Below are positions 1 through 64,000 of a stretch of 64,000 bases of DNA, piece after piece. Position numbers and translations under genes: made by a program. Numbering within the stretch: the stretch's first letter is position 1; each line of letters opens with the position of its first letter. The stretch comes from a virus. The notes beneath the pieces are model-generated. The model did no database searches and had not been told where the DNA came from. It was given only the letters and a program-made list of their open reading frames with translations. The stretch is from IMG/VR virus record IMGVR_UViG_3300038696_000126, positions 1 to 64,000 of that record; one strand, 5' to 3'.

Positions 1-1
1 A

Positions 2-118
2 AGCTTAAACGGCAAAAACAAAGCGTTTAATGCCAAAATTAAAAAAATATCTAAAGAACTCGATATGAACGGAATGTTTGACATCGGCAAAATGAAACCT
101 AAAAATGCTTTAGATTAA
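2..118 (+). CDS. 3' end of an unrecognised protein, cut by the window start
   Basis: An open frame enters from the left edge and ends at a TAA at 116-118. It encodes about 38 lysine-rich C-terminal residues ending in KPKNALD. The remainder lies outside the window, so no function can be given. It is on the same strand as the replication genes that follow, so a replication protein is possible, but that is only context. Confidence 0.55.
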   Translation, partial: SLNGKNKAFNAKIKKISKELDMNGMFDIGKMKPKNALD

Positions 119-140
119 AACCCAAAAATTAACATTTAGT

Positions 141-173
141 TAACATTCAGTTAACAATAGCCCGCTATATTTG
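141..173 (+). promoter_or_regulatory. Bacteroidota-type promoter for the first + operon
   Basis: TATATTTG at 166-173 fits the Bacteroidota -7 consensus TAnnTTTG and lies 26 bp before the ATG at 199. TTAACA-type repeats directly upstream (GTTAACA appears twice at 140-155) occupy the -33 region. This is inferred from consensus only. Confidence 0.5.
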
Positions 174-198
174 CAGGGTAATTAAAACTATAGAAACT

Positions 199-399
199 AT
201 GAGAGCTTCAAACGAAACAATAAAAGTAACTGCAAATCAAAGTAAAAGAACATTTACAATTAGAAAGTTTTTTGATGGAAAATTCCTTACAAAATACAGA
301 ACTATTGAAATGAATCAAGAAGAATTTGACAGAGAAGAAATGAACACAGAAAATGATTGGAAACAATTTCTAAAGTCTGATAACTATTATACCGTATAA
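199..399 (+). CDS. small unknown protein (66 aa)
   Basis: A short charged protein with no recognised family. It is the first complete gene after the promoter-like TATATTTG. The next gene starts 2 bp after its stop, which suggests co-transcription. The first half is basic, with a RTFTIRKFFDGKF-like stretch, and the second half is acidic. I would treat it as an early phage accessory protein. Confidence 0.55.
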   Translation: MRASNETIKVTANQSKRTFTIRKFFDGKFLTKYRTIEMNQEEFDREEMNTENDWKQFLKSDNYYTV

Positions 400-401
400 T
401 T

Positions 402-638
402 ATGAAACACTCAATAAAAGAAATTGCAAATTACATACACGAAAAAATAAACTTATCATCTAATTCTGCTTACAATATTTATGATGGGCCAAATGGTTTA
501 ACCCATACTACGGGATCAATGGAATATAGAGACGAAAATTATCAGCACGTTACGACTTATATCACAATGGATGATGTGTTATATGATGATGATTTAATAA
601 ATAGTTTAGTGTTTCAGTTAGACTTACAATATAAATGA
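402..638 (+). CDS. small acidic unknown protein (78 aa)
   Basis: Unrecognised. The C-terminal half is acidic (DDVLYDDDL). It begins 2 bp after the previous stop and overlaps the next ATG by 4 bp (ATGA), so it is read as part of the same early operon. Confidence 0.55.
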   Translation: MKHSIKEIANYIHEKINLSSNSAYNIYDGPNGLTHTTGSMEYRDENYQHVTTYITMDDVLYDDDLINSLVFQLDLQYK

Positions 639-982
639 TTGACCCACAAAAAACGCGAAGCAGAGCCACTAAGCACGGCAAAAATATCTTAGCTATATTT
701 CCCCAAGCATTAGAGGACAACCCTTACAAGCTATACCAAGCCCTTTTAAGGCTAGAAAATAAGGCTACTAAAGTAAAACGTAATAAGATAGCAACCGATA
801 GGATATTAGTGAGGGTAAAAATACTATTGGGCTGCACCTATAAAATAAAGAGCAAAGAAATATTTATAAACAATAAGCCGCGCGAATATACCCTGATGTT
901 AAATGACGGGGAAAGCAAGCGGAATCAAGCGGAATTACAAAGAGATGCTGACGGTTATGGCATCTTAGCACCTGATTTTTAA
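635..982 (+). CDS. unknown protein (115 aa), basic N-terminus
   Basis: Unrecognised family. The first 60 residues are lysine/arginine-rich and probably helical. The ATGA overlap with the upstream gene supports the start and suggests translational coupling. The antisense frame at 864-1049 is taken as a shadow. Confidence 0.5.
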   Translation: MIDPQKTRSRATKHGKNILAIFPQALEDNPYKLYQALLRLENKATKVKRNKIATDRILVRVKILLGCTYKIKSKEIFINNKPREYTLMLNDGESKRNQAELQRDADGYGILAPDF

Positions 983-999
983 CCAATAAAACCAACAAA

Positions 1000-1281
1000 A
1001 TGATTAGGAAAATCACAACACTAAAGGACACTATTACAATCAGCGGCACAAGTGGTTACAGCAGCGCATACTTAGGTTGGAAGATACTACCCGCAATGCA
1101 GGATTTTAGTAAAAAAGAATTAAAACTAAAAAAAATAGTTATGAAAACAATGTACAAAACAACAGGCGAAAGAGTAGTACTAACTGGTGAATCTCGTAAT
1201 GTTGGGCATGGAGAGCAAATTGAAGTTGCTTATTCAGACGGTTCGACAGGTTGGGAACACGAAGCAGATTTAATAGACTGA
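1000..1281 (+). CDS. unknown small protein; start uncertain
   Basis: The frame is open from ATG 1000 (93 aa). An internal ATG at 1141, preceded by an A-rich leader, gives a 46-residue product (MKTMYKTTGERVVLTGES...) that looks more like a compact folded domain. The C-terminal part (EIEV-type strands, GSTGWEHEADL) suggests a small beta-barrel. Neither start can be proved from sequence. Confidence 0.45.
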   Translation: MIRKITTLKDTITISGTSGYSSAYLGWKILPAMQDFSKKELKLKKIVMKTMYKTTGERVVLTGESRNVGHGEQIEVAYSDGSTGWEHEADLID

Positions 1282-1310
1282 AACATTAACTAAAAAAATA
1301 AAAACATATT

Positions 1311-1844
1311 ATGCAATTAAATTTAATTTGTTTAAAAGATGAATTACGACCAGTCCTCGGTCATGTTTACGTTACTTCGGAAAATGCAGTAGCTACTAAC
1401 GGTCATGTGTTGGGGGTAATACCAACCAATCATATTTTTAATAGAGATTTTGTTTTGTCTATTCCTGAAGATGGAATGTTAATACACGCGGAAGATTGGA
1501 AAAAAATAACACAATATGAATCCGCAGCTTGGAAAGGCCCTAACACCATAAAACTACACGACAGTAAAAAAAGATCTATTATTATCGAAACATTTTCACA
1601 GGAGGAGGTAGCTAAGTTTCCAGAATTTGAAAGATTAATCCCCACCCAAGAAAAGAGACAAGCCGAACTGAATAAAGTTGGTATTGATGCAAGCAACGCG
1701 CTTTTATTGCAAAAAGCATTAGGTTTTCTTAGTTTAGCTATGCAATTTTCAGGCTTTTCTGGGGCTATTCATTGCACGGATGCTTCAAACAGAGAAGAAA
1801 CCGCAGGTAGACATGGAATATTAATGCCAATAAAATTAACCTAA
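1311..1844 (+). CDS. sliding-clamp-like protein (short beta-clamp relative)
   Basis: Probably a reduced DNA polymerase processivity clamp. Residues 27-34 read VATNGHVL, matching the ATDGHRL turn of bacterial DnaN, and the protein ends HGILMPIKLT, matching the VMPMRL-type DnaN C-terminus. It has 177 residues against about 366 for bacterial DnaN, so it holds roughly one and a half clamp domains. A closed ring would need more subunits than the usual dimer. It sits just upstream of recombination and flap nuclease genes, which suits a replisome role. The family call rests on two short motifs and their positions. Confidence 0.55.
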   Translation: MQLNLICLKDELRPVLGHVYVTSENAVATNGHVLGVIPTNHIFNRDFVLSIPEDGMLIHAEDWKKITQYESAAWKGPNTIKLHDSKKRSIIIETFSQEEVAKFPEFERLIPTQEKRQAELNKVGIDASNALLLQKALGFLSLAMQFSGFSGAIHCTDASNREETAGRHGILMPIKLT

Positions 1845-1846
1845 CC

Positions 1847-2107
1847 ATGAAAAGATACTTTAAATCCAGCACTAGCCCATGCGGTCAGGTTGAGGTAGTA
1901 TTCCTCACTCCAAGCGAAAAAACATACTACAAAGTAAAGATGAGTTCATTCTTTTACGAAGCCCTTAAAACTGACAAAACAGTGGAGAAGATAACCCAAA
2001 TGGAGGGTGTGAATTTAATACACGAATCAAAAGAAGTGCCTAGCCTAGGTGCTGCCTTAGAGAAAGCAGACTACCCATTTTTAAGCGATATAGCAAATAG
2101 ATTATGA
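1847..2107 (+). CDS. unknown protein (86 aa)
   Basis: Starts 2 bp after the clamp-like gene, so probably in the same operon. Mixed alpha/beta composition with a few strand-like segments (QVEVVFLTPSEKTYYKV). No family recognised. A 17-codon hydrophobic frame overlaps its stop at 2104 and is too short to call. Confidence 0.5.
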   Translation: MKRYFKSSTSPCGQVEVVFLTPSEKTYYKVKMSSFFYEALKTDKTVEKITQMEGVNLIHESKEVPSLGAALEKADYPFLSDIANRL

Positions 2108-2182
2108 GAGTATATATTATTATGATAATATTCATTATCTTGTTCTGCCTAAGCTAATTAACAACCATTAAAATTAATAATT

Positions 2183-2278
2183 ATGAGAACAAAAATTTCA
2201 AATGCAGTAACAGTATTTACAATAGCGTGCTGGGTGATGTATCTTACCATAAATTTATCAATAGTTGCACCCCAATAA
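2183..2278 (+). CDS. possible 31-aa membrane peptide
   Basis: ATG at 2183 after an A-rich leader (AATAATT) opens a 31-codon frame with one hydrophobic stretch (VFTIACWVMYLTINLSIVA) and a basic N-terminus (MRTK). It could be a single-pass membrane peptide. Evidence is limited to hydrophobicity and a plausible leader. Confidence 0.35.
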   Translation: MRTKISNAVTVFTIACWVMYLTINLSIVAPQ

Positions 2279-2316
2279 ACTTAACCTTATATTTACATCT
2301 TAATTAAAAAATACCA

Positions 2317-3054
2317 ATGAGTACAGATAAGAAAAATATTTACCAAAAATTACTATCTATTCAGAAGAAAGTAAAGGGCTTGTCTAAAGATAAGCAGAGC
2401 CACAATTACGGTTATGTTACGGGTAACAAGCTACTATCATTTATTAAACCGCTGATGGATCAGGAGGGCTTAATACTAAAGCAAGAGATAACCGAAATAG
2501 AAAATGTTAGGCAAGATTACGAGGTCTTTAGTAAATGGGATTTGAACGCTGACGGTACTAAAGGCAAGTGGAAACCTAAAAATGAAATCCTCTCTAAGGT
2601 GATGATGAAATTCACTTGGGTAGATTGTGAGACTGGAGAGATGGACGTGAATACATTTGGCGCTAACGGTCAAAACGATTGGGAGAAGGGACTAGGCTCT
2701 GCTCTTACATACGGTGAGCGTTACTTCCTGCTAAAATACTTTCACATTGCTACTGATGAGGATGATATTGACAACCCCGACAGAAAGCCAGTAGAGCCGA
2801 CACCTAAGACCGTAGCGAAAGAAACACCTAAGCCAGTAGCTAAATCAGCGGTAAAAACAACCGCACCTGCAAACGACTTAGCGGGAATGGAAGCAAAGTT
2901 TATTAGATTAGCTATGGAGGAAGGGTCTTTAACGGATAAATTAGTGGGATTCATTGTAAAAGCACGAGATACTTACAAGTGGAATCATAGCCGCATTATA
3001 GAACTGCTTAATACGGCCAAGATTCAAACAAAGAAAGAAGTTAAAGACTTATGA
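2317..3054 (+). CDS. erf: ERF-family single-strand annealing protein
   Basis: Phage recombinase that anneals complementary single strands, used in recombination-dependent replication. The N-terminal 150 residues follow the ERF pattern: KLLSIQKKVKGLSKDK, NYGYVTGNKLL, then the signature GLGSALTYGERYFLLKYFHI and an acidic ATDEDDID. A Pro/Thr/Ala-rich linker (about 155-190) leads to a helical C-terminal domain, perhaps for partner binding. A TATATTTA element at about 2289 may be its promoter. Its stop overlaps the next ATG (ATGA). Just downstream is a flap endonuclease, a common pairing in phage recombination modules. Confidence 0.85.
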   Translation: MSTDKKNIYQKLLSIQKKVKGLSKDKQSHNYGYVTGNKLLSFIKPLMDQEGLILKQEITEIENVRQDYEVFSKWDLNADGTKGKWKPKNEILSKVMMKFTWVDCETGEMDVNTFGANGQNDWEKGLGSALTYGERYFLLKYFHIATDEDDIDNPDRKPVEPTPKTVAKETPKPVAKSAVKTTAPANDLAGMEAKFIRLAMEEGSLTDKLVGFIVKARDTYKWNHSRIIELLNTAKIQTKKEVKDL

Positions 3055-3197
3055 TTTGGGAGGTAGGTATATCAATATTGGGCATGGCGGTAGTATTCGT
3101 CATACCCCTTTACCTAGCCGCTTTGGTTTGGTATCACTTCTACAAAAAACGCATTACAAAAAATAGTAGATATGAGCAATTCAACGATAGGGACTGA
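3051..3197 (+). CDS. 48-aa single-pass membrane protein
   Basis: ATG at 3051 overlaps the ERF stop (ATGA). The product has one hydrophobic segment at residues 3-28 (ISILGMAVVFVIPLYLAALV) and a short basic tail (YKKRITKNSRYEQFNDRD). It overlaps the next gene's start by 26 bp. The tight coupling suggests a real small membrane protein; function unknown. Confidence 0.5.
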   Translation: MIWEVGISILGMAVVFVIPLYLAALVWYHFYKKRITKNSRYEQFNDRD

Positions 3198-3510
3198 TTA
3201 CGTTATACGGCAAAATGCCATGAGGGCTGACAAGAATTTTAATGACACCTCAGCGCATGATACTTGTCGATTGTACATAAAGTGCATAAACATTAAGAAA
3301 GAGCTACTACTGCACTTTAAAAGCCCTAAGAAGTTTGATGAACTTATTGATAAAACATTAAAGCGCAAGGAATGTAAGAACTACGAGGGATTCAAAGGCT
3401 TCTTAGGGGATAAGCTAGACCGCATAACATCACCTGAGAGAATAGATGAAATCGTAGAACTAATTGGCGAAGGGTTGTGGCATCAATCGGTTATTAAGAT
3501 ATTCAGATAA
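3172..3510 (+). CDS. unknown helical protein (112 aa)
   Basis: No family recognised. Mostly charged helices. The stop shares one base with the start of the flap endonuclease gene at 3510, so the two are probably translationally coupled, suggesting a role in replication or recombination. That is context only. Confidence 0.55.
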   Translation: MSNSTIGTDYVIRQNAMRADKNFNDTSAHDTCRLYIKCINIKKELLLHFKSPKKFDELIDKTLKRKECKNYEGFKGFLGDKLDRITSPERIDEIVELIGEGLWHQSVIKIFR

Positions 3511-4271
3511 TGGTAGATACAATAGTTCTTATAGACGCGGATAGCATTCTTTACTCCGCTTGCTATGTAAAAAAAGAGAATCAGATTGACGGGAAACCCT
3601 TCTCGGAAAATTTAGAAGATATTGTGTTTAAGTTTGATGAGCAAATCCAGTACATTCAAACTGACATTGAAGACGACTATGGTGAGCGGTTTAATATTGT
3701 GAAAATAGTTATATTTATAGAGGGTGCTGGCAATTTCCGCAAGTGGGTATCGCCCGACTATAAGGCTAACAGAGTCAAAAAAGAAAAGCCACCGCTGATT
3801 GAGCAACTGAAAAAATGGGTTAATCAAAATTACACAACTTTTTATAGTTACAACGTAGAAACTGATGATAGCATAGTAGCTACCTACACGCAGTGGGTTA
3901 ATAAAGGATATGAGATAATACTAGCCTCAATCGACAAAGACATTAGAACCGTACCCTGCTTAGTTTGGGATTACTTCCGCACCCGTAAAGAACTTGTAGT
4001 GGTAACGGAAGAGGAGGCAGTGTATAACTTCTGGTATCAAATGCTTACGGGTGATTCCTCGGATAACATTAAAGGAATAGCGGGAATGGGTAAAGTAGGA
4101 GCAACTAAGATATTAGCTAATACTAAACCGCCTTACTACTTTACGGTTTACAGGCAATACGCTAAACGCTACGGTAGTAAAACAAGAGTTGAGTTTACCA
4201 AATCTTACAGTCTGTTAAAGATGAGAACAGATAACATTTACACGCCAAACCTAGACGAAGTGATGTTTTAA
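3510..4271 (+). CDS. 5'-3' exonuclease / flap endonuclease (FEN, PIN-like)
   Basis: Structure-specific nuclease that removes RNA primers and 5' flaps. Metal-binding acidic residues are visible in order: LIDADSILY (D9, D11), VETDDSIVA (about 115-123) and ASIDKDIRT. The helix-hairpin-helix/H3TH segment follows (LTGDSSDNIKGIAGMGKVGA, about residues 177-196). At 253 residues it matches stand-alone phage 5' nucleases of the T5/T4 RNase H type rather than the domain fused to DNA polymerase I. It lies in the ERF/clamp operon. Confidence 0.88.
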   Translation: MVDTIVLIDADSILYSACYVKKENQIDGKPFSENLEDIVFKFDEQIQYIQTDIEDDYGERFNIVKIVIFIEGAGNFRKWVSPDYKANRVKKEKPPLIEQLKKWVNQNYTTFYSYNVETDDSIVATYTQWVNKGYEIILASIDKDIRTVPCLVWDYFRTRKELVVVTEEEAVYNFWYQMLTGDSSDNIKGIAGMGKVGATKILANTKPPYYFTVYRQYAKRYGSKTRVEFTKSYSLLKMRTDNIYTPNLDEVMF

Positions 4272-4323
4272 TTCACTATCATTGTGCAAAGCAAATAGAA
4301 TATAAATTTTTAATTTACGAATT

Positions 4324-4506
4324 ATGAAAAAAGAATACGAAAAAGTAGTGATGCCGCCAATAGGTTTAACATCAAAAATAGTAAACAGGTTAGAAAGGTT
4401 GCGAGATGTTAGGGGTGCAATAGTAAGATACTATGATGCAAGTATGAAGATACCTGTTGAATGGATTGAAGAATACAATGAACTGATAGACAGTACTAAA
4501 GCTTAG
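4324..4506 (+). CDS. unknown small protein (60 aa)
   Basis: Charged helical peptide starting after an A/T-rich leader (TTACGAATTATG). No recognised domain. It follows the flap nuclease gene with a 52-bp gap. Confidence 0.45.
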   Translation: MKKEYEKVVMPPIGLTSKIVNRLERLRDVRGAIVRYYDASMKIPVEWIEEYNELIDSTKA

Positions 4507-4549
4507 TGTCGTTGTGTTAACCTTTAATTTAATTACATAAAACACAGGA

Positions 4550-4738
4550 ATGGAAGAAATACGAAAGTCAATAAAGCAGAGAAGAATTGAAAATGCGGAT
4601 AAAGTATGCAGAGAGCTTAGGTATCAGTTAGTAGAATATGGGGGCATCGGTGATTTTGATGCAATAAATAAGCATTTAGTTTCTTGGAGTGTTTACTCTA
4701 ACAAAAGCAAGTACGAAAGACCACAGCCAGAAGACTAA
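4550..4738 (+). CDS. unknown small protein (62 aa)
   Basis: Basic helical N-terminus (MEEIRKSIKQRRIENADK), otherwise unrecognised. Its stop lies in CTAACGTAAACTAA, and a near copy (CTAACGTAGACTAA) spans the stop of the gene ending at 5111. The CTAACG core resembles the cassette junction sites, but no hairpin partner is visible here. Confidence 0.45.
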   Translation: MEEIRKSIKQRRIENADKVCRELRYQLVEYGGIGDFDAINKHLVSWSVYSNKSKYERPQPED

Positions 4739-4758
4739 CGTAAACTAAGTATTTAATT

Positions 4759-4920
4759 GTGGAAAATGATAAAATTAAAAGAGAGTGCAAAAACGAAAGA
4801 CACGTAAGGCGTGATAATAAATTTGGAATAACATGGTGCATTAGATGCGGCAGATTATTTACAAAGCCGAGCGGTAAGGAGATTACCGAAGAAGATAGAT
4901 TAAGGTTTAATTGTTTATAA
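4759..4920 (+). CDS. 53-aa zinc-finger-like protein (GTG start)
   Basis: GTG at 4759 opens a frame containing C10, H15 and WCIRCGR (C27, C30), a CxxxxH plus CxxC pattern typical of small phage zinc-binding proteins. GTG is the first in-frame start candidate and is preceded by an A/T-rich leader. The longer antisense frame at 4698-4961 is judged a shadow. Confidence 0.5.
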   Translation: MENDKIKRECKNERHVRRDNKFGITWCIRCGRLFTKPSGKEITEEDRLRFNCL

Positions 4921-4967
4921 CCTTCGTGTAAAAATTGGTATGTATGTAATGCCAAAACCATAAAATT

Positions 4968-5111
4968 ATGTTTGACTTAGTATTAAAAGAACAAGTAGAG
5001 AAAGCTAAACCGAAATGCTTAAAATGCCAATCGACCAACATAAAAGTTGCTATACATACAGACTACAAAGAGTGTAATGAGTGCTATAATTTTTGGGGGC
5101 AAGCAGACTAA
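4968..5111 (+). CDS. 47-aa zinc-ribbon protein
   Basis: ATG at 4968. Two CxxC pairs (CLKC at 17-20 and CNEC at 36-39) separated by 15 residues form a classic zinc ribbon. It ends convergently with the terminase gene, sharing 4 bp at the 3' ends. Possibly a small nucleic-acid-binding or transcription-modulating protein. Confidence 0.55.
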   Translation: MFDLVLKEQVEKAKPKCLKCQSTNIKVAIHTDYKECNECYNFWGQAD

Positions 5112-7222
5112 CGTAGACTAAACCGCCTCATCATTGGCTTATTGTTTATATGCTCACTCGGTTTCTTTATGTTTATCTGAGCAGCGTACAAGGCATGACC
5201 TGCGGCTACAATAGCATCATGTGTAGTTCTATTATGCACGTTGTAACTCTTTGCTTGATTTATAAGTTCTTCAAAGAATAACCTACCATACTCACCTGTT
5301 TTTTTATTCAAACCTACGTGGTTGTTAATATAATCTTCGAGGAGAAAATCCTGCGCCCTAATAGTCTCAGGGGTTGCGTACACACCCTTTTTAGTGCGTT
5401 CTGCTTGACTTACCTTAGTGTTAGGCGCTAGACTTTGTGTAGGGCGGTTAAACAAGTACTTACCATAACCCCTGTTGATAAAGTATCTGGCAATACCATA
5501 TTTGTTATTCTCTATAAGAATTTTGTAACCGTAAAAAACAGCGGCCATTAGCACATCTTCGTAAAACATTTCAGCGGAAGCAGGTCGCTTAACATACCCC
5601 AAGACAAACATATTAGAAGCACCGTTAGGGTCTGACTTATTATAAAGATATAGAGAGCCTTTTGAGCCGCGACCATCTGCGGTTTGGTCAAAATCATAGG
5701 GGTCACAGCCACCCACTCCTAGCCAATCATGCGGAGGTCTTTTTTCTGAGGTAATAATTGATTGCAGTTCAGGCTTGGGCATCCATGTTATGACGCAACG
5801 ACCTGAACTATTATCGGGATTCCACACCACCCTAGTATCTTGTACGCCACCCTTCCATCCGAAATTGCCTACTACGGTAGGCTTGTAAGTTAGGTTAGCG
5901 TTGTAATCCTCTTGCTCGACTAAATTCTGAGAGTTAAACACACAGTCGCCTAGTGTGTCCATAAATGCTTCTTGGAGATTAAAAGGCATCTGCCTTATTT
6001 CTTCATTGTATTTTTCAGCATCCCCTTTTAAGGATTTTCTTTTTCGGTTTAAGAATGTTTTACCGCCAATGTTTTCTATATCCCCATCAATTGTTTCAAA
6101 TGATTCATCAGGGTCATCAATTACGCTATTCCCGTATATGTCATATATAATACACCTGTAAGCGGGAATGAATATAGAGTAAAGACCTGACTTGGTTCTA
6201 CCGTTTTCACTCCTACCTTCCGCACCCTGACCCTCTAGTAATCCTTCATAGAATAAAGACTTATATTCAGAGCCACCCTTTGCCATCGGGTTAACGGTTG
6301 TTCCCATGCGACACTTACCAAATATCTTATTTCTGATTTCTAAGCAACGCTTCTGAACCTGCCAAGATTTTGATATGTTGTTTGGTTTTTCATACTTACC
6401 TGACTCATCATGTATTAGCCTAAATAGCTTATACCCGTCATAAGAATTATTTGCGGTTGCAAGCCAATTTATAGACGAGTTAAGACCATAACCTGACTGA
6501 CGTTTCTTTTGGTTTTTGGTAATCTTACTAGCGGGTGGCCGCATAGTTAGTTCACTCTTGGGGGATGTTGTTCCGTCCGTAACAGGTTTGAAAAAGAACG
6601 GCAAGTTAAAGAACGGATAAACTATTTTTTGTTGGAACACTACGTCCTTAGCATCTTTTGCGGTTTTAGATAGAATACCGCAGATAACATTTTTTGTTCT
6701 CGTTGATGCTTCAATAGACTCGCTACCCGCCAAAGTACTCCACCCAAAACGCCTGTTCTTAACAAGGTTTTGACCGTAACATCTTGGGTCTACAACGCAG
6801 GCTGCCCAATGATGCTCTAACTCGGCTTGTGGCTCTAGGTATAATGGATAACCAAAATCCTGCTTAACCCATTGTAGGGCGAACCAATGTGTGCCTGTAA
6901 GGTATGTTGGTTGTCCATTATTGTAAAACCAAACACCGTTTGTTCGTCTTTCAAATTGCTTTTCAATCCATGAATCCCATAAATCTCTAAACTCTTTCGG
7001 TTGATCTTGATATTCTTCGTCTGTATCAATGTCCTTTAGCGCATGAGGAATATCCTCACGTTGCCACATCTGCTCTTTTTTAGGTAGGTCGTGGAATAAT
7101 ATATCTTCTTTAGGCGGTTGTATGGGTAGCCCAATTTTTAAATCTGATATAACAATGACCTTACCCTTACTATCGTTAGGGCATATCCATACAATATCCG
7201 TCTCCTTATCCCAATGCGCCAT
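5108..7222 (-). CDS. terL: terminase large subunit (TerL)
   Basis: DNA packaging motor and headful/terminus nuclease. The ATPase domain shows a deviant Walker A, KNRRFGWST (about 155-163), a Walker B ending RLIHDE (268-273) and a coupling motif GTTVNP (307-312). The C-terminal RNase H-like nuclease shows GGCDPYDFD, ILIENNKYG and THDAIVAAG, in the order seen in phage terminases. At 704 residues it is on the long side, with about 140 residues before Walker A. The canonical Walker A lysine is not in its usual place; arginines occur instead, as in some other phage terminases. The upstream 99-aa gene shares one base with its start. Confidence 0.92.
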   Translation of the reverse strand: MAHWDKETDIVWICPNDSKGKVIVISDLKIGLPIQPPKEDILFHDLPKKEQMWQREDIPHALKDIDTDEEYQDQPKEFRDLWDSWIEKQFERRTNGVWFYNNGQPTYLTGTHWFALQWVKQDFGYPLYLEPQAELEHHWAACVVDPRCYGQNLVKNRRFGWSTLAGSESIEASTRTKNVICGILSKTAKDAKDVVFQQKIVYPFFNLPFFFKPVTDGTTSPKSELTMRPPASKITKNQKKRQSGYGLNSSINWLATANNSYDGYKLFRLIHDESGKYEKPNNISKSWQVQKRCLEIRNKIFGKCRMGTTVNPMAKGGSEYKSLFYEGLLEGQGAEGRSENGRTKSGLYSIFIPAYRCIIYDIYGNSVIDDPDESFETIDGDIENIGGKTFLNRKRKSLKGDAEKYNEEIRQMPFNLQEAFMDTLGDCVFNSQNLVEQEDYNANLTYKPTVVGNFGWKGGVQDTRVVWNPDNSSGRCVITWMPKPELQSIITSEKRPPHDWLGVGGCDPYDFDQTADGRGSKGSLYLYNKSDPNGASNMFVLGYVKRPASAEMFYEDVLMAAVFYGYKILIENNKYGIARYFINRGYGKYLFNRPTQSLAPNTKVSQAERTKKGVYATPETIRAQDFLLEDYINNHVGLNKKTGEYGRLFFEELINQAKSYNVHNRTTHDAIVAAGHALYAAQINIKKPSEHINNKPMMRRFSLR

Positions 7223-7521
7223 TACTTAGCGTGTCTTTCTGCAAATCCTTGTTTAAAATCCTCTTTCTTCTCAGCATCGGTTAGTATGCTACCGTCTATC
7301 TTTGACTTATCATAACGCTCTTGTAGTTTAGCAATCTCAGTTATAAGAAGATTGGCGGTTCTCCATGCATCTGCCTTAGCTTGAATACCTGCCTTACGAG
7401 CTGAACCGTCAAGGTCATCACCTAAAGCTCTTTTTGACTCATCTGATAATTGTTCGTACAAAAGCTTTCCGTTTTTGATATGGTCTTTAACCGAATCAAC
7501 GGCCCATGTATCTTTAATCAT
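7222..7521 (-). CDS. unknown helical protein upstream of terminase (99 aa)
   Basis: Charged, predicted largely helical, with SARKAGIQAKADAW and an ITEIAKLQERYDKSK segment. It is immediately upstream of terL and could be a terminase small subunit or packaging partner by position. No DNA-binding motif is evident, so this is a position-based guess. Confidence 0.5.
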   Translation of the reverse strand: MIKDTWAVDSVKDHIKNGKLLYEQLSDESKRALGDDLDGSARKAGIQAKADAWRTANLLITEIAKLQERYDKSKIDGSILTDAEKKEDFKQGFAERHAK

Positions 7522-8107
7522 AAAAAAAGTTTATGTCTTTAGCTTTCATTCTGAATAAGTCATCACCATTAACATCAACAACGTAGTTTCTGTACCGCCT
7601 AAAATTTACGCGCTTACCAATCACATCGTCTATACCGTACTTTGTCTTAAACATTTCGTGAGACTGAACACTAGCGTATTTGATAATGCCCTCGCGTATA
7701 TCCTTTTCTTTGTGCTGACCTGTTATTTTTAGGCCAGCGACTTCCTTCTCCTCCGCTTGCATAGGCTCTATAAACATATAGTCATATACAGGGGTAAAAG
7801 GAGTTGTTTCATTCTCATAAGCGTAAACAGTTGGGTCTGAGGGTCTGTCAAACACTGCGTAGTAGTCTCCCCCCATTACGGTCTTTTGATTGTGTATAAT
7901 GTTGTGGTGGAAGTACACGTAATCCCCTTTAGTAATCGGGGTCGTTGTTGTAGTCGGTGCTGCTAGTACCTTACCTTTAGGTATTCTATGCTTCACAGGA
8001 TTAAACTTAGGGTCTAAGAATAGCTCTATATCCCCGCACATTATAGTATCCTTTAACGTCTTAGGTAAGTGTAAGACAAAGCAACTGATTGACTCCTTAA
8101 ACTCCAT
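7514..8107 (-). CDS. GroES-like (cpn10-fold) protein, divergent, 197 aa
   Basis: Looks like a diverged co-chaperonin, perhaps two cpn10-like halves. The C-terminal half follows GroES order: YDYMFIEPM (108-116), a mobile-loop-like EEKEVAGLKITG (119-130; GroES has SAGGIVLTG), GIIKYA, VIGKRVNFRRYRNY and a final FRMKAKDINFF like GroES LIMSESDILA. The N-terminal half contains KGKVLAAP and KGDYVYF, which could be a degenerate second copy. It overlaps the next GroES-like gene by 11 bp. Role inferred: assisting folding of a virion protein with host GroEL, as T4 gp31 does. Confidence 0.5.
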   Translation of the reverse strand: MEFKESISCFVLHLPKTLKDTIMCGDIELFLDPKFNPVKHRIPKGKVLAAPTTTTTPITKGDYVYFHHNIIHNQKTVMGGDYYAVFDRPSDPTVYAYENETTPFTPVYDYMFIEPMQAEEKEVAGLKITGQHKEKDIREGIIKYASVQSHEMFKTKYGIDDVIGKRVNFRRYRNYVVDVNGDDLFRMKAKDINFFYD

Positions 8108-8372
8108 ATGCTAGTATATCAGATTCACGAATAATCATTTCATTCTTGGTGAACAGTTCACTATCTTCAAGAGTCTCCTTGAGCTTAGGGTCAAACATAA
8201 CCGTCATTCCCACCTCCGCATCTTCACAATCAGCAGCACAGTGTAGGATTATTGATGTAGGATACTTATCTTGCTTCTTATTAACAGTTTCAAGCAACCC
8301 GAATTTGGTCGTCTTTTCTTTAATTTCAGGCGTGGCTATAATAACCCGCTGATTGGTGAGTGTAATCGACAT
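8097..8372 (-). CDS. GroES-like (cpn10-fold) protein, divergent, 91 aa
   Basis: Length and layout match a single co-chaperonin domain: strand TNQRVIIATPE, a loop KTTKFGLLETV (21-30) in the mobile-loop position, VGMTVMFDP (GroES: VGDIVIF) and a C-terminal MIIRESDILAYGV (GroES: VLIMSESDILAIV). The hydrophobic loop residues (FGLL) would be the GroEL contact. It is the first gene of the terminase operon, directly behind a divergent promoter region. The ESDIL ending is the strongest single match. Confidence 0.6.
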   Translation of the reverse strand: MSITLTNQRVIIATPEIKEKTTKFGLLETVNKKQDKYPTSIILHCAADCEDAEVGMTVMFDPKLKETLEDSELFTKNEMIIRESDILAYGV

Positions 8373-8403
8373 AATTTAATATAGAATTAACATTAACTTA
8401 ACA

Positions 8404-8431
8404 CAAAGTTACGAAACCTTAACTACGTTTG
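8404..8431. promoter_or_regulatory. divergent pair of TAnnTTTG promoter elements
   Basis: CAAAGTTA at 8404-8411 is TAACTTTG on the - strand, driving the GroES-like/terminase operon. TACGTTTG at 8424-8431 on the + strand precedes the small + genes. Both fit the Bacteroidota -7 consensus. They lie in the 80-bp gap between divergent genes. Confidence 0.55.
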
Positions 8432-8456
8432 CTGAAACGAATAACAATTAGACATT

Positions 8457-8540
8457 ATGGAAGAAAAAAAAATAGAAAGGCTAGGAAGAGAAAGAAGAAG
8501 AATAAAAAGACACATCGTTAATTTTAAACAAACATTATGA
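8457..8540 (+). CDS. possible 27-aa basic peptide
   Basis: ATG at 8457 opens a 27-codon frame rich in K, R and E (LGRERRRIKRHIV) that ends in an ATGA overlap with the gene at 8537. The same ATTTxAACAAACATTATGAT leader recurs before 8773. It could be a leader peptide coupled to the next gene, or simply a leader. Confidence 0.3.
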   Translation: MEEKKIERLGRERRRIKRHIVNFKQTL

Positions 8541-8734
8541 TAAAAGTAAAATTTTCTAAAGAGCAGATAGATTTATTAAATACGGGTACAATAGTAACCA
8601 CAGCAAGCGGTGAAACTTACAGATACTTGCCATACTGGTTTAGAGAAACTAATGAAGAAGGCGTTTATGAATTATTTACGTTTGAGAAACTAACTGATGA
8701 GTTAATAGAAACTATCAAGGATATACGAAAGTAG
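8537..8734 (+). CDS. unknown small protein (65 aa)
   Basis: Starts MIKVKFSKEQIDLLNTG after the leader AAACAAACATTATGATAAAA, which is repeated almost exactly before the gene at 8773. A compact alpha/beta composition. Unrecognised. Confidence 0.5.
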   Translation: MIKVKFSKEQIDLLNTGTIVTTASGETYRYLPYWFRETNEEGVYELFTFEKLTDELIETIKDIRK

Positions 8735-8772
8735 AGATAGAGAATATAGAGTTTAATATTTAAACAAACATT

Positions 8773-9231
8773 ATGATAAAAGAAACAGCATTAACATTTT
8801 TAGAGTTCTGCGTTCAGCAAGGACTTAAGTTCGACTACGACAATGTAGATAACGCAGGTGAAGAGTATCACCAATACCGCACCTCATGGCTACCCGTTAT
8901 AGAGTTAGGCGGTTTAGCAGGTAATGAGATTAAGAACCAGCTGTGGACTCAGGTTGAGGTAGGTGATAACACAACGCGGTATGAGTTTAACTGCGACTAC
9001 AAAGGCAAACCCCTTTACATTGATATGGATATAACCTACTCTGCTATTAATGTCTCAAATGAAGATGGAAATAGGGACACACCACCAACAAGCACCTTGC
9101 ACTACATAATAGAAAAAGTAGAGGTTATGGATGTTGTAAAAGACGGTGATAATTTTGAATTGCCTGAGTATTTGTGCAAAGACTTTGAAGACGAAGTAAT
9201 GAATAACAACACTAATAAAGTTCAACTGTAA
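8773..9231 (+). CDS. unknown protein (152 aa)
   Basis: Unrecognised. The first 25 residues form a helix (ALTFLEFCVQQGLKF), followed by strand-rich sequence. It shares its 5' leader with the gene at 8537 and overlaps the next start by one base. Confidence 0.55.
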   Translation: MIKETALTFLEFCVQQGLKFDYDNVDNAGEEYHQYRTSWLPVIELGGLAGNEIKNQLWTQVEVGDNTTRYEFNCDYKGKPLYIDMDITYSAINVSNEDGNRDTPPTSTLHYIIEKVEVMDVVKDGDNFELPEYLCKDFEDEVMNNNTNKVQL

Positions 9232-9521
9232 TGGAGGCTATACTAGAGAAAGCAATTAGACCCTTTAACGAAAGTGAGGTTGCGGGATTTCAGTTACCGT
9301 TTAAAATGAACAGGATTGACGGTCAATTAAAATACCTGCTAGAGATAACAGATGATATTGAGCGTAAGATAAAGGAGAGGGGTAGGTGCATAGAACGCAT
9401 ACACTCCTTTGAGGGTACGTTCCCTAACAATAGGTCAGCCTTGGTTGAGGAGATAAAGCTGATAGATAAGACTATTGTCGGTTTAAGCAAACACTACAAG
9501 CTTGTGAAAAGTAAGTTATGA
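9231..9521 (+). CDS. coiled-coil-like protein (96 aa)
   Basis: Mostly long charged helices with heptad-like spacing (LLEITDDIERKIKERGRCIE and LVEEIKLIDKTIVGLSKHY). No enzymatic motif. The start shares one base with the upstream stop and the stop overlaps the downstream start by 4 bp. Confidence 0.5.
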   Translation: MEAILEKAIRPFNESEVAGFQLPFKMNRIDGQLKYLLEITDDIERKIKERGRCIERIHSFEGTFPNNRSALVEEIKLIDKTIVGLSKHYKLVKSKL

Positions 9522-9787
9522 AGAAAAGAGCTAGAGCAATAAACTGTGAGTGCATAGAACGCTCCACAAGACATCCTGACTACCATAAGTACATCATAAC
9601 ATACCTCAATAGTAGAGGCATCAGTAGAACCGCCCCTGCGTATGGTAAGGACATGGAGGAAGCTTTACGTAAGGTTAGGATAGAACTGAATAAGAAGAGA
9701 AGAAAAGACTACACCGCGTACATCTTAATTTTAATAATAATTACTCTAATATGTACGGTGGCACTACTGTTTAAGGATTACTTGTAG
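9518..9787 (+). CDS. tail-anchored small membrane protein (89 aa)
   Basis: Basic soluble N-terminal 65 residues, then a hydrophobic segment (YILILIIITLICTVALLF) and a 4-residue tail, giving a tail-anchored topology. Overlaps the upstream gene by 4 bp. Function unknown. Confidence 0.5.
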   Translation: MKKRARAINCECIERSTRHPDYHKYIITYLNSRGISRTAPAYGKDMEEALRKVRIELNKKRRKDYTAYILILIIITLICTVALLFKDYL

Positions 9788-9877
9788 TGAGCAGTATGAA
9801 CAAAATAACTATATAGGTAATTTAAAACAAACTTTTATCTGTAACATCATAATAATCAATTAATTAGGCAAATCTTT

Positions 9878-9916
9878 GTAGCCTGTGGCGATACTTTGTG
9901 TAGCTTGTGGCGATAC
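9878..9916 (+). repeat. pair of 17-bp iterons upstream of the RepL-like gene
   Basis: GTAGCCTGTGGCGATAC (9878-9894) and GTAGCTTGTGGCGATAC (9900-9916) are direct repeats with one mismatch and a 22-bp period, so they lie on the same helix face. They lie 75 bp upstream of the likely RepL start. Best read as initiator/operator binding sites: a replication origin, autoregulation, or both. Confidence 0.65.
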
Positions 9917-9990
9917 AATGGTAATATAATAATTAATATATTTTACGTATCTTTATGCATATACCTTATGTACCAAAAAAATATCGTAAA

Positions 9991-10533
9991 ATGAGTAAAA
10001 CAACTATGGTAAAATACGTAAAGAAAGTAGATATACTTGATAAAATAGGCTATCCTAGATTTGCTAGTAAGAAAGTTTCTATAACGGCAACCAAGCGGTA
10101 TCACAGTACACTAATGCTTATGTTTGCTCTGCCTGAATGCGCTAGAAACCTCATGGACTACCTTATGGAAAAAATGACTGATGAGAATATAGTTCATTCA
10201 AATCAGTTTACTAGAGATAGTTTTAATAATAACATCTACGCAGCGTGGTTGGAGTACTTTAAGGCTGACTGTCAAAAAGAAGGCTCTGTTAATTTTAAAA
10301 TAGACCCCACGAAACTAGCAGCTAAGAAAAAATATTCTGACGTAACAATTAGAAAAGCTTTTGGCACACTTAGGGGTAAGGGTTTAATACTATCTCAGAC
10401 TAGGGGTGTCTTTATGGTTAATCCTGAATACTTCTTTAAGAAAAGCGAAGCAAGTAGATTAGATAAGGTTAAAATGTACTTAGAGTTTGAGAACGGTGTG
10501 GACATAATAAAAATGAAAACAGAAGGATTGTAG
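9991..10533 (+). CDS. RepL-like replication initiator / winged-helix DNA-binding protein
   Basis: The C-terminal half reads like RepL-type plasmid and phage initiators: a domain with DPTKLAAKKKYSDVTIRKAF (recognition helix), GTLRGKGLIL and the ending GVFMVNPEYFFKKSEAS, close to the RepL pattern of a wing followed by MVNPxxFxK. ATG 9991 (180 aa) is preferred over ATG 9955, because the latter overlaps a TATCTTTA promoter-like element at 9948-9955. The two upstream iterons support an origin-binding or self-regulating role. A plain transcription regulator is the alternative. Confidence 0.6.
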   Translation: MSKTTMVKYVKKVDILDKIGYPRFASKKVSITATKRYHSTLMLMFALPECARNLMDYLMEKMTDENIVHSNQFTRDSFNNNIYAAWLEYFKADCQKEGSVNFKIDPTKLAAKKKYSDVTIRKAFGTLRGKGLILSQTRGVFMVNPEYFFKKSEASRLDKVKMYLEFENGVDIIKMKTEGL

Positions 10534-10564
10534 ATATGAAAGTAAACAATATAAAAACTATCTT

Positions 10565-10714
10565 ATGACTCACGTAATAATTATGACAAACGAAGAGGTG
10601 ACTATTGTAAACAGCTACATATCTTGGCGTAACAATGATGAGGTGTGCGAGTGTGTAAACCTAGCGGGTAGAAGTCAATTCCTCTACCCGCATGAATTGA
10701 GGCTTATTAATTAG
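10565..10714 (+). CDS. unknown small protein (49 aa)
   Basis: ATG 10565 opens a 49-codon frame; an internal ATG at 10583 (MTNEEVTIVNSYISWR) is an equally likely start. It ends convergently, overlapping the 3' end of the giant - strand gene by 8 bp. Contains two cysteines (CECVN). Unrecognised. Confidence 0.4.
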   Translation: MTHVIIMTNEEVTIVNSYISWRNNDEVCECVNLAGRSQFLYPHELRLIN

Positions 10715-13700
10715 TAGTTGTTTTGTTACTTATAGTGAACGTTCCTGAGCCGCCTCCTGAGCCTCCAAAGGGCTTGGGACTTCTAGGGCCGTACATCTTT
10801 TCAAACTCTTTACTGAATACCTGAGATTTACCCATACGACCTAATTTTGCTATATCATTAGGTAGTATGATGTCTGTATTTTCCATTATAGATAAAACAA
10901 TTAAAGCTTTCTTCTCTTTTTTAGTTAGCTTTATATCAATTTCATTGCCAGTGCGAGTTTTATAAACGTAATCCTCATCACTATTGTAAGCTGATACAGC
11001 TTCGGTTAGTTCTTTTGTATCGGTTATGTGATTTTTTAAACCGATGCTAAACATACCAAACCCACCTCTATCTTCGTATATAGGTATAAGGGGCTTGTCT
11101 TTCATAAACTTTTCAAAACCTCTGTCAGCTATTTTCTGCAACTCTCTCTGACCTTTGTTTGACTCAGACAATTTTTTAGCTTTTGCTTTACTTAGCCTAG
11201 TATAATCATCTCGCTCGTCATCACTCATCACTTCGTAAAAGTAAAGCTTGTTAAACTGAACAGCTAGTGTGTTCCCCATATAACCATCCGTGCCAGTCAT
11301 AGTTACTAGCGTTATAAATGCCTCTGCTAACACCGCCATGCCTTCTTTTCTTACATCAAACTCCTCCTCATCATCATCTTTTAGAGCAATGCCCAACAAT
11401 CCTAATACACCACCTGCTGCGGCAGCGTAAGCACTGTATAGAGCTTTCTTAACCATAACAAACACAACGTTCTCACCGAAAACCGCAGCTATTCTTCTGC
11501 TAGATTCCATCTTAGCACCTTTTGTTCCAAACAATTTAGCCGCTTGAATAAAGGTGTTAACCGACTGACTAATAACAAAGGAAACAAAAGGAGCAAACGC
11601 CCTTCTTACTGCTCCCGCGTACTTAGGCCCAACATCTTGACTTCTTGATGACAACCAAATAGCTTGAGTATCTATGTCATTTACGTTTTGGGTGTTGCTT
11701 ACCATTAACTCAGCATAGGCCGCTGCTGATTTATTAGGGGATTTTGATTCAACATCCCATCCCTTGAAGCTATCTCCTTTTTGCTGCTTGTAATAGGCCA
11801 TCCAAGCTACTTGAGCAGCGTATTCATCACCTTTTTGAAGTGAAGCCATCATTATTTTTTCAGCCGCGTTGTCTGTAATTTGAAAAGCTTTGACTATCTT
11901 ACCTATCATTGACTTTCTAGCTGCTTCGGGTATTTGCGAGTAGACCTTTCGGCTATCTTGGTCTACAAATGAACGCCTCTTAACGGGGCTATCTTTAAAC
12001 ACCTCAGAAAACTTCCCTACATTCATTGCCGCATCGAGCATAGCGGTTGGGGATGTTAGTATTGCTGCACCCGTCATAACGGATATGGATTGTTTCAACC
12101 CTTGGTCTAGCCCACCTAAAGCAACCTTACCCGAAACTCCACTTAATACGTTGAGAACCTGAAACACATCATTCTCTAAATCACCTAGAAAAGTCTTAGG
12201 GTAAGATGCGTTAACGTATTCCTTGGCTCTATTTAGTGCGGTTGTTAGTAAATTACCACTGCCAAAAACATCAAGAGTTTTAGGGTTTCTAAAAAAAGCA
12301 GCCACCGTCTTTACATCAAAGGAAGTTTCAATATCCATTAACTGACGTTCCATTTGAGAAAACATATTTTTCTCAAACTCAAAAGTCATGTACCTGTTTT
12401 TTGAATTAAATAGATTCTTACGCTTGTTGGTCGAGCCACTTCGGTTTGGGATTATAATCTTATCCAATAGGCTTGATGGATTTTCTAAGCTATCTTCATC
12501 TTTTTTATTTTCCAGCTTTGCCCTTGAAACAAAAGGCAGATACGTTCCGCTTGGGGCTGTTTCCTCTAACGTTCTGTTGTGGTTTATTTCCGCGTTCTCA
12601 AAGTATTCAGATTTTTGCTCACCAAATCTTTTTCTAAACCAATCAACCACCTCTGTATTTCTTTTTGATAGTCCAACAGATTTTATAGATTTAGAATCTT
12701 TATACTTAGAGTCAAATAACTCCCTATACACCTTGCCTTTAGAACCACTTTCTTTACCTGCCTTCCCATCCTCATAATAACCAATGGAACTACTTATGTA
12801 GTCCAAAGCATCTTGATATGAATCTTGAGGTACTTGCGATAAGAAGCCGTAAATAGCCCTATCAGCTATATCTTTAGTTTCGGTTATTTCTTTGTAAACA
12901 AATCCAAGCTTACCTTTAATATTATCACCTCTAAACTTTTTTGTAAATTGCTGCATCGCTTCGGACAATCTATTTTGGGCACGAACTTTTCCGCTACCAA
13001 ATTGATAAAGACCTGACCCTTCATATATAGCCGAACCTAGTTTCTGACTACCACCGATAGCCTCAAACAATTGCGTTATACTAAGCGCACCCTGAGCAAA
13101 CCCACCGACAGCTTCAACCCACTTTTTAACACTAGACTTAGTTCCCTTTGAAGATTCACCAATTATGTCAAGGCCATTTACAGCGGCAATCTTAGATGTT
13201 ATGCTACCCATATTGTTTAGCTTACCGTTGTTGATTAGGTTCTCTAAATAAAGGTACAGTTCGGCTAAGTCCTGTGCTGTAAGTTCTTCTAGCTTTGCAG
13301 ATTTAATTATACTAACCTGCTGCCTTGCCACGGCTGAGAAATCACTATCATCAACTAATCCTTTTTGGTCTTGTTTTTTGTCAGGCTTACCGCGCTTGTC
13401 TTTTCCCTCAGTTCCAAAAGCTTCTATTATCTTATACTTAACTAGATTTTCAAAAGCTTTCTTTTTAGCCGAACTAACCTCCTTCAAAGGTGTGTCGGTT
13501 TTCTCTTGTTCGTAGATGGCTTTTATTACGTCTTGAATTTCCGTAGCTGTCATGGAAGCATCAACAACACCAGCGTCTTTTAGATAGCTAAAATCATCTA
13601 GCAAAGACTGCTTCAAATCTTTTTCGTTCATGTAGTTGTATTTATCTACATAATTCTTTTGAATACCGTCTATTGCTTCTTTATCGTAAACAACCACCTC

Positions 13701-16700
13701 ACCATCTTTAAAAGAAGGCTTCTTAGTCATGTTCAAAATATCATTAGCGTTCTTAATGTAAGCATCAATATCATCAACTTTACTAGGCTTTATTTTTGAA
13801 AAATCAGCCATGAAAGCAGTTATGTTTGAAGGGTATCCTTTTTGCTTAGACCTAGATAATAGCTTAGACTTTAAGCCATCAGCTTTTTGTAGCTTTTCAG
13901 CATACTTACCATCAGCCATTATTTTTTCAGCAACTCTTTCAAATCTTTTTAACTGAGATGGTGTTACAACTCCTTTCGCTGCATTCGCTAATTGAGATAG
14001 CTGCGCTTTATTAAAGATTCCGCTAGCGTTCTCGTCTAACACCTTCTTAATTCTTTCTGCAAAGTCTTTTATACTAGCGCGTTCTTGCCTAGCGCCTTCC
14101 TTAGCACCCCGATTAGAATCCTTTTCAGCGAGAGATAGTAATTGCTTAGTTGTAAACCCCTTTTTAGGCGATGGTTTTACCCCTAATATTTTATTTACAG
14201 ATGGTGATTTCTTACCCTTATCCAATAAAGGAGTTATAAGCTTATCGTACTTGTCATATATAACGTCAAACTTCTTTTTATCAGTGTCGGTTAGTTTTTC
14301 TCTATCTACCTTACCGTCTGTTTTACTATCCTCTATATTGGGTATAGCATCTGATAATTCCTTTTGCTCTGCTGCTCTTAGTTCTTTTACAGTGGTTGGT
14401 TTTTTTGCATCGGGCTTAGGTGATGGTGTGGTTTTCTTAAACCTGCTAATTATGTACCTCTTAAAGTCATTCTCATTAACAGAGTAGCCCTGTGCTTTTA
14501 TGTGTTTAATGCCATCTTGAATAGCATCGGATAATGATTCTTTAGCAATGTAAGCTGCCTTAACAATTTTAGCGGAAGAGTTTAGTATAAATAGCGGTAG
14601 ACCTAGTGTAGCATCAAACGCACGACCTTTAGCTGAGGTACTATCAATAATCTTATCTAAAAACGCAAGCAACTTATCATCTTGCTCCTTTTTAAAATCG
14701 TCAGACAATGACTGAGCATCAGCTAATCGTTTACTATCTCTCCCTTCCTTTAGTGTTTTGTACTCACTCACCGCAGCTTTCCTAGCAGCCTCGTCTTTTA
14801 TACCAACATATTTTCCATTAGCGTTTTTTTGTGACACAGAGTAAGTTCCGTCAGGCTTCTCTCTAACGGCCATCTCCTTATCACCAACCTTAAACAATAG
14901 TCGTTCTCCCTTGGATTCCTTAACCGCCTGTGTAAGCAGTTCTTCTTCAACCTTAGCCACATCCTCTTTTGCCTTGCGTTCTAATTCGTCAAATTGCTTT
15001 TGATTCATAGCCTCAATTTTAGCTTTTTCAGCTTCCTTGGCGGCTCTGTTATCTTCTTTAATAGGTTTTTTCTTAGGGATTTTCTCCTTACCTTCTGTTT
15101 TTAGCGCAACAGGTTTTGGGCCTTTCTTACTTTCGTCTCTAAGGGCTACGTCTTTTAATATCCTTTCTGCCTTATCACCTGAAATCCTTCTATTAAGACC
15201 CGTAGAAACTTCTTTAACACGAACAACTGCCTTACCTTTTTTATCTTTAGCACGACCTTGGTAAGTGTATTCCACCCCATCTACCGAAACAATATCTGAT
15301 TTAGAATCCTTTGGGTTTACATTAACGCCTTCGGGTGGGTTTAAAGACAATCCATTATCAGCAATAAAGTTATCACCTACATCGTCCTTATTCCCTAACA
15401 CATATGTTTTATCGTTTGTCTCAAAAACAATAGTGTTTTCATTCTCATCGTCAATCTTAATCATTCCTTCCTCGCCATCACGATATGCCTTCTCACCAAT
15501 ATTCTGAGTAAGTGTACCCTCCTCCTCTTGCGCTGCAATCTCTGATTCGACCTGAGAAATATCATCCTCTGAGAACTCAATAATCTCATCATCCATCGCC
15601 TCGTCCTTGGTTACGTCAGGGTCTTTATCTGATTGCGTTTCTGAGGATTGATTTGTGTATTTCTCTTCAATGGTAGTGGCTCTATTCAAAGCCTCTTGCA
15701 TTTGACCTTTAATTATCTCCGCTGCCTTGCCTTCTTTATTCTCTAAATCGTTGTATTTTTTTTGTAAAAGGTTTATTTCACCCACACCATTCATGTAGTC
15801 ATCTAAATCCTCATCACTCATTTTAGCCGCCACCTTCTTTTGCCTGTTAACTGACTCGGTTTTAGCTGCATAAAGCTTTCTGATTTCGTCAGATAAAGCC
15901 TCTATTTCTACGGGGTCTTTAGAGTTAAGCGCCTCTTTTTTTAGTTCTTTTATTTGTTTATCAATCTTTTTTGTAGGGGTGTTATTTAAACTGTAAGCCG
16001 CTAATTTAAGACCTCTTGGTAAACTAGCAACCGTTGATATTTGACCCGCGCTAAAGCCTCCTGACACCATTCCTTCGTTTGCAGAAGACATAATTCCCTC
16101 AAGAGTTATTTGACCCCCCTTAGCAAATTGGTCGTTCATGTATTGTATAACAGAGGTTGTGCCTTCCGTTAAAGCCTCCTCACCAATATTTCTACCCGTC
16201 AAATTGGCTTGAGTTTTCAGAAAATCTCTTAGTGCTTTTTTTGCTGTTGCTGATTTTGCTCCACTTAGTAATGCTTGCTGAAAAGTTTTACTTAAAATTT
16301 TTCCCGCAACCAATCCGTCAACGGACTCGGCAGCACCAAAAACAAATAAATACGCTCCCTTTTCAACGCCATTAAGTTCCTTAAACCAATCTTCATCTAC
16401 CACTGTTCCGTATTGCTGAGAAGCGCCCATGAGAGACATGGTTGCTATAGCTGCGGATGGATTTTTAGTTATTGCAGTTGCTACCGCTGCGGTAAGCATA
16501 TAAGGAGAACTCTGAATGGTTGTTTGTATCCCTAAGTTTACGGCTGTATTATAGTTTCCCTTTTTAAGGTTGTCCACTATACCACCTTCTGCTCTTGTTA
16601 TATACTTATCAAACTTTTTAAATTCTTCTTTTCTGTAAACTTTTAATCCCTCGGAATCAACACCCACTAAATCTGCCGTAGATAAAACCAAAGAAGTTGA

Positions 16701-17777
16701 TATGTCAAAAAGAGACTTGTTAAATGTATTTAGGTTTGATGTGATAAAACCTTTGCTAGTTCCAACTCTTCCCTCTCCCGATAAATCTAAATTAATGCTT
16801 GCGTCCAAAAACAACTCCTCCTCTATTTCATCTAGCCTTTCTGGTGTTCTATCTTCTTCGGGTAGAGATGCTAAAAAATCATCTTTAATACCCTGTGTTA
16901 ACTCATTAGCTAAATCCGTCTCCGCTTGATAAACTATTCCGTCCTTAAATCTAGCACCAGTTCCTAATTCGGAAATATTAACCTGAGTGTTGTCGGGTTG
17001 CGCGAATGGGCTAGATACAAAGCTAGGTAGACCAGTCTCGGATTGGACTGGTCTTTCTAAAAAACCTTCTGGCACACCCTCTAATTGCTCGTCAGCCTTT
17101 TTTTGCCCCAACTGCTTTGCGAAATCCTCAAAATCCAAGGCATCTACATCTTCTTTGGTAAAGTACCCCTCTTGAACATATTTATTTTTAAGTTCTTTTA
17201 GCTTTTTGCTTCTTATAGCGCCAAGCCTTTCAACTGGCTTTCCTTCGGTTATTAGCCTATCGTTGTATGTTTCAACAAAAGACTTCATCTCATAAAATCT
17301 CTTTAATGGGACTTCATTTGTATCTGACTTATAAAGATCTTGACCCCACTCCTTTTGATAAAAGTCTATTGAGTTTTTTAGTTTCTCTAACGGAGCTGTT
17401 CTCGCCTCTTCTACTGTTTTTACATAGTCAGACTGTACCTGTTCTGACTCCAACAAAGAACCCTCTTGAACCGAAGTGGAGGGAGATGCCGTAGGCTCTT
17501 GTGCTTGTTCTTTTTTTTTTAATACGCCTTGCTCTACAAAAGAGTCAAACTTATCAGGGTATGCCTCACGTAAAGCCGTTTCTTTGTATGCTTTACCCTG
17601 ATACTCATACATGGACTCAGCCTTACTAGGCTTTTCTTTTTTAGGCTCGGTATCACCTGATGATAAGGTTAGTACACCCTTTTCAACAAGCGCGTCAAAA
17701 TCATTAGGGTACGCACCTCTTAAAGCTTTTTCGCTATAATCTTTTCCTTTGTATGTGTATTTTTTATCTTGTGGCAT
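10707..17777 (-). CDS. giant virion ejection-type protein (2356 aa)
   Basis: Almost certainly a large internal virion protein delivered with the DNA, as in other podovirus-like phages. The N-terminus holds two copies of a 30-residue repeat (YTYKGKDYSEKALRGAYPND at about 7-26 and YEYQGKAYKETALREAYPDK at about 57-76), each ending in a VEKGVL-like turn. Residues 600-1100 are highly charged and helical. The last 800 residues are helix-rich with Ala/Gly-rich hydrophobic stretches (YSAYAAAAGGVLGLLGIAL), resembling the C-terminal regions of large polyvalent phage proteins. No peptidase, lysozyme or RNA polymerase motif was recognised. It ends in a Gly/Ser-rich tail. Upstream is a 497-aa probable partner. 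It occupies over a tenth of the window. Confidence 0.65.
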   Translation of the reverse strand: MPQDKKYTYKGKDYSEKALRGAYPNDFDALVEKGVLTLSSGDTEPKKEKPSKAESMYEYQGKAYKETALREAYPDKFDSFVEQGVLKKKEQAQEPTASPSTSVQEGSLLESEQVQSDYVKTVEEARTAPLEKLKNSIDFYQKEWGQDLYKSDTNEVPLKRFYEMKSFVETYNDRLITEGKPVERLGAIRSKKLKELKNKYVQEGYFTKEDVDALDFEDFAKQLGQKKADEQLEGVPEGFLERPVQSETGLPSFVSSPFAQPDNTQVNISELGTGARFKDGIVYQAETDLANELTQGIKDDFLASLPEEDRTPERLDEIEEELFLDASINLDLSGEGRVGTSKGFITSNLNTFNKSLFDISTSLVLSTADLVGVDSEGLKVYRKEEFKKFDKYITRAEGGIVDNLKKGNYNTAVNLGIQTTIQSSPYMLTAAVATAITKNPSAAIATMSLMGASQQYGTVVDEDWFKELNGVEKGAYLFVFGAAESVDGLVAGKILSKTFQQALLSGAKSATAKKALRDFLKTQANLTGRNIGEEALTEGTTSVIQYMNDQFAKGGQITLEGIMSSANEGMVSGGFSAGQISTVASLPRGLKLAAYSLNNTPTKKIDKQIKELKKEALNSKDPVEIEALSDEIRKLYAAKTESVNRQKKVAAKMSDEDLDDYMNGVGEINLLQKKYNDLENKEGKAAEIIKGQMQEALNRATTIEEKYTNQSSETQSDKDPDVTKDEAMDDEIIEFSEDDISQVESEIAAQEEEGTLTQNIGEKAYRDGEEGMIKIDDENENTIVFETNDKTYVLGNKDDVGDNFIADNGLSLNPPEGVNVNPKDSKSDIVSVDGVEYTYQGRAKDKKGKAVVRVKEVSTGLNRRISGDKAERILKDVALRDESKKGPKPVALKTEGKEKIPKKKPIKEDNRAAKEAEKAKIEAMNQKQFDELERKAKEDVAKVEEELLTQAVKESKGERLLFKVGDKEMAVREKPDGTYSVSQKNANGKYVGIKDEAARKAAVSEYKTLKEGRDSKRLADAQSLSDDFKKEQDDKLLAFLDKIIDSTSAKGRAFDATLGLPLFILNSSAKIVKAAYIAKESLSDAIQDGIKHIKAQGYSVNENDFKRYIISRFKKTTPSPKPDAKKPTTVKELRAAEQKELSDAIPNIEDSKTDGKVDREKLTDTDKKKFDVIYDKYDKLITPLLDKGKKSPSVNKILGVKPSPKKGFTTKQLLSLAEKDSNRGAKEGARQERASIKDFAERIKKVLDENASGIFNKAQLSQLANAAKGVVTPSQLKRFERVAEKIMADGKYAEKLQKADGLKSKLLSRSKQKGYPSNITAFMADFSKIKPSKVDDIDAYIKNANDILNMTKKPSFKDGEVVVYDKEAIDGIQKNYVDKYNYMNEKDLKQSLLDDFSYLKDAGVVDASMTATEIQDVIKAIYEQEKTDTPLKEVSSAKKKAFENLVKYKIIEAFGTEGKDKRGKPDKKQDQKGLVDDSDFSAVARQQVSIIKSAKLEELTAQDLAELYLYLENLINNGKLNNMGSITSKIAAVNGLDIIGESSKGTKSSVKKWVEAVGGFAQGALSITQLFEAIGGSQKLGSAIYEGSGLYQFGSGKVRAQNRLSEAMQQFTKKFRGDNIKGKLGFVYKEITETKDIADRAIYGFLSQVPQDSYQDALDYISSSIGYYEDGKAGKESGSKGKVYRELFDSKYKDSKSIKSVGLSKRNTEVVDWFRKRFGEQKSEYFENAEINHNRTLEETAPSGTYLPFVSRAKLENKKDEDSLENPSSLLDKIIIPNRSGSTNKRKNLFNSKNRYMTFEFEKNMFSQMERQLMDIETSFDVKTVAAFFRNPKTLDVFGSGNLLTTALNRAKEYVNASYPKTFLGDLENDVFQVLNVLSGVSGKVALGGLDQGLKQSISVMTGAAILTSPTAMLDAAMNVGKFSEVFKDSPVKRRSFVDQDSRKVYSQIPEAARKSMIGKIVKAFQITDNAAEKIMMASLQKGDEYAAQVAWMAYYKQQKGDSFKGWDVESKSPNKSAAAYAELMVSNTQNVNDIDTQAIWLSSRSQDVGPKYAGAVRRAFAPFVSFVISQSVNTFIQAAKLFGTKGAKMESSRRIAAVFGENVVFVMVKKALYSAYAAAAGGVLGLLGIALKDDDEEEFDVRKEGMAVLAEAFITLVTMTGTDGYMGNTLAVQFNKLYFYEVMSDDERDDYTRLSKAKAKKLSESNKGQRELQKIADRGFEKFMKDKPLIPIYEDRGGFGMFSIGLKNHITDTKELTEAVSAYNSDEDYVYKTRTGNEIDIKLTKKEKKALIVLSIMENTDIILPNDIAKLGRMGKSQVFSKEFEKMYGPRSPKPFGGSGGGSGTFTISNKTTTN

Positions 17778-17825
17778 CTGCTGATTTTGGATATTGAATA
17801 TCTTTACTTATCTTATTAGGGGTGA

Positions 17826-19319
17826 TTAACCTCCAATGTTTATTACAGGGACAATACCTGATGGGGTTTCTCTTTCCTCTACCTCTTCTATTACTGGAAT
17901 ATCTTCTACACCCCCTACCTCTTCTATTACTGGCATACCCGAAGTTTGTGATGGCTTATTTTTCTGTTTGGGTTTATTTACTGGCTCAGGTGTGAAGACA
18001 GCCTTATCTTTCCCTTTATTAACCTCTGATACTAAATCACCAAGATTTTTACCCGATGGTATTTTTAGGTCAGTCTCTATCGCTAGAACTTGATTTTCTG
18101 TTAATGATTCATATTTCTTTGTGTTATCAAAGACAAGTAGTCCTACGTAGCCCTTTCCAACTTTAAATACAGCTTCGACTTGACTTGAAACAACGCGCTG
18201 CTGAGTCTCCTCGTTTTCATCTTTGAAATTTTGAATTATGTTTAAATCCACGTTATCAGGAAGTGTAACCCCTAATGGTTTTCCCGCCTGAACGTAGCTA
18301 TACCACTCTTTTAAAGGAGTGTCTTTTTTAACAACATTGTGTTGTTTAAAGTTATTTTCAGTTAGCCAGCTTTCAAAATTTTGACCCCCCTCTTCTTCAG
18401 GTTCTTTTATTGTTGTAGATGCTGAGTTCTCCACGCTTTTTAAAATCTCCCTCTCTGCGTATTTTTCAACGTCCCTTGGGGTGATGCTTAAATCATCATT
18501 AATACGAATAACAGCATCTCTTTCTCCGTTTTTCGCTGCGCCTATAAGGTCGTAATAAATAGATACAGCATCACCGCCTGATAAGCCCTGCTCATTTTTT
18601 AGGTAATCTCCTACCAAACCTTCTAGTTTTGTTTCATTACCAACCGAATAAATACCCGTCTGAGAAAAGGTCTTTGCGTTACGAGTAACTTTATTCTTAT
18701 CTAAAGAACTACCGCTTTTATTACTAAATCTTGCATCACCTGCAAAAGCAGTACCCGCAGTTCTCCAATCTTCAGGGGTAAATACTGAATCTTTAAAGTC
18801 TAATCTTTTTAAGAAGTCGGTTGGTGATACTTGCTCACCGTCAATAACCATCATGGGAACGCCATCGGCAATCTGAATTTCTGCTGAATTTATTTTCTCC
18901 AACCATTCCCTAGCGGAAGCCCTAGAAAATTCGCTATTGCTATAATTCTTTGTATATTCTTCTAATGAGTTACCAACATCTTCCAACGCCTCCATTGAGG
19001 TCTTGTACTGCTGCGTTATGCTACTAAACCTACTTCTCGCTTCGGGGTTAGCTAAGAACTCACCACCATTCGCCTCTAGCTCCCCTTTCATAGCTCCCAT
19101 CCATTTCTGATTAAGACCTTCAAAGAACCTGTGCGTACCCATAAAGGTATCCTCGCTTAAATTAATAGGGTCGGGTGCTGTTGTTTTACCCTGCCTTTGC
19201 AGCCTAGCAGACATAGCATCTTCGCGTAATTGAAGTTGACGCTCTTGTCTTTGCTCACCGATGAAATCAGGAGCTTGAAAAACTGACCTTGATAAACCCC
19301 TACCTTGCCCTACTGCCAT
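17826..19319 (-). CDS. virion-associated protein upstream of the giant ejection protein (497 aa)
   Basis: Helical and polar, with a Gln/Arg-rich N-terminus (FIGEQRQERQLQLREDAMSA) and a Pro/Glu-rich C-terminal tail with a repeated PVIEEV motif. Position suggests a second internal virion or ejection protein. A TACCTTTG element on the - strand (19345-19352) would drive both genes. No catalytic motif recognised. Confidence 0.5.
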   Translation of the reverse strand: MAVGQGRGLSRSVFQAPDFIGEQRQERQLQLREDAMSARLQRQGKTTAPDPINLSEDTFMGTHRFFEGLNQKWMGAMKGELEANGGEFLANPEARSRFSSITQQYKTSMEALEDVGNSLEEYTKNYSNSEFSRASAREWLEKINSAEIQIADGVPMMVIDGEQVSPTDFLKRLDFKDSVFTPEDWRTAGTAFAGDARFSNKSGSSLDKNKVTRNAKTFSQTGIYSVGNETKLEGLVGDYLKNEQGLSGGDAVSIYYDLIGAAKNGERDAVIRINDDLSITPRDVEKYAEREILKSVENSASTTIKEPEEEGGQNFESWLTENNFKQHNVVKKDTPLKEWYSYVQAGKPLGVTLPDNVDLNIIQNFKDENEETQQRVVSSQVEAVFKVGKGYVGLLVFDNTKKYESLTENQVLAIETDLKIPSGKNLGDLVSEVNKGKDKAVFTPEPVNKPKQKNKPSQTSGMPVIEEVGGVEDIPVIEEVEERETPSGIVPVINIGG

Positions 19320-19344
19320 TATGGATAATGAAATTGTTTAATTG

Positions 19345-19352
19345 CAAAGGTA
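19345..19352 (-). promoter_or_regulatory. TAnnTTTG promoter element for the ejection-protein operon
   Basis: CAAAGGTA on the + strand reads TACCTTTG on the - strand, 26 bp upstream of the 497-aa gene's ATG. It fits the Bacteroidota -7 consensus found at several operon heads in this window. Confidence 0.5.
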
Positions 19353-19369
19353 CGAATTAAGAGTTTTAA

Positions 19370-19513
19370 TTATTCCTCTACCCCTTGACTTAAAAACGTA
19401 TCCAATCCCTCGTGTACCGTAGGGTCGTAAACAAAAGTATCTCCGCTGCTATTGGTTAGCTTAGCTGTTGTGTGGTCTAGGTATTCAATTGTTAAATTTA
19501 TTTTCTTACTCAT
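19370..19513 (-). CDS. unknown small protein (47 aa)
   Basis: Start ATG at 19513 (- strand), product MSKKINLTIEYLDHTTAKLT... ending SQGVEE. Beta-rich composition. It lies just outside the compact hairpin that closes the adjacent - strand cassette. Unrecognised. Confidence 0.45.
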   Translation of the reverse strand: MSKKINLTIEYLDHTTAKLTNSSGDTFVYDPTVHEGLDTFLSQGVEE

Positions 19514-19544
19514 TTTAATTATTGATTACAAATGTTGATTAGAA

Positions 19545-19600
19545 TAACATTAAATAAAAGCCATGCGGAAAGCACGGTTTTTATTCTTGTGTTGTAGTGC
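19545..19600 (-). repeat. compact cassette junction hairpin (- orientation), closes an array
   Basis: On the - strand it starts at CTACAAC after the 66-aa gene, then ACAAGAATAAAAACCGTGC, a 5-nt loop, GCATGGCTTTTATTTAATG and GTTA. The arms are 19553-19566 and 19572-19585, pairing over 14 bp with G.T wobbles. It is nearly identical to the + strand compact sites at 33597, 46397 and 56588. Confidence 0.75.
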
Positions 19601-19601
19601 A

Positions 19602-19802
19602 TTAGTCACGCAAACTTTTTACCTCCCCTTCAATATGGTTTAGTATTTGGTTTCTTCCTACCTTTCTTTGTTCTTGTGCGACCTTGATTATCACACTTTC
19701 AATAGTACTTAATTCCTCTAATTTAGTTTTGTTCTGTGATTCTTTAGAGAAGAGTTTGCTCCATATTAAATCAGCTATTTGTTTTGATTCGTTACTTGTC
19801 AT
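19602..19802 (-). CDS. cassette-borne unknown protein (66 aa, - strand)
   Basis: Helical, charged protein, unrecognised. Its flanks show the cassette signature: GTTGTAGTGC upstream (19840-19831 on the - strand) is matched by its exact reverse complement GCACTACAAC downstream (19600-19591). This shows that the cassette system also occurs on the - strand, always oriented with the gene. Confidence 0.6.
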   Translation of the reverse strand: MTSNESKQIADLIWSKLFSKESQNKTKLEELSTIESVIIKVAQEQRKVGRNQILNHIEGEVKSLRD

Positions 19803-19830
19803 AATTATTATTTTTAGTTGTTAATTAAAC

Positions 19831-19898
19831 GCACTACAACAATTTGTATAGTGCATAGTTCGTTCCTCACAACGCCACCATACAATAGCGTTAGGCAC
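19831..19898 (-). repeat. cassette junction hairpin (- orientation)
   Basis: Read on the - strand: GCCTAACG, left arm GTATGGTGGC (+ 19874-19883), loop, right arm GCACTATAC (+ 19846-19854), then GTTGTAGTGC. The wobble G lies in the left arm relative to the gene direction, as in the + strand sites. Confidence 0.65.
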
Positions 19899-19918
19899 AA
19901 TTAAAAAAGATGCCTAAC
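19890..19918 (-). repeat. 29-bp gene-less mini-cassette (palindromic)
   Basis: Bounded by GTTAGGCA and TGCCTAAC with a central TCTTTTTTAATTGT (- strand). Two other 29-bp elements of the same design lie at 46375-46403 and 54987-55015. Confidence 0.6.
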
Positions 19919-19939
19919 ATTATATATAAATAATAAAAA

Positions 19940-20110
19940 TTACTTGCATTCCGTACAATGATAAACGCTTACTAATCTATCATCGTAAGAAAAAGTAGTA
20001 TTTATCATTTCAGTTCCTTTAGGTTGTTTTTTACCGCACCCCCAACATTCGTGTTTCTTCCTTGTTTTTCTTACTAGCTTGGTTTTAAAAACCTTTATTG
20101 CATCTTCCAT
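19940..20110 (-). CDS. 56-aa zinc-ribbon protein
   Basis: ATG at 20110 (- strand). Two CxxC pairs, CWGC (25-28) and CTEC (52-55), flank a strand-rich middle, and a very basic N-terminal half (KLVRKTRKKH) suggests nucleic acid binding. It is preceded by a half-site (TAACGCTAAATATATGAATAG) typical of cassette leaders and followed by a small junction site. Confidence 0.55.
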   Translation of the reverse strand: MEDAIKVFKTKLVRKTRKKHECWGCGKKQPKGTEMINTTFSYDDRLVSVYHCTECK

Positions 20111-20148
20111 AATCGTAATTTTAACTATTCATATATTTAGCGTTATGC
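20111..20148 (-). repeat. cassette half-site (left arm only, - orientation)
   Basis: On the - strand, directly after the Xre gene stop: GCATAACGCTAAATATATGA ending in ATAG, then an A/T-rich leader into the 56-aa gene. It resembles the + strand half-site at 33022 (TAACGTTTAGTATATGAATA). No right arm is visible. Confidence 0.45.
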
Positions 20149-20436
20149 TTAACTAAATACTTCATTAATTAGCTTGTCGATTGATGGCTTTAAAGTCTTG
20201 TATATGTATTGCTTATCTTCGCTCACATCTTCTTTTTCTATTCCAAACCAAAACAATACGGGTAGTGGAGTTTTTAAAATATCAGCCATTTGTTGCAGTA
20301 CTTCTAAACTTGGTTTTTTATGTTCTTTTTCTATTAAAGATAAATACGATTGAGTTATTCCTACACTTGCAGCAAATTCTTGTTGATTCATTAAATTGTT
20401 TTTTCTTAGTGTTCTTATTGCTTGTCCTATATTCAT
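20149..20436 (-). CDS. Xre-type helix-turn-helix regulator (95 aa)
   Basis: Small transcription regulator. MNIGQAIRTLRKNNLMNQQE followed by FAASVGITQSYLSLIE and KPSLEVLQQMADIL is a textbook HTH_3 domain of the Cro/CI type. The start at 20436 is chosen because the domain begins there; an in-frame ATG 24 bp upstream would add eight residues. A short helical C-terminal tail may dimerise. It sits in an accessory island and may regulate neighbouring genes or the phage programme; no operator was identified. Confidence 0.8.
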   Translation of the reverse strand: MNIGQAIRTLRKNNLMNQQEFAASVGITQSYLSLIEKEHKKPSLEVLQQMADILKTPLPVLFWFGIEKEDVSEDKQYIYKTLKPSIDKLINEVFS

Positions 20437-20578
20437 ATTATTATGTTTTATTTTAAACAAAGGTAATTTTTGCCTAAGCTCCGTGCTACCTCAAAGTATT
20501 ATTACTCCCTACAAACATACCTAAAATAGTAAAGCCCCACAACGCGAGGCTTAAACTTAACGATATGTTAACATAAGA

Positions 20579-20606
20579 AAAGCCCAACACCGAAGCATTG
20601 GGCTTT
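20579..20606 (-). terminator. hairpin terminator downstream of the capsid operon
   Basis: AAAGCCCAA (20579-20587) pairs perfectly with TTGGGCTTT (20598-20606) around a 10-nt loop. On the - strand the stem is followed by TTTTCTT, so it would end - strand transcription from the capsid genes. Confidence 0.6.
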
Positions 20607-20661
20607 AACTAATAATCTTTATAGAGATTTCTTATTTAAAAATCCACTATATATTTACTCT

Positions 20662-20694
20662 GGGTTTTCTAGTAGTTTTTTATAACTAAAACCC
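20662..20694. terminator. second hairpin after the capsid operon
   Basis: GGGTTTT (20662-20668) pairs with AAAACCC (20688-20694), with a few more pairs inside. It lies 40 bp beyond the stop of the 289-aa gene. Together with the hairpin at 20579 it fills most of the 270-bp gap. A weaker AAGCC/GGCTT pair at 20531-20552 is also present. Confidence 0.4.
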
Positions 20695-20732
20695 TATTTT
20701 AGGAAATCTTCCACACGGCAAATATAACTAAA

Positions 20733-21602
20733 TTATTGGTTTAATGAGCGAGTAAATATATCTAACCATTGAGATTTGAATTTTTCATCTCTCAACATTG
20801 AAGCTAATCGCGCTGATACGCTTTCACCCACAGGCTTTTCACAGATAAATTGTTTTTCTTCTAACGGCCCTACCCAAACAATATTATCGCTTTCTTCGGT
20901 TACAAAACCTTTTTCAAACACCTTCTTGGCGTAAAAGTCTAGTTCACTATCACCTGAGCGAATAACCTCGTTTAGTTTTTGAGGGTTCTTGTCATTGAGC
21001 CTACGTAGCTTAACACGCACAGAATCCTCGCCTTCGGAAGGACTTAATATTAATTCCATAGCATTAGCTACCGCTTGTAGCTTAGATAGCTTAAACCCTC
21101 TTAAATTCATGTTGTTTGAATCAATGAGGTTGTAACGCTCCACTTCAATCTGAGCCTCGGCTTCTTTGTCTTCTAAGAATATATCGGTGTTGCCACTGAA
21201 CTTACTTACATACCAAAGATACTTTTGTAGTGATGGGTTATCACGCCCTACTCTACGTGCGCGTTGCACAAAACGAATAGGCTTGATTGGAATAGCCATA
21301 TTGCCATTCTCTTTTAATATATCTACCTTAAATATACTCTCATGCCCTTCTGCGTAGATAATCTCTCTGCGTACAGGCACGTCATCTTCGTACATTGTTA
21401 TAAACATACCGTTTTTTAAGGTGTATGTTGCTCCACCTATTGTAGTGTTCCAACGTTGATCTTTAACGCCAAATTCAGGAACTTCAAAAGCCACATCTTC
21501 TTTGCGAGATTTGACAGTGCGAGGGCGTTTTGTAATATTGTTAGTGGGCTTAGCCACTGGTCTTGATGTTGATTGCGAACTAATCGCTGCTTTGTTTGCC
21601 AT
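20733..21602 (-). CDS. virion protein downstream of the capsid gene (289 aa)
   Basis: A basic, Ser/Thr/Pro-rich N-terminus (1-35) is followed by a mixed alpha/beta domain. It is co-linear with the capsid and scaffold genes, suggesting a structural or head-completion protein. No family recognised. The operon ends just after it at two hairpins. Confidence 0.5.
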   Translation of the reverse strand: MANKAAISSQSTSRPVAKPTNNITKRPRTVKSRKEDVAFEVPEFGVKDQRWNTTIGGATYTLKNGMFITMYEDDVPVRREIIYAEGHESIFKVDILKENGNMAIPIKPIRFVQRARRVGRDNPSLQKYLWYVSKFSGNTDIFLEDKEAEAQIEVERYNLIDSNNMNLRGFKLSKLQAVANAMELILSPSEGEDSVRVKLRRLNDKNPQKLNEVIRSGDSELDFYAKKVFEKGFVTEESDNIVWVGPLEEKQFICEKPVGESVSARLASMLRDEKFKSQWLDIFTRSLNQ

Positions 21603-21680
21603 GATTATTTATAGTTATAATTAATATTAATTAAAGTAAAAAAGGAGGGGTATGGTGTCCCCTCCTAATTAACTTGTTGT

Positions 21681-22160
21681 TTATGCTACGGTTGTAACCG
21701 TTGCTGAACTCACTCGTACAGTTGCACCTAAGTTTTGTGCGCCTAAAGCAAATACTAATCTATCTCTATCCTTATCGCGTGAAGCGGTATCAAAATAGAC
21801 AATCGTTGCTACACTACCCCCTTCGGTTGTAATAACAAGATTGGTTGAATTAGTGTTTGTTAAAGCAGGTGTAACAGAACCTAAGTCAATTCGGATACTC
21901 GCGCTTACTACGTCATTTAAACTAGAAAAATACTGACCACCAACCCCGTAAAGTAGTAATGCGGTGTTTCCATCTACGGCTAATATACCAAGAGCATTTA
22001 AAGCGTCCGCGTAACTAGCTACGAAGTTATCAATAGTAGTTGCCACGTCGGTATCCCAAGCGGTTGAATAGCTCTTACTACCAATCGTTACCGCCAAGGT
22101 AGCATCACTAGCTGGCGTAACGGTTAGTCGATTTGCGTTGTTAAAAATAATTTGTGCCAT
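21681..22160 (-). CDS. probable capsid decoration / head protein (159 aa)
   Basis: Ser/Thr/Ala/Val-rich, few charged residues, beta-rich throughout, and immediately downstream of the capsid gene (26-bp gap). This composition is usual for decoration or head-fibre proteins. No catalytic motif. The placement is inference from composition and synteny. Confidence 0.5.
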   Translation of the reverse strand: MAQIIFNNANRLTVTPASDATLAVTIGSKSYSTAWDTDVATTIDNFVASYADALNALGILAVDGNTALLLYGVGGQYFSSLNDVVSASIRIDLGSVTPALTNTNSTNLVITTEGGSVATIVYFDTASRDKDRDRLVFALGAQNLGATVRVSSATVTTVA

Positions 22161-22186
22161 TTTTGTCTTTTTATAAAGTTTATATA

Positions 22187-23497
22187 TTATTTAACCATAC
22201 CAAAAGCGTTCATAGCCACAGTACGCAGACCTTGCTCACAACGGTAGTCAATGTTTTTACCATCAAAACCACTAGGGTCGTTAGCTACATCGTTAGAGAA
22301 ACCCGTAATTTGAGTTTCATACTTACGAGAATAAGCGCCTAACTGCTTATAAAGGATAGATAAGTAAGGTAAGCTATTACCTTTAGCGTCATTGGTCAGA
22401 CCTTGAGGTATAATTAACGCTTTAATATCAGTCTTTAATTGCGGGTTAGTTAGTAATTTACTTTTCTTTAAAGCAAAGTTATAACCGCTTACGTGAAGTC
22501 CTTTAAATCCAAACTCCATCATCTTGTCCATGTCGTTGTTGAACATACCCCAACCCATATCGCCAGTAGACTCTGAAATTAAATTCTGAGCTAAGTTGTA
22601 CTGAGCAGGATTAGCGGCAAATAAGTAATCAACAGGGCCGCCTTGAGAATCAAAAACCTCAGACATATCCTGAAAATCAGCTAGAGAAGTTAAAGCGCCC
22701 TCAAATACAGAACCTTCTTCTTCAATTGCTTTTTTCAAGCCTTTGTTACCGTTTAAAGCAGAAAGGTTTGTGTTTTTAGCCTCTACGTCATAAATAAGCT
22801 TCATAGCTACGTAAGCCCGAAAGCGCATTAAACCTTTCATTTCTGATTGGTAAATAGCAGCAGGAGGACGACCAGGAATTTCTATTCGTGACATATCGGT
22901 CATTTGAGAACCTGTCATGGTAAAACGGTCTTTCATAATACCAATCTTGGTTTCCTTACGCTCAACATTGTCAAGTAAGTATTCCGTAGGTTGGTTTGTG
23001 CCTTTAGCAAACTCGTTACCAAAAACGAAGTAGTCAACGGCTGCACCGTTAGAGATGGTTATATTCCAAGTCGTATCTTTCGGTACGGCAGTAAAGGTAG
23101 TAGCGTTGGTGGCTGTTACGTGAGCGGGTATTTTACCCTCAATCATAATATCATCCTCATCGCGTACCTTGTGGGTAGCATCGGTAAAGGTTTTTGCACC
23201 CGTGTCAGCTCCAGCAACAGCAGCTCCAACAGTTGCACTACCATTTACATAAGAACGAACGTCCTCGAAGTGGAAAATGTCTGTGTCGCGGTCTATACCG
23301 AACTCATTGCCCTCGGCCATGATAACACCGTAAATATCCAAGTCTTCTACGTATTTCTTTTGTATTTGACGAGTGTATTTAGGGTCATTAAGTATGTCAA
23401 AATAATTTCCCAGAGATAAAAACTCTGGTGCTGCGCCTGAATACGGCCCCGCTTGTGCAGGGGAGAAATCGGCTGGTGTTGATGTAGCAGTTGCCAT
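22187..23497 (-). CDS. major capsid protein
   Basis: Assigned by position directly after a scaffold-like gene, by its 436-residue length and by HK97-type layout: an N-terminal helix-rich arm (PKYTRQIQKKYVEDLDIYGV), a central beta region and a C-terminal domain with LKTDIKALIIPQG and a YETQITGFSN strand. A Thr/Ala/Gly-rich stretch at about 90-165 (TGAKTFTDATHKV...) looks like an inserted beta domain. No sequence motif is diagnostic for capsid proteins, so the call depends on context. Confidence 0.72.
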   Translation of the reverse strand: MATATSTPADFSPAQAGPYSGAAPEFLSLGNYFDILNDPKYTRQIQKKYVEDLDIYGVIMAEGNEFGIDRDTDIFHFEDVRSYVNGSATVGAAVAGADTGAKTFTDATHKVRDEDDIMIEGKIPAHVTATNATTFTAVPKDTTWNITISNGAAVDYFVFGNEFAKGTNQPTEYLLDNVERKETKIGIMKDRFTMTGSQMTDMSRIEIPGRPPAAIYQSEMKGLMRFRAYVAMKLIYDVEAKNTNLSALNGNKGLKKAIEEEGSVFEGALTSLADFQDMSEVFDSQGGPVDYLFAANPAQYNLAQNLISESTGDMGWGMFNNDMDKMMEFGFKGLHVSGYNFALKKSKLLTNPQLKTDIKALIIPQGLTNDAKGNSLPYLSILYKQLGAYSRKYETQITGFSNDVANDPSGFDGKNIDYRCEQGLRTVAMNAFGMVK

Positions 23498-23529
23498 CTA
23501 TCTTTTGTGTTTTAAGTTCTAATTGTGTT

Positions 23530-24690
23530 TTATTTAAAACCTAGCTTGTCCATAAATTGCTTATTCTGTTCCTTGAATTTAGCGTCTTTGTTGCTTGCGG
23601 GTGCTGGTGAGGCGGTTGTAGAGGGTAGGTCTATATTTTTCCTATCCTTAACTCCTTCTTCACGAGCGGTATTACTACCTTGTGTGTAAGCTGCTTTGAC
23701 CACTTTATTCTTATTTTCAAGAAAAGCTATGTCGTCAGTGAATTTATCCATGTTAAAATTACCTTCTGTGCTCCAGTACGATAAAGGGTGGCTTGTGTCA
23801 TAACCTTTTTTAGATAAGGCTTCTGCCTCACCACCTTTGAAATCATACTTAAAACTCTTACCTTGACCTAAATCAAAACTGTAACCCTCTAAATCTGCTA
23901 CGCTATTTGCGTAATCGTTTCCAAAGGTTTCGGGTAAAACATTTTGCTGTGCAGGTTGTGATTGTTTTGGTGCTTGATACTTACCTTTTAATTCGGATAA
24001 GCTGCGTTTCGCTTTAGCACCATCGTTTCTGAGTTTGATTTCAGACTTACGTATCGTCTTTTCATCATACTCGTCTTCATTACTTGGGTATTGGTCTTCA
24101 AATAAGACTTCAATATCCTCATTAGATAAGTCAGGGTTATCAACGCGCATCTGTGCTTTCACAGAAGTTGTGTTGTCCATGTTGTCTAAGTCAAGAGTTT
24201 TGTTAACGAAATTGTAATCCTCAATACTGCCTTTACCTTCTTTCACCCATTGATTGATTTTCTCAATCTCAGGTGAGGCAAATTCGTTTTGAACTATCCC
24301 TAGCTTTTGCAATAACTCTTGCTTTAATTCTTCGTCATCTCCAATTTCTGAAAACACGTAATTAGCAAATTCATCGCGGCTAAGAGGTTCGCCTTCATTA
24401 CTCTCTTCCTGTTTAGCATCTTCACTAGAAGTTACCTCACCAGAATATTCGGTTTCAGCCGCCTCCTGAGTATCCTCTTTTGGCTTATCATCTGCTACCT
24501 TTTCTTCTGATTCAGTTTCTTCTGAACTTTCATTATGTAAAGAACTATCGGTTTTCTCTTGTACTATTCTTTCTGTTGGGTTAGCACCTGCGGGGGTTTC
24601 ATCCTCTGCGTGTTTCGGGGATTCTTGCGAAGCATTCTCCGCAAACTTGTCCTTTGTGTCGGCTACCATGCCTTTAATATCTATCTCCAT
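23530..24690 (-). CDS. scaffold-like protein (386 aa)
   Basis: Extremely acidic, low-complexity N-terminal 130 residues (Glu/Ser/Asp runs), then helical segments and a short basic C-terminus (KEQNKQFMDKLGFK). Located just upstream of the capsid gene, this composition is typical of phage scaffolding proteins, whose basic C-terminus binds the capsid shell. It would be absent from mature virions. Confidence 0.65.
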   Translation of the reverse strand: MEIDIKGMVADTKDKFAENASQESPKHAEDETPAGANPTERIVQEKTDSSLHNESSEETESEEKVADDKPKEDTQEAAETEYSGEVTSSEDAKQEESNEGEPLSRDEFANYVFSEIGDDEELKQELLQKLGIVQNEFASPEIEKINQWVKEGKGSIEDYNFVNKTLDLDNMDNTTSVKAQMRVDNPDLSNEDIEVLFEDQYPSNEDEYDEKTIRKSEIKLRNDGAKAKRSLSELKGKYQAPKQSQPAQQNVLPETFGNDYANSVADLEGYSFDLGQGKSFKYDFKGGEAEALSKKGYDTSHPLSYWSTEGNFNMDKFTDDIAFLENKNKVVKAAYTQGSNTAREEGVKDRKNIDLPSTTASPAPASNKDAKFKEQNKQFMDKLGFK

Positions 24691-24726
24691 ACGTATTTTT
24701 ATTTAATATTCCAAGTAATAAGGGTA

Positions 24727-24734
24727 CAAATTTA
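24727..24734 (-). promoter_or_regulatory. TAnnTTTG promoter element for scaffold/capsid operon
   Basis: CAAATTTA on the + strand reads TAAATTTG on the - strand, 37 bp upstream of the scaffold start. A + strand TATGTTTG at 24821-24828 faces the other way for the next operon. Confidence 0.5.
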
Positions 24735-24820
24735 CGTATAATTAATTTAACGTTCCCTTAACATGAGGTTTACATTAGATATTAAGAGTGTTAATTGTTG
24801 TGGGATTGGTTATTTTCAGT

Positions 24821-24828
24821 TATGTTTG
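24821..24828 (+). promoter_or_regulatory. TAnnTTTG promoter element for the cassette operon
   Basis: TATGTTTG lies 20 bp before ATG 24849, with a TTG 20 bp upstream (24798-24800) in the expected -33 place. This is one of the best-spaced promoter candidates here. Confidence 0.5.
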
Positions 24829-24848
24829 TTGTGAACAAAAAATAACTA

Positions 24849-25097
24849 ATGGAATTAGCAATTGATATATTGAACAAAGAAATAGAAAGACGTGAGATAT
24901 CGTTAGCAGTAGAGAGCAATGTCTTAATACAAAATGATATGCATAACGAAATAGGTGGACTAAAAGACGTAGTTGAGAAATTAACTACACACGATGACAC
25001 CCCGCGTAATAGGTTTGAGAAACTGCCATTGCATTGGAAGCTTATCCATCACATGATAGTTGGGATTATAATAGGGTACTTAATGCATTATATTTGA
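24849..25097 (+). CDS. tail-anchored small membrane protein (82 aa)
   Basis: Coiled-coil-like charged helix (IDILNKEIERREISLAVES) in the first 60 residues, then a hydrophobic C-terminal anchor (LIHHMIVGIIIGYLMHYI). First gene of the first + strand cassette array; the junction hairpin begins right after its stop. Function unknown. Confidence 0.55.
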   Translation: MELAIDILNKEIERREISLAVESNVLIQNDMHNEIGGLKDVVEKLTTHDDTPRNRFEKLPLHWKLIHHMIVGIIIGYLMHYI

Positions 25098-25190
25098 TAA
25101 TGTTGAGTATGTGGTTTTGTAAGCCATAGAAAAAATTACAATTAAATGAATATAAACTTTGTGGGCTTATAAGCTATATACAGTGCTACC
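25098..25190 (+). repeat. cassette junction hairpin 1
   Basis: Left arm GTATGTGGTTTTGTAAGCC (25107-25125) and right arm GGCTTATAAGCTATATAC (25164-25181) pair with G.T wobbles. The outer cores are degenerate (TAATG and TGCTACC). The following CTACCCAC...AAAATTAC segment recurs inverted after the 45-aa gene. Confidence 0.65.
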
Positions 25191-25210
25191 CACTTTTAAA
25201 ATTACGTATT

Positions 25211-25348
25211 ATGAAAGGATTAAAAATGTTTTTTGAAATACTGGCTAAATACCAACAAATTAAGTTTGAGTTAAAAGGAAATTTTGAAAAGTTAAGGGTT
25301 AATCTTAGAATATATTATGCTGCTAAAATAAAAGATATGCATCAGTAA
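25211..25348 (+). CDS. cassette-borne 45-aa basic protein
   Basis: ATG 25211, product MKGLKMFFEILAKYQQIKFE..., basic and helical, unrecognised. Sequence before the gene (25185-25205) matches the reverse complement of sequence after it (25345-25365) at 17 of 21 positions, marking the two ends of one cassette. The stop codon lies inside the right-hand inverted copy. Confidence 0.55.
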   Translation: MKGLKMFFEILAKYQQIKFELKGNFEKLRVNLRIYYAAKIKDMHQ

Positions 25349-25360
25349 TTTTTATTGTGG

Positions 25361-25420
25361 GTAACGTTATATGTGTAAGATTAGTTGCGTGAATTAAGAA
25401 CTGAATTAAATAAAAATACA
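25361..25420 (+). repeat. cassette half-site with loop leader
   Basis: GTAACGTTATATGTGTAAG looks like the left arm of a junction hairpin, followed by the loop motif GAATTAAGAACTGAATTAAA that runs directly into ATG 25421. No right arm follows. A similar leader (TTGAATTAAGAACTGAAG) precedes the methyltransferase at 45495. Confidence 0.5.
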
Positions 25421-25747
25421 ATGACTAAAAAACAAGAATTAATAGAATATGTAATAGGTAATGAATTTATAACTAAACCTTGTTTACAAGACAAATTCAC
25501 TACACTTTTAGATGAAGCAATAACCGAGCAATTAATTTTACACGATGTTAGCGTTTCGTTGCCTACTGACCCTTTAATATTAGCCGAATACTTACACGAT
25601 AGTTACGAAATTATAGCCAAAAAAAGTAAATGGAATACGCAAGAAATCTGTAAAGTTTCATTTAAAGACTTACCTAACGAAAATAAAACTACTATGATTC
25701 TTTTGGCGGGTAAATTAATACTAGACTTTGTTGTCAATGAACGCTAA
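25421..25747 (+). CDS. unknown protein (108 aa) in a cassette
   Basis: Starts at ATG 25421 (MTKKQELIEYVIGNEFI) rather than the in-frame TTG at 25385, because the intervening bases match the non-coding loop leader seen elsewhere. A helical acidic protein, no family recognised. Its TAA stop lies in the CTAACG core of the next hairpin. Confidence 0.55.
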   Translation: MTKKQELIEYVIGNEFITKPCLQDKFTTLLDEAITEQLILHDVSVSLPTDPLILAEYLHDSYEIIAKKSKWNTQEICKVSFKDLPNENKTTMILLAGKLILDFVVNER

Positions 25748-25793
25748 CGTTTAGTATAAACCCCATTAAAACGAGGGTTTATACATTGTTAGT
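25743..25793 (+). repeat. cassette junction hairpin 3 (clean short example)
   Basis: GCTAACG, then GTATAAACCC (25754-25763) pairing perfectly over 10 bp with GGGTTTATAC (25775-25784), then GTTAGT. The preceding stop codon TAA is part of the CTAAC core. This is the easiest site to see by eye. Confidence 0.8.
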
Positions 25794-25827
25794 ATTAGTA
25801 CGGATTTATAAACTTAAAAATATAATT

Positions 25828-26007
25828 ATGAAAACAGCAGTAACAGTAACAACTTGCGTACAAATAGGCATTGAAACTTGGAGAGATGTATGCACTACAA
25901 AAGTTTTTGACGAAAACGCGACACTTGGAGAAATAGATAAATGGGTAAAAAGCATTGATAAAACAACACCATTGTCAGGCGTAAAGTTTGGTGATATAGC
26001 GGAGTAG
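25828..26007 (+). CDS. cassette-borne 59-aa protein
   Basis: ATG 25828 after TATAATT gives MKTAVTVTTCVQIGIETWRD..., a small alpha/beta protein; the upstream in-frame start would extend through the inverted repeat and is rejected. Flanks: GTTAGTATTAGTAC before and TAGTATTAATACTAAC after, an inverted match. Confidence 0.55.
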   Translation: MKTAVTVTTCVQIGIETWRDVCTTKVFDENATLGEIDKWVKSIDKTTPLSGVKFGDIAE

Positions 26008-26010
26008 TAT

Positions 26011-26075
26011 TAATACTAACGATGGTAATATGGTTAGTGGCTTTTTAGCCATTAAATATATTACGTGTTACCTAC
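26011..26075 (+). repeat. cassette junction hairpin 4
   Basis: Arms GTAATATGGTTAGTGGCT (26025-26042) and AGCCATTAAATATATTAC (26047-26064), 18 nt each, with wobble Gs in the left arm. Outer cores are CTAAC (26016-26020) and GTTACC (26067-26072). Confidence 0.75.
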
Positions 26076-26161
26076 TGGTGCGACTTTAAAAGACAGAACT
26101 TAAATTAATAACCGAACCTTTTCTATTATTTTTTAGAGCGAGGGCAAATTAAGATGATAAA

Positions 26162-26869
26162 ATGAACAACATAGAATTAATAAACAAAGATTGCTTTTTA
26201 GCAATAAGAGAATTAAAAGACAATAGTGTAGATTTAATTGTAACAGACCCGCCTTATGGAATAAACTTTACTAAAGGATATAAAAGCGGAAGCAAAGAGC
26301 TGGTACACGGAGATGATGGATTTTCTGTTATGGTTTTTGTAGATGAATTAATGAAAGAATTTAATAGAATACTAAAACCAAATAGCGCTATTTATATATT
26401 TACAAGATTTGATGTTTACCCCTATTGGTGGCTTAAAATGAAAAACCACTTTGATACTAAAAATCAAATTATATGGTTTAAGGGCGGTGGCGGTATGGGT
26501 GACCTTAAAGGGAACTTTAGTTTTAATTATGAGAGTATTATTTACGCTACGAATGGCAAACACCAGATAAGAGGAAAAAGAGATGGTAGTGTTTGGCAGA
26601 TTGGAAAATGTAAAGAAGGATTGCACGAAACACCAAAGCCAGTTGATTTAATAAGAAAAATAATACTTCATAGCTCCGACAAGGGAATGACTGTGTTTGA
26701 CCCCTTTATGGGAGCTGGAACAACTGGTGTCGCTTGTGTTGAAGAGGAACGGGATTTTATAGGAATAGAAATGATAAAATCAAATTATGATATAGCAGAA
26801 GCGAGGGTAGCAAAAAAAATAATAGAAAAAGACTTTGAAGCACCAACTTTGTTTAATGAACTAAATTAA
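26162..26869 (+). CDS. DNA methyltransferase, beta-class (N6-adenine or N4-cytosine), in a cassette
   Basis: Transfers methyl from S-adenosylmethionine to DNA. Catalytic motif DPPYGI at 29-34 near the N-terminus and the AdoMet motif FDPFMGAGTTG near the C-terminus, in the beta-class order. At 235 residues it is compact and has no endonuclease partner nearby, so it probably protects phage DNA from host restriction. Flanks GTTACCTACTGGTGC and GCACTTGTAGGTAAC are inverted copies, showing that it travels as one cassette. It is one of five methyltransferase-like genes here. Confidence 0.85.
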   Translation: MNNIELINKDCFLAIRELKDNSVDLIVTDPPYGINFTKGYKSGSKELVHGDDGFSVMVFVDELMKEFNRILKPNSAIYIFTRFDVYPYWWLKMKNHFDTKNQIIWFKGGGGMGDLKGNFSFNYESIIYATNGKHQIRGKRDGSVWQIGKCKEGLHETPKPVDLIRKIILHSSDKGMTVFDPFMGAGTTGVACVEEERDFIGIEMIKSNYDIAEARVAKKIIEKDFEAPTLFNELN

Positions 26870-26879
26870 GCACTTGTAG

Positions 26880-26930
26880 GTAACCCAAGGCTAAAAGCCT
26901 GTTTTAATGGCTTTTCAGCTAATGTTAGCC
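26880..26930 (+). repeat. cassette junction hairpin 5 (end of first + array)
   Basis: Starts GGTAACCC and ends GTTAGCC. Inner arms GGCTAAAAGCC and GGCTTTTCAGCT pair with one bulge. The next gene is the replication initiator, after a further 170 bp containing a terminator-like hairpin. Confidence 0.55.
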
Positions 26931-27025
26931 TCTTGTCAATTAATAGTGAAATAATGTGCGGTTAAACCAAAACGTTTCTGTACGTTTGCTCAACCGAGTG
27001 ATAGCGGTATTAAAACTTTATACAA

Positions 27026-27073
27026 TCCTCTAGTAAGTAGCGTCTATCACCGTGAACACTAGGGGATTTTTTA
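27026..27073 (+). terminator. rho-independent terminator between cassette array and initiator gene
   Basis: CCTCTAGT (27027-27034) pairs with ACTAGGGG (27058-27065), followed by six T residues. An outer GTGATAG/CTATCAC pair (about 26998 and 27044) makes the leader more structured. It lies just before ATG 27099, so it may act as an attenuator for the replication operon. Confidence 0.55.
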
Positions 27074-27098
27074 TTTCTTAATAGATTAAACAAAACAC

Positions 27099-27899
27099 AT
27101 GAAAGGAATTTTAAAAATTGGTTTTGCAGATAACTTTACCAGAGTGCCTAATTCAGTTTTAGCCAATAAAGAGTTAACGTGGAAGGACAAGGGCATCTTC
27201 TCTTATATGTTATCTAAGGTAGGTATTAGTGATTGGCAGTTCTACCTAAAAGACATCGAGAATCAATCTAAAGACGGTAGAGAATCAGTTGCTAGTTCGG
27301 TTAAAAACTTGCAGGAAAGAGGTTATCTAAAAATAGAGAATGTACGGGACTCAAAAGGCATGATAACTCATAAGGATTGGACGCTTTTGTTGCCCGAAAC
27401 GCCTGCGCCTATTAGCTCTCAACCTGATAACGGGAAACCCGTCTTACGGGAAACCCGTCTTACGGTTAAGCCGTCTTACGGGAAACCCGCACCTAATAAG
27501 AAAGAGTACAATAATACTGAATACAAAAAGAAAGAATCTAGTAATAAAGAAATAGACAAAACCGAATTTCTATCTTACATGAAAGAGAGCGGTAAGGTTG
27601 ATAATTACGCTAATGCGCTTTACAACCGACTAAAAGCAAATAACTTTAGCAACAAGGACGGTGAGTTTATTGAGAACTGGAAAGCTTACGTCAACTCTAT
27701 TTTGAAAAACGATTACGATATTGGTAATGCCCAGACAAGAGAGGATGAATTAAAAGAAGCTGAAACTAGGGTTGCTCAGTATTCACGTACTTACCTAACC
27801 GATACTAACCTTGCTTTATCAGTTTACATCTCGGAGCAAGATGGCACTCGTAGAAAAAAAGACTTACACCGATACTTAAAACTCATAGAAAAGTTATGA
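27099..27899 (+). CDS. replication initiator (winged-helix N-terminus, lambda-O-like organisation)
   Basis: N-terminal winged-helix typical of phage replisome organisers: FTRVPNSVLANKELTWKDKG, IFSYMLSK and a KNLQERGYLKIENVRD wing. The middle (residues about 111-131) is encoded by a 16-bp DNA repeat array likely to be the origin. The C-terminal half is polar and helical and may contact the helicase encoded next (4-bp overlap at 27896). Role inferred: origin recognition and helicase loading. Confidence 0.72.
   Translation: MKGILKIGFADNFTRVPNSVLANKELTWKDKGIFSYMLSKVGISDWQFYLKDIENQSKDGRESVASSVKNLQERGYLKIENVRDSKGMITHKDWTLLLPETPAPISSQPDNGKPVLRETRLTVKPSYGKPAPNKKEYNNTEYKKKESSNKEIDKTEFLSYMKESGKVDNYANALYNRLKANNFSNKDGEFIENWKAYVNSILKNDYDIGNAQTREDELKEAETRVAQYSRTYLTDTNLALSVYISEQDGTRRKKDLHRYLKLIEKL
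27431..27490 (+). repeat. 16-bp iteron array inside the initiator gene (candidate origin)
   Basis: Units CGGGAAACCCGTCTTA at 27431-27446 and 27447-27462, a variant CGGTTAAGCCGTCTTA at 27463-27478, and a partial CGGGAAACCCG from 27479. Each unit holds a dyad CGGGnnnCCCG. As 16 is not a multiple of three, successive copies are read in different frames, so the repeat is kept at DNA level. Confidence 0.75.
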
Positions 27900-29836
27900 T
27901 AACAATATTTAAAACTTTTGCTGAAACCACTAGCCCTATCAGTTGGGAGCTAGACAAAATGCTTAACCGAATTAAAAACCCTAAAGAGGAAACTAGGCGG
28001 TTGGTAGATAGCATACGAACCGAAAAGGACGGTAAACAAAAGAAACTACTTAAATCTAAGTTAGCTTGTATTTTATTCTCAGGTAAGTTTGCTTCACGAA
28101 AAGACTCTGACTGCAAAGAACACTCAGGTTACGCGGTGGTTGATTTTGATAACGTACCTAGCGTTGATAGCCTAAAGAATAAGTTGAAGCTAATACCGTA
28201 CTGTAAGGCTGCTTTTACTAGCCCTAGCGGTAATGGTGTAAAGGCGGTTGTAAGAATACCGAAATCTATTCTATTTCATAGGGAGAACTATGAGAGCATG
28301 ATAGATGACTTGGGTAGTCAGCTTAACACCCCTCCTGAGTGCTTTGACAAGACTTCTAAGAACATTAGCCGCATTTGCTATATATCATATGACCTTGACA
28401 TTTATATCGCGTCTACGGCCTCCTGTTACAATCCTCCCAAAAAGAAGCAAGAGGTAGTTGGGGTTGATTATAATAAAATCAACATAGCGGCAAATATGAT
28501 ACGTCTTGCTAATGACGGTGAGAAACACGCTACGCTGTACAATGCCTCAAGATTAATTGGTGGGTATATAGCAAGCGGAATGATTGAAGAAGTATTTGCT
28601 ATTCAGGTTTTAGAGAACGAAATTCAGAATAAGAATATTGATGACTTTGAATCTGCTAAACGAACTATTAGAGATGGCATAGCAGAGGGTAAGAAGATGC
28701 CTCTATACGAACGTGAAGCTATGGAGAAGACCGCTTCATTAGAGGAGGCTAAGGTTCGGTTGGTGCATAACGTTAGACGCTATGAGTTCCTAACCGACCT
28801 TCGTGAGGATAGAGATTCGGTTATGAAGTATAAGACCGATGGATTTAGAAAAGGTCAGGAAACAGGGCACGAATTATTTGATGAGCATTTCCTTTTTAAG
28901 GAGGGGGATTTTAATGTTGTTTTAGGACACGCCAACGTAGGTAAGAGTTATTTTATGTGGTGGCTTATGATTCTATCAGCGGTTCGATTAGATTGGTGTT
29001 GGATTGTTTATACAACCGAAAATAAGGTTCATCAGGTAAAGAAAAAGCTAATAGAATTTAGAGCGTCTAAGTCTATTGATAATATGTCTATCCCCGAAGT
29101 AAACGCGCACATGGATTGGCTAGACGATAAGTTTTCATTTATTCGTATAGACCGCTTTTACAACGCCACTGATGTAATTGATTACGCTAGGATACTTTTA
29201 GATAAAAAGGAATACAAGGGCTTTTTGATAGACCCTTACAACAGCCTCTCGATAGATAAAGATTTATGGAAAGAGGTTGGGAGTAATAGACATGAGTATG
29301 ACTATGCTATATCAGCTATGTTTGTAAACTTCTGTGATGAAAACAACATATCCATATACCTTAACGCTCATGCTATTTCTGAGGCACTAAGACGTAAGCA
29401 CCCTAAGTCTAGGAAGGATGAGATACCGCATAGATATGAAGGCCACCCTATGCCACCAGAGAACGCGGATATAGAGGGCGGTGGTAAGTTTGTTAATCGA
29501 GTAACTGGTTTCTTCATGGTTGTTCACCGCTACCTGTATGATAGTGAAGATTGGAACATAACCAAGGTTGAGATTAAAAAAGTAAAAGACACGGAAACGG
29601 GCGGTAGTAACACCAAGTATGAGAGTCCTATAAATTTCAGAATGACGGACGGTATGACGGGTTATGCTGATGACTATGAGTTCCCTAGACAAACGAATCC
29701 AATAAAGCGGCACTTTAAAGAAAGCACCAAGCAGATTGAAATACAGCAAGAGGATCAGAAGCCTGTTATGTTTACCACTAAGCATGAGATACCTTCGCAC
29801 CCATTTGGGGATGAAGCCGATGACTCTGAATTTTAA
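27896..29836 (+). CDS. primase-helicase (VirE/BT4734-like N-terminus plus RecA-fold ATPase)
   Basis: Two-part replication enzyme. Residues 60-130 show the BT4734/VirE-type primase pattern common in Bacteroidota mobile elements (SGYAVVDFDNVPS, TSPSGNGVKAVVRI). Residues about 325-560 form a DnaB/RecA-like ATPase with Walker A GHANVGKS (344-351), a Walker B-like KGFLIDPYNSL and a sensor-like INLNAHAIS segment. The 646-residue length fits a fused primase-helicase. It follows the initiator gene with a 4-bp overlap. The primase assignment is less certain than the ATPase. Confidence 0.75.
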   Translation: MITIFKTFAETTSPISWELDKMLNRIKNPKEETRRLVDSIRTEKDGKQKKLLKSKLACILFSGKFASRKDSDCKEHSGYAVVDFDNVPSVDSLKNKLKLIPYCKAAFTSPSGNGVKAVVRIPKSILFHRENYESMIDDLGSQLNTPPECFDKTSKNISRICYISYDLDIYIASTASCYNPPKKKQEVVGVDYNKINIAANMIRLANDGEKHATLYNASRLIGGYIASGMIEEVFAIQVLENEIQNKNIDDFESAKRTIRDGIAEGKKMPLYEREAMEKTASLEEAKVRLVHNVRRYEFLTDLREDRDSVMKYKTDGFRKGQETGHELFDEHFLFKEGDFNVVLGHANVGKSYFMWWLMILSAVRLDWCWIVYTTENKVHQVKKKLIEFRASKSIDNMSIPEVNAHMDWLDDKFSFIRIDRFYNATDVIDYARILLDKKEYKGFLIDPYNSLSIDKDLWKEVGSNRHEYDYAISAMFVNFCDENNISIYLNAHAISEALRRKHPKSRKDEIPHRYEGHPMPPENADIEGGGKFVNRVTGFFMVVHRYLYDSEDWNITKVEIKKVKDTETGGSNTKYESPINFRMTDGMTGYADDYEFPRQTNPIKRHFKESTKQIEIQQEDQKPVMFTTKHEIPSHPFGDEADDSEF

Positions 29837-29898
29837 TAACAATTACTTAACATTGAAAGTTAGGTAGGTGTGGTTGTAATGCTTATGTTTGTTCTTTA

Positions 29899-29992
29899 TA
29901 ACGCTCAGGCTAAGGTTAATAGCCGTTAATCACTAACCATTAAACTATAACAAGACCTAATTAGGCTATTAATTTTAGCCAATGTTAGGCAC
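29899..29992 (+). repeat. cassette junction hairpin 6
   Basis: TAACG (29899-29903), left arm GGCTAAGGTTAATAGCC (29908-29924), right arm GGCTATTAATTTTAGCC (29964-29980), then GTTAGGC. Very similar in sequence to the site at 53707. The rest of the 29837-30000 gap shows nothing else. Confidence 0.7.
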
Positions 29993-30000
29993 TTTTAATT

Positions 30001-30162
30001 ATGGGACAATACAGATTTTCGATTTACGCACACTGGCAGATAGGATTAATGATAAAAATTGATGAATACTCGGTAGATATAAATCTGCCGTTTGTTACAA
30101 TGCATATTGCTATTAGTAAACACGCAAAAGGAATTGAACTATTTGGCAGATACATTGGGTAA
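30001..30162 (+). CDS. cassette-borne 53-aa protein
   Basis: ATG 30001 directly follows GTTAGGCACTTTTAATT. Product MGQYRFSIYAHWQIGLMIKI... is strand-rich and unrecognised. After its stop, TAATTGTGCCTAAC is the inverted copy of the upstream flank, so this gene alone fills a 200-bp cassette. Confidence 0.55.
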   Translation: MGQYRFSIYAHWQIGLMIKIDEYSVDINLPFVTMHIAISKHAKGIELFGRYIG

Positions 30163-30166
30163 TTGT

Positions 30167-30215
30167 GCCTAACACAGGAATATAAACCGTAAAACACAGT
30201 AGAGTTGCAATAACT
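30167..30215 (+). repeat. compact-type half-site closing a one-gene array
   Basis: GCCTAACACAGGAATATAAA followed by CCGTAAAAC matches the left arm of the compact sites (CTAACACAAGAATAAAAACC) but no right arm follows before ATG 30227. Confidence 0.5.
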
Positions 30216-30226
30216 AAATAACAATT

Positions 30227-30544
30227 ATGACAAAAGAAGAAAAAGCAAAAGATTTTGAACGGTATAAGAAAATGGTGGTTGTGGCCGCTTTAACAAATGT
30301 ACTAATGGAGTATTGGGAGCCATTCTCTTCCGAAAAGTTTGTTCGGGGTTCTCTTAAAAAGAAAGCTAATATGTTCTTTGAGCAGTTGGAGAAAACAGTT
30401 CAGTTTCCCATAGAAAGACTTTACAAAACTGATGAAAAGCTTTTTGTGGCTATTCAAAATTCAGTGGAGTTTATACTTGAAACGGACATCATCAACATTA
30501 TAAAAAAATCACGAGAGTATGCTAAATTAGAGGAGAATAAATAG
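30227..30544 (+). CDS. unknown helical protein (105 aa)
   Basis: Charged helical protein with two lysine-rich stretches; no family recognised. First of four closely spaced genes leading to the SSB-like gene, so a replication-accessory role is plausible. Confidence 0.5.
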   Translation: MTKEEKAKDFERYKKMVVVAALTNVLMEYWEPFSSEKFVRGSLKKKANMFFEQLEKTVQFPIERLYKTDEKLFVAIQNSVEFILETDIINIIKKSREYAKLEENK

Positions 30545-30556
30545 TATGTTTGCGGT

Positions 30557-30871
30557 ATGATATACTACGAGGACGTAGATAAGAGTAAAGTGCCAGTTCA
30601 TTTGCACCCACCCATCTACTTTAAAAAGACGAGTAATGAGCATATCCTAATCGGCTACATAGAAGTAGAGATGATGGCTAGAATGATGCGAGAGAACTAC
30701 TCTTTACCTCACAAGGATAATATCAAGAAGTTTCCTTTTGAAATAGTAATCAACTTAAAGACAAAGCACGTATTTCCGAGAACACAAACGAAGCACTTGC
30801 AGTTCGTCTTTAATAAGCCAAACAAATACTATAAAATACCAGCTCCTAAAAGCAACTTAAATGAAAAGTAA
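30557..30871 (+). CDS. unknown protein (104 aa)
   Basis: Alpha/beta protein with a basic C-terminal third (KHVFPRTQTKHLQF, NKYYKIPAPK). Unrecognised. Overlaps the next start by 11 bp. Confidence 0.5.
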   Translation: MIYYEDVDKSKVPVHLHPPIYFKKTSNEHILIGYIEVEMMARMMRENYSLPHKDNIKKFPFEIVINLKTKHVFPRTQTKHLQFVFNKPNKYYKIPAPKSNLNEK

Positions 30872-31073
30872 AGACCGTAAATTGCTAACCTACCTAAACT
30901 TTACCACAGATGAGTTTCATAAGTTGGTGGGGGATTTCTTTCAGGAGCATTTTGATAAGAAAGGAAATTGCGTTCAGCCTAATAAACAAGGGTTAGATAA
31001 GCTATACAACTTGCATCACAGGTTGGTAGATGTAATAGAGCAGTACGAGGATAATTTTAATATAAACAAGTAA
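30861..31073 (+). CDS. unknown small protein (70 aa)
   Basis: Helical, basic N-terminus (MKSKDRKLLTYLNF). Unrecognised. It lies 11 bp before the SSB-like gene in the same operon. Confidence 0.5.
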   Translation: MKSKDRKLLTYLNFTTDEFHKLVGDFFQEHFDKKGNCVQPNKQGLDKLYNLHHRLVDVIEQYEDNFNINK

Positions 31074-31084
31074 ATAAGTAAATT

Positions 31085-31447
31085 ATGGCTAATTTAAAAT
31101 TCACAGGTATCGTTACGGAAGTGTACGAGGCTAAAGCAGGAACAACAAAAAAAGGAGAACCTTGGGCAGCTAGAATGTTTAGGGTAAAAGAGGAGAACGC
31201 GGAATACCCTAATGAGGTGTTGTTTAAGCGGTTTAAGTTAGGTGATTACGTTAAGTTTGCCTTAGAGCAATTCAATGTAAGCGAAGGGGATAGAGTATCG
31301 GTTGAGTACAGTATGGTCGTTGATGCTTATAACCCTGAATATCCTAATCAGGTTATGCGAGAGTTTAAGACAAATTCTTTGGATAAGCCAAAACGTAACA
31401 CCCCTGCTTCTGTTGAGAACGAGGAAGATGATAACGACCCCTTCTAG
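31085..31447 (+). CDS. SSB-like protein with acidic tip
   Basis: Probable single-stranded DNA-binding protein. The OB-fold-like core begins MANLKFTGIVTEVYEAKAGT with a KKGEPWAARMFRVKEE strand pair, resembling the small SSB-like domain family (DUF3127) common in Bacteroidota. The C-terminus EDDNDPF mimics the acidic DxDxPF tip through which SSB recruits replication partners. At 120 residues it is about two-thirds the length of cellular SSB. Its location after the primase-helicase fits. Confidence 0.65.
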   Translation: MANLKFTGIVTEVYEAKAGTTKKGEPWAARMFRVKEENAEYPNEVLFKRFKLGDYVKFALEQFNVSEGDRVSVEYSMVVDAYNPEYPNQVMREFKTNSLDKPKRNTPASVENEEDDNDPF

Positions 31448-31449
31448 CG

Positions 31450-31605
31450 ATGAATGATAATCAAATCTCCAAGGTTCTTGATAGCTACAAAACAAGATGC
31501 TGCAAATCTGAATGGACTAGGGTTGGTCGAGCAGATTACCGTTGCTCTAAATGTAACAATGATATAACCTTGGAAATTTGTTTTCTTTACGATGCGCTTA
31601 GATAG
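31450..31605 (+). CDS. 51-aa cysteine-rich small protein
   Basis: ATG 31450 starts 2 bp after the SSB-like stop. Contains CC (17-18) and CSKC (32-35), a possible zinc site, and ends just before the tRNA-like element. Confidence 0.45.
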   Translation: MNDNQISKVLDSYKTRCCKSEWTRVGRADYRCSKCNNDITLEICFLYDALR

Positions 31606-31612
31606 AGCATAT

Positions 31613-31699
31613 ACACGGGTAGCTTAAATGGTAAAGCGTTTGGTAATTGCAAACCCAAAATATAAGAGTAACTCTTTGGTTCGAGTCCCTTTCCGTGTG
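31613..31699 (+). tRNA. tRNA-like element, anticodon loop would read AAT; atypical
   Basis: Acceptor arms ACACGGG (31613-31619) and TCCGTGT (31692-31698) pair over 7 bp, followed by GCA. TA at positions 8-9, a D arm GCTT/AAGC with AAATGGTA loop, and a perfect anticodon stem GTTTG/CAAAC around GTAATTG. A long variable arm (AAGAG/CTCTT) and TTCGAGT T-loop follow, but the T stem has only two good pairs and base 26 is missing. It could be a divergent long-variable-arm tRNA, a decayed tRNA or a tRNA mimic. Confidence 0.5.
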
Positions 31700-31737
31700 C
31701 AATAAAATTACAATAAATTAATAAAAGCATAATTATA

Positions 31738-32115
31738 ATGAAAGATTTACTTTGGTTAGATGATATTAGAAACCCTTATATAAACGAAGAAGGCAAAGTG
31801 CCAACACGTAAAAATGGCAAACACTACAATATAAGTTGGGTTTTAAACTACGAACAGTTTATTAAATGGATAGAACTTTTTGGACTACCTGATGCTATTT
31901 CATTTGACCACGATTTAGCAGACGAACACTATAGGCCTGAATATTCTTGGGATAAATACGAAGAGAAAACAGGTATGGACTGTGCTAAATGGCTTGTAGA
32001 TTATTGTATGGATAATAATAAAAAAATGCCTGAAATATTTGTGCATTCCGCAAACCCTGTTGGGGCTGATAATATAAAAGGGTTGTTAGACAATTATATT
32101 AATAATTATAGTTAA
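31738..32115 (+). CDS. cREC-like protein (cyclic-phosphate-processing receiver domain)
   Basis: Matches the receiver-like family found in phages and nucleotide-signalling contexts: LLWLDDIRNP at the N-terminus, AISFDHDLADEHY in the middle, TGMDCAKWLVDYC and the C-terminal HSANPVGADNIKGLL. The DD and DHDL acidic residues would form the metal/phosphate site. The family is predicted to act on cyclic phosphates; the precise reaction is not established to my knowledge. In a phage it might counter cyclic-nucleotide defence or take part in RNA end repair, and a tRNA-like element lies just upstream. Confidence 0.65.
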   Translation: MKDLLWLDDIRNPYINEEGKVPTRKNGKHYNISWVLNYEQFIKWIELFGLPDAISFDHDLADEHYRPEYSWDKYEEKTGMDCAKWLVDYCMDNNKKMPEIFVHSANPVGADNIKGLLDNYINNYS

Positions 32116-32132
32116 CGGTTAATAATTAAATT

Positions 32133-32684
32133 ATGACTCATAAAACAAAACACGTTCATTTAGATTTACAGGCCATTATCAACTTCATTGAGGATAAAAC
32201 GGGTTACACCGTAGAGGAATTAAAAGGCAGGGGTAAAAAAGGAAACATTATTTATGCTAGACATATTTACACTTTCTTGGCTAAAAAACACACCATGCAT
32301 TCGTGGGCCTCTATTGCGTCATTACTTGGCCGTAATCACGCAACATCAATACATTCAAATAAAGTAGTTAACAACGTTATAGGTGCTAAAAATAAAGAAG
32401 GTCAGTATTACACTAACGTGGAAAATGCCTTTAACATAAGTAACATTTTAGGTTCGGAAGAATTAATTAGGATAAGTGGTAGGCCACGTTGTGCTCCAAG
32501 GAACTACCAAGAAAGCCTATCTAGGAAGGACACAGCTATCGCTAGAATGTATTTAGAGTACACTAGGCTACAATCTATCACCGAGAAGGTAATGAATAGC
32601 GTAGATGGCGGTATAGAGGCTAGTCTAATTAGTTCATTGGCTAAGTCAAAAGGGATTGTTAACTGCTTAAAAATGAATAGTTAA
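32133..32684 (+). CDS. DnaA domain IV-like DNA-binding protein
   Basis: The N-terminal 90 residues resemble the DNA-box-binding domain of DnaA: YTVEELKGRGKKGNIIYARH, IYTFLAKKHTMHSWASIASL and LGRNHATSIHSNKVV, matching DnaA's GGRDHTTVLHA signature. There is no AAA+ ATPase domain, so it can bind DnaA-box-like sites but not drive melting. The C-terminal half is helical and unrecognised. It could recruit the phage replisome, block host initiation or act as a transcription regulator. Confidence 0.7.
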   Translation: MTHKTKHVHLDLQAIINFIEDKTGYTVEELKGRGKKGNIIYARHIYTFLAKKHTMHSWASIASLLGRNHATSIHSNKVVNNVIGAKNKEGQYYTNVENAFNISNILGSEELIRISGRPRCAPRNYQESLSRKDTAIARMYLEYTRLQSITEKVMNSVDGGIEASLISSLAKSKGIVNCLKMNS

Positions 32685-32797
32685 TTATGGAGCATTAAAC
32701 ATACACTCAAAAAGAGATAGACAGTAAGATTAACATTCTAAATCACAAAAGAGAAAAGTTTATTACGGCACGGAATTAACAACTAAAAATTAAAATT

Positions 32798-33013
32798 ATG
32801 CAGAAATACACAGAGCATTGTGACTTATGCGAAAAAGAGTTTAACCACAATAAAAACGGATTTTGTATTGAGATTGGTTTTAGTAAAGGAGGGTGGGGAA
32901 GCAGACAGGACTTTACTCCCAAAAGAACAATGGAAGTTTGCACAACTTGCTTTAAAAAACTTGAAGAAAAAGCAATGCAGATGGATGAACTTGTTAGAGA
33001 ATTACGGAAGTAG
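32798..33013 (+). CDS. zinc-binding small protein (71 aa)
   Basis: Two CxxC pairs, CDLC (8-11) and CTTC (48-51), separated by a strand-rich segment, then a helical tail. The overlapping +2 frame at 32820 lacks such a pattern and is rejected. The 113 bp before it hold no recognised element beyond A-rich leader. Confidence 0.55.
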   Translation: MQKYTEHCDLCEKEFNHNKNGFCIEIGFSKGGWGSRQDFTPKRTMEVCTTCFKKLEEKAMQMDELVRELRK

Positions 33014-33021
33014 TGCTTGTG

Positions 33022-33060
33022 TATAACGTTTAGTATATGAATAGTGGCGAATAAATACGC
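33022..33060 (+). repeat. cassette half-site
   Basis: ATAACGTTTAGTATATGAAT followed by AGTGGCG is the left arm of a junction hairpin; the sequence then runs as an A-rich leader into ATG 33076. No right arm. Confidence 0.5.
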
Positions 33061-33075
33061 ACTAAATTTTGAATT

Positions 33076-33309
33076 ATGACAGATACTAATAAAAATACAC
33101 AGACCACCGAATTAAGCACTAAACAGCCATTATTTATAGATGGTGTTATGCCCCGTTTTTTAAAGACAAAATACTCTTTAGAAGAACTAGACCAATATGT
33201 TATGGAATTATCATCAAGAACAGACAAACACATTCATCGAGGTAAATTAGATGATATTGAAAAACTAATCAGATGGCGAAGAAGATACGATGCTCTAAAT
33301 GGGGCATAA
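33076..33309 (+). CDS. unknown small protein (77 aa), cassette region
   Basis: Unrecognised helical protein with a basic end (HRGKLDDIEKLIRWRRRYD). Its stop TAA is part of the next half-site TAACGG. No inverted flank was found, so cassette membership is less certain. Confidence 0.5.
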   Translation: MTDTNKNTQTTELSTKQPLFIDGVMPRFLKTKYSLEELDQYVMELSSRTDKHIHRGKLDDIEKLIRWRRRYDALNGA

Positions 33310-33345
33310 CGGTTAGTATATGATTTCGGGCGTAAATAAAGACAG
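33307..33345 (+). repeat. cassette half-site
   Basis: TAACGGTTAGTATATGATTT then CGGGCG resembles the half-site at 33022; the TAA is the stop codon of the upstream gene. Leader ACAGAATTTAAGTAATAAA precedes ATG 33369. Confidence 0.5.
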
Positions 33346-33368
33346 AATTTAAGTAATAAAAAAAAATT

Positions 33369-33599
33369 ATGAGTGAGCAAATAGATAACAAAGAAACAGA
33401 AACTAAGCCTGAATTATATACAGTGTTAGCAACAGTAGTTTCTATGGTAAAAGAGGAAGTTGCGGAAGAATACGGGTTTAAAAAAGCCTTTATTGTAGAT
33501 ACAAAATGGGATTACGCTATGATGATACATCACCGAACAAAAAAGCAAATAGAAATGTATGAAAGGCTTTGTATGAAGTTAGCTCACTATTGTTGCTAA
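33369..33599 (+). CDS. unknown small protein (76 aa), cassette region
   Basis: Helical, with a polar N-terminus (NKETETKPELYTVLATV). Unrecognised. Last gene before the compact hairpin; its stop codon is the TAA of the hairpin's CTAAC core. Confidence 0.5.
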   Translation: MSEQIDNKETETKPELYTVLATVVSMVKEEVAEEYGFKKAFIVDTKWDYAMMIHHRTKKQIEMYERLCMKLAHYCC

Positions 33600-33650
33600 C
33601 ACAAGAATAAAAACCGTGCATTACAGCATGGTTTCTTATTTAATGTTATT
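33596..33650 (+). repeat. compact cassette junction hairpin closing an array
   Basis: CTAACACAAGAATAAAAACC then GTGC pairs with GCATGG and TTTCTTATTTAATGTTA. It sits exactly where + and - genes converge (33599/33649), so it may also act as a two-way transcription stop. Confidence 0.75.
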
Positions 33651-36600
33651 AATAAAAACTCTTAGTTCCTTGCAAATCAACTGAGTATAACTCAACCTCA
33701 CTTCCTGTAACGCTATTTGTCATAGCAACCTTAGCCCAATACCCTCTAATTGTATCACCATCAATAGCACTATTCCTTAGTGCGTAGATATAATCCCCCG
33801 CAGAAAGACCACTTGACGTTGATAGAACAATCGTATTGTCAGCACCTATACTCACAACGCTACCTATTTCAGTGGTAGCTAGGTAAATCTTATCCCCCAC
33901 AAAAAGACCACTTCCCGCAGCAAAGAAACCATTTACGGTTATGGTGTTTGTTGCAATAGTAGAAATATCACCAATCCCAATTACATTACTATCGGTTGTT
34001 CCCGTTTCACTAAAAGGAAGTTGAGCATAAAACCTCCCTTCCTTATTCTCAAAGTCAGTACTGAGTAAATCACAACCATTTAGGTTTGTAGTAATATCCA
34101 AATCCCAAGCCGCGTTCCCTTCAATCATTGCCGCCCTATACGTCTTAACTGTAAATGGCTCGGGGTTCAATATTGGTGTTACTTTTGCAGGGTAATCCAC
34201 CCCGTAAAACTTGCCGTAATTACTACCGCTATTGTGCAACCACATATTACCCCTCTCAAAAGAAAAGAATAGGCTGTTAATGCAAGCATACTGCTCAGGG
34301 TCAAAAGAATAAAAAGTACTCCACCTGTTCGCAGGTTCGTAGTATGCCAATGTAAAGCCTTGTTGAATAACCTCAGCACCGCTTGTAATTATAGGGTAGT
34401 CTGCGTTGTTAATCGGTACACTTAAAAATCCTGATCCTAAATCTAAAGTACCTAGAGTAAGTTTATCCTCTGTGGTTGTGTTTAGTGCTACGTAAGCAGG
34501 GGTTGTGTTTCCATTCTCAAAGTTTATGAGGTCATCATTGCTAATAGCAACATTACCTGTTTCTGATATTTCGGTTGTGTTGTAAAAATTACCATCACCC
34601 CAAGCATCCCAATTCTCTTCAATATCCTCCCAATTCCTTAGTTCGCTGCTAAAAGTTAATCCAATCGGAGCGTCTTCTAAAACAGGTGTAACGTTTATTT
34701 GTAAAAAGTCGCCTGAGAATACGGCTTGTTGTATAGCACCACCCACCATACCAACATCGTCAACCAATATGTCGGTGGACGATAGCGTAGGAAAAGTTAC
34801 AATAGTTTCATCATTTTCTTTATCGTACCCGCTTATGATATTAATGTTAGCGTAGTTGCGTAAATAGTCCTTAGATTTACCATATAGATAGTTACGAACG
34901 TTGTAATTACTTATAGGTGTAATACCATCATTAGATAATCTTAGGTACTTACCGCGCTTAACGTCCATCCAATACCACACCCCGTCATTACCAACTATAC
35001 TCTCAGGTTGCTGACTACATCCATAATCACCACCGTAAGGTATTTGGTCGCCAATCGGGTCGTTTGATACTACCACCGTACCATCTCCTTGAGAGTTTTC
35101 TAATAGGCTACGGCTAATTAATAGCTTAGTTGTTTTATCTTCTTGCCAGACTATGAAGCCTTGGTTGTGCTGCTCAATTCGTTGCACACCACCCCAACTT
35201 AAATCTAACTGCTTAAAGGTTCTATTGGTAGGGTTAAAGCTAGATAGGCCGTTAAACTTAACGTCAGGGAAAAAGCCCTCACTAGCTGTTATATCGGTTT
35301 TGCGAATTATCTCTTTAGCTTCGGGTAGGTAAAAATGACTTCTCCCTCTATCCCAACTATTCCCTGATTTTATAAAATCATTAACATAATAATCCTCAAC
35401 CTGCGCTAGGCTAATTCTAAAGCTTATTACATTATCCCCCCTAAAAAAAAATCTAGGTTTTATCCAACTATCACCACCTTCTAGCAGTGTAGCCGCACCC
35501 TCACTAGCTAATTTCACAAACCCTATGCTACCAAAGCTAGAGAAATCTTCGTCTAAGTACAACCTAGTTCCTGCGCTTTCCAACTCAACTCTAGTTACAT
35601 TCGCTGTGAATAAAACTACACTAGAGTCATTCTTAATAATAACGCTATCCCCAACAATAATTTTATTGTTAAACTCAAAGGCTACAACGTACTGGTTAAA
35701 AATGCTTTTATCCGTAACAACATACTCCAAACTTTCGTTTTGGTTGCGAATAGAACCCTCATGGTATCTAGTTGACAAACCCGCGTTAGCAATTGGATAG
35801 GTGTGTCCAAACTCATAGTAAGGTCTTTCGTCTACTTGCGGCTTAGGGCGGTATATTTGAAAATAAGCACCCTCACCATCAGCTTGATTAAACCAATGAC
35901 CCGTAGAAAGGTTAGTACCACCATCAGTATCCCAATTATCTAGTTTCGGGTCTTGCAGTATAAGCATAACCCCTGACTTTTGCTCCTTTAACCCAGGACT
36001 ATCGCTAGAACCGATTAAAGGATTTTCTGCGCCAACACCTAACACCTCTAGTCCCACTACCTTAAAGTCTAAGTTTCCGCTAGGTTTTAAACGTTTTTCC
36101 TCATCGGGGTCGTAGTAACTTTTAATAAGAACCCTATCGCCCTCTGCGAAGTTATAATCTATAAGAGCGTTAGTGGTTTCTTTAAATGAATAGTCATCAC
36201 CTTTAAAGTTTCTAAGGGAGATGTATAGGCGGTCAAAACTGTTTGTGCCTTGCCCATCTTTTTTAAATGCTCCCGCACAGGTGTAATCTAGGTAATCACT
36301 AAAACCGCTATTACCTGCATATACAATAGAGTAGTGCGTAGCCCAAGAAGGCGGTTGGTTTTTTAGGATAAACCCTATATTAGCACCTCCATCTAATTCT
36401 TGAAAAGATGTGTCTCTTTCGGTGTACCACTTTACATAAGGCTCTGTAATAATTTTATTGACAGAAGATTGTCTATTTCCTCTATCGAAGTAAGTAACAC
36501 CAAGAGGGTGCGCTGAGTTAGCTTTAAATGTCTTTTCTGCCTTACCGCTATTTACAACGTATGAGTTTGTAGAAACATCTACAATATTTATTTTACCAAA

Positions 36601-38022
36601 CCCCGGTTTTAGGGCTTGCCTTAGTATTATTTTACTACCTGATTTAGTAGCAGTAACTCCTTGGTAGGGGTTTAAATCTACGTTAGGAATAGCTTGTGTA
36701 AAAAAGTCTAACACGTCCTGCAAGTCATCGCTACCCGTTGCCGTGTAGAATAAAGACACAGCTCCCAAATTAAGAGTGTTATCATCATTATCACGTGTTA
36801 TTGTTTTCATATGATAACTAATTATAAAAGTAAAGCCTTCTTCAATAGTTGGTACGCTAGAAAAATCTAGTTCGTAGTCGTAAAATTTTCTGTTGTTGTA
36901 TATGCGAATATTAGCCACAGGTATGATAACCCTAGCACTATAATTAGCACCTTTTTTATAAGCGATACCCGTTTGAACGCTAAGTTCGGTGGCATTAAAA
37001 TCCTCTAAGTAGTTAGCGTAGTGTAATTTATTTTCCTTAAACCCCTGTGCTTTTGCGCGTCTAGGAACGGCGTCGTAATTCTTTAAAGTATCCTCAAGTC
37101 CCGCTACAATATTAACGGTATCATTGTAAAACTCAAAGGCATTTATACCTTGGTCATTTCTAAAGTCAAACCAAGTAAACTCATCACCACCATTCCCCTC
37201 TCTAAAAGTTAGCTCTACTTTATCTACGTTATTACTTGTAGCGGGTGATATAAAAACCCTAATTAAATTATCTTCTAAAGAGTTCCCTATAACGGTTGAA
37301 GTATTGTTTAGCTTTTGTTGGTTGCTAACGGCAATGTCGCTCCACGGAGAGTAGGCGCTACGTTCACTATCGTCATATATGTAGCGGTATCTAAATTGAA
37401 AAACACCGTCATTAATTTTGTTTATATTTTTTTCAGTGTCGGTTATGAAACTAAAGGTAGGTGGGTATAAGGGTGGGTGCTTAATAGCATCATAATACTT
37501 TGCTTTTTGCGCGTCCGTACCCGAAGAAAATTCTTGAGCATAGCCGTTAACATAGTCGCCCTCTTGATGTAGCTTTGCGCGTTTAACATTAAGCTTGCGC
37601 GGTGTTATGTTATCCGTCCAATATAAAAGAACACCGTTATTATTGATAGAGTTTATTGCATTTACACCCGTAATGTAGGTTGTACTTTGAAAACTTAGAA
37701 AGCTGTCTTGCGCTATTAAAGAAGTAATTCTACTTATAGAACTGTATTGATAAATAGAGTGATTACCGTTTGAGTTCCAAATAAAGAAGTAAACTGAATT
37801 AACCTCCTCTAAACTTTTAGCCCCTATGCATTTATTTGTACCCGATGGTAAAGAATTACCCACAGCGGTAGTACCTAGTATATTCTTAACAGGAGCGTTC
37901 ACCCCGTTACCCGAAGTAAACCTCCTAATATTTAAAGCATCAGCGTAATCTCCTGATTTAATTAGGCGTTCATCGTTATCTAGGTCTAAGAAGCCTAAAG
38001 TAAAACCCTGCATTTTAGGCAT
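33649..38022 (-). CDS. large tail protein (stabilisation/muzzle-type, 1457 aa)
   Basis: Starts MPKMQGFTLGFLDLDNDERL followed by the pattern IKSGDYADALNIRRFTSGNG, which resembles the N-terminus of P22 gp10-like tail stabilisation proteins and their large homologues in crAss-like and other Bacteroidota phages. The rest is beta-rich with many aromatic and Gly/Asp turns, as expected for propeller-like tail hub proteins. Located directly downstream of the portal cluster. It probably forms the distal tail tube and docks the fibres. Confidence 0.68.
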   Translation of the reverse strand: MPKMQGFTLGFLDLDNDERLIKSGDYADALNIRRFTSGNGVNAPVKNILGTTAVGNSLPSGTNKCIGAKSLEEVNSVYFFIWNSNGNHSIYQYSSISRITSLIAQDSFLSFQSTTYITGVNAINSINNNGVLLYWTDNITPRKLNVKRAKLHQEGDYVNGYAQEFSSGTDAQKAKYYDAIKHPPLYPPTFSFITDTEKNINKINDGVFQFRYRYIYDDSERSAYSPWSDIAVSNQQKLNNTSTVIGNSLEDNLIRVFISPATSNNVDKVELTFREGNGGDEFTWFDFRNDQGINAFEFYNDTVNIVAGLEDTLKNYDAVPRRAKAQGFKENKLHYANYLEDFNATELSVQTGIAYKKGANYSARVIIPVANIRIYNNRKFYDYELDFSSVPTIEEGFTFIISYHMKTITRDNDDNTLNLGAVSLFYTATGSDDLQDVLDFFTQAIPNVDLNPYQGVTATKSGSKIILRQALKPGFGKINIVDVSTNSYVVNSGKAEKTFKANSAHPLGVTYFDRGNRQSSVNKIITEPYVKWYTERDTSFQELDGGANIGFILKNQPPSWATHYSIVYAGNSGFSDYLDYTCAGAFKKDGQGTNSFDRLYISLRNFKGDDYSFKETTNALIDYNFAEGDRVLIKSYYDPDEEKRLKPSGNLDFKVVGLEVLGVGAENPLIGSSDSPGLKEQKSGVMLILQDPKLDNWDTDGGTNLSTGHWFNQADGEGAYFQIYRPKPQVDERPYYEFGHTYPIANAGLSTRYHEGSIRNQNESLEYVVTDKSIFNQYVVAFEFNNKIIVGDSVIIKNDSSVVLFTANVTRVELESAGTRLYLDEDFSSFGSIGFVKLASEGAATLLEGGDSWIKPRFFFRGDNVISFRISLAQVEDYYVNDFIKSGNSWDRGRSHFYLPEAKEIIRKTDITASEGFFPDVKFNGLSSFNPTNRTFKQLDLSWGGVQRIEQHNQGFIVWQEDKTTKLLISRSLLENSQGDGTVVVSNDPIGDQIPYGGDYGCSQQPESIVGNDGVWYWMDVKRGKYLRLSNDGITPISNYNVRNYLYGKSKDYLRNYANINIISGYDKENDETIVTFPTLSSTDILVDDVGMVGGAIQQAVFSGDFLQINVTPVLEDAPIGLTFSSELRNWEDIEENWDAWGDGNFYNTTEISETGNVAISNDDLINFENGNTTPAYVALNTTTEDKLTLGTLDLGSGFLSVPINNADYPIITSGAEVIQQGFTLAYYEPANRWSTFYSFDPEQYACINSLFFSFERGNMWLHNSGSNYGKFYGVDYPAKVTPILNPEPFTVKTYRAAMIEGNAAWDLDITTNLNGCDLLSTDFENKEGRFYAQLPFSETGTTDSNVIGIGDISTIATNTITVNGFFAAGSGLFVGDKIYLATTEIGSVVSIGADNTIVLSTSSGLSAGDYIYALRNSAIDGDTIRGYWAKVAMTNSVTGSEVELYSVDLQGTKSFY

Positions 38023-38025
38023 AGA

Positions 38026-38940
38026 TTATTTTTGGTTTTTACGTCTTGTGTTAAATGCTTTGTACTTTCCTTTTACAAACTTCTGTAATTGTTTAGCATC
38101 GCCATTTGCTAATTTTTCCATAGCTTTACTATCCTTTTCGTTGAATACGGTTTCACTACCCGTTAATTCAGCCTCTACCTTACCTGACTTGCCGTCCACT
38201 AAAAACTTAGGGTTCTTGCGGTGAGAGAATTGACCTTTGGTACGCATGATGCCGCCATTTTCAAAATCAAAGTTTAAGCCCTTTGGGTCGGTTGGGATTA
38301 TTTCCTGAACCTCTCTTTGATTCAAAGTCTTTTTGGTTGAACTAGCACCACCACCCTCATCGGCATTACTAACACCCATCGCACCCCTAACAGCTTGACC
38401 CGCACCCGTAAATATGTTTTGCTCACCTGCTTCTAAAGAACCTCTAGCCGCATTTAAGTCATTCAAGTAGTTACGTAGTCTTAACTGCGTTGTACGCTCC
38501 TCAGCACGCGCTAAATTAGTCATAGCTTTGTTTCTAGCTTGACCATACTCACCTGCACGTTGCATTTCACCAACACGCTCATTTTCTAATACACTAGCTA
38601 CATTACCCAAACCGCGACCACCACCTTTACCTAAAGCGTCAATAGACTGAGATGTGCGTCTTTGCGCCCCTATCTCCTGCATATTAACATAATCCTCAGC
38701 GATAGGCTCTAAAGCTAGTTTACGTAATGCGGGTGGAACCTCAATAGAAGGTTGGTTTTTTTGCAGTTCTTTTATGGCGCGTCTAGCCTCCTTAGCTTGT
38801 TTCATGCCATAGATAGCTTGCCCAACACCCATAACGCCTTGCGCCACACCAGCTGATTTGCCTTTTACAGCTTCACCTAATGCCATTATGCCGCCAGGAC
38901 TATAACTAGGTACACCTTTATTTTTACGAATCGACCCCAT
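38026..38940 (-). CDS. internal virion / ejection-type protein (304 aa)
   Basis: N-terminal Gly/Ala/Val-rich hydrophobic region (SAGVAQGVMGVGQAIYGMKQ) followed by long Ala/Arg-rich helices, like small podovirus ejection proteins (P22 gp7, T7 gp14 types). Its start overlaps the upstream stop by one base. The C-terminal part is basic (KFVKGKYKAFNTRRKNQK). Virion role inferred from composition and place between portal and tail protein. Confidence 0.5.
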   Translation of the reverse strand: MGSIRKNKGVPSYSPGGIMALGEAVKGKSAGVAQGVMGVGQAIYGMKQAKEARRAIKELQKNQPSIEVPPALRKLALEPIAEDYVNMQEIGAQRRTSQSIDALGKGGGRGLGNVASVLENERVGEMQRAGEYGQARNKAMTNLARAEERTTQLRLRNYLNDLNAARGSLEAGEQNIFTGAGQAVRGAMGVSNADEGGGASSTKKTLNQREVQEIIPTDPKGLNFDFENGGIMRTKGQFSHRKNPKFLVDGKSGKVEAELTGSETVFNEKDSKAMEKLANGDAKQLQKFVKGKYKAFNTRRKNQK

Positions 38941-39089
38941 TACTTTTTCATTTTACCTCCGTACTTCATTTTTTTCATGCCTTTAGGTTTTTTGGTATCA
39001 CTTTCTAGTTTACCACCCTTGGCATAAGACATCTTACCTCCTTTTCCGTAAGACATTTTACTTCCTGCACTTTTTCTATTAGCTTTCAT
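38940..39089 (-). CDS. 49-aa very basic Gly/Lys-rich protein
   Basis: Start chosen at 39089 because the longer frame from 39170 would overlap the 35-aa gene. Product MKANRKSAGSKMSYGKGGKM... repeats SYGKGGKM/SYAKGGKL and ends KYGGKMKK. The charge suggests binding to packaged DNA or portal; several phages carry such GKGG-repeat peptides near the portal. Confidence 0.55.
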   Translation of the reverse strand: MKANRKSAGSKMSYGKGGKMSYAKGGKLESDTKKPKGMKKMKYGGKMKK

Positions 39090-39111
39090 GTTGTAGTTTT
39101 TAAAGTTTTTG

Positions 39112-39219
39112 TTATGCTCCGCAGCTATCGCAATCCTCTTGGTTTTCAATGTTGCATACAGGCTGCTCACCTTCTTCCAGTTCTTTTATCCATTGCTCAA
39201 ACTTATCTTCGCTCATCAT
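39112..39219 (-). CDS. 35-aa acidic cysteine-containing peptide
   Basis: Tandem ATG at 39219/39216, 5 bp after the portal stop. Acidic helix (MSEDKFEQWIKELEEGEQP) then C, C, C (PVCNIENQEDCDSCGA). The tight fit between portal and the basic peptide supports it as real; function unknown. Confidence 0.45.
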   Translation of the reverse strand: MMSEDKFEQWIKELEEGEQPVCNIENQEDCDSCGA

Positions 39220-39223
39220 TTTT

Positions 39224-41677
39224 TTAGTTTGTTTGTAATATATCTTCCACTGTGTTTTTCTCTTCTTCGGTAAAGTCAATAGACTTCGGATTGTCTGATT
39301 TCTGCTCCTTCATTATAAGGCTTTGCGCGGTTTTCTCCTCCCTCATTCTACTATCTTTCTTACCCTCTAGGTATTGTTGATTAGACACTTTAGCTTGCGC
39401 CTGTATCTTTTCTTCCTCCATGTCATACTTTCCTCTCACAACTTCCTCTTGTACACGCCCTGCGCTTTCTGCTGCTATCTGAGCCATTTTACGCATATGC
39501 TGTGCTGCTTCAAACTGCTCCTTAGCTGTGTACTCAACTTGTATCAACTGTGCCTGACCTTGCATTTTAATTTGCTCGGCCTCTTGATTAGCTTGTGCTT
39601 GTGCTTGAATATTTTGTAATCTTTCTTGTTGAAGTCTATCAGTGTTTCGCTTAACCTTCATGGCTAGGTATCTACCCATGTCTTTAAAGTTACGCATCTG
39701 ATTGATTTTATACTTATCAGAAATATCAATTTGCCCTGCTTGTAATGCAATCTGCATATCACGGGCCAACTCCATTTTTTCGTCTTGGTTTAAATCTATT
39801 TCAATCATTATACCGTATAAATGCAACGGTATCTGCTTCATCATCTTAATGGTGTCTATATCATCACGACCAATAGCCTCTTCATATACTTTACGTAGGG
39901 GTGGTGAGTATTCAATAATGTCTTGAATACGCACAATCAAATCATCAACTACATCTTCCACTAAGCCAAATGCGGCTAAGTCAATATGTTTTGTAGCGTT
40001 ATTAGAACCCGCCATAGCTATTTCAGCAACACCAACTGATTGTTCAGGTGATGGAGCAGAACCGTCTCTAAACTCATTTAAGCCTGTTACATCTCTAAGC
40101 TGCTGCAAAGCATGGTTGTACGCCAATACCTGCTCGTTAATAAGCCCTGTGTAGTTTACAGCTAAATCTCTAATAGGTTGTTGGTTTGATGGAGTGCCGT
40201 CTAAGTCTTGACCTCGGTATATTAAGTTACCCGTTTGGTCTAAAATATCTAGTAATTCTATTCCACTTAGCTTCCCGCCCGTGCCAATATCAACATTATC
40301 CATAGCGGTAATATCAATAGCAACTCCTGGTGGTCTTTGCTTTTGTTGTATTTGCTGTATTTTCAACCAAGAACGCATCATTTGGTCGCTAAAAGGCATC
40401 ATGCGCTGTAAGTACCCCGTGTATTCGTTGTCTCTTAAATTTAAAGCACGGATTTTGAAGGAAAGTTCCGTTTGCTGCATGGAGTTTTTCTTGCGCTTTA
40501 CGTTGGTTTTCTTTCCGTAATCAAATATAATGTCGCTATCTACAACCTTGTAGCCACCATATACACACTCATAAAAATCTGAGTACATGGTTCGCTTGTA
40601 AGTTGAGTTCTCAGGTGATTTGTAGTCATCAGCCTTACGAGTAAAGGTACTATTACCGTACCGTGTATTCTTTTTCTCAAACCTATCTTCATCAGATGTT
40701 TTAAACTCAAAATCTAATAACCTAACCTTAAATTTATCGTAAGGATATTGAGAACCCGAACCGTTATTGTCAAACGCACCCTTGTACTTACTTTCGTAGT
40801 TATCTAAGCTGCCGTTTCCAAACCTATTAGCTACTTTTTTAGCTAACTTTTCTAATAGCTTTTCATCGCTTACATTAAACTGCTCTCTTATTTCAGAGAT
40901 AGTTCGGTAAATTACCTCCCCCGCATAAACAATATCACTAAAGTTTTTGGTTCTTGCATAAGAGTGAACTAAATTGATTGGGTCTATGTATCTTATTACA
41001 GCGCCTCTATGTGGGTGCGTGTAAGACCTTGCAGCACCTATACCGTAAGTTATAAGGTCATCAACAAACTCTTCAAACACATCTCTCTTAAAGTTATTTA
41101 CCGATAGGGTAAAATCAAGGGCTTGCTCTAAAGCTATTTCAACTGCCAACTTAAAGTTAGTGGACATTAAGAAGTCTAATTCTTCTTTATCTTGTGGAAT
41201 GTTTTCCGCACCTAGCTTTGCTGCACCGTTTTCGTTACCGAACTCAGTCATTGTCTGCTTCAATATCATTTTAGCAGCAATCTTATTACGCTCCTTGTCT
41301 TTTTGTGATGCAGCGTTAGGGTCAATAGCATCAACCGCTACGCGGTAGAACCTATCAACAATAGCGTTTTTAACAATATCAACAAACTTCGGTATGATAG
41401 CAATAGGCTTGTAATCTAGGTTTATCCAAGATGTGTCGCCCGTGGGGTTTAAATACTTTTTATACTTATCTTCGCTTTGATTGCCATTACGATATGCCCT
41501 GTATTCTTGAAATTGCCAACGCTTTCCCTCGTAGCTTGTGTTGGAGCTGTTTTCCTTAAACCACTCTTCTTCAATAGAGTTCGCGTAGGCAATACCATAC
41601 TCGTCCGTTTTCTTAATAGACGGCATAGCTAAGGTAGACGGGAAACCGTTAGATGTTTTTAAATCTTTTTCCTGCAT
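39224..41677 (-). CDS. portal protein (817 aa)
   Basis: Dodecameric ring through which DNA enters and leaves the capsid. The 817-residue size and layout fit large podovirus portals: an N-terminal wing, YKPIAIIPKFVDIVKNAIVD, RYIDPINLVHSYARTKNFSD, and a central helix region around LRDVTGLNEFRDGSAPSPEQ with VGVAEIAMAGSNNATKHIDL. The last 130 residues form a Gln/Glu-rich coiled coil (EAEQIKMQGQAQLIQVEYTA), like the barrel of P22-type portals. It heads the operon with the ejection and tail proteins. Confidence 0.85.
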   Translation of the reverse strand: MQEKDLKTSNGFPSTLAMPSIKKTDEYGIAYANSIEEEWFKENSSNTSYEGKRWQFQEYRAYRNGNQSEDKYKKYLNPTGDTSWINLDYKPIAIIPKFVDIVKNAIVDRFYRVAVDAIDPNAASQKDKERNKIAAKMILKQTMTEFGNENGAAKLGAENIPQDKEELDFLMSTNFKLAVEIALEQALDFTLSVNNFKRDVFEEFVDDLITYGIGAARSYTHPHRGAVIRYIDPINLVHSYARTKNFSDIVYAGEVIYRTISEIREQFNVSDEKLLEKLAKKVANRFGNGSLDNYESKYKGAFDNNGSGSQYPYDKFKVRLLDFEFKTSDEDRFEKKNTRYGNSTFTRKADDYKSPENSTYKRTMYSDFYECVYGGYKVVDSDIIFDYGKKTNVKRKKNSMQQTELSFKIRALNLRDNEYTGYLQRMMPFSDQMMRSWLKIQQIQQKQRPPGVAIDITAMDNVDIGTGGKLSGIELLDILDQTGNLIYRGQDLDGTPSNQQPIRDLAVNYTGLINEQVLAYNHALQQLRDVTGLNEFRDGSAPSPEQSVGVAEIAMAGSNNATKHIDLAAFGLVEDVVDDLIVRIQDIIEYSPPLRKVYEEAIGRDDIDTIKMMKQIPLHLYGIMIEIDLNQDEKMELARDMQIALQAGQIDISDKYKINQMRNFKDMGRYLAMKVKRNTDRLQQERLQNIQAQAQANQEAEQIKMQGQAQLIQVEYTAKEQFEAAQHMRKMAQIAAESAGRVQEEVVRGKYDMEEEKIQAQAKVSNQQYLEGKKDSRMREEKTAQSLIMKEQKSDNPKSIDFTEEEKNTVEDILQTN

Positions 41678-41705
41678 TATTATTCAAACATAATACTGTG
41701 TTGTG

Positions 41706-41713
41706 CAAAGTTA
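41706..41713 (-). promoter_or_regulatory. TAnnTTTG promoter element for the portal operon
   Basis: CAAAGTTA on + reads TAACTTTG on -, 29 bp before the portal ATG, preceded (upstream on -) by repeated TTAAC-type sequence. Same element as at 8404, 53498 and 58195. Confidence 0.55.
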
Positions 41714-41796
41714 CGTAATGTTAAGGTATTGTTAAGTTTGGTGGTTGTGTTGCGGGTTGGTGGTTTTAGGGTTATATTCGCGGTAAACAAATATTT

Positions 41797-42084
41797 ATGA
41801 AAGTAATTAAAATAAACACCCCTGACGGCCAATACACTCTACCATTGGTAAAAGTAGCAGAACATAGAGCAAATGTATATTATGATGGTAAATTAAAAAG
41901 CCAACTATGGAAAGAAGAAGTTTCTTTTGTAATGAATGATAATTACGAAGGTGTTGATTGGTTAGTTAATAACACTAACTACGAGGATTGGGAGGATGAA
42001 ACAACAAAACTAAATAGTGATGTAAAAGTAACCATGGATGATTTTTGGTGCAGCACCGAAGATTTTGATATAGTTGATGTTTAA
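41797..42084 (+). CDS. unknown acidic protein (95 aa)
   Basis: N-terminal strands (VIKINTPDGQYTLPLVKVAE) and an acidic C-terminus (DDFWCSTEDFDIVDV). Unrecognised. First gene of the + block with the second cassette array; a TATATTCG sequence at about 41772 may be its promoter. Confidence 0.5.
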   Translation: MKVIKINTPDGQYTLPLVKVAEHRANVYYDGKLKSQLWKEEVSFVMNDNYEGVDWLVNNTNYEDWEDETTKLNSDVKVTMDDFWCSTEDFDIVDV

Positions 42085-42181
42085 TTTCTACACACTTAGC
42101 ACAGTATGATAACCCACTCATTAACCCCGAATAAGCTTACAACGTGTGATAAGTCATTCAGTGGTGGTTTAACGCTGTAAA

Positions 42182-42212
42182 TTGTCTAGTTTTACGATAA
42201 TAAACTGGACAA
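42182..42212. terminator. 11-bp hairpin ahead of the second cassette array
   Basis: TTGTCTAGTTT (42182-42192) pairs with AAACTGGACAA (42202-42212). It has no T-run on the + strand. It merges into the first junction hairpin of the array and may be a degenerate site or a processing/termination hairpin. The rest of 42085-42181 shows nothing recognisable. Confidence 0.4.
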
Positions 42213-42266
42213 CGTTTAGTATAAGACCCGTTTTTTTATGGGTTTTATATAGTGTTAGCATTAGTA
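42210..42266 (+). repeat. cassette junction hairpin at the start of the second array
   Basis: ACAACGTTTAGT, left arm ATAAGACCC (42221-42229), right arm GGGTTTTAT (42240-42248), then GTTAGCATTAGTAC. The left core is imperfect (CAAC instead of TAAC). Confidence 0.7.
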
Positions 42267-42285
42267 CGGATTTAAAACAACAAAT

Positions 42286-43143
42286 ATGATTGATATAAGA
42301 TTAAGTGATAATTTAGAATTAATGGCAGAAATGCAAGATAATACAGTAGATTTAATTTACTGTGATATACTTTATGGAACAGGCAGAAAATTTGCAGACT
42401 ACCAAGATTTAAAACCTAAACGTGAAATTATAGAAGAACATTACATACCAAGAATTAAAGAAATGCACCGTATTTTAAAAGATACAGGAAGTATTTACCT
42501 GCAAATGAGCGAAGAAATTTTACATTGGATCAGATGTGTAATGGATGATACTTTTGGGTATGAGCGTTTTTTAAGACAGATTTATTGGAAACGAACAGAT
42601 AATAAAGGTAGCAGTAAAGCTAAGTGTAAAACATTCCCAAATTCTATTGACTGCATTGTTTGTTATTCAAAATCTATCGAGTTCACATTCAATTTACAGT
42701 ATTCAGAATATTCACAAAAAAGAATTAATGAGTTTAGACACGAGGACAAAAAGGGTAAATACCGCTGGCAGACCCTAAAAACTTATTCCAATGATAGATA
42801 TGAAAAATTAATAAGCGAAGGAATGATTAAAACACCTCAAACAAGCGTATACCCACAGTTTAAGCAGTATTTAATGGACAGTAAGGGTGTTATATTAGAT
42901 AATAATTGGCAGGATTTGTATTACGTTAAGTACAACGCAAAATACAATACTGAAAAACCCAAAGCATTAATTGAGCGAATAATAAAAGCAAGTAGTAACG
43001 AAGGGGATTTAGTTGCTGACTTTTACGCTGGAAGTCATACTACAGGGGAAGTGGCGTTAGAGTTAGGGCGAAGCTATATAGGATGTGATATAAATCCGAG
43101 AAGCTTAGAGATAGGTAAAGAAAGATTAAAAAGATTTTTTTAA
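42286..43143 (+). CDS. DNA methyltransferase-like protein with altered catalytic motif; C-terminus replaced
   Basis: Beta-class layout, but the catalytic motif IV reads DILY (27-30) where DPPY is expected, so activity is doubtful. The AdoMet motif is DFYAGSHTTGEVA instead of DPFxGxGTT. Otherwise the fold is well preserved, including a target-recognition region around 85-200. A homing-type HNH gene follows after 11 bp, and behind it lies the coding tail of a related methyltransferase. The simplest reading is that the present C-terminus came with the endonuclease. Upstream flank GTTAGCATTAGTAC pairs with the flank at 43889, beyond the HNH gene. Confidence 0.75.
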   Translation: MIDIRLSDNLELMAEMQDNTVDLIYCDILYGTGRKFADYQDLKPKREIIEEHYIPRIKEMHRILKDTGSIYLQMSEEILHWIRCVMDDTFGYERFLRQIYWKRTDNKGSSKAKCKTFPNSIDCIVCYSKSIEFTFNLQYSEYSQKRINEFRHEDKKGKYRWQTLKTYSNDRYEKLISEGMIKTPQTSVYPQFKQYLMDSKGVILDNNWQDLYYVKYNAKYNTEKPKALIERIIKASSNEGDLVADFYAGSHTTGEVALELGRSYIGCDINPRSLEIGKERLKRFF

Positions 43144-43158
43144 TACATACTTTTATGT

Positions 43159-43166
43159 TATCTTTG
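43159..43166 (+). promoter_or_regulatory. promoter element for the HNH endonuclease gene
   Basis: TATCTTTG fits the TAnnTTTG element and lies 16 bp before ATG 43182. It suggests the endonuclease gene carries its own promoter, as expected of a mobile gene, and argues for the internal start over ATG 43155. Confidence 0.5.
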
Positions 43167-43181
43167 AACAAATTTAAAAAT

Positions 43182-43793
43182 ATGATTAAAAACGAGAAAA
43201 TATCTGATTTGAAAAGGCATAACTTAACAGGTGTTAAAGTTGGCAAACTTACAGTTTTAAATATATCAGAAAAAAGAAACAAACACAATAGAATTATGTG
43301 GGATTGTATTTGTGAATGTGGTAATAAAAAAACAGTGGCAGCCGATATGCTAAACAAATCATTAAGAGGTGGAATAGGGACTAAAAGTTGCGGATGTCTA
43401 AGAAACAATTCACACAATAAAATCAAGGATAGAGTATATGCAGTGTGGTTACAATTATATAACTCAAGTACATTAAAAAAAGAAACTTATAGATTGAAAA
43501 AGGGGTGGAGTAAATCTGACATTGCATTTGAAACTTTTAAAGCTTTATGTTCAACTAAATGTTTTTATTGTGGAGCAATTGGTTCTAATAAAGCGATGGA
43601 TATAAAAGAAGGAAAGCTAATATCAGATACAACTATAAGATATAACGGACTTGATAGGGTTGATAGCTCTATCGGTTATATGGAAGAAAATATAATTCCT
43701 TGTTGTAAGTATTGCAATAGAGCAAAAAGTGATACGACTGATACGGAGTTTTTGGCTTGGATAAAAAGGGTATATAAGTATAATTTTAAATAG
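43182..43793 (+). CDS. HNH homing endonuclease (203 aa)
   Basis: Site-specific nuclease of the free-standing phage HNH type. The N-terminal zinc-bound DNA-binding module reads WDCICECGNKKTVAADMLN with a later KSCGCL; the HNH nuclease is CFYCGA, YNGLDRVDSSIGY and NIIPCCKYCNRAKSD, in the usual order. Start at 43182 is chosen because ATG 43155 overlaps the promoter-like TATCTTTG. It sits between a methyltransferase gene and a relic of another methyltransferase tail, indicating insertion near the 3' end of that gene. Confidence 0.85.
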   Translation: MIKNEKISDLKRHNLTGVKVGKLTVLNISEKRNKHNRIMWDCICECGNKKTVAADMLNKSLRGGIGTKSCGCLRNNSHNKIKDRVYAVWLQLYNSSTLKKETYRLKKGWSKSDIAFETFKALCSTKCFYCGAIGSNKAMDIKEGKLISDTTIRYNGLDRVDSSIGYMEENIIPCCKYCNRAKSDTTDTEFLAWIKRVYKYNFK

Positions 43794-43895
43794 TTTACAA
43801 CCGCAGAAGTGTGTAAGGATTTAAACAGAAATTTTATAGGTTGTGATATTTCTGAAAAGGCAGTAGCTATCGGATTAAAAAGGACTAAGTATTAA
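43794..43895 (+). pseudogene. relic C-terminus of a DNA methyltransferase
   Basis: After the HNH stop, the same frame reads FTTAEVCKDLNRNFIGCD then ISEKAVAIGLKRTKY and a TAA. This aligns with the C-terminus of the methyltransferase at 42286 (HTTGEVALELGRSYIGCD...). It lacks a start and an N-terminus, so it is a displaced 3' fragment. It ends in TATTAATGCTAAC, the natural cassette end matching the flank at 42254. Confidence 0.75.
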
Positions 43896-43955
43896 TGCTA
43901 ACGTTTGTATATGAAGCGTTGAGGAACGAAATTATTTTATATACCGTGTTATATT
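43896..43955 (+). repeat. cassette junction hairpin
   Basis: TGCTAACG (43896-43903), left arm GTATATGAA, right arm TTTTATATAC, then GTTATATTTTAGTGCGG. Follows the methyltransferase relic directly. Confidence 0.7.
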
Positions 43956-43991
43956 TTAGTGCGGTTAATTAAAAACAAAACTTAATAAATT

Positions 43992-44264
43992 ATGATAAAA
44001 ATACAAACATTTAGAAACCCGGAAGGCTACACTTTAAACCAACTAATAAGAGAAAAGCCAACTTGCTTTAATGGTAATGTTACTGTAGAAAAGTACGAAA
44101 TAACAGTGGTAAAGATTGAAGAGCCAAAAGAAGTTTATAGAGAAAGACTACAAAAACTTTGGGATGAATGTGATAACCACCATCATTGGACACCATTAAA
44201 GGGAAAGGCAAAAGAATTAGGCGTTGAATTGATTGGTGATGCTGGTAGTAAACTAAAAAGATAG
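43992..44264 (+). CDS. cassette-borne unknown protein (90 aa)
   Basis: Alpha/beta N-terminus and a basic helical C-terminus with a His-rich DNHHHW patch. Unrecognised. Flanks GTTATATTTTAGTGC before and GCATTAAATATAAC after are inverted copies; the right copy covers the stop region. Confidence 0.55.
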   Translation: MIKIQTFRNPEGYTLNQLIREKPTCFNGNVTVEKYEITVVKIEEPKEVYRERLQKLWDECDNHHHWTPLKGKAKELGVELIGDAGSKLKR

Positions 44265-44280
44265 CATTAAATATAACGAA

Positions 44281-44526
44281 ATGAATAAAAACAGTAACGA
44301 CATGAAAGAACAACTGACAATAATAAGTGATGACCTTAATCATGGCATCATAACCGAAAACGAAGCACGTACCAAGTTATTGATTTTACTTGGTGTTAGC
44401 GGTAGGGCTTCCCAATTAGAAGAAGATGCCTTTAAGTTAATAAACAGCTATTGCAAAAATGGACTTAAAAAACCTGACTTGGTTAAAAAAATGGAATGGA
44501 TTACAGGTAGTTGTAAAATGAGTTAG
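44281..44526 (+). CDS. unknown helical protein (81 aa)
   Basis: Begins 16 bp after the previous gene, at a fused boundary where only the right-hand flank of the previous cassette remains. An internal ATG at 44302 is an alternative start. Helical with several Lys/Glu pairs, unrecognised. Confidence 0.5.
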   Translation: MNKNSNDMKEQLTIISDDLNHGIITENEARTKLLILLGVSGRASQLEEDAFKLINSYCKNGLKKPDLVKKMEWITGSCKMS

Positions 44527-44538
44527 CACCGCATTACC

Positions 44539-44668
44539 GCTAACGGTAGGTACATGGTTTGTAGGCATAGACAAGCGATAACTTTCGGATTAAACAACTA
44601 CTTAAATAAATAAAAATAAAGATTGAATTATTAACCAACTGCCTATAAATTATATACTTTGTTATATA
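44539..44668 (+). repeat. cassette junction hairpin (long loop)
   Basis: CTAACG, left arm GTACATGGTTTGTAGGCA (44550-44567), about 70-nt A-rich loop, right arm TGCCTATAAATTATATAC (44640-44657), then GTTATATACTGGGCGG. Mismatches are mostly G.T with G on the left. Confidence 0.75.
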
Positions 44669-44697
44669 CTGGGCGGTTTAAAACACAAAATTTAATT

Positions 44698-44949
44698 ATG
44701 AAAACTAAATTAGAATTACCAAGCAATCCAAGAATGCACAATCCTGATGGAATGTATGCAAGTGAGGCAAGAATTGAAGATTATTATTCTTTGAGAGATT
44801 ATTTTGCAGGAAAAGCAATGAATGGTTATTTATCTGCAAGCGTTGACGTTATTAATCGTGGATTTCCAATAGACGCACATAACATAGCTAATGAATGCTA
44901 TATAATTGCTGACGCTATGATAAAAGCCCGTTCTGAAAACGAATTATAG
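44698..44949 (+). CDS. cassette-borne phage protein with YFAxKAM motif (83 aa)
   Basis: Start at ATG 44698; the longer frame would run through the right flank of the hairpin. Contains YSLRDYFAGKAMNGYLS, the LxxYFAxKAMxG motif seen in many small phage proteins of unknown function, and a C-terminal helix AYxIADAMIKAR-like. The next cassette (45118) holds a paralogue. Flanks GTTATATAC...GGC and GCCTTGTATATAAC match inversely. Confidence 0.65.
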   Translation: MKTKLELPSNPRMHNPDGMYASEARIEDYYSLRDYFAGKAMNGYLSASVDVINRGFPIDAHNIANECYIIADAMIKARSENEL

Positions 44950-44958
44950 CCTTGTATA

Positions 44959-45090
44959 TAACGTTCATGTATAAGATTTGAAGCGGATAAAAAAGCACAA
45001 ACCAAACGAATAAACACAGAATTAAATAAATAGTAATAACCTTTAATAAAGACCTAAAACCGCTTTTAATTTTATACGGTGTTAGCAACT
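44959..45090 (+). repeat. cassette junction hairpin (long loop)
   Basis: TAACG (44959-44963), left arm GTATAAGATTTGAAGCGG (44969-44986), right arm CCGCTTTTAATTTTATAC (45060-45077), then GTTAGCAACTGGGCGG. The loop contains GAATTAAATAAATAG, the leader-like motif. Confidence 0.8.
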
Positions 45091-45117
45091 GGGCGGTTTT
45101 AAAAACGAAAATTAATT

Positions 45118-45393
45118 ATGAAAACACAAAACAAACCCGCCTTTCCTGTTGAAGTATCAATAGCTGATAATGGTAATTTAAGAGGTTCGCAAACTTCTAA
45201 CTTTTCTGGCTATGAAATGGGATTAACAAAACGTGAATACTTTGCATCTAAAGCTATGCAAGGTTTACTATCTAATCCTGAATGGATGAAAGAATACAAG
45301 GGCGAAAAGTACTTAATGCAAAGTGATATATTAGCTGATATTGCGATAAAAACAGCCGACAATTTATTATCTAAACTCTCAAACGAAGACTAA
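45118..45393 (+). CDS. cassette-borne phage protein with YFAxKAM motif, paralogue (91 aa)
   Basis: Contains GLTKREYFASKAMQGLLSNP and a helical C-terminus (DILADIAIKTADNLL), matching the 83-aa protein one cassette upstream in motif and order. Similar proteins are widespread in phage genomes without assigned function. Flanks GTTAGCAACTGGGC and GCCTTGTTGCTAAC are inverted copies. Confidence 0.68.
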   Translation: MKTQNKPAFPVEVSIADNGNLRGSQTSNFSGYEMGLTKREYFASKAMQGLLSNPEWMKEYKGEKYLMQSDILADIAIKTADNLLSKLSNED

Positions 45394-45405
45394 TTGTAGC
45401 CTTGT

Positions 45406-45440
45406 TGCTAACGTATAGTGGTATGGTGCGTAGCCTTAAA
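45406..45440 (+). repeat. left arm of a split junction hairpin
   Basis: TGCTAACG then GTGGTATGGTGCGTAGC (45418-45434). Its partner GCTATGCACTATACCAC lies at 46356-46372, after the methyltransferase gene, so the loop of this hairpin contains a whole gene. Confidence 0.7.
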
Positions 45441-45494
45441 ATGCACGAAGATTGAATTAAGAACTGAAGTAATAATTAAAATATTTTTAAAAGC

Positions 45495-46274
45495 GTGGGC
45501 AAAAAAATTGACTTATATAACGAGAATTGTGAAGATACTATGAAGCGTATTGAAACTGGAAATGTAAAATTAATACTTACAGACCCACCTTATAACACAA
45601 CACAATGTGATTGGGAATATGAATTGGATTTGCCTAAAATATGGCAACAATGGGAACGTATTTTAGCAGATGATGGTGTTATAATTGTGTTTGCTGATGA
45701 ACCATTTACAAGTAAATTAATAGTTTCTAAACTTGGGTTTTTTAAATACAGAATTACTTGGGATAAAATGACTGGTTCTAATTTCTTGAATGCTCACAAA
45801 ATGCCATTGAAACAAACAGAAGATGCTGTTGTATTTGCAAAGGTTAAGAACGGACAATACACTTATAACCCAATTTTAACAGATAAGCCAAAACAAAATA
45901 TAAGACCTGAAGGAAAACCAAAAAAGAAAAAAGCATCTACTTATGGCGAACATAATGGAAGTTTTCACGAATCTTATGATAATACTAAAAGTTACCCAAC
46001 TAACTTACTTTCTTTATCTTCTAAAACTGATGAATGCAACCCATTAAATAGAGTACACCCAACACAAAAACCAATTGATTTAATGCGTAATTTGATTATT
46101 ACCTACTCTAATAAAGGTGATTTAGTTTTTGATGGTTATTCTGGAAGTGGAACAACTGCACACGCTTGTATTTTAGAGAATAGAAATTTTATAGGTGCTG
46201 AACTTGATAAGACTTACTTTGATAAAAGCATTGAACGTTTAAGATTAGAACAGATGCAAACCAAATTGTTTTGA
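45495..46274 (+). CDS. DNA methyltransferase, beta-class adenine/N4-cytosine, inside a hairpin loop
   Basis: GTG start at 45495 (MGKKIDLYNENCEDTM). Catalytic DPPYNTT (30-36) and the C-terminal AdoMet motif FDGYSGSGTTAHA are intact, with VHPTQKPIDLM before it, typical of phage N6-adenine methyltransferases. No partner nuclease. The gene occupies the loop between the two arms of one junction hairpin, unlike other cassettes where genes lie between hairpins. A 17-bp direct repeat with one mismatch (AGCGTGGGCAAAAAAAT) starts at 45492 and 46287, flanking the gene. Confidence 0.85.
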   Translation: MGKKIDLYNENCEDTMKRIETGNVKLILTDPPYNTTQCDWEYELDLPKIWQQWERILADDGVIIVFADEPFTSKLIVSKLGFFKYRITWDKMTGSNFLNAHKMPLKQTEDAVVFAKVKNGQYTYNPILTDKPKQNIRPEGKPKKKKASTYGEHNGSFHESYDNTKSYPTNLLSLSSKTDECNPLNRVHPTQKPIDLMRNLIITYSNKGDLVFDGYSGSGTTAHACILENRNFIGAELDKTYFDKSIERLRLEQMQTKLF

Positions 46275-46286
46275 TAAAAACAAAAG

Positions 46287-46303
46287 AGCGTTGGCAAAAA
46301 AAT
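46287..46303 (+). repeat. right copy of a 17-bp direct repeat flanking the methyltransferase
   Basis: AGCGTTGGCAAAAAAAT differs in one base from the copy at 45492-45508, which overlaps the gene's GTG start. It could be an insertion duplication or the product of cassette recombination. Confidence 0.5.
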
Positions 46304-46355
46304 ATTTTAATTATGGTTAGACAAACAAAAATGATTGAATTAGGCACGAACCTAA

Positions 46356-46382
46356 GCTATGCACTATACCACGTGTTAGCAA
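46356..46382 (+). repeat. right arm of the split junction hairpin
   Basis: GCTATGCACTATACCAC then GTGTTAGCA. Pairs with 45418-45434 across the 780-bp methyltransferase gene with two G.T wobbles. Confidence 0.7.
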
Positions 46383-46403
46383 ATCGTTTTAATGTTTGCT
46401 AAC
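46375..46403 (+). repeat. 29-bp gene-less mini-cassette
   Basis: Bounded by GTTAGCAAA and TTTGCTAAC with TCGTTTTAATG in the centre. Same length as the elements at 19890 and 54987. Confidence 0.6.
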
Positions 46404-46453
46404 ACAAGAATAAACACTGTGCTTTTTGCATTGTGTTTTATTTAATGTTATGC
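46397..46453 (+). repeat. compact cassette junction hairpin closing the second array
   Basis: TGCTAACACAAGAATAAACA then CTGTGC, loop, GCATTGTGTTTTATTTAATG and GTTATGC. Downstream genes no longer show cassette junctions. Confidence 0.75.
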
Positions 46454-46467
46454 TAATCAAATCAAAT

Positions 46468-46935
46468 ATGAAAAAAACACCAAGAAAAAAAAGGTTTACA
46501 GGTAAAAAGAAAATCAACGCTAGGAAAATAGTGTATGACGGTATTCAGTTTCAAAGTTTACTAGAGCGTGATTTCTACAAAAAGATTAAGCTTTTTAACC
46601 TACCTCTACTATACGAACCTAAGACCTATGAGGTTTTACCCGCAATGAAAGCACCCGAAACGTTTAGGAACTTTAAAACGTGGGGTACTAAGTTTTTAGA
46701 GCGGTCTTCTAATACTCAGAATATGAAGTACACACCTGACTTCGTTTACGAGGGTGATAAGCATTATATTTACGTTGAAAATAAAGGTAGGCCAAATGAA
46801 AGCTATCCTTTGCGTAAAAAGCTATTCTTTGTGTATCTTAGCAAAATCAAAAATAGAGAGGTTTGGTTCTTCGAGCCTAAAAATCAAGTTCAAAATTCAA
46901 TCGTAATTGAAAAGATAAAAGAAATACTTACATGA
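46468..46935 (+). CDS. predicted PD-(D/E)xK endonuclease (DUF1064-like)
   Basis: Start at ATG 46468 (155 aa); a longer frame would begin inside the hairpin. Catalytic pattern visible: IQFQSLLERDFY (E33), YTPDFVYEG (D91) and YIYVENKGRPN (E104, K106), preceded by a lysine-rich N-terminus. This fits the phage DUF1064-type nucleases, related to T7 endonuclease I/VRR-like folds, which may process branched DNA. It starts a gene cluster leading to the phosphoesterase. Confidence 0.7.
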   Translation: MKKTPRKKRFTGKKKINARKIVYDGIQFQSLLERDFYKKIKLFNLPLLYEPKTYEVLPAMKAPETFRNFKTWGTKFLERSSNTQNMKYTPDFVYEGDKHYIYVENKGRPNESYPLRKKLFFVYLSKIKNREVWFFEPKNQVQNSIVIEKIKEILT

Positions 46936-47336
46936 GAAAAAAAGGTGATAAGGTTTGCCCTAAGTGGGTAACATCGTTTAGCAACGATAACAAAAAATCT
47001 ATTGAAGCTAAACAGTGTTTGGATTTTATAGATGCTCTTGAATTATATTTTACTGGAGCATCTTATGACAGCAAAGAATATAATAGCGAACCCGAGGAAC
47101 ATGACAGCATAGAGCCAAAGCATTATCTTTCTGAAATATTTGATGGTGCTGAACTAAAAGATATAATGGTAGAAACTCACGGTGTAATGGAAACAAAAGC
47201 TTTCTTTAAGCTTAGTGCGTTTAAGTACCGATTAAGAGCGGGCAAGAAACCTAATCAAGATATTAAGCAGGATATTGAGAAAGCCCTTCGCTGCGAAATG
47301 ATAGCAACTGAATTAAAAGGAAAAATACATGAGTAA
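46932..47336 (+). CDS. DUF3310-like phage protein (134 aa)
   Basis: The second half (FFKLSAFKYRLRAGKKPNQD followed by IKQDIEKALRCEMIATEL) has the shape of the phage DUF3310 domain, which normally reads NAIKYLWRxxxKxGxxDLxKA. The HYLSEIFDG segment also fits. Function of the family is unsettled; it is common in phage nucleotide or replication clusters. Overlaps its neighbours by 4 and 8 bp. Confidence 0.5.
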   Translation: MRKKGDKVCPKWVTSFSNDNKKSIEAKQCLDFIDALELYFTGASYDSKEYNSEPEEHDSIEPKHYLSEIFDGAELKDIMVETHGVMETKAFFKLSAFKYRLRAGKKPNQDIKQDIEKALRCEMIATELKGKIHE

Positions 47337-47601
47337 CGAAAACTACCTAAACGCCAACCCTGATTGGCGTTATTTTTTAGATAAAGATGTTAGGGTTAAG
47401 ATAGATGCGGTTTTAAGGAAAACTGTAATACTACACTCTCAGGTTGGTACTAATCAGTTACCAGTTGGCATAAAAGAGTTGAGCATAAAAGAGCAGCGTA
47501 AGTTCGTTGATAAAGAGGAGTTAAGAATGCTTAAAGAAATAGAAGGGGTAGACCCTGAGTTTGTAGGTAATTTATTAGAAAAAATGGGAGAAATTAATTA
47601 G
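47329..47601 (+). CDS. unknown small protein (90 aa)
   Basis: Polar N-terminus (NYLNANPDWRYFLDKDV) and charged helices. Overlaps the previous gene by 8 bp and ends 1 bp before the 38-aa gene. Unrecognised. Confidence 0.5.
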   Translation: MSNENYLNANPDWRYFLDKDVRVKIDAVLRKTVILHSQVGTNQLPVGIKELSIKEQRKFVDKEELRMLKEIEGVDPEFVGNLLEKMGEIN

Positions 47602-47602
47602 T

Positions 47603-47719
47603 ATGGAACAGAACTTTTATTGCAACGATGAAGCGGCTGAAACTCCTAAAGAGGAGAAACCTAAACCCGAAAGACCACCAACTTGCGCTTGCAAAGGAAT
47701 GACTGAATGCTTATGTTAA
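47603..47719 (+). CDS. 38-aa cysteine-rich peptide
   Basis: ATG 47603. Ends CACKGMTECLC, with a Lys/Glu/Pro-rich linker before it. Four cysteines in the last eleven residues suggest a metal site. Tight spacing supports it. Confidence 0.45.
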   Translation: MEQNFYCNDEAAETPKEEKPKPERPPTCACKGMTECLC

Positions 47720-47741
47720 TTTACAACTAAATATAATAATT

Positions 47742-48872
47742 TTGGGACGGAATAAAAAATACACCATTTTACCTAGCATAGCTAAAGAGCTTGGTATAAA
47801 GAATTTAAACCACTATAATAGATATAGATTAAGCCCACAAAAAGCAAAAGAACTTGCTGATTTAGAGAAAAGTAAAGTTTCGGTTGTAGATGAAACCCTG
47901 CATAGAGGAAACTTAAAAGACAATAGTTGGAAAGTCGCTTGGGTAAAAGAAGATGGCGTATCAGTTTTAGTTAAAAACCCTGACTTTAAGGAAGCAACGG
48001 TTGACTACGATACGCTTAGGGAAGATATGGTTTCTGAGATGGGGGAACTATCGCCCGTTGTTAAGCTATACAAAAGAAAACCCATCAAAGACCCGCATTG
48101 CTTAGTTTTAGATATTGCTGACCTACATATAGGTAAGCTAGCAACCGCTAATGGTACGGGAACTTTCTATAATCTAGATTTAGCAATTGAACGCGCGATA
48201 GTAGGGTCGGAGTCTTTAATAGACAAATCAAAACCTTACAATATTGATAAGGTGTTCTTTATCATTGGGAACGACATATTACATACCGACAACACCACAG
48301 GCAGCACAACAAAGGGAACGAGCCAAGATACGGACGGTATGTGGTATGATAATTTTAAAATTGCACGAGTAGTTTATGCTCAGATAATACAGCGGCTATC
48401 TAGCATTGCTCCTGTTCACGTTATGCATTGCCCATCTAACCATGACTACATGACGGGGTTTATGCTTGCAGATGCTATTTCATGCTATTTCCACAATAAC
48501 AAGAACGTTACGTTTGATGTAACTAATCAACACAGGAAATACATTTCTTACGGGAGTAACCTCCTTATGTTTAGTCATGGGAACACTGCGAAAATGGATA
48601 AGATGCCTTATTTAGCCGCTCACGAAAAGCCTCAGATGTGGGCCGATACGATTTATAGATACTGCTACTTACATCATCTCCACCACAAGCAGTATCATAA
48701 GTTTCTAAGCGGTGCTGATTTTATAGGTATGACCGTTGAGTATTTAAGAAGCCCAAGTGAAAGCGATAATTGGCACTCGTCTCACGGATATACTGGTGCT
48801 AAAGTAGCTATTGAGGCTTTTATACACCACCCTTCTCAAGGGCAGGTTAGTCGGTTAAGTCATAACTTCTAG
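47742..48872 (+). CDS. calcineurin-like metallophosphoesterase (TTG start)
   Basis: Two-metal phosphoesterase. Motifs in order: DIADLHIGK (124-132), FFIIGNDILHTDN (GND), HCPSNHDYMTG (SNHD), MFSHGNTAK (GHxx-type) and a histidine-rich HLHHKQYHK. The first 100 residues are a separate basic, helix-turn-helix-like domain (YTILPSIAKELGIKNLNHYN). TTG at 47742 is chosen as the first start after the upstream gene. Such phage proteins may act as DNA nucleases (Mre11/SbcD fold); the substrate is unknown. Confidence 0.8.
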   Translation: MGRNKKYTILPSIAKELGIKNLNHYNRYRLSPQKAKELADLEKSKVSVVDETLHRGNLKDNSWKVAWVKEDGVSVLVKNPDFKEATVDYDTLREDMVSEMGELSPVVKLYKRKPIKDPHCLVLDIADLHIGKLATANGTGTFYNLDLAIERAIVGSESLIDKSKPYNIDKVFFIIGNDILHTDNTTGSTTKGTSQDTDGMWYDNFKIARVVYAQIIQRLSSIAPVHVMHCPSNHDYMTGFMLADAISCYFHNNKNVTFDVTNQHRKYISYGSNLLMFSHGNTAKMDKMPYLAAHEKPQMWADTIYRYCYLHHLHHKQYHKFLSGADFIGMTVEYLRSPSESDNWHSSHGYTGAKVAIEAFIHHPSQGQVSRLSHNF

Positions 48873-48942
48873 TAATGCGAAAGATATGCTTTGGTAGCTT
48901 TAAGATGCAATGCGGGTGGCAGTATTATAAACCGTTAAGAAG

Positions 48943-49176
48943 ATGCGCATACCCTCTGAAAAGCGGCCAAGCTACCCGTATGAGTTTAGGGAGATATACG
49001 TAGAGGGTGAGGAAGATGAGGCTTGGGATAAGGTTGTAAAAGATAAGTTTCACCAAACCGATAACAAGCGCATCTATGTAGTTAAGAAAACTTTAACGAA
49101 AATAAAAGATATTGGTCTTAGTCAAGTTGATAGAGATGGTAATATTTTAAAGAAAGACAATCATACGCTACAATAA
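48943..49176 (+). CDS. unknown small protein (77 aa)
   Basis: Acidic segment (EIYVEGEEDEAWDKVVKDKF) followed by a basic, strand-rich C-terminus. Unrecognised. An overlapping frame from ATG 48875 (42 codons) is possible but less protein-like. Confidence 0.45.
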   Translation: MRIPSEKRPSYPYEFREIYVEGEEDEAWDKVVKDKFHQTDNKRIYVVKKTLTKIKDIGLSQVDRDGNILKKDNHTLQ

Positions 49177-49253
49177 ACTTCAATTTAAGCACAAAATAAA
49201 AAAGGGAAGGGGAAAACTTTTTAGAGTACCCAATAAATTAAATTACACACAAA

Positions 49254-49472
49254 ATGGACAATTCATTTTATGACCGATTACTTGTTGAGGCACAAGAGTT
49301 GGCAACAAAAACAAATGCTTTAGATGATTTTATGAGAACGAAAAACTTTGTTGCCCTTGATAGGGAAAATAAAGATTTGCTTTACAAACAATCAAGATTG
49401 ATGAACGAATATTTACAAATACTTGGACAAAGATTAGAATTGCTTGGGGGTAAATTCTCTTTTAAAAAGTAG
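49254..49472 (+). CDS. unknown helical protein (72 aa)
   Basis: Two long helices (LLVEAQELATKTNALDDFMR and LMNEYLQILGQRLELLGGKF). Unrecognised; small helical proteins of this shape are often phage early proteins. Confidence 0.5.
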   Translation: MDNSFYDRLLVEAQELATKTNALDDFMRTKNFVALDRENKDLLYKQSRLMNEYLQILGQRLELLGGKFSFKK

Positions 49473-49583
49473 TTCGTAAATTGTGATAGCGGGCTTTTTC
49501 TTTTTTATTATTGGAATAAACTTTAATTTTAAGATGGAATTAGCCCATTACACACAACGGTTTGAATATAATATGTTAAAACA

Positions 49584-49910
49584 ATGAAAAAAGTAAAGGA
49601 TATAGTTTACAAAGTTTTGTGCAAGCCTCTTTTGCTTCACAGTTTTTATAAGTACGGTATTCCTTACTGCTATTTATCAAGAACTATAGGGATTGATGGT
49701 AAATCAATATACTGCATTGTGTGGTATTTTAACAGCAATGGTGCTGAGCGAGGAAAGGTTAAATACACCCTTAAAAACCAAGAGTTAAAGCGCAACTACT
49801 CAAACCAAAGATACTTAGGTCATAAAATGTCAATTTACTTTTCCTACCGCCAACTCTTTAGGCTTTTTCAAAAGAATAAATTAAGAAAGGCTAACGCCAA
49901 TATTGCGTAA
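49584..49910 (+). CDS. unknown basic protein (108 aa)
   Basis: Unusually rich in Tyr, Lys and Arg (KRNYSNQRYLGHKMSIYFSY). No domain recognised. Its last codons overlap the TAACTTTG promoter of the connector operon. Confidence 0.45.
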   Translation: MKKVKDIVYKVLCKPLLLHSFYKYGIPYCYLSRTIGIDGKSIYCIVWYFNSNGAERGKVKYTLKNQELKRNYSNQRYLGHKMSIYFSYRQLFRLFQKNKLRKANANIA

Positions 49911-49915
49911 CTTTG
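49908..49915 (+). promoter_or_regulatory. TAnnTTTG promoter element directly before a start codon
   Basis: TAACTTTG ends 4 bp before ATG 49920 of the first connector gene. Transcription from it would begin at or near the ATG, so the mRNA would be leaderless. Confidence 0.5.
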
Positions 49916-49919
49916 CAGT

Positions 49920-50645
49920 ATGGCTTCAATTGATTACATTCGCTCTGTAACCCGTAATATCTTAGATAAAGACGGTCATGGTTGGATAGGAGACAATAAG
50001 TTTAATAACATTATCTCTAACGTGCAAGACGAGGTGTTTAACGACATCTACACCATGTACACTCAAGCATTATCTAATAGACGTAGACTCCTAGAATATG
50101 GTGGTTTTCGCTATTCGGGGATAGGGCAAATACAAGATGACCTAAGACCGATGTATCGCTCAGGCGTTGTGCTAACACAAACGGCTAATAATAACTTTGC
50201 CTATCCTGATGACTATCGGTATAAGATTGGTTTAAGTTACGCTAATAAAGATGTAGATATTCTAAACGACAATGATAATGTCAATTCTATATTAAATAGT
50301 TCAGGTGCGCCAACCGATAGATACCCTGCGGCTAGGTTAAACTACAATGTAGTTACAATGTACCCAACTACAATACAAGCAAGTGTTTCTTTAGATTACT
50401 ACAAAAACCCTAGAGGTGTGAACGCTTCGGGTACACCTGTTAATCAATCTCCAACTTGGGCCTATAACGTAGTTAGCGGTAAAAGTATTTATAACGCTAG
50501 CAACTCTATTCAATTAGAATTACCCGAAAGCGCCTACAACAAAGTGATTGTTCGTTTACTTAGCAGGTACGGTATAAACTTACGCGAAGATCAATTAGTG
50601 CAGTACGCAGACCGCGAGGAACTTAAAAATCAAAGTCAAGGATAA
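49920..50645 (+). CDS. head-tail connector / adaptor-like protein (241 aa)
   Basis: N-terminal IDYIRSVTRNILDKDGHGWI and NNIISNVQDEVFNDIYTMYT helices, and a beta-rich C-terminal half. Paired with the similar 270-aa protein directly downstream (one-base overlap), this is the usual arrangement of two ring/adaptor proteins in podovirus-like Bacteroidota phages. Assignment depends on this pairing and composition. The gene lies far from the portal, on the opposite strand. Confidence 0.6.
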   Translation: MASIDYIRSVTRNILDKDGHGWIGDNKFNNIISNVQDEVFNDIYTMYTQALSNRRRLLEYGGFRYSGIGQIQDDLRPMYRSGVVLTQTANNNFAYPDDYRYKIGLSYANKDVDILNDNDNVNSILNSSGAPTDRYPAARLNYNVVTMYPTTIQASVSLDYYKNPRGVNASGTPVNQSPTWAYNVVSGKSIYNASNSIQLELPESAYNKVIVRLLSRYGINLREDQLVQYADREELKNQSQG

Positions 50646-51457
50646 TGGCTAGAAATAGGATACGATTAGAGGAGGTGGTGAATAACTACATGGCGAGAAG
50701 AGATGAGGACGATACTGACAAGTATGTATCACGCCCTAAGATGATAAGTATTGCTAAATCCTTATTAAGGGATATTTCTTACAGTGGTAGTTTTGCTTAC
50801 CGCGCTATTCGGCTTGATATAAACACAGCAACTCAAACCGTAGAATTACCTAACGACTTTATAAAGATAAGTTTTGTTGGTGTTTTTGATGAAGGTACGG
50901 GTACGGTAGTGCCTTTAGGAACTAAACAGGAAATTAATATAGCGGGTGATATATTAAGAGACAACAATAGCGATGCCTTGTTAGATAGTGATGGTGTTGA
51001 GTTATTGTCAGAAGTTATTAGAGCAACAACAGCCCAGCAAGATGATTTTTACACCGAACCTTATTTTAACAGGTATTACAATAATTTTAGCTTAGGTGGT
51101 CAGTACGGTCAGGGTGGTGGTAACAATGTGTTTGGCTATTATAGATTTAACGAACCTGATAACCGATTAGAGCTTGATTTAACAACATCAACTGATAAAA
51201 TAGTCCTAGAGTATCAAGCAGACGTTTCAATCATGGAGAACCCCTTGCTAGACCCTGTATTTGAAGGTGTAATACATGAGGGAATGTATTGGAAGGCAAT
51301 TAACCATAAGGCTAATGTACCTGCCAATGCAAAGTTTGATGCTAGAAGAGAATATTACAGGTTACTTAAAAATGCCATTTCTATCTCTAGGCAGAATACA
51401 AAACAAGAATACTTGCAGCAATTCAGAAAGAATACGCAAGCAACCCCTAAGTATTAA
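50645..51457 (+). CDS. second head-tail connector / tail ring protein (270 aa)
   Basis: Starts LEEVVNNYMARRDEDDTDKY, then RPKMISIAKSLLRDISYSGS, and a strand TVELPNDFIKISFVGVFDEG characteristic of phage ring/tubular proteins where a four-helix bundle is followed by beta strands. C-terminal helix GVIHEGMYWKAINHKANVPA. It overlaps the preceding connector gene by one base and meets the - strand operon at its 3' end. Confidence 0.6.
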   Translation: MARNRIRLEEVVNNYMARRDEDDTDKYVSRPKMISIAKSLLRDISYSGSFAYRAIRLDINTATQTVELPNDFIKISFVGVFDEGTGTVVPLGTKQEINIAGDILRDNNSDALLDSDGVELLSEVIRATTAQQDDFYTEPYFNRYYNNFSLGGQYGQGGGNNVFGYYRFNEPDNRLELDLTTSTDKIVLEYQADVSIMENPLLDPVFEGVIHEGMYWKAINHKANVPANAKFDARREYYRLLKNAISISRQNTKQEYLQQFRKNTQATPKY

Positions 51458-51606
51458 TTTTTAGATAAAAACCACTTTAAGAGGGATAGCTTTGCTTTCA
51501 TTATTGATAAGTGGGCTTTGTACTCAGGTGCTTCACTATCATTCATTTCTTTAATAGCAAATTCAAGGTGAGATATGAATCTTATTACTTCTTTGTTGCT
51601 TCTCAT
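51454..51606 (-). CDS. 50-aa helical protein after GroES
   Basis: ATG at 51606 overlaps the GroES stop. Helical: MRSNKEVIRFISHLEFAIKE..., ending KLSLLKWFLSKN. Overlaps the convergent connector gene by 4 bp. Unrecognised. Confidence 0.5.
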   Translation of the reverse strand: MRSNKEVIRFISHLEFAIKEMNDSEAPEYKAHLSIMKAKLSLLKWFLSKN

Positions 51607-51881
51607 ATTATTGCGTAGGTATCGCTTTCGTGCATAATTAGATATTCTTTTCCGTCATGCTTAATTTCAGTACCGCCTTGCTTGCTGTACAGTATTACAT
51701 CACCAACGGCTATCGTCATAGGCTCGTTATGCCTCCCCTTACCAACTGCTATAACCAAACCACTTAGAGGTTTTTCTTGTGCTGTGTCAGGTATGATAAT
51801 CCCACCCTTTGTTTTGGTTTCGTTAGCTATTGGCTCTACAAGTATTCTGTCAGCTATCAGTTGTATTTTTACACTACTCAT
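51603..51881 (-). CDS. groES: co-chaperonin GroES (cpn10)
   Basis: Clear GroES: IQLIADRILVEPIANE, mobile loop KTKGGIIIPDTAQEKP (23-38; III is the GroEL-binding tripeptide), GLVIAVGKG, VGDVILYSKQGGTEIKHDGK and the C-terminal LIMHESDTYAII. 92 residues, close to the normal 97. Phage co-chaperonins (T4 gp31) replace host GroES to fold capsid protein in a larger GroEL cage. It lies in an operon with virion surface proteins, which may be clients. Confidence 0.93.
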   Translation of the reverse strand: MSSVKIQLIADRILVEPIANETKTKGGIIIPDTAQEKPLSGLVIAVGKGRHNEPMTIAVGDVILYSKQGGTEIKHDGKEYLIMHESDTYAII

Positions 51882-51891
51882 AATTGTTTAT

Positions 51892-52197
51892 TTAAAAGTC
51901 AATATTATATTCTACATCTAGGTTTGGCTCACCACCGTAATTCTTCCACTTAACAATAGTCTGCTCTTCAACGATTTCAACGTAAGTATCATACCGCATT
52001 AAACCTGCCTTATCTAATAAGTCTTGCCTAAATACAATCTCCACGACTTTTAAAGCATCGCGCTTACCGTTTGAACTAAAGTGTTGCCCAACTTGAATAC
52101 TAAAGGGGTTGGGTCTTTCAGCAGTAGGTTTGTAATACAACCTTCTTATCTGCTCAGTATCTTCTTCTTCTTTTTTGCTTGTATTGAATAGTCCCAT
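51892..52197 (-). CDS. unknown protein upstream of GroES (101 aa)
   Basis: Acidic/polar N-terminus with a coiled segment (TSKKEEEDTEQIRRLYYK) and beta-rich remainder. TATCTTTG on the - strand at 52217-52224 lies 20 bp upstream. Unrecognised; perhaps a small virion protein. Confidence 0.5.
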   Translation of the reverse strand: MGLFNTSKKEEEDTEQIRRLYYKPTAERPNPFSIQVGQHFSSNGKRDALKVVEIVFRQDLLDKAGLMRYDTYVEIVEEQTIVKWKNYGGEPNLDVEYNIDF

Positions 52198-52216
52198 GTT
52201 ATAATTTTAATTACAA

Positions 52217-52224
52217 CAAAGATA
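52217..52224 (-). promoter_or_regulatory. TAnnTTTG promoter element for the GroES operon
   Basis: CAAAGATA on + reads TATCTTTG on -, 20 bp before ATG 52197 and just after the stop of the fibre-like gene. It would let GroES be transcribed separately from the fibre genes. Confidence 0.45.
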
Positions 52225-52230
52225 AGGGAT

Positions 52231-52926
52231 TTAGGTTAACTTTTCAATGTCAAGAAAAGTACCAACTGATACAGCGACAGTTCCGCTAGTGGCCGCGTAG
52301 GTTAGCTTTATCTCATCATCTGCCGTGGTAGTTGTGTGAACAGTACTAAAAGTAACTATGGTAACTGCACCACCCGTTGATGTGGGGTTTGGAACTAGCA
52401 ATGTAGCTAGTGTAGCTGCCTCGGATAGTATGTTTAAAGTTATTACAGAGTCAGTCTCGGTAAAAGTTAGTTTAACACTGGCGGTTATCTTAACCACTGC
52501 ACCTGCTCCCGCAACTTCAATAGCATTAGAAGTACCATTAATAACCATATCGGTACTTAATGATATACTAGCGGTAGCACCTGCTCCCACCTCAGAAAAA
52601 GTAAGGGGGCTAACTTGTGTGCTTGCTGTTCTAGCTATAAACCTATTTTGAAGTGATGCAGCAAATACTTGAGGATTAAACTGCCGAGTAAGCACACTAC
52701 CGTCAGAAGCTCTAACTAAAGCAATAATATCAGTGGTTGATGCAGCGGGTGTTTTTAATACAAGCTTGTTTGCAAACACCTTTGTTGAGGACAAACCCAA
52801 CCCTGTGTCATTACCCGCACCATCTGTAATTTGACGTTCGGCCGTATCAATAACAGCGTTATCAGTAGTTTTTACTAAACCACTAAAATTAGTTGAGGGT
52901 TTTGCCCCTGCTAAACTATCTCCCAT
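52231..52926 (-). CDS. fibre/decoration-type virion protein (231 aa)
   Basis: N-terminal segment TDGAGNDTGLGLSSTKVFAN and a Ser/Thr/Val/Ala-rich, beta-only remainder, typical of phage fibre or head-decoration proteins in Bacteroidota phages. The last 100 residues look like a jelly-roll type domain. Start overlaps the upstream stop by one base. Confidence 0.55.
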   Translation of the reverse strand: MGDSLAGAKPSTNFSGLVKTTDNAVIDTAERQITDGAGNDTGLGLSSTKVFANKLVLKTPAASTTDIIALVRASDGSVLTRQFNPQVFAASLQNRFIARTASTQVSPLTFSEVGAGATASISLSTDMVINGTSNAIEVAGAGAVVKITASVKLTFTETDSVITLNILSEAATLATLLVPNPTSTGGAVTIVTFSTVHTTTTADDEIKLTYAATSGTVAVSVGTFLDIEKLT

Positions 52927-53477
52927 TATAATTCAGGTTCTACATATCCACCACCTAGTATCAACTCAGCAACACCGCCCGAAACAACTAACTCCCGTAT
53001 ATCATCTCTACCCGAATAACCTGCCGTATAACCTACCTTAGATGCAGCCGCGCCAAAATTGTCCCCACGCACTATTGTAGTTATAGTCAAATCCGACCTA
53101 ACTCTAATTCCAGATACTTTAGGAGTTTTAATTGATGCGTATGCTTTAGTTGGTGTTTCGGTTGTTCCATTTACACCTTGGTTAGATACCGTTACCGTGT
53201 CAGCACCGTCATCTACACTGGTAATAATCTTAATACCGTTGTTTGCAGAAGTGGGGCAATTACTAACCGTTATTCTAGCACCATTAACTATCTCTGATAA
53301 ATCAGGGCTATTTGATAATTCGTAAACTATATTCCCCGAAGAGTCAGCAGTAACCTCAGCTATCGAGGTTCTTGATAACTTTCCTGTATAGAAAGGTTTG
53401 TTTGAATCCACTGTAAATATACCGAACCTAGCGCCTTCCGCTTGATACGCACTCGATGCTTCTGCTAGTGATGCCAT
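52926..53477 (-). CDS. virion surface protein (183 aa)
   Basis: Beta-rich, Thr/Val/Ser-heavy with Gly/Asn turns; no catalytic residues stand out. First gene of the operon, behind a TAACTTTG element (53498-53505 on -). Probably a structural protein paired with the 231-aa product. Confidence 0.5.
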   Translation of the reverse strand: MASLAEASSAYQAEGARFGIFTVDSNKPFYTGKLSRTSIAEVTADSSGNIVYELSNSPDLSEIVNGARITVSNCPTSANNGIKIITSVDDGADTVTVSNQGVNGTTETPTKAYASIKTPKVSGIRVRSDLTITTIVRGDNFGAAASKVGYTAGYSGRDDIRELVVSGGVAELILGGGYVEPEL

Positions 53478-53497
53478 AGTATTATTAGTTGTTCCTG

Positions 53498-53505
53498 CAA
53501 AGTTA
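53498..53505 (-). promoter_or_regulatory. TAnnTTTG promoter element for the fibre/GroES operon
   Basis: CAAAGTTA on +, TAACTTTG on -, 21 bp before the ATG at 53477. A + strand TATGTTTG at 53559-53566 faces the other way, making this a divergent promoter region like 8404-8431. Confidence 0.55.
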
Positions 53506-53558
53506 CGAAACTTAACAATACCTTAACATTAGCTCTAGCAATTGAATGGTATTTTACC

Positions 53559-53566
53559 TATGTTTG
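53559..53566 (+). promoter_or_regulatory. TAnnTTTG promoter element for the third cassette array
   Basis: TATGTTTG lies 18 bp before ATG 53585. It is the only consensus-like element seen ahead of the 53.6-56.6 kb cassette genes, which fits one promoter serving an array. Confidence 0.5.
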
Positions 53567-53584
53567 CAGTGTAAAATATAAGTA

Positions 53585-53704
53585 ATGATAGAAAATCCAG
53601 AGGAAATACACAAAATTGCAGGGCAGGTTATAATTGCTCTAGGCTTAGTCTTAATAGCTATTGCTATATTAGTAAGTGTTTTAGTGTATAATTGGCTACC
53701 CTAG
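53585..53704 (+). CDS. 39-aa single-pass membrane protein
   Basis: ATG 53585. N-terminal MIENPEEIHKIAGQ then one hydrophobic segment (IALGLVLIAIAILVSVLVY) to the C-terminus. Like the 82-aa protein at 24849, it is a membrane protein that heads a cassette array. Confidence 0.5.
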   Translation: MIENPEEIHKIAGQVIIALGLVLIAIAILVSVLVYNWLP

Positions 53705-53706
53705 CG

Positions 53707-53795
53707 GTTTGGCTAAGATTAGTAGCCTAAGAAATGAACTAATCAATTAAAAAACTAAGCATCATAAGGCTATTAATTTTAGCTTTTGTTAGGGT
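53707..53795 (+). repeat. cassette junction hairpin opening the third array
   Basis: Left arm GCTAAGATTAGTAGCC (53712-53727), right arm GGCTATTAATTTTAGC (53768-53783), then GTTAGGGTGC. Closely related in sequence to the site at 29899. Confidence 0.7.
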
Positions 53796-53814
53796 GCGTT
53801 AATAATTGTTAAAA

Positions 53815-54066
53815 ATGAACACATTAGTCTCAATTAGAACAAACATTATTTACAGCAAAGAAGTAACAGGCAAAGAAAAATACAACCGTAACCAAGAATT
53901 AATACTGCTTGTCGATAAGCCTAAATACACCTACTCAAATGAGGGTGAAATAGTAAGAGAAAGAGGGCTTGAAGAATTAAGATTTACAGTAAGCGAAAAA
54001 GGCTTTGAGCAACTTATTAAAATGCTTGAAAAAATGAAAGAAGTAGAGCCTGACGAATTAGGGTAA
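53815..54066 (+). CDS. cassette-borne unknown protein (83 aa)
   Basis: Start ATG 53815 rather than TTG 53806. Strand-rich first half, helical second half (EKGFEQLIKMLEKMKEVEPD). Flanks GTTAGGGTGC (53788-53797) and GCACCCTAAC (54068-54077) are perfect inverted copies, a clean example of matched cassette ends. Confidence 0.6.
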   Translation: MNTLVSIRTNIIYSKEVTGKEKYNRNQELILLVDKPKYTYSNEGEIVRERGLEELRFTVSEKGFEQLIKMLEKMKEVEPDELG

Positions 54067-54067
54067 T

Positions 54068-54115
54068 GCACCCTAACGTTTAGTATAAGAGCCGTTTTTT
54101 AATGGCTTTTAAACA
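54068..54115 (+). repeat. cassette junction hairpin, right core decayed
   Basis: GCACCCTAACGTTTAG, left arm TAAGAGCC (54086-54093), right arm GGCTTTTA (54104-54111). The expected GTTAG is replaced by ACACTAAA. Confidence 0.6.
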
Positions 54116-54150
54116 CTAAATTTTATTAATAATTAAAAACTAAAAGTAAA

Positions 54151-54333
54151 ATGGAAATAACAGTAAATCAGATTCGAGAAAAGCAAAAGCTACTCGAAAA
54201 AGACCTATCTACCAAGCTCAACCAGTTTGAGCGGGAGACTGGAATTAAGGTAACGGGTGATATAAAATGGGGATATACACAAGAAAAAAAACAGCATTGG
54301 ATAAGTTTAAATTACTCTAATCCATTTATGTAA
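54151..54333 (+). CDS. unknown small protein (60 aa)
   Basis: Helical first half (IREKQKLLEKDLSTKLNQF) and strand-rich second half (GDIKWGYTQEKKQHWISLNY). Unrecognised. Follows a junction with a lost right core. Confidence 0.5.
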   Translation: MEITVNQIREKQKLLEKDLSTKLNQFERETGIKVTGDIKWGYTQEKKQHWISLNYSNPFM

Positions 54334-54364
54334 TATTTTCCTGACGTTTTTAATATGAATAGTA

Positions 54365-54616
54365 ATGGAAGAAATAAAAGATAAGATTTTAGAAGAGTAC
54401 AAAAAAGGAAATATTGTAGTTTCTGGATTTGAAGGCTTACAAGTTATGCCTATAAAGGATTTTATAAAGGAACCAACGGAAGGAATGCTTTATGACTTAA
54501 ACAGAAACGAAGCAGTTGTATTAACTTTTTTACCAGACCCTAAGTGGGTAAATGATTATGCAGTTGCTAAAGTTATTGCTGAATTAAAAAACAGAATTAA
54601 AGAACTTGAAGGTTAG
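54365..54616 (+). CDS. unknown protein (83 aa)
   Basis: Alpha/beta, ends in a helix (VAKVIAELKNRIKELEG). Preceded by a weak half-site (TGACGTTTTTAATATGAAT). The stop codon TAG begins the next junction. Unrecognised. Confidence 0.5.
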   Translation: MEEIKDKILEEYKKGNIVVSGFEGLQVMPIKDFIKEPTEGMLYDLNRNEAVVLTFLPDPKWVNDYAVAKVIAELKNRIKELEG

Positions 54617-54715
54617 CATTAAATATAATGATTGGGCTATGAATTGAAGCCAAGTAAAAATGTTCAATTCGATTACAAATCTTCATAGGCTTTTATTTAT
54701 AGCCTGTGCTATAAA
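54617..54715 (+). repeat. cassette junction hairpin
   Basis: Left arm GGCTATGAATTGAAGCC (54635-54651), right arm GGCTTTTATTTATAGCC (54688-54704) pair over 17 nt with G.T wobbles. Outer cores degenerate (ATAATG and GTGCTATAAAG). Confidence 0.65.
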
Positions 54716-54723
54716 GCGTTTTT

Positions 54724-54876
54724 ATGGAAACTGACAAAGAAAAATTAGAAAGATTAATGGATGATGAATATGACACTATTAAAAAACTAAAACAAAAGAA
54801 GAAAGATATTGATAGGCAAATTGATAACAGTTTTGTAAATTTAGATAAATATGGGGCAAGGTTAAATTCTTTATAA
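54724..54876 (+). CDS. cassette-borne 50-aa coiled-coil protein
   Basis: ATG 54724; charged helix with heptads (KEKLERLMDDEYDTIKKLKQ). The stop TAA lies in CTTTATAACGG, the inverse of the upstream CTATAAAG. Unrecognised. Confidence 0.5.
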   Translation: METDKEKLERLMDDEYDTIKKLKQKKKDIDRQIDNSFVNLDKYGARLNSL

Positions 54877-54964
54877 CGGCAATAATAAAGTTAGCACTGG
54901 TTGACCTGAAAAGATGGACTACATAGAGTGCCAAAACTCTACAAACCCTATTACGGATGCTAAC
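54874..54964 (+). repeat. small junction plus gene-less cassette
   Basis: TAACGGCAATAATAAAG then GTTAGCA (54890-54896) and, 61 bp on, TGCTAAC (54958-54964). The segment between carries no plausible ORF. It may be an eroded cassette. Confidence 0.5.
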
Positions 54965-54986
54965 GCCTTTATTATTTATATTTATT

Positions 54987-55015
54987 GTTATGTGCTTTTT
55001 TAATTGCATCATAAC
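54987..55015 (+). repeat. 29-bp gene-less mini-cassette
   Basis: Bounded by GTTATGTGC (54987-54995) and GCATCATAAC (55006-55015), centre TTTTTTAATT. Third element of this exact length in the window. Confidence 0.55.
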
Positions 55016-55100
55016 GTTTTGTGTATGGCAAGTAGCCGAAGCACGGACGTTAAAATTTAGGACGAACCTTAATAGGCTATTTGCTATACACGGTGTTAGC
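55012..55100 (+). repeat. cassette junction hairpin (17-bp stem)
   Basis: TAACG, left arm GTGTATGGCAAGTAGCC (55021-55037), right arm GGCTATTTGCTATACAC (55075-55091), then GTTAGCATTAGTACGG. Only two wobbles, both G left/T right. Confidence 0.8.
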
Positions 55101-55135
55101 ATTAGTACGGGATTTGAAAAACTAAAGATTGATTT

Positions 55136-55756
55136 ATGAAAGTATTAATTACACACGAAGAAAGCCAAACGGTTATGACTGCATTTTTAGAAGCTGGGCA
55201 CGATGCTTATAGTTGTGACCTGCTTCCAGCAAGTGGTAAATACCCTGAAAGACATTTACAAATGGATTATTTAAAAGCTATTGAAAAAATAAAGCCTGAC
55301 TTTTTAGGAATGCATCCTGAATGCACAAGGCTAACTGTAGCAGCTAATAAATATTATAAACCTGAATATGCGGAAAGGTTTCCAACTATACAACAGGACA
55401 GGCTTGAAGCTGTTTCTCATTTCTTTAATTGTGCAATGGCTCTGAACAAAATAGGCAAGGGGTATATAGAAAATCCAATAGGAATAATGAGCAGACTTTA
55501 TCGGAAGCCTAACCAAATTATACAGCCTTATCAGTACGGACATACGGAAAGAAAAAGTACTTGTTTATGGCTTGCCGGGCTACTAAAATTAAAACCAACA
55601 AATATAGTTGAGCCTGATATTATAATACATAAAAGCGGTAGAACAGATAGTAGGCTTCATTTTGAAACGCTTAAACTACCAAAAGAAGAAAGGCGAAAAG
55701 CACGAAGCAAAAGCTTTGTTGGTATCGCGAATGCTATGGCTGAACAATGGACGTAG
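55136..55756 (+). CDS. cytosine-C5 methyltransferase-like phage protein, in a cassette
   Basis: Starts MKVLITHEESQTVMTAFLEA then HDAYSCDLLP, the AdoMet-binding pattern of small phage Dcm-like proteins, followed by MHPECTRLTVAA where the family usually has PPCTHL, and GYIENPIGIMS (ENP motif). The catalytic loop has PEC instead of PPC, so activity is uncertain, although the cysteine remains. 206 residues, typical of the phage family. Flanks GTTAGCATTAGTAC and GTATTAATGCTAAC are inverted copies identical to those of the 42286 cassette. Confidence 0.72.
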   Translation: MKVLITHEESQTVMTAFLEAGHDAYSCDLLPASGKYPERHLQMDYLKAIEKIKPDFLGMHPECTRLTVAANKYYKPEYAERFPTIQQDRLEAVSHFFNCAMALNKIGKGYIENPIGIMSRLYRKPNQIIQPYQYGHTERKSTCLWLAGLLKLKPTNIVEPDIIIHKSGRTDSRLHFETLKLPKEERRKARSKSFVGIANAMAEQWT

Positions 55757-55762
55757 TATTAA

Positions 55763-55857
55763 TGCTAACGTATTGTATATGGTTTGAAAGCCAACTACAA
55801 ACGCTGATTAAATGAACGAATATTAACATGGCTTTTTAACTATATACGTTGTTAGCC
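55763..55857 (+). repeat. cassette junction hairpin
   Basis: TGCTAACG, left arm GTATATGGTTTGAAAGCCA (55774-55792), right arm TGGCTTTTTAACTATATAC (55829-55847), then GTTAGCCACAGTAC. The loop is 36 nt. Confidence 0.8.
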
Positions 55858-55873
55858 ACAGTACATTTTAGAT

Positions 55874-56593
55874 ATGAAATACATGGGAAGCAAGGCGAGA
55901 TACTCTAAAGAAATTTTGCCTATAATATTAAAAACCCGAAAGCCTGAACAGCACTACATAGAGCCTTTTGCGGGTGGAATGAATATGATTGATAAAGTAG
56001 AAGGTAACAGGATAGCAAACGACATTAACTATGAGCTTATGCAGATGTGGGAAGCCCTTGTTAATGATGATTGGCTACCTAATAAAATTATAAGCAGAGA
56101 GTTTTACAACAGCATACGAGCGGACAAAACAAATTATGAACCGTGGCTTGTTGGATGGGTAGGATTTAACTGTAGCTACTCAGGTAAGTATTTTGGTGGA
56201 TATGCAGGACAAGTAAAAACAAAAGATGGAACAATACGAGATTACCAAGCCGAAGCGCATAAGAACATTAAAAAGCAAATACCTAACCTGAAGGGTGTTG
56301 TTTTTACGAATAAAGAATACTGGAACTTACAAATACCACCAAACAGTATTATATATTGCGACCCACCTTACCAAAATACGACTAAATACGCTACTGATTT
56401 TGACCATAATTTGTTTTGGGAGTGGGTTAGAAAAATGAGCAAACAAGGGCATAGCGTTTGGGTAAGCGAATATAACGCACCGAATGACTTTGAGTGTGTG
56501 TGGGAGAAGGAGGCTCGAAGCTCACTTAGCGCAAATGGTACAATAGGAGGAAGCAAAATTTCGGTTGAAAAGCTGTTCTTGTATTGTGGCTAA
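55874..56593 (+). CDS. D12-class N6-adenine DNA methyltransferase, in a cassette
   Basis: Dam-like adenine methyltransferase. MKYMGSKARYSKEIL, AdoMet motif HYIEPFAGGMNM (about 37-48), ANDIN, VGFNCSYSGKYFGGY and catalytic YCDPPYQNTTKY are all present in the D12 order. 239 residues, without a partner nuclease. The stop codon TAA is part of the CTAAC core of the closing hairpin, and flanks GTTAGCCACAGTAC / GTATTGTGGCTAAC match inversely at 13 of 14 positions. Confidence 0.9.
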   Translation: MKYMGSKARYSKEILPIILKTRKPEQHYIEPFAGGMNMIDKVEGNRIANDINYELMQMWEALVNDDWLPNKIISREFYNSIRADKTNYEPWLVGWVGFNCSYSGKYFGGYAGQVKTKDGTIRDYQAEAHKNIKKQIPNLKGVVFTNKEYWNLQIPPNSIIYCDPPYQNTTKYATDFDHNLFWEWVRKMSKQGHSVWVSEYNAPNDFECVWEKEARSSLSANGTIGGSKISVEKLFLYCG

Positions 56594-56642
56594 CACAAGA
56601 ATAAAAACCGTGTTTTCATGGTTTCTTATTTAATGTTAGCCT
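56586..56642 (+). repeat. compact cassette junction hairpin closing the third array
   Basis: GGCTAACACAAGAATAAAAA then CCGTG, 4-nt loop, CATGG and TTTCTTATTTAATG, GTTAGCC. Its right end contains the stop codon of the convergent - strand gene, so both neighbouring genes end inside it. Confidence 0.78.
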
Positions 56643-56914
56643 CTTCTTTTTCTACTAGAACCCTTTAACCTTGACTTTTCTTTCCTACCTCTATTAGCTG
56701 ATGCTTTTTCCATTGTGGTACTCCCGTCTTTTTGATGGCTAACGTCTAACCCATCACCATTACCCGCTGTACCTTTTTGTCGGTTAATTCTATTAAGCTC
56801 AACCCTTTTCTTTACGTTCTTACGTCTAGCCCCAAACTCCTTATCATATGCTTTTTTCTTAACGTATGATTTGGCGTTGGTGTGGTAGTGTTTTGCGGTT
56901 CTTTTTACTGACAT
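56636..56914 (-). CDS. highly basic phage protein (92 aa), HNH-like remnant motif
   Basis: Nearly a third of residues are Lys/Arg. The segment NGDGLDVSHQKDGSTTMEKA then SANRGRKEKSRLKG follows the GDGxDVxHxDG...NR pattern of a small phage protein family that looks like a reduced HNH/DNA-binding fold. Probably binds DNA, possibly in packaging. It ends inside the compact hairpin. Confidence 0.5.
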   Translation of the reverse strand: MSVKRTAKHYHTNAKSYVKKKAYDKEFGARRKNVKKRVELNRINRQKGTAGNGDGLDVSHQKDGSTTMEKASANRGRKEKSRLKGSSRKRRG

Positions 56915-56915
56915 A

Positions 56916-57302
56916 TTAACTAGCCTTAGACTCGTAAATTTTGGTCTTTTTTATCTCGTCAATTAACTTTTCTGTTTTAGCTAGGCTTTCTTTAAATTGA
57001 TTGTTGGTTGTCTTAATGTCGGGGATACCTTCTACTAAAGAGGCTATTCTTTTTGTGGCTTCGTTAGTTTCATTCATTGAGTTCTGAATGGACACTGCGT
57101 TTTTCTCGTAGTTTGTAACCACCTCTAAGAGGCTTTTGGTGTACTCTTGCTGAGTTTCTTTTAAAGCGTCCGTTTGCTTATTGATAAACAGCTTATTATC
57201 ATCTAGTATTGCTTTAAACTGTTTTAGAACCAACCACAAGAAAGCCGCTAGTAATCCTAATCCAATGCTATCCTTAATAATCGAATCTAATAAATCACCC
57301 AT
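56916..57302 (-). CDS. membrane-anchored coiled-coil protein, lysis cluster (128 aa)
   Basis: One N-terminal membrane segment (IGLGLLAAFLWLVLKQF) and a long polar coiled coil (KQTDALKETQQEYTKSLLEV) to the C-terminus. Its place next to the spanin- and holin-like genes suggests a lysis role (holin or holin regulator). One base separates it from the spanin-like gene. Confidence 0.5.
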   Translation of the reverse strand: MGDLLDSIIKDSIGLGLLAAFLWLVLKQFKAILDDNKLFINKQTDALKETQQEYTKSLLEVVTNYEKNAVSIQNSMNETNEATKRIASLVEGIPDIKTTNNQFKESLAKTEKLIDEIKKTKIYESKAS

Positions 57303-57303
57303 A

Positions 57304-57960
57304 TTAGAATATCCCTTTTAATAGGCTAATCCAACTAACGGCCTTGCTCCAATTAAACACTAAAAAACTAGCTATAAATCCAATGATAAAAAATACTATA
57401 ATGTATTTAATACTGATACGATACCGAACCTTCTTACTTGTGGTTTCTTTATTGGTTTTAATTAAAGTGTTATTCTCTTTAGCAAGGCTACTGTAATCGT
57501 GTTTAAGGGCTTCTAACGATATTCTTATACTATCCGTTTCTTTTTTAAATACATTGCTTGTAGGGGCTTTATACCAGTCGTATTTAAAGTAATCCCATAT
57601 ACCTTTTATCGTGATGCTATCTAAACCTGATCTTAAAGTCAGTTCTTGCAGTTTAGCTACATCTACCTCCTGTGGTTTACCCCCTGCCGTACCACTAACC
57701 GTAGAGGCCAGTATGTTTTCTATGATTGTTATGTATTCCTTCTGAGCAAAGTTATCGTGCGACAGCTTGTTAATAATGCTATCCCGATTTACAAAAACAT
57801 TTTCCTTTTTTATTTCTGTAACATCAATAACTTCTAGGCTTTTTTTACTTCCACCGCAAGATGAAAGAACCATGCAAAACATAAGCATAATAAAAAGTAA
57901 CCATATTACTCTATGCCACGGATTGTCAGGGTTCGGTTGAAAGTTAATTAGTGTAGCCAT
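57304..57960 (-). CDS. candidate unimolecular spanin (lipoprotein plus C-terminal membrane anchor)
   Basis: N-terminal signal with lipobox VLSSCGGSKK (C35), a polar periplasmic region of about 145 residues with coiled-coil character (SISLEALKHDYSSLAKENNT-like), and a C-terminal membrane segment IKYIIVFFIIGFIASFLVF. A lipid anchor at one end and an inner-membrane anchor at the other is the hallmark of u-spanins, which fuse the two membranes during lysis. The lysis cluster position supports this. Confidence 0.6.
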   Translation of the reverse strand: MATLINFQPNPDNPWHRVIWLLFIMLMFCMVLSSCGGSKKSLEVIDVTEIKKENVFVNRDSIINKLSHDNFAQKEYITIIENILASTVSGTAGGKPQEVDVAKLQELTLRSGLDSITIKGIWDYFKYDWYKAPTSNVFKKETDSIRISLEALKHDYSSLAKENNTLIKTNKETTSKKVRYRISIKYIIVFFIIGFIASFLVFNWSKAVSWISLLKGIF

Positions 57961-58178
57961 TATTTAGCTATGTCTTTTGAAAACCTGCTAAAAACCTTAT
58001 TGGCTATTTTTTTACCGTCTATAAAAAGAAGCATAATCCCCAACAAAAACTCACTCACATTTACATATAAATCAGCAACCTTCGGGAAATCAAACATATA
58101 ACAGCTTAAAGCAAAAAGCATTAAAATAATCCCAAAAATAGAGGTTACTTTATCTTTAGAAACATCGGTGGTTAACAT
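57960..58178 (-). CDS. candidate holin (72 aa, two membrane segments)
   Basis: Two hydrophobic stretches (IFGIILMLFALSCYMF and VSEFLLGIMLLFI) joined by a short charged turn, with a basic C-terminal tail (KKIANKVFSRFSKDIAK). Size and topology fit class II holins. It lies first in the lysis operon behind a TAACTTTG promoter element. Confidence 0.55.
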   Translation of the reverse strand: MLTTDVSKDKVTSIFGIILMLFALSCYMFDFPKVADLYVNVSEFLLGIMLLFIDGKKIANKVFSRFSKDIAK

Positions 58179-58194
58179 GGTATTATTTTAAATG

Positions 58195-58202
58195 CAAAGT
58201 TA
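58195..58202 (-). promoter_or_regulatory. TAnnTTTG promoter element for the lysis operon
   Basis: CAAAGTTA on +, TAACTTTG on -, 17 bp before the holin-like ATG at 58178. It separates lysis genes from the fibre-like genes upstream. Confidence 0.55.
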
Positions 58203-58215
58203 CAAAATTGTTATT

Positions 58216-58320
58216 TTATCGGTATAGGCCAATGGCCTCTTTTGTGCCCTCATCTCGGCTAAAGCGGAGTAGTTCATTCCAAGTAGCGCCTTGGCTTATG
58301 TTGTAGTTTATTACGGTCAT
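58216..58320 (-). CDS. 34-aa small protein after the fibre/lyase gene
   Basis: ATG at 58320, 5 bp after the 889-aa gene's stop: MTVINYNISQGATWNELLRF then SRDEGTKEAIGLYR. It reads like the start of a phage structural protein and could be a truncated fragment or a real small gene. Confidence 0.4.
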   Translation of the reverse strand: MTVINYNISQGATWNELLRFSRDEGTKEAIGLYR

Positions 58321-58325
58321 GGATT

Positions 58326-60995
58326 TTAAGGTGTTATGCCCGGGTAGGTTACATTTGGCCCGTAAGTGTTTATCCAGTGCAGGCTGTCTGCCATTTCTTC
58401 AAGTAGAGTGTAACCGCTTGCTCCAATAGAAAATGGATTAGCGGGAAGGGTTCTTATGTTTACCGTATCTGGTTGATATAGGGCCCCACCAACTTCTCCC
58501 ATATTATTAGGCGGTGGCAACACAGTATTGTTAATCGCTTTTTGCTTTTGTGCAATAACTGCTGCGCTCGGGTAAAAAGAATTTGCTCCTGCAAAAGTGG
58601 TGATGTACTTGCGCGCTAAATAAGCTGGTAAAGTCTGAAGCCCGGGTAACGTATGTGTTGGGTTAAGGGCAATATGGGTTGGTTCTTGCGCTTCAAATTC
58701 TGTAAGCACACCATTAACGTAATTAGAATCGTAATACAACAGACCAGCGTTTTCAAAACCCTTAGGATAAGGTCGCATATAAGAAATTGTCATAAGGTCT
58801 AGGAAGTTGTTCTTAATGGTGGCAATGGGATAACCCCCTTCTAAAGTATCATCTTCGCGAGGTACTCCATAAACGGTAGCTATTCCCTGCCGCCCGCCAA
58901 ATCCATAGTTTTCAATTATTAAACCGCTACATTGACTCCCCCATTGTGGCATTCTATCTACGCATCCTACAAAGGCATTCCTGTAAATCAGTAAGCTATC
59001 ACCTTCACCTACTGCTTGTTTTAAGTTTAGCAAACCTTTTGGGTGTTTACCCTTTTGATGACCGACCAACACCCCATTTACGACTTCATGATAGGCAAGT
59101 GGGTCAGCAAATAAACAGTTACTAATGCTTGTGTTGCTGCTTCTTGTTTGCATTAGCTCATCAGTACCATAATTAAAGGTACAATGGTCTATTGTTACAT
59201 AGTTAGCGCCTATTTTCATTACATCACGCTCCCCATACTGTGTCCACCCGGCCGTGTTAATGAAAGCACTTCTTTCTATGCCGGGCAAAGTATCTGTACC
59301 CGCACTATAAGTCATATTTTGGATAATCACATTATCTGCAACAATATCTGTTTCTCGGCTATGTATTCTAAGTGCCGGTGAACCTGTAGGCACAAATTGC
59401 CCAAAAATTGTGAGGTCGCCTTCTGTAATTCGGCTGCTTTCAAAAAAGCTAGTATCAGACGTGCCACCAGCAAACACTACTATTGTTGAGGGTACGCCAT
59501 CATTGTTAGCGCTATCAATTGCAGCATTATAACTGCCCACGCCTTCAAAATGGTTATTGGTTACAGTGTATAGTTTAGGCGTTAAGTTAGAGCCTCTACC
59601 ACTACCGCCCGTTGCACGATAACCATATCCATCAAAATTTCGGGGCAAGGCTGGTAACGCTACGTTAGCTAATGTGGTATTTAAGTAAAATTTTTCTTGC
59701 GCAAATAAATCTATGGTATCGTTGAGAGCCTGTATTTCTCCTAGCGCAGCGCTTACTAATTCATAGATACTATTTTTGAGGCTTAAGCTTGCTGGCCCCA
59801 CAAAGAACGCGCTTAAAGTATCGGCTAAATAGCTATCTATTGTAATACTTGTAGGCGTTTCGCTTACACTGCTGGCAAAAGTATGTACTTTTCTAGCGCC
59901 TAAAGCAAAACTTCCGGGGTAAGCTTCTGTTTCAGAGGCTATATTTTCTGTTTGAGGAACCGCGCCACCTGAGTTAAAACTGCCTTTGCTTACCTTATTT
60001 TCTACATAAGAATACCACATAAATGGCGAAGCATTTGGGTTTACACTAGCCAACCGGCTAGGCCCACCAACCCCACCAACCCAACTTACCCCTCTATTTT
60101 GTCCTATTATAAATTGTTGTCCAATACTAATTTCTTGTTTTGCGTTGGCTCCAATTTTTGCCTGATAACCATAGGTCAATCCAGTACCCGAGGTACTTTT
60201 GTTAAAGTATAAAGCCCCCATACTATAGTCATTGTAAAAATGGGCTGTGTCCGCTCTTGCGAAAGTATAGCCGTTTTCCAAGTAGCCCGTACCCCCAGAT
60301 GTCCAACCCGCGTAAGGCGCTAAAATTGTCGTGTTTACTTCTTCAAATCTGTGTTCAGTTGGATTCACTAAATTGATTCCAAGTTGCGCTATGGTCGTTG
60401 TTTTGTCTCCTGCAAATATCCAAAGACCACCGCCTGGAAAATTAGCTAAGCTATCGTAATGACCTCTAGCTATTAGGCTATCTACTACTTTTCTGTAAAT
60501 TGCCTGAGTGGTAGCGCTGGGTAATGCTACGTCATTGCTAGACATAAAATCAAGCACTTTATCATAGCCTTGACTTTCAACTACGTCTTTTTTCTGCGTA
60601 AACATAAACGCCTCATCTTCATCTCCATAAAAATAGAGTCTTGCATTCACATTGTTATCGTGCAAACTGTCGCCATCACTGATAATTACGTTTAACACTT
60701 CTGTGTTTACCCATGCCGTTCCGTTATACACCTTAATAACATTTCCTATCGGAGGTGGGGGTGGTGGTTTTACTGTGTCTTTTAATGCTATTATCAGGCT
60801 ATCTAAAGTGTTTTGTGTTTTAAATAACTGGTTGTCTAAAGCTTTTGTTTTTACCGTGTTTTTTGCTATTTCTTTTTCTAAAAGATTAGTATAACTCTCT
60901 AATACTTTAAACGATTTTTGAGTTGGAACTTCTACGGGTTGAGCCATAGCACCGAAGCTAATAGCTAACGCTAACATTGTTTTTTTTATTACCAC
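58326..60995 (-). CDS. exported fibre-like protein with pectate-lyase-like beta-helix (889 aa)
   Basis: GTG start at 60995 gives a signal peptide (KKTMLALAISFGAMAQ, cleavage after AQ). Next come a coiled coil (about 25-75), a Pro-rich linker (VKPPPPPPIG) and a YNGTAWVNTE segment shared with the neighbouring fibre-like proteins. Residues about 500-760 match the family-1 pectate lyase right-handed helix pattern: DNVIIQNMTYSAG, VTIDHCTFNYGTDELMQTRS and SISNCLFADP. It may bind or degrade surface polysaccharide. An export signal on a fibre-like protein is unusual. Confidence 0.65.
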   Translation of the reverse strand: MVIKKTMLALAISFGAMAQPVEVPTQKSFKVLESYTNLLEKEIAKNTVKTKALDNQLFKTQNTLDSLIIALKDTVKPPPPPPIGNVIKVYNGTAWVNTEVLNVIISDGDSLHDNNVNARLYFYGDEDEAFMFTQKKDVVESQGYDKVLDFMSSNDVALPSATTQAIYRKVVDSLIARGHYDSLANFPGGGLWIFAGDKTTTIAQLGINLVNPTEHRFEEVNTTILAPYAGWTSGGTGYLENGYTFARADTAHFYNDYSMGALYFNKSTSGTGLTYGYQAKIGANAKQEISIGQQFIIGQNRGVSWVGGVGGPSRLASVNPNASPFMWYSYVENKVSKGSFNSGGAVPQTENIASETEAYPGSFALGARKVHTFASSVSETPTSITIDSYLADTLSAFFVGPASLSLKNSIYELVSAALGEIQALNDTIDLFAQEKFYLNTTLANVALPALPRNFDGYGYRATGGSGRGSNLTPKLYTVTNNHFEGVGSYNAAIDSANNDGVPSTIVVFAGGTSDTSFFESSRITEGDLTIFGQFVPTGSPALRIHSRETDIVADNVIIQNMTYSAGTDTLPGIERSAFINTAGWTQYGERDVMKIGANYVTIDHCTFNYGTDELMQTRSSNTSISNCLFADPLAYHEVVNGVLVGHQKGKHPKGLLNLKQAVGEGDSLLIYRNAFVGCVDRMPQWGSQCSGLIIENYGFGGRQGIATVYGVPREDDTLEGGYPIATIKNNFLDLMTISYMRPYPKGFENAGLLYYDSNYVNGVLTEFEAQEPTHIALNPTHTLPGLQTLPAYLARKYITTFAGANSFYPSAAVIAQKQKAINNTVLPPPNNMGEVGGALYQPDTVNIRTLPANPFSIGASGYTLLEEMADSLHWINTYGPNVTYPGITP

Positions 60996-61537
60996 ATTCT
61001 TATTTTAACATCATTTTTATACGTGTACACCCCGCCAAAATAAGGCCGAGCTTCTGATTTATGTAACTTCTTAAAGTTGTAAAAAGTAGCTGTATCGCCC
61101 TCTTTTATGTTTGACTGCATTATATCCCAACCTCGCACTCCGTTACGGTAGTAATATTCCGCTATCTCGTAAGTCGTGTCTTCGGGGTTATACCTCCACA
61201 CCATTCTATGACTATTATCGTGCATCCCGAAACTTGTATTGAGGTCTAAGGTCGGGTTAAACGTACCTCCTATTTTATTCCACCCCTTGTAGTAAACACC
61301 TGCGCCTGTTCCTGCGGGTATTAAGTATCTGCTTTTGTAAGAAAATATGACATGATAATCGTCAACGCTTTGTTTACACTCAAGCAAGTCTAAGAAATCC
61401 CAAACCGACCTGTTTAATACCCTGTGCTTTCCTGCCGAGTACTTTATAGTTATTACCCTAGAACTTAATTCGCTGCAACTTTTTTTCTCACAGCTAAGTA
61501 GGGTAATTGAAATAAATAAAAGTAATAGTAGTTTCAT
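60989..61537 (-). CDS. phage-encoded lipoprotein (182 aa)
   Basis: Signal peptide with lipobox ITLLSCEKK (C16), then a beta-rich domain with many Trp/Tyr (VWDFLDLLECK, GVYYKGWNKIG, MVWRYNPEDTTYEIAEYYYR). It overlaps the next start by 7 bp. Probably displayed on the host cell surface; superinfection exclusion is one option, a virion role another. Confidence 0.6.
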   Translation of the reverse strand: MKLLLLLFISITLLSCEKKSCSELSSRVITIKYSAGKHRVLNRSVWDFLDLLECKQSVDDYHVIFSYKSRYLIPAGTGAGVYYKGWNKIGGTFNPTLDLNTSFGMHDNSHRMVWRYNPEDTTYEIAEYYYRNGVRGWDIMQSNIKEGDTATFYNFKKLHKSEARPYFGGVYTYKNDVKIRMW

Positions 61538-61546
61538 GGTTTTAAT

Positions 61547-62851
61547 TTAAAGAGCAGTTCCGTCTGTGTTTACCCATGCCGTTCCGTTATACAAAATTAG
61601 TTGTTTTGGGTCTAAAGTTGTATCAAAATATACTTGCCCCGCAGCAGGGCTTGATGGTCTTTGCGCTGTTGTACCGCCTTGATGCACATTACGGTTTGTT
61701 GCATTCATGCTTGTGCCATCGCTTACTAATATCTGCTCTGCGGTTAATTCAGCGCCATTTGCATCAAAAAAATTAGCAGTGTAATGTACGTTATTTATAC
61801 TATCCAATTCCCACCCAACCAAATTTGTGTTGTACAATCTGTGGGTTTTTCTTGCCTTTGTGTATGCCAAATTACCCTCACCATCTGCCAACATGATTAC
61901 ATTGCTAATGCTATCATAATTATCATTTTGAGCATCCTTAACGGCATAAGCCAAGGTGGTTATAGGGTTTAGTTCTGAACCTATGTACACTGAGTAATTG
62001 GAGATAAAAGGGGTGGTAGTTGAAAATGAGCCTACACTTGTTAGAGCTAAACCCCCTAGCCCCTTTATTACCCCATTAACACCATTAGCATCTGAAAATG
62101 CGCCTAACCCAAATCCAGAATTAGCACTACCTTCTACCATAGTACCTAGCGAAAACATACCAAAAGCAGTATTAGCAGCACCATATTTTAAATCACTTAA
62201 AGCTACCCTACCAAAAGCACTATTTGAGCCACCCATCTCTAGGCTAACTAAAGCCGCGTGTCCAAAAATTGAATTACTTCTATTTTGTGGTAGTATGTTA
62301 AAATAGTATTCTATGGCATTAAGACTATCTACCGTGTAAGTTCGCATATTCCCAAACAACTGAACGCCAAAAGCTGTATTTTCTCGAAAAATAGAACTAG
62401 GCATGGCGCTATCAAAACCATTAACGGTGTAAATCATATTACGACTTTCATCATTGGTAAAAAGGTTATCTATATTTGGGTTATTTGTACCCTGCTTACC
62501 AACCATGTACATTGATTGGTTAGCGGTTTTTCCTATTCTTAAACTATCTGAAACATAGATGTCGTTTGTAGTGGCCGCCCCAGCGGCAGTTACTTGCTGC
62601 AAGTTAAAGGAGGTAGCACCACCCACCACTATCGCTCTAACTTGTGCTATGCTTATACTATCAACCACCCCCGTAGCTGCGTTTAAAACTAAGAATATAG
62701 TATCAGTTCCATCGGCTAAAGATGGTAGTAAAACATCACCACTAGATTTAAAACCTCTAGTCCAATCGTATAGGAAAGGGTTAGATGTATAGGTCTGTGA
62801 AAAAGCTGTAAAACCTATTAAGAATAATGCTGCTAGTATTTTGTTTTTCAT
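61547..62851 (-). CDS. exported fibre-like protein with NxAFG repeats (434 aa)
   Basis: Signal peptide MKNKILAALFLIGFTAFSQ. The middle has repeats of the NSAFGRVALSDLKYGAANTA type (about 195-255), seen in trimeric adhesin and fibre-head domains. The C-terminus carries the shared module LTAEQILVSDGT, GTTAQRPSSPAAG, LILYNGTAWVNTDG. It may be a receptor-binding or decoy surface protein. Confidence 0.6.
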   Translation of the reverse strand: MKNKILAALFLIGFTAFSQTYTSNPFLYDWTRGFKSSGDVLLPSLADGTDTIFLVLNAATGVVDSISIAQVRAIVVGGATSFNLQQVTAAGAATTNDIYVSDSLRIGKTANQSMYMVGKQGTNNPNIDNLFTNDESRNMIYTVNGFDSAMPSSIFRENTAFGVQLFGNMRTYTVDSLNAIEYYFNILPQNRSNSIFGHAALVSLEMGGSNSAFGRVALSDLKYGAANTAFGMFSLGTMVEGSANSGFGLGAFSDANGVNGVIKGLGGLALTSVGSFSTTTPFISNYSVYIGSELNPITTLAYAVKDAQNDNYDSISNVIMLADGEGNLAYTKARKTHRLYNTNLVGWELDSINNVHYTANFFDANGAELTAEQILVSDGTSMNATNRNVHQGGTTAQRPSSPAAGQVYFDTTLDPKQLILYNGTAWVNTDGTAL

Positions 62852-62870
62852 GTCGTTATTTTTAATGTTT

Positions 62871-63887
62871 TTAATCTAAAGCACTTCCGTCAGGTTTGCG
62901 CCAAGCACTACCGTTGTAAAGGATTAACCCATTCAACGTAGTGTCGTAGTATATCTCTCCTGCTACGGGAGATGCGGGACGTTGTGCTGTTGTTCCGCTT
63001 TGAGGTACATTTCTATTCTTAGCATCAGTTTTAGTTCCATCGCTTACTAATATCTGCTCTGCGGTTAAAGCTGCTGCGTTACCGTCCGTAAGGTTTCCGT
63101 TTAGTTTTAAGCCTCCAAACAAAGTTAACACTCTATTGCTATCTAATGTTAATGCAGTTCTGTACGTACCGTCTTTTTTAGACTCTATTTTTAAAAACCC
63201 ACCTTGGTCGGTAGTGCTAGTGTTTAAAAAACGAGTAGTGCCTAATATGCTGTTTGATGTTTGATTAGCGCCAAAATTTAAGTAGTTACTAGCTAGGTTT
63301 AGTTTATCGCTTAAAGTTAGGCCAGTAGCAGCGTTAAAGGTTGCTTGCGTAACACCATTTGGCTTAATTTGTATTGTAGCCACACTGCTGAAAGTTGTAA
63401 GGGCTAGGGCGCTGCCTAAGTTTGTTATGCTTGCGTCTGAGGCAGTGCCATCAAGAAAAATTGAGGCTCTATTACCTTTTATAAACAAGGTTGTTACGGG
63501 TGGTGAGCCTTGATTAAATATTGTATCTCCATTTAAAGTCATTAGCACATTAGCCCCATCAACATCTGTATAATCAGTGATTGATAGATGCTTGTCAGTA
63601 ATTGCATTTACAGTAGCCACATCATCTAGCGTAACATTTGCTCTGACTAAGGTTAATATATTAGCATCTGTTCTACTTAAAGAGCCGCTTGCCACAGTGT
63701 CAATAGTGCCATTTGCGTTTACTACCAAAACTGCATTAGTGGTTGTTCCCGCTAAAGTTCCTATTTTAATACCCCCCGAAAAAACAGCTAAGTTCTTCCA
63801 ATCTATAAGGGCGTAGTTGTTGGCGGTTGTGTTTTGCGATAAAGCTGAAAAGCTTATTAGCAATAAAAGTAGTGTTATCTTTTTCAT
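62871..63887 (-). CDS. exported fibre-like protein (338 aa)
   Basis: Start at 63887 (MKKITLLLLLISFSALSQ, signal peptide); a start 30 bp upstream would add a polar extension and is less likely. Beta-rich body with GIKIGTLAGTTTNAVLVVNA and the C-terminal module LTAEQILVSDGT, GTTAQRPASPVAG, LILYNGSAWRKPDG, shared with the 434-aa protein. Probably a paralogue in a fibre-like family. Confidence 0.6.
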   Translation of the reverse strand: MKKITLLLLLISFSALSQNTTANNYALIDWKNLAVFSGGIKIGTLAGTTTNAVLVVNANGTIDTVASGSLSRTDANILTLVRANVTLDDVATVNAITDKHLSITDYTDVDGANVLMTLNGDTIFNQGSPPVTTLFIKGNRASIFLDGTASDASITNLGSALALTTFSSVATIQIKPNGVTQATFNAATGLTLSDKLNLASNYLNFGANQTSNSILGTTRFLNTSTTDQGGFLKIESKKDGTYRTALTLDSNRVLTLFGGLKLNGNLTDGNAAALTAEQILVSDGTKTDAKNRNVPQSGTTAQRPASPVAGEIYYDTTLNGLILYNGSAWRKPDGSALD

Positions 63888-63935
63888 ATGTATAGTTATC
63901 ATCCTATTTTCACCCATTCGTCTTCTCCACCTTCA

Positions 63936-64000
63936 TTATGGTTTAACAAGTTTTGCGTCTATCCAAAATTGATTAAAGTCAAAGCCCGTAAATTGAGCTT
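63936..64000 (-). CDS. 3' end of a gene running out of the window
   Basis: The - strand frame entering at 64000 reads AQFTGFDFNQFWIDAKLVKP and stops at 63938-63936. It is upstream of the exported fibre-like genes in the same direction. Too little remains to name it. Confidence 0.5.
   Translation of the reverse strand, partial: AQFTGFDFNQFWIDAKLVKP

Follow-up and report, generated by a model that had tools for sequence, protein, structure and literature searches.

In the prevailing view, integrons are scarce in Bacteroidota and seldom occur in phages. The IntI chromosomal integrons (Vibrio VchIntIA, class 1 IntI1) combine an integrase with an adjacent attI, a G|TT core, folded attC sites with R and L boxes, and ends complementary within each cassette. 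Published definitions require the I2 additional domain for IntI, and IntegronFinder 2 lists a single complete integron in Bacteroidetes, that of Salinibacter. Clusters of attC sites (CALINs) have been reported in virulent phages, including the Bacteroidota phage Polaribacter phage P12002L (Qi et al. 2023, PMC9892861). Working with canonical attC models, that study assayed two P12002L sites, reported with divergent directions; one of them recombined with IntI1.

The window analyzed here, 64,000 nucleotides of the IMG/VR virus record IMGVR_UViG_3300038696_000126, resembles the P12002L CALINs in its integrase-less arrays of single-gene cassettes, its methyltransferase cargo and its site type, of which P12002L holds ~10 examples by arm-pairing scan and covariance model; we infer that P12002L_attC2 is one of them. 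Phage attC clusters are thus already published, although the initial annotation of this DNA knew of no such phage system. Qi et al. report no cognate integrase lineage, attI-like ends, gene inversion or natural turnover, and no description of an I2-less integrase lineage or of the gene inversion was found in the open-access literature searched. We consider it highly probable (roughly 85%) that the window carries integron-type arrays of a Bacteroidota (Flavobacteriia) and phage family, in a phage that lost or never had the integrase; on our best reading it is served in trans.

Folded sites and cassettes of the window

A covariance model (R1), trained on 40 sites from phages and bacteria that include two window sites, placed 18 sites in the window arrays (E 4e-11 to 0.06) and gave no match at E < 0.1 elsewhere in the window. 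All 18 fall within the arrays for which hairpins at about 20 places had been described, and the model, a check proposed at that stage, also recovers sites of the same type in P12002L. Matches lie on the minus strand for plus-strand arrays and on the plus strand for the array at 19.5-19.9 kb, with one exception, a near-palindromic site (25740-25796) that gives a second match on the opposite strand. A separate arm-pairing scan detected 25 plus-strand and 7 minus-strand sites, compared with 2-5 per strand in dinucleotide shuffles.

In the 40-site set, the arms are paired in 91.8% of their cells, with changes on both sides in 8 of 10 arm pairs. One correction applies to the CTAAC...GTTAG hairpin originally drawn: its outer bases pair poorly across the junction (~45-50% for the outer five pairs) and instead pair within the cassette, for which reason a reading of the hairpins as plain junction palindromes was rejected. 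Decayed or incomplete sites, affecting cores or right halves, occur at 25098, 45409, 54073 and 54626. The cassettes stand in tandem, mostly with one gene each and with folded sites between them; with at least two attC sites close together and no integrase, the arrays correspond to CALINs, the sites being called by the family's own covariance model.

Each window cassette starts with GTTRNNNNN and ends with the reverse complement of the same stretch, the 5' core being complementary to the cassette's own 3' R'' core. Complementarity reaches 8-9 of 9 bases in 15-16 of 17 window cassettes, whereas permuted pairings average 2.0 and reach at most 8. In the first set of loci, ends matched at ≥8/9 bases in 68/112 pairs within cassettes and in 7/112 across junctions; the corresponding counts of complementary ends were 47/61 and 3/61 for independent bacterial loci, and 189/245 and 16/245 for viral integrase loci. 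Such cassette-specific 9-base ends, not matching those of neighbors, are as expected if cassettes circularise. The canonical attC core consensus GTTRRRY of IntI integrons fits only 1/17 window cores, bearing out the departure noted initially, whereas the present family uses GTT(A/G)NNNNN.

The five methyltransferase-like genes of the initial annotation were assigned to PF01555 (three), PF02086 (one) and phrog_757 (one), and its two YFAxKAM proteins to a single family (Table 1). Evasion of host defence is the probable benefit to the phage of this exchangeable cargo, which combines several DNA methyltransferases with small unknown proteins. A search for relatives with the protein encoded at 58.3-61.0 kb found nothing.

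Table 1 Arrays, sites, cassettes and cassette genes of the window (window coordinates; strand is that of the array or gene).
Feature	Coordinates	Strand	Remarks
Array 1	25098-26927	+	ends in attI-like element 26881-26927
Array 1 att sites	25098-25188 (decayed core), 25362-25550, 25745-25791, 26017-26070	+	
Array 1 cassettes	25185-25365, 25547-25748, 25788-26020, 26067-26884	+	
N6/N4 DNA methyltransferase	26162-26869	+	PF01555, 5e-33; in cassette 26067-26884
Array 2a	29899-30173	+	att site 29899-29987
Array 2a cassette	29984-30173	+	ends GTTAGGCAC / GTGCCTAAC
Array 2b	33024-33648	+	attI-like terminal element 33597-33648
Array 2b sites	33024-33148, 33307-33428	+	
Array 2b cassettes	33145-33310, 33425-33600	+	
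Array 3	42210-46450	+	attI-like terminal element 46400-46450
Array 3 sites	42210-42257, 43898-43951, 44274-44398 (weak), 44541-44664, 44959-45084	+	
Array 3 cassettes	from 42254, 43948, 44395, 44661, 45081	+	
N6/N4 DNA methyltransferase	42286-43143	+	PF01555, 7e-42; cassette gene
YFAxKAM proteins	44659-44949, 45118-45393	+	related, neighboring cassettes; both phrog_2201
N6/N4 DNA methyltransferase	45495-46274	+	PF01555, 5e-35; preceded by incomplete site at 45409
Array 3 minicassette	~46375-46403	+	gene-less
Array 4	53706-56638	+	attI-like terminal element 56591-56638
Array 4 sites	53706-53790, 54073-54114 (partial), 54626-54711 (decayed), 55012-55098, 55766-55854	+	
Array 4 cassettes	53788-54077, 55095-55769, 55851-56594	+	
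DNA methyltransferase, phrog_757 family	55136-55756	+	6e-55; cassette gene
D12-class DNA methyltransferase	55874-56593	+	PF02086, 3e-19; cassette gene
Minus-strand array	19545-20145	-	attI-like terminal element 19594-19545
Minus-strand array sites	20145-19915 (ORF inside loop), 19893-19837	-	
Minus-strand array minicassette	~19918-19890	-	gene-less
Minus-strand array cassette	19840-19591	-	ORF 19602-19802

Cassette polarity and turnover

Taking the longest ORF of each cassette as its gene direction, and setting aside unclear directions in the independent bacterial set and the viral integrase-locus sets, we compared gene and attC orientation. The ratio of genes reversed to genes running with attC was 45:2 in the first viral set and 0:43 in the independent bacterial set (Fisher p ~1e-23), 163:2 at viral integrase loci and 15:0 in a same-pattern viral set. 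The two exceptions of the first viral set lie in loci L064 and L080. L064, with no more than two long sites around 1.3 kb, may be bacterial DNA. The canonical placement of attC downstream of its gene is thus seen in the bacteria and is inverted in the phages. Since, by the measure of the bacterial arrays, att sites and genes here point in opposite directions, each hairpin belongs 5' of its gene; the initial annotation, which took it for the folded 3' site of the cassette gene, had the polarity backwards. Assignment of the hairpin to the preceding gene was rejected on the bacterial-array comparison together with deletions in Polaribacter phage Freya.

Seven Freya isolates are identical apart from cassettes lost or gained exactly at AAC|, the exchanged unit being the hairpin plus its gene; Freya carries an integrase. 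L014, a relative of the window phage with 98.5% identity, carries other cassettes at two array ends, and the two sequences part exactly at the cores. In Array 2b the common sequence runs from TAAC|ACAAGAATAAAAACC onward with another cassette upstream, and in Array 3 the two are 98.5% identical up to GGACAACG at 42213, after which the cassettes differ. Apart from L014, the first-pass pattern CACAAGAATAAAAACC returned mostly chance matches. As the window phage has no integrase, its mobility is read from one 9 kb relative. Cassette exchange was also found between P12024S and P12024L and between phi12:1 and phi17:1. Some breakpoints, in P12024S/L and in L106 versus P12002L, fall instead on the gene strand's G|TT, the other core, and a single bottom-strand cut does not account for these. 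In the Freya isolates and between L014 and the window, cassettes come and go as whole units at the core, and the comparison of related phages suggested initially revealed cassette-scale differences with breakpoints at cores, not the same genes in the same order.

Terminal elements and array-side integrases

The window arrays end in five constant terminal elements, each with an AATAA...TTATT stem, ~5-6 bases and then G|TT. As judged by eye, they look like bacterial attI sites, although in the window they stand without an integrase. Two of them, at 33.6 and 56.6 kb, are located between converging operons. Searched with blastn, named phages gave no match to the terminal element.

No match to Phage_integrase (PF00589) was found in the whole 71,690-base record, in agreement with the initial annotation. 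The same system occurs, together with an integrase of its own, in marine bacteria and related phages: arrays of these sites lie next to a distinct clade of tyrosine recombinases in bacterial genomes and many viral contigs, and the best IntI-like matches adjoin the arrays. Among loci fetched around integrase homologs, sites lie downstream in 16/20, and 3 of the remaining 4 contigs stop within ~1 kb. The first cassette of the site-holding Flavobacteriia integrase loci begins at a G|TT point beside the integrase gene, 47-144 b past its stop codon (20/20), and matches the first attC (20/20). In many viral contigs the integrase gene stands at the array 3' end; where sites lie upstream of the integrase gene, a matching last-cassette end was found in 48/59 viral loci, mostly 32-58 b before the integrase ATG in those 48.

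The array-side integrases lack the I2 region, spanning 65 or 60-66 aa there compared with 106-107 aa in IntI (~40 residues fewer). An IntI with I2 is thus found neither in the window phage nor among the related integrases. Against the models of the XerC/XerD/XerA family (NCBIfam NF040815, TIGR02225), the array-side integrases reach 200-237 bits for NF040815 and 177-204 bits for XerD, but they group in their own clade apart from the XerC/D of their hosts (support 99/96) and adjoin cassette arrays. The recombinase beside the phi13:2 array, gp038, is unrelated to this clade. Beyond core and I2, the phages of the present family differ from IntI integrons in their inverted genes and in an integrase at the array 3' end. 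The integron-like reading of the initial annotation accordingly stands for its single-gene cassettes, folded sites, complementary ends and exchange at cores, and is revised as to precedent, polarity and the non-canonical integrase.

Alternative explanations and implications

Recombination of one P12002L site with IntI1 (PMC9892861), in a phage carrying window-type sites, is consistent with ordinary CALINs recognised by classical bacterial IntI, as Qi et al. proposed, with no separate lineage. We regard this as improbable, given the single window core that fits GTTRRRY and the separate I2-less clade beside the arrays; moreover, IntegronFinder 2 lists one Bacteroidetes integron, yet arrays follow an integrase in most sampled Flavobacteriia loci. 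Very improbable is a mosaic generated by homologous or illegitimate recombination between terminators or repeats. The converging operons flanking two terminal elements, and a terminator score at 56605-56624, point that way, but terminator-like sites are not enriched (6 versus 8.9 in shuffles), contrary to the ordinary terminators that the initial annotation had named as a refuting outcome, and such recombination would not predict cassette-specific ends, the conserved TAAC-A/CG-TTA polarity or exact AAC| joins in otherwise identical Freya genomes. Complementary ends on each unit could suggest small transposon-like elements with terminal inverted repeats and an unknown transposase; this we find hardly credible, as the ends vary between units, the units lie head-to-tail in one direction with shared boundaries, removal is scarless, and an integrase adjoins the arrays in relatives.

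A different possibility accepts the same system but treats the window arrays as inactive relics of an integrase-encoding ancestor, with nothing now acting in trans. The integrase-less record and the several decayed sites and incomplete halves would fit, whereas the exchange at cores between L014 and the window, and most cassette ends being still perfectly matched, make it unlikely. Under the preferred reading of integron-type arrays served in trans, the integrase would resolve folded single-stranded sites as IntI does, and the five constant terminal elements would serve as entry points for cassettes into the window phage; the integrase could come from a host chromosomal integron or a co-infecting phage. 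More tentatively, an I2-less Bacteroidota and phage integron lineage may have been missed by finders, with phages using an inverted form, genes toward attI and integrase, and exchanging actively, while the host's integron integrase would load counter-defence genes at bacterial-type attI docking sites of integrase-less phages such as the present one.

The system offers a testable mechanism by which lytic phages swap methyltransferases and small accessory genes, with cultured phages and hosts available for the purpose (Freya on Polaribacter, P12024, phi12:1). It also raises the question of how folded sites are handled by an integrase without I2, a part described as needed in IntI. This integron form is common among the sampled Flavobacteriia and present in many viral contigs, so integrons are probably distributed far more widely than is now known.

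Cassette units and their ends

The cassettes are discrete units with a fixed polarity, are associated with an integrase and turn over at their cores in nature. Read in gene direction, a site comprises NNNNNTAACG, a spacer of 4–5 bases, an arm (e.g. GTATAwG..GCC), a loop of 5–160 bases, the complementary arm, 2–3 bases and then GTTANNNNN. In a covariance model built from 40 phage and bacterial sites, 91.8% of cells were paired and both-side changes occurred in 8 of 10 pairs, so the arms covary. This model, whose E-values are rough, detected 18 sites in the window, every one within the arrays and, apart from a near-palindromic site matched on both strands, directed opposite to the genes.

Pairing of the outer core bases is not seen across the junction; it joins the two ends of one cassette, as for the start GTTAGGGTGC with the end GCACCCTAAC, or GTTATATAC with GTATATAAC. 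Cassette ends in the window matched at 8–9 of 9 bases in 15–16 of 17 cassettes, versus a mean of 2.0 and a maximum of 8 matching bases for permuted partners. In independently fetched bacterial loci, ends matched within the cassette in 47/61 cases versus 3/61 across junctions, and viral integrase loci gave 189/245 versus 16/245. Such a match is the known rule for integron cassettes passing through a circle and is common to these cassettes, although their core is longer and freer than the GTTRRRY of known integrons.

Additional features of the sites and of the window phage
Feature	Position	Strand	Observation
Minicassette	window 46375-46403		~30 bases, matching ends, no gene
Minicassette	window ~19918-19890	-	~30 bases, matching ends, no gene
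Minicassette, phage P12024L	L260 ~2174-2212		38 bases, in the exchanged stretch
ORF	site at window 25362-25550		inside hairpin loop, not between sites
ORF	site at window 20145-19915	-	inside hairpin loop, not between sites
Phage cassette starts	e.g. window 44661, 45081, 42254		conserved stretch 3' of variable core (ACTGGGCGGTTT, TAGTACGGATTT)
Large protein gene	window 10707-17777	-	2,356 residues, no PHROGs match
Predicted tRNA-Ile	window 31613-31700		anticodon AAT, between two parts of array 2
DnaA-like gene	window 32133-32684		near predicted tRNA-Ile
HNH endonuclease gene	window 43155-43895		3' of array 3 methyltransferase, followed by second methyltransferase-like tail

Integrases beside bacterial and phage arrays

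The site pattern matched 16 loci in genome contigs, and all those with a group name were Bacteroidota. The best integron-integrase-like matches in site-bearing genomes adjoin the arrays, with homologs in 49 of 61 genomes of a family-level sample. Sites lay downstream of the integrase in 16 of 20 fetched loci; of the four siteless ones, three end soon after the integrase gene and the fourth carries the most distant homolog. Across all 20 site-bearing integrase loci (these 16 and four found earlier), the first cassette starts at G|TT, 47–144 bases past the integrase stop, and this start matches the first attC at 8–9 of 9 bases. Most of these loci also show an attI-like layout, with a short stem that stops about six bases 5' of G|TT. 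Two chromosomal arrays (L223 and L225), with up to ~14 sites in 18 kb, have a near-constant site length of ~135–137 bases, somewhat like Vibrio repeats.

The integrase scores at about the level of NF040815 (cut-off 220) and under TIGR02249, the cut-off for IntI, the canonical integron integrase. The GKG motif and HxLRH are separated by 65 residues in the integrase, 60–66 in the viral ones, 71–77 in host Xer proteins and 106–107 in IntI; by this spacing, the array-side integrases lack the I2 insert, described as a defining feature of IntI. In the tree, the bacterial integrases form one clade (99/96) separate from host XerC/D, and the viral ones group with it at 93/94, under the starred level.

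A search using the array-side integrases as queries yielded 80 viral loci, though some viral contigs may be bacterial. The last cassette end matched in 48 of the 59 loci having sites upstream of the integrase gene, and in most of these 48 the integrase ATG lies 32–58 bases past that end. Six of 30 upstream-site records tested passed the terminase cut-off of PF03237; others match phrog_2. With open-reading-frame direction standing in for genes, phage cassette genes run with the integrase and against att polarity at 163:2 in viral integrase loci, 45:2 in the first viral set and 15:0 in viral contigs found with the identical pattern used for bacteria, versus 0:43 in an independent bacterial set. 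Compared with chromosomal cassettes, those of phages are therefore inverted.

The initial annotation knew of no phage system of this description. Phage CALINs (attC clusters without an integrase) carrying methyltransferases were already published (Qi et al. 2023, PMC9892861), so integron cassettes in a phage are not new. No account of the inversion, of the integrase lineage or of the arrays it accompanies in Bacteroidota was found in the open-access papers searched, and others elsewhere could exist. For Bacteroidetes, IntegronFinder 2 lists a single complete integron.

The window phage and its array ends

The window, 64,000 of the 71,690 bases in a single IMG/VR virus record, carries genes for a terminase large subunit, a P22-like portal and virion proteins; the nearest portals, from Flavobacterium and Cellulophaga phages, show ~28–30% identity. 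Phage_integrase (PF00589) has no match anywhere in the 71,690 bases, and the record past window position 56,643 contains no cassette-type sites. Arrays 2, 3, 4 and the minus array share one near-identical terminal element, with a cousin element in array 1. On the att strand it reads AATAAGAAACC...GGTTTTTATTCTTGTG|TTA, much like bacterial attI (e.g. AATAAACAACATGTGTTGTTTATTCACTTG|TTA); the attI that usually precedes the integrase start in phages (AAC|TATTATATATAA) is different. We infer that an integrase supplied in trans docks at these elements, and, as a further guess, that it is the host's own.

In the proposed mechanism, folded single strands would be the substrates, cassettes would enter at the attI-like ends with integrase probably provided in trans, and upstream phage promoters may drive expression. 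The window's cassette genes include five methyltransferases, a cargo that could be used against host restriction. The arrangement around the HNH gene of array 3 resembles the outcome of a homing gene entering the cassette.

Cassette turnover in nature

Divergence at cores separates several related phages. The window phage and contig L014 have 8.6 kb in common at 98.5%, diverging at TAAC|ACAAG and, at the opposite end, at GGACAAC(G); P12024S and P12024L carry differing cassettes between two cores, and AAC|ATCC marks where phi12:1 and phi17:1 diverge. In P12024S/L (L259/L260) and in L106 versus L138 (P12002L), homology sometimes breaks at the other core instead (G|TT, gene strand). Such breaks keep both flanking hairpins in common, and a single-cut model fails to account for them.

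A single host strain yielded the Polaribacter phage Freya isolates (MT732463-MT732472; loci L359-L365), whose array regions match exactly except for cassettes. Freya_9 lacks one 307-base cassette adjoining the integrase, an inner unit of 902 bases is missing in Freya_8, and Freya_5, 2 and 1 show increasingly large losses, ending in an empty junction in Freya_1; at the same point, Freya_7 carries ~470 bases that are absent from Freya_10. Every join is at AAC|, and the moved unit is a hairpin plus gene. The words 'integron' and 'cassette' are absent from the paper describing these phages. Differing by precise losses of cassettes, and by a single gain, next to an integron-type integrase, the Freya isolates offer a ready culture system for studying the mechanism.

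Follow-up and report, generated by a model that had tools for sequence, protein, structure and literature searches.

Two neighbouring methyltransferase genes in a phage genome are each bracketed by short sequences that are complementary to one another and differ from those around the other gene. Why should the two ends of one gene match, and does the match mean that the gene moves as a unit? The window, by which we mean the whole 64,000-nucleotide stretch of DNA analysed here, comprises positions 1-64000 of a virus record (IMGVR_UViG_3300038696_000126) that is 71,690 bases long. The first 95 bases of this record recur as its last 95, so the phage genome is circularly complete, and it contains terminase, portal, structural and replication genes. 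Among sequenced phages, the last 12 kb of the window have DNA matches only to Flavobacterium phages, over one methyltransferase gene. This is probably a phage of marine Bacteroidota, and Flavobacteriaceae are its presumed host family. A tRNA-Ile with the anticodon AAT, which is unusual for bacteria, is predicted at 31613-31700 with weak Rfam support (31.4 bits).

Cassette ends and hairpins in the window

The interval 55095-56594, all on the plus strand, holds two cassettes with a hairpin between them. Cassette 1 (55095..55769) runs from the start box GTTAGCATTAGTAC to the end box GTATTAATGCTAAC, which pair at 13 of 14 positions, plus a G·T at position 11, and carries a DNA methyltransferase(-like) gene (55136-55756; phrog_757, PHROG match 6.4e-55). 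Cassette 2 (55851..56594), whose start box GTTAGCCACAGTAC likewise pairs with its own end box GTATTGTGGCTAAC, carries a D12 N6-adenine methyltransferase gene (55874-56593; Pfam PF02086, 2.9e-19). The hairpin between the two (55770..55850) is attC-like, with two G·T pairs, 12 of 13 signature pairs and 49.1 bits on our covariance model, and a second one lies upstream of cassette 1 (55016..55094; 13 of 13 pairs, 55.2 bits). A terminal hairpin, ACAAGAATAAAAACCGTG...CATGGTTTCTTATTTAAT, follows cassette 2 at 56595..56632; its covariance model scores are low, and the same variant closes the arrays that end at 33.6 kb and at 46.4 kb and recurs near 19.55 kb on the opposite strand.

Further arrays lie elsewhere in the window, on the plus strand unless stated, and were delimited by combinations of end pairing, the covariance model, the hairpin signature and Pfam matches. 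Directly upstream of cassette 1, the array at 53706..55094 has hairpins at 53706-53787 and 54630-54707 and small ORF cassettes at 53788-54077 and 54708-54877 (pairing, covariance model, signature). At 25185..26931, small ORF cassettes accompany an N6_N4_Mtase cassette (26067-26884; Pfam PF01555), with hairpins at 25366-25546, 25749-25787 and 26021-26066 (signature, covariance model). A hairpin at 29903-29983 is followed by a small ORF cassette at 29984-30173 (29903..30173; own-end pairing, covariance model). At 33028..33644, hairpins at 33028-33144 and 33311-33424 precede cassettes at 33145-33310 and 33425-33600, and here the ORFs run from the hairpin loop through the start box, as several ORFs of these arrays do. 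The array at 42213..46451 consists of an N6_N4_Mtase cassette (42254-43902), small ORF cassettes (43948-45412) and a unit at 45413-46403 (Pfam, pairing, covariance model, signature). In this last unit the hairpin itself spans 962 nt (45413-46374; 13 of 13 signature pairs) and holds a complete N6_N4 methyltransferase gene (45495-46274) in its loop, after which comes an ORF-less 29-nt box pair. ORFs that start in loops, together with this methyltransferase gene within a loop, suggest that a gene and the hairpin ahead of it make up a single unit. On the minus strand, an array at 19545..20141, the genes of which are also minus, has hairpins at 20141-19919 and 19893-19837, an end-box pair at 19918-19890 and an ORF cassette at 19840-19591.

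ORF-less box pairs of exactly 29 nt occur three times (19890-19918 on the minus strand, 46375-46403 and 54987-55015), with variable arms and a similar core (TTTTAATxG). Many attC-like hairpins in other phages have the same loop, TCGTTTTAATG.

The initial annotation described five inverted pairs of cassette ends as unbroken matches of 10-21 bp. All five are present, but the pairing is interrupted. In the 17 cassettes that we delimited, start and end of the same cassette form 9-10 bp, a G·T (or a mismatch and then a G·T) follows at positions 10-11, and usually about 3 bp more are paired, to a limit of about 14 positions. The further claim that ends match their own partner and not those of other cassettes holds when the pairings are reshuffled, as that annotation had proposed: at positions 8-14, own pairs gave 81 Watson-Crick pairs out of 119, against a mean of 41.2 and a maximum of 63 after reshuffling, and none of 20,000 reshuffled sets reached 81. 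At positions 4-7 the own pairs gave 67 of 68, against 33.6, a core score that is inflated as the 17 cassettes were picked by eye, partly on their matching ends. A set of 11 intervals delimited by hairpins only showed the same trend more weakly (35 against 23.2 at positions 8-14, with 77 of 10,000 reshufflings reaching 35), because sites that escaped detection lie inside several of these intervals. Where hairpins alone set the limits in chromosomal arrays, many intervals show 10 bp followed by a G·T at position 11. An automatic search for own-end pairs that made no use of hairpins returned 2233 hits against 1116 in shuffled sequence, which is only twofold, and was left out of the evidence. The start motif GTTAGYATTAGTACGG has 76 exact matches in the viral collection, about 49 of them with a matching end box within 4 kb.

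Pairing beyond the 7-bp core, which had been singled out as a peculiarity of these cassettes, turns out to be shared with class 1 integrons. Agreement lengths read by eye from fetched sequences were 11 bp in aadB, VIM-2, aacA4, catB3 and VIM-4, 8 bp in arr-3 and 7 bp in dfrA1, and agreement was poor in OXA-1. The argument from extension therefore points to ordinary integron behaviour, and novelty on this ground is ruled out by the class 1 control. What integrons lead one to expect, a cassette start that pairs with its own inverse core, was found in the phage cassettes and in chromosomal arrays, with class 1 as the control. The boxes TAAC and GTTA/G are present at nearly all sites and agree with the integron motifs RYYYAAC / GTTRRRY, although the full RRRY consensus is often loose.

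Each hairpin lies after the end box TAAC of one cassette and before the start box GTTA of the next. Comparison of 45 high-scoring hairpins showed that, read along the coding strand, they follow one strict plan: 5-6 unpaired bases, 6 bp, a G·T, 4 bp, a second G·T, further pairs, the loop, 3 unpaired bases and GTT. A search with the exact plan found 35 nonredundant sites, and none once the two G·T pairs were replaced by T·G, A·C or C·A; the plan itself was absent from shuffled sequence and from class 1 integron regions searched in the same way. The G falls in the 5' arm and the T in the 3' arm 72 times, against 5 reversed, while A·C and C·A together account for 13. Positions on which the search did not depend are also fixed, for instance an A-T pair and the T immediately before GTT. 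The L arm of the recombining strand showed no extrahelical bases of the kind found in classical attC sites; bulges are not systematic, and stem positions 7 and 12 are occupied instead by fixed G·T pairs. Rfam gave no match for the hairpins. Both G·T pairs are present at 11 sites of the window, and no tyrosine recombinase is encoded in the whole record, so the window would qualify as a CALIN (at least two attC sites, no integrase), provided that the hairpins count as attC. Over all loci, hairpin spans cluster near 80, 117 and 185 nt, which suggests loop sub-types that may be hidden among the hairpins of differing loop length.

Natural moves in sister phages and arrays in chromosomes

The Baltic Flavobacterium phages vB_FspS lillamy, mumin, morran and sniff and their relatives (PMC7077304) bear the same kind of arrays, and between near-identical isolates single units have moved, been gained or been lost scarlessly, with joints at the TAAC box after the gene. 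Lillamy9-1 and lillamy9-3 have equal genome lengths and carry a 439-bp unit at two different places 3.6 kb apart, all joints being clean; a 506-bp unit of mumin6-1 is missing from mumin6-3 and mumin6-4; and morran9-1 has one unit more than lillamy9-6. In these isolates the travelling unit is the hairpin, the start box, the gene and the end box. It had been supposed that a downstream attC travels with the gene; in the phages it is the upstream hairpin that does so, and exchange takes place at the TAAC box after the gene. Across all near-identical pairs we collected 66 segment junctions, not all of which are independent events, and TAAC lay within 15 nt of 46 of them (background 6.8%), with only GTTA/G in 4. 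The boxes shared at the joints of moved units amount to 5-7 bp of microhomology. In phages, and in one chromosome too, breakpoints fall at AA^C, the 5' box of the strand that folds, the exact bond being ambiguous inside the shared box. Precise excision and reinsertion of single cassettes is seen both in the moves between isolates and in the identical cassettes repeated in that chromosome (locus L143, below).

Methyltransferases dominate what is shared. Our phage has methyltransferase cassettes in common with Lillamyvirus and Muminvirus, phages to which it is otherwise unrelated, at up to 84% amino-acid identity, and in the search made the only other common proteins were a small helix-turn-helix protein and an exonuclease. 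When the proteins of array phages were clustered, methyltransferases were the only widely shared ones and the commonest cargo, which rules out a candidate enzyme common to all of these phages. A phage-encoded tyrosine recombinase was also rejected as the mover: the whole 71.7-kb record encodes none of the Pfam phage-integrase family, and only 3 of 50 array-bearing virus records have one. That methyltransferases are the commonest cargo suggests evasion of restriction, and the authors of the Baltic study tentatively link plating differences on LMO6 to methyltransferase genes (PMC7077304). Relatives by terminase (L077-L088, at most 46% amino-acid identity) have no signature hairpins and are too distant for an empty-site comparison.

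From an exact 19-mer, which had 2 matches in the species-genome collection, the family appeared to be confined to viruses. This was ruled out with the covariance model of the hairpin, which finds matches in 36 of 101 Flavobacteriaceae genomes. In several Flavobacteriaceae chromosomes, hairpin arrays start within a few kb of a tyrosine recombinase of about 375 amino acids, and hairpins occur in the flanks of 13 of 20 such genes. At the same bit score their density there is about 93 per Mb, against 0.27 per Mb genome-wide, a ratio that is approximate as the genome-wide search had stricter filters. Seven recombinases intended as negative controls for co-location were dropped: most of them are adjoined by hairpins too, so they are not controls, and the genome-wide density is the better baseline. 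Some Flavobacteriaceae genomes carry the recombinase without detected hairpins. The protein carries a SAM_4 and a phage-integrase domain; it shares 33-37% identity and a similar ending with IntI1 but lacks the long IntI1 insert, and it scores 203-216 bits on the integron-integrase model, below the cut-off of 265. A complete integron, in the sense of an IntI with the diagnostic insert scoring over the family cut-off, was therefore not found; the phage has no IntI, and the chromosomal recombinase falls below the cut-off and is without the insert. No classical IntI above that cut-off was present in any of 301 Flavobacteriaceae genomes, which could explain why such arrays have been overlooked so far.

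One chromosomal array (L143; G083:C1:729000-748900) contains several 100%-identical cassettes of 430-2000 bp in differing contexts, the mark of recent shuffling or copying inside one chromosome; their breakpoints are at the AAC box on the strand that folds, just as they are in the phages. In G078, G073, G019, G052 and other genomes, many of the recombinase genes that lack the insert are only a few kb away from the end of a contig, which is what one would see if repeated arrays broke the assemblies. Cassettes of the phage type (GTTAGCATTAGTACGGATT) occur together with a tyrosine recombinase (about 1163-1897) on a 19-kb contig of a Lacinutrix MAG (L089, CAKZMU010000082.1). This contig is possibly a phage, or a link between the phage and chromosomal arrays.

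Phage and chromosomal arrays differ in gene polarity. In classical integrons the non-coding strand folds, and IntI cuts the 5' box of the folded strand. Genes of the chromosomal arrays agree with this arrangement (127 antisense to the folding strand against 3 sense), with the site downstream of the gene, whereas in the phage arrays 33 genes are sense and 6 antisense. A single chemistry, with the cut at the 5' box of the folded strand, would then carry the downstream hairpin along in chromosomes and the upstream one in phages, since phage genes have the opposite orientation to the folding strand relative to chromosomal integrons.

A proposed mechanism and its alternatives

We consider it likely that the phage arrays, with their reversed gene polarity, are CALINs: integrase-less arrays that belong to an integron variant of Bacteroidota and whose units are mobilised in trans by a host integrase. 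The mobile unit would be the attC-like hairpin, the GTTA start box, the gene and the TAAC end box. The coding strand of the hairpin would fold with its two fixed G·T pairs, and a tyrosine recombinase of the IntI/Xer type would exchange the 5' box (AA^C) of the folded strand. The excised unit would be a circle that brings its two boxes, start and end, together and thereby lengthens the stem to about 14 positions; it would then reinsert at a different TAAC box. The host is the most likely source of the enzyme, acting in trans, and the candidate, linked by position, is the IntI-related recombinase of about 375 amino acids without the IntI insert that is found beside the same hairpins. The integron analogy drawn in the initial annotation is well supported by the attC-like hairpins, the scarless single-cassette moves and the chromosomal arrays beside an IntI-like gene. 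The same evidence speaks well for its view that cassette ends meet in an excised circle: a circle brings the two ends of one cassette together, so that they come to match each other and not those of neighbours, and units were probably excised in this form. The benefit may be the swapping of methyltransferases against host restriction. We give roughly even weight to a broader proposal, namely that Flavobacteriaceae harbour a widespread integron lineage (insert-less IntI-like enzyme, attC with two G·T pairs) missed by standard tools, and that its cassettes have been reversed by lytic phages, which borrow the host's enzyme in trans and so share, even where unrelated, a market in methyltransferase genes.

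It could be argued that these are ordinary cassettes from classical IntI-bearing integrons, either relics or moved occasionally by a classical IntI. Their architecture and boxes are attC-like, their own-end pairing resembles that of class 1 cassettes, and class 1 IntI1 recombined one of two tested sites of Polaribacter phage P12002L in E. coli, according to Qi et al. 2023 (PMC9892861). In that phage we find 7 hairpins of the present signature with own-end pairs, the recombined site not necessarily being among the 7. This published recombination speaks for our main reading as well. We nevertheless regard this origin as unlikely, given the want of any classical IntI over the cut-off in Flavobacteriaceae, class 1 regions devoid of the hairpin signature, the reversed polarity of phage genes, and moves that are recent, between near-identical isolates. 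Homologous or microhomology recombination between phages might also move the units, the hairpins acting in RNA (in termination or processing) and the boxes being incidental homologies. Phages are mosaic, the shared boxes supply the microhomology, and in phages it is the coding strand that folds, as RNA would need, with each G·T then a G·U. The chromosomal copies of the hairpins, however, fold on the non-coding strand, so a role in mRNA is not the common reason for them; breakpoints lie at the AAC box and seldom at the equally conserved GTTA box (46 against 4), and arrays adjoin an IntI-like gene. This reading thus seems improbable to us. Very improbable, in our judgement, is single-strand transposition of the IS200/IS605 kind by a Y1 HUH transposase, with TAAC as the target and the hairpin as the left end. 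It would account for a strand-specific hairpin at one end and for insertion 3' of a short fixed sequence, but Y1_Tnp is absent from our phage (G000), lillamy9-1 and mumin6-1, so that a Y1 mover could be conceived only as a host copy acting in trans, and it is a tyrosine recombinase, not Y1, that adjoins the chromosomal arrays. To our knowledge, neither head-to-tail arrays nor own-end pairing are features of the IS200/IS605 family.

Comparison with known systems

The arrays share strand-specific hairpins and a short fixed target with IS200/IS605 elements, and differ from them in that the phages tested have no Y1 transposase, the units form tandem arrays, and the neighbour in chromosomes is a tyrosine recombinase. 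With class 1 cassettes they have in common the pairing of a start with its own end (7-11 bp for most class 1 cassettes), although class 1 lacks the hairpin signature, uses a different enzyme and has genes antisense to the folding strand. Sedentary chromosomal integrons with IntI likewise have a tyrosine recombinase next to an array whose cassettes bear folded recombination sites; the G/TT box (gene strand) as the place of exchange and own-end pairing are shared too. Unlike in those integrons, the recombinase here is without the IntI insert and scores below the integron model cut-off, its gene has the same direction as most array genes, and the sites have two G·T pairs and not extrahelical bases; the G·T pairs suggest a simple strand-selection rule, unlike the one based on extrahelical bases.

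We found no earlier description of such Bacteroidota arrays in the open-access literature, which does not prove that none exists, and the IntegronFinder 2.0 paper names one Bacteroidetes case, Salinibacter ruber M1 (PMC9024848). Qi et al. 2023 (PMC9892861) reported attC arrays that have no integrase and carry methyltransferase genes from lytic phages, among them P12002L, and the lack of an integrase and the methyltransferase cargo are common to their arrays and ours. In the part of that paper considered here, the sites are described as attC in general, and the G·T signature, reversed polarity, natural moves and chromosomal enzyme candidate do not appear.

A divergent IntI-like enzyme beside long Flavobacteriaceae arrays would extend integrons to a clade in which hardly any complete ones have been recorded. 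For phages, the cassette system offers a route by which unrelated lineages trade methyltransferases, which may protect them against restriction. Moreover, the Lillamyvirus and Muminvirus isolates are culturable, near-identical and already differ by single-cassette moves, and so the mobility of cassettes in lytic phages is testable in the laboratory. Phage CALINs were already known; what is new here is a distinct attC-like structure, a distinct candidate enzyme, the reversed polarity of phage arrays and natural evidence that their cassettes move.
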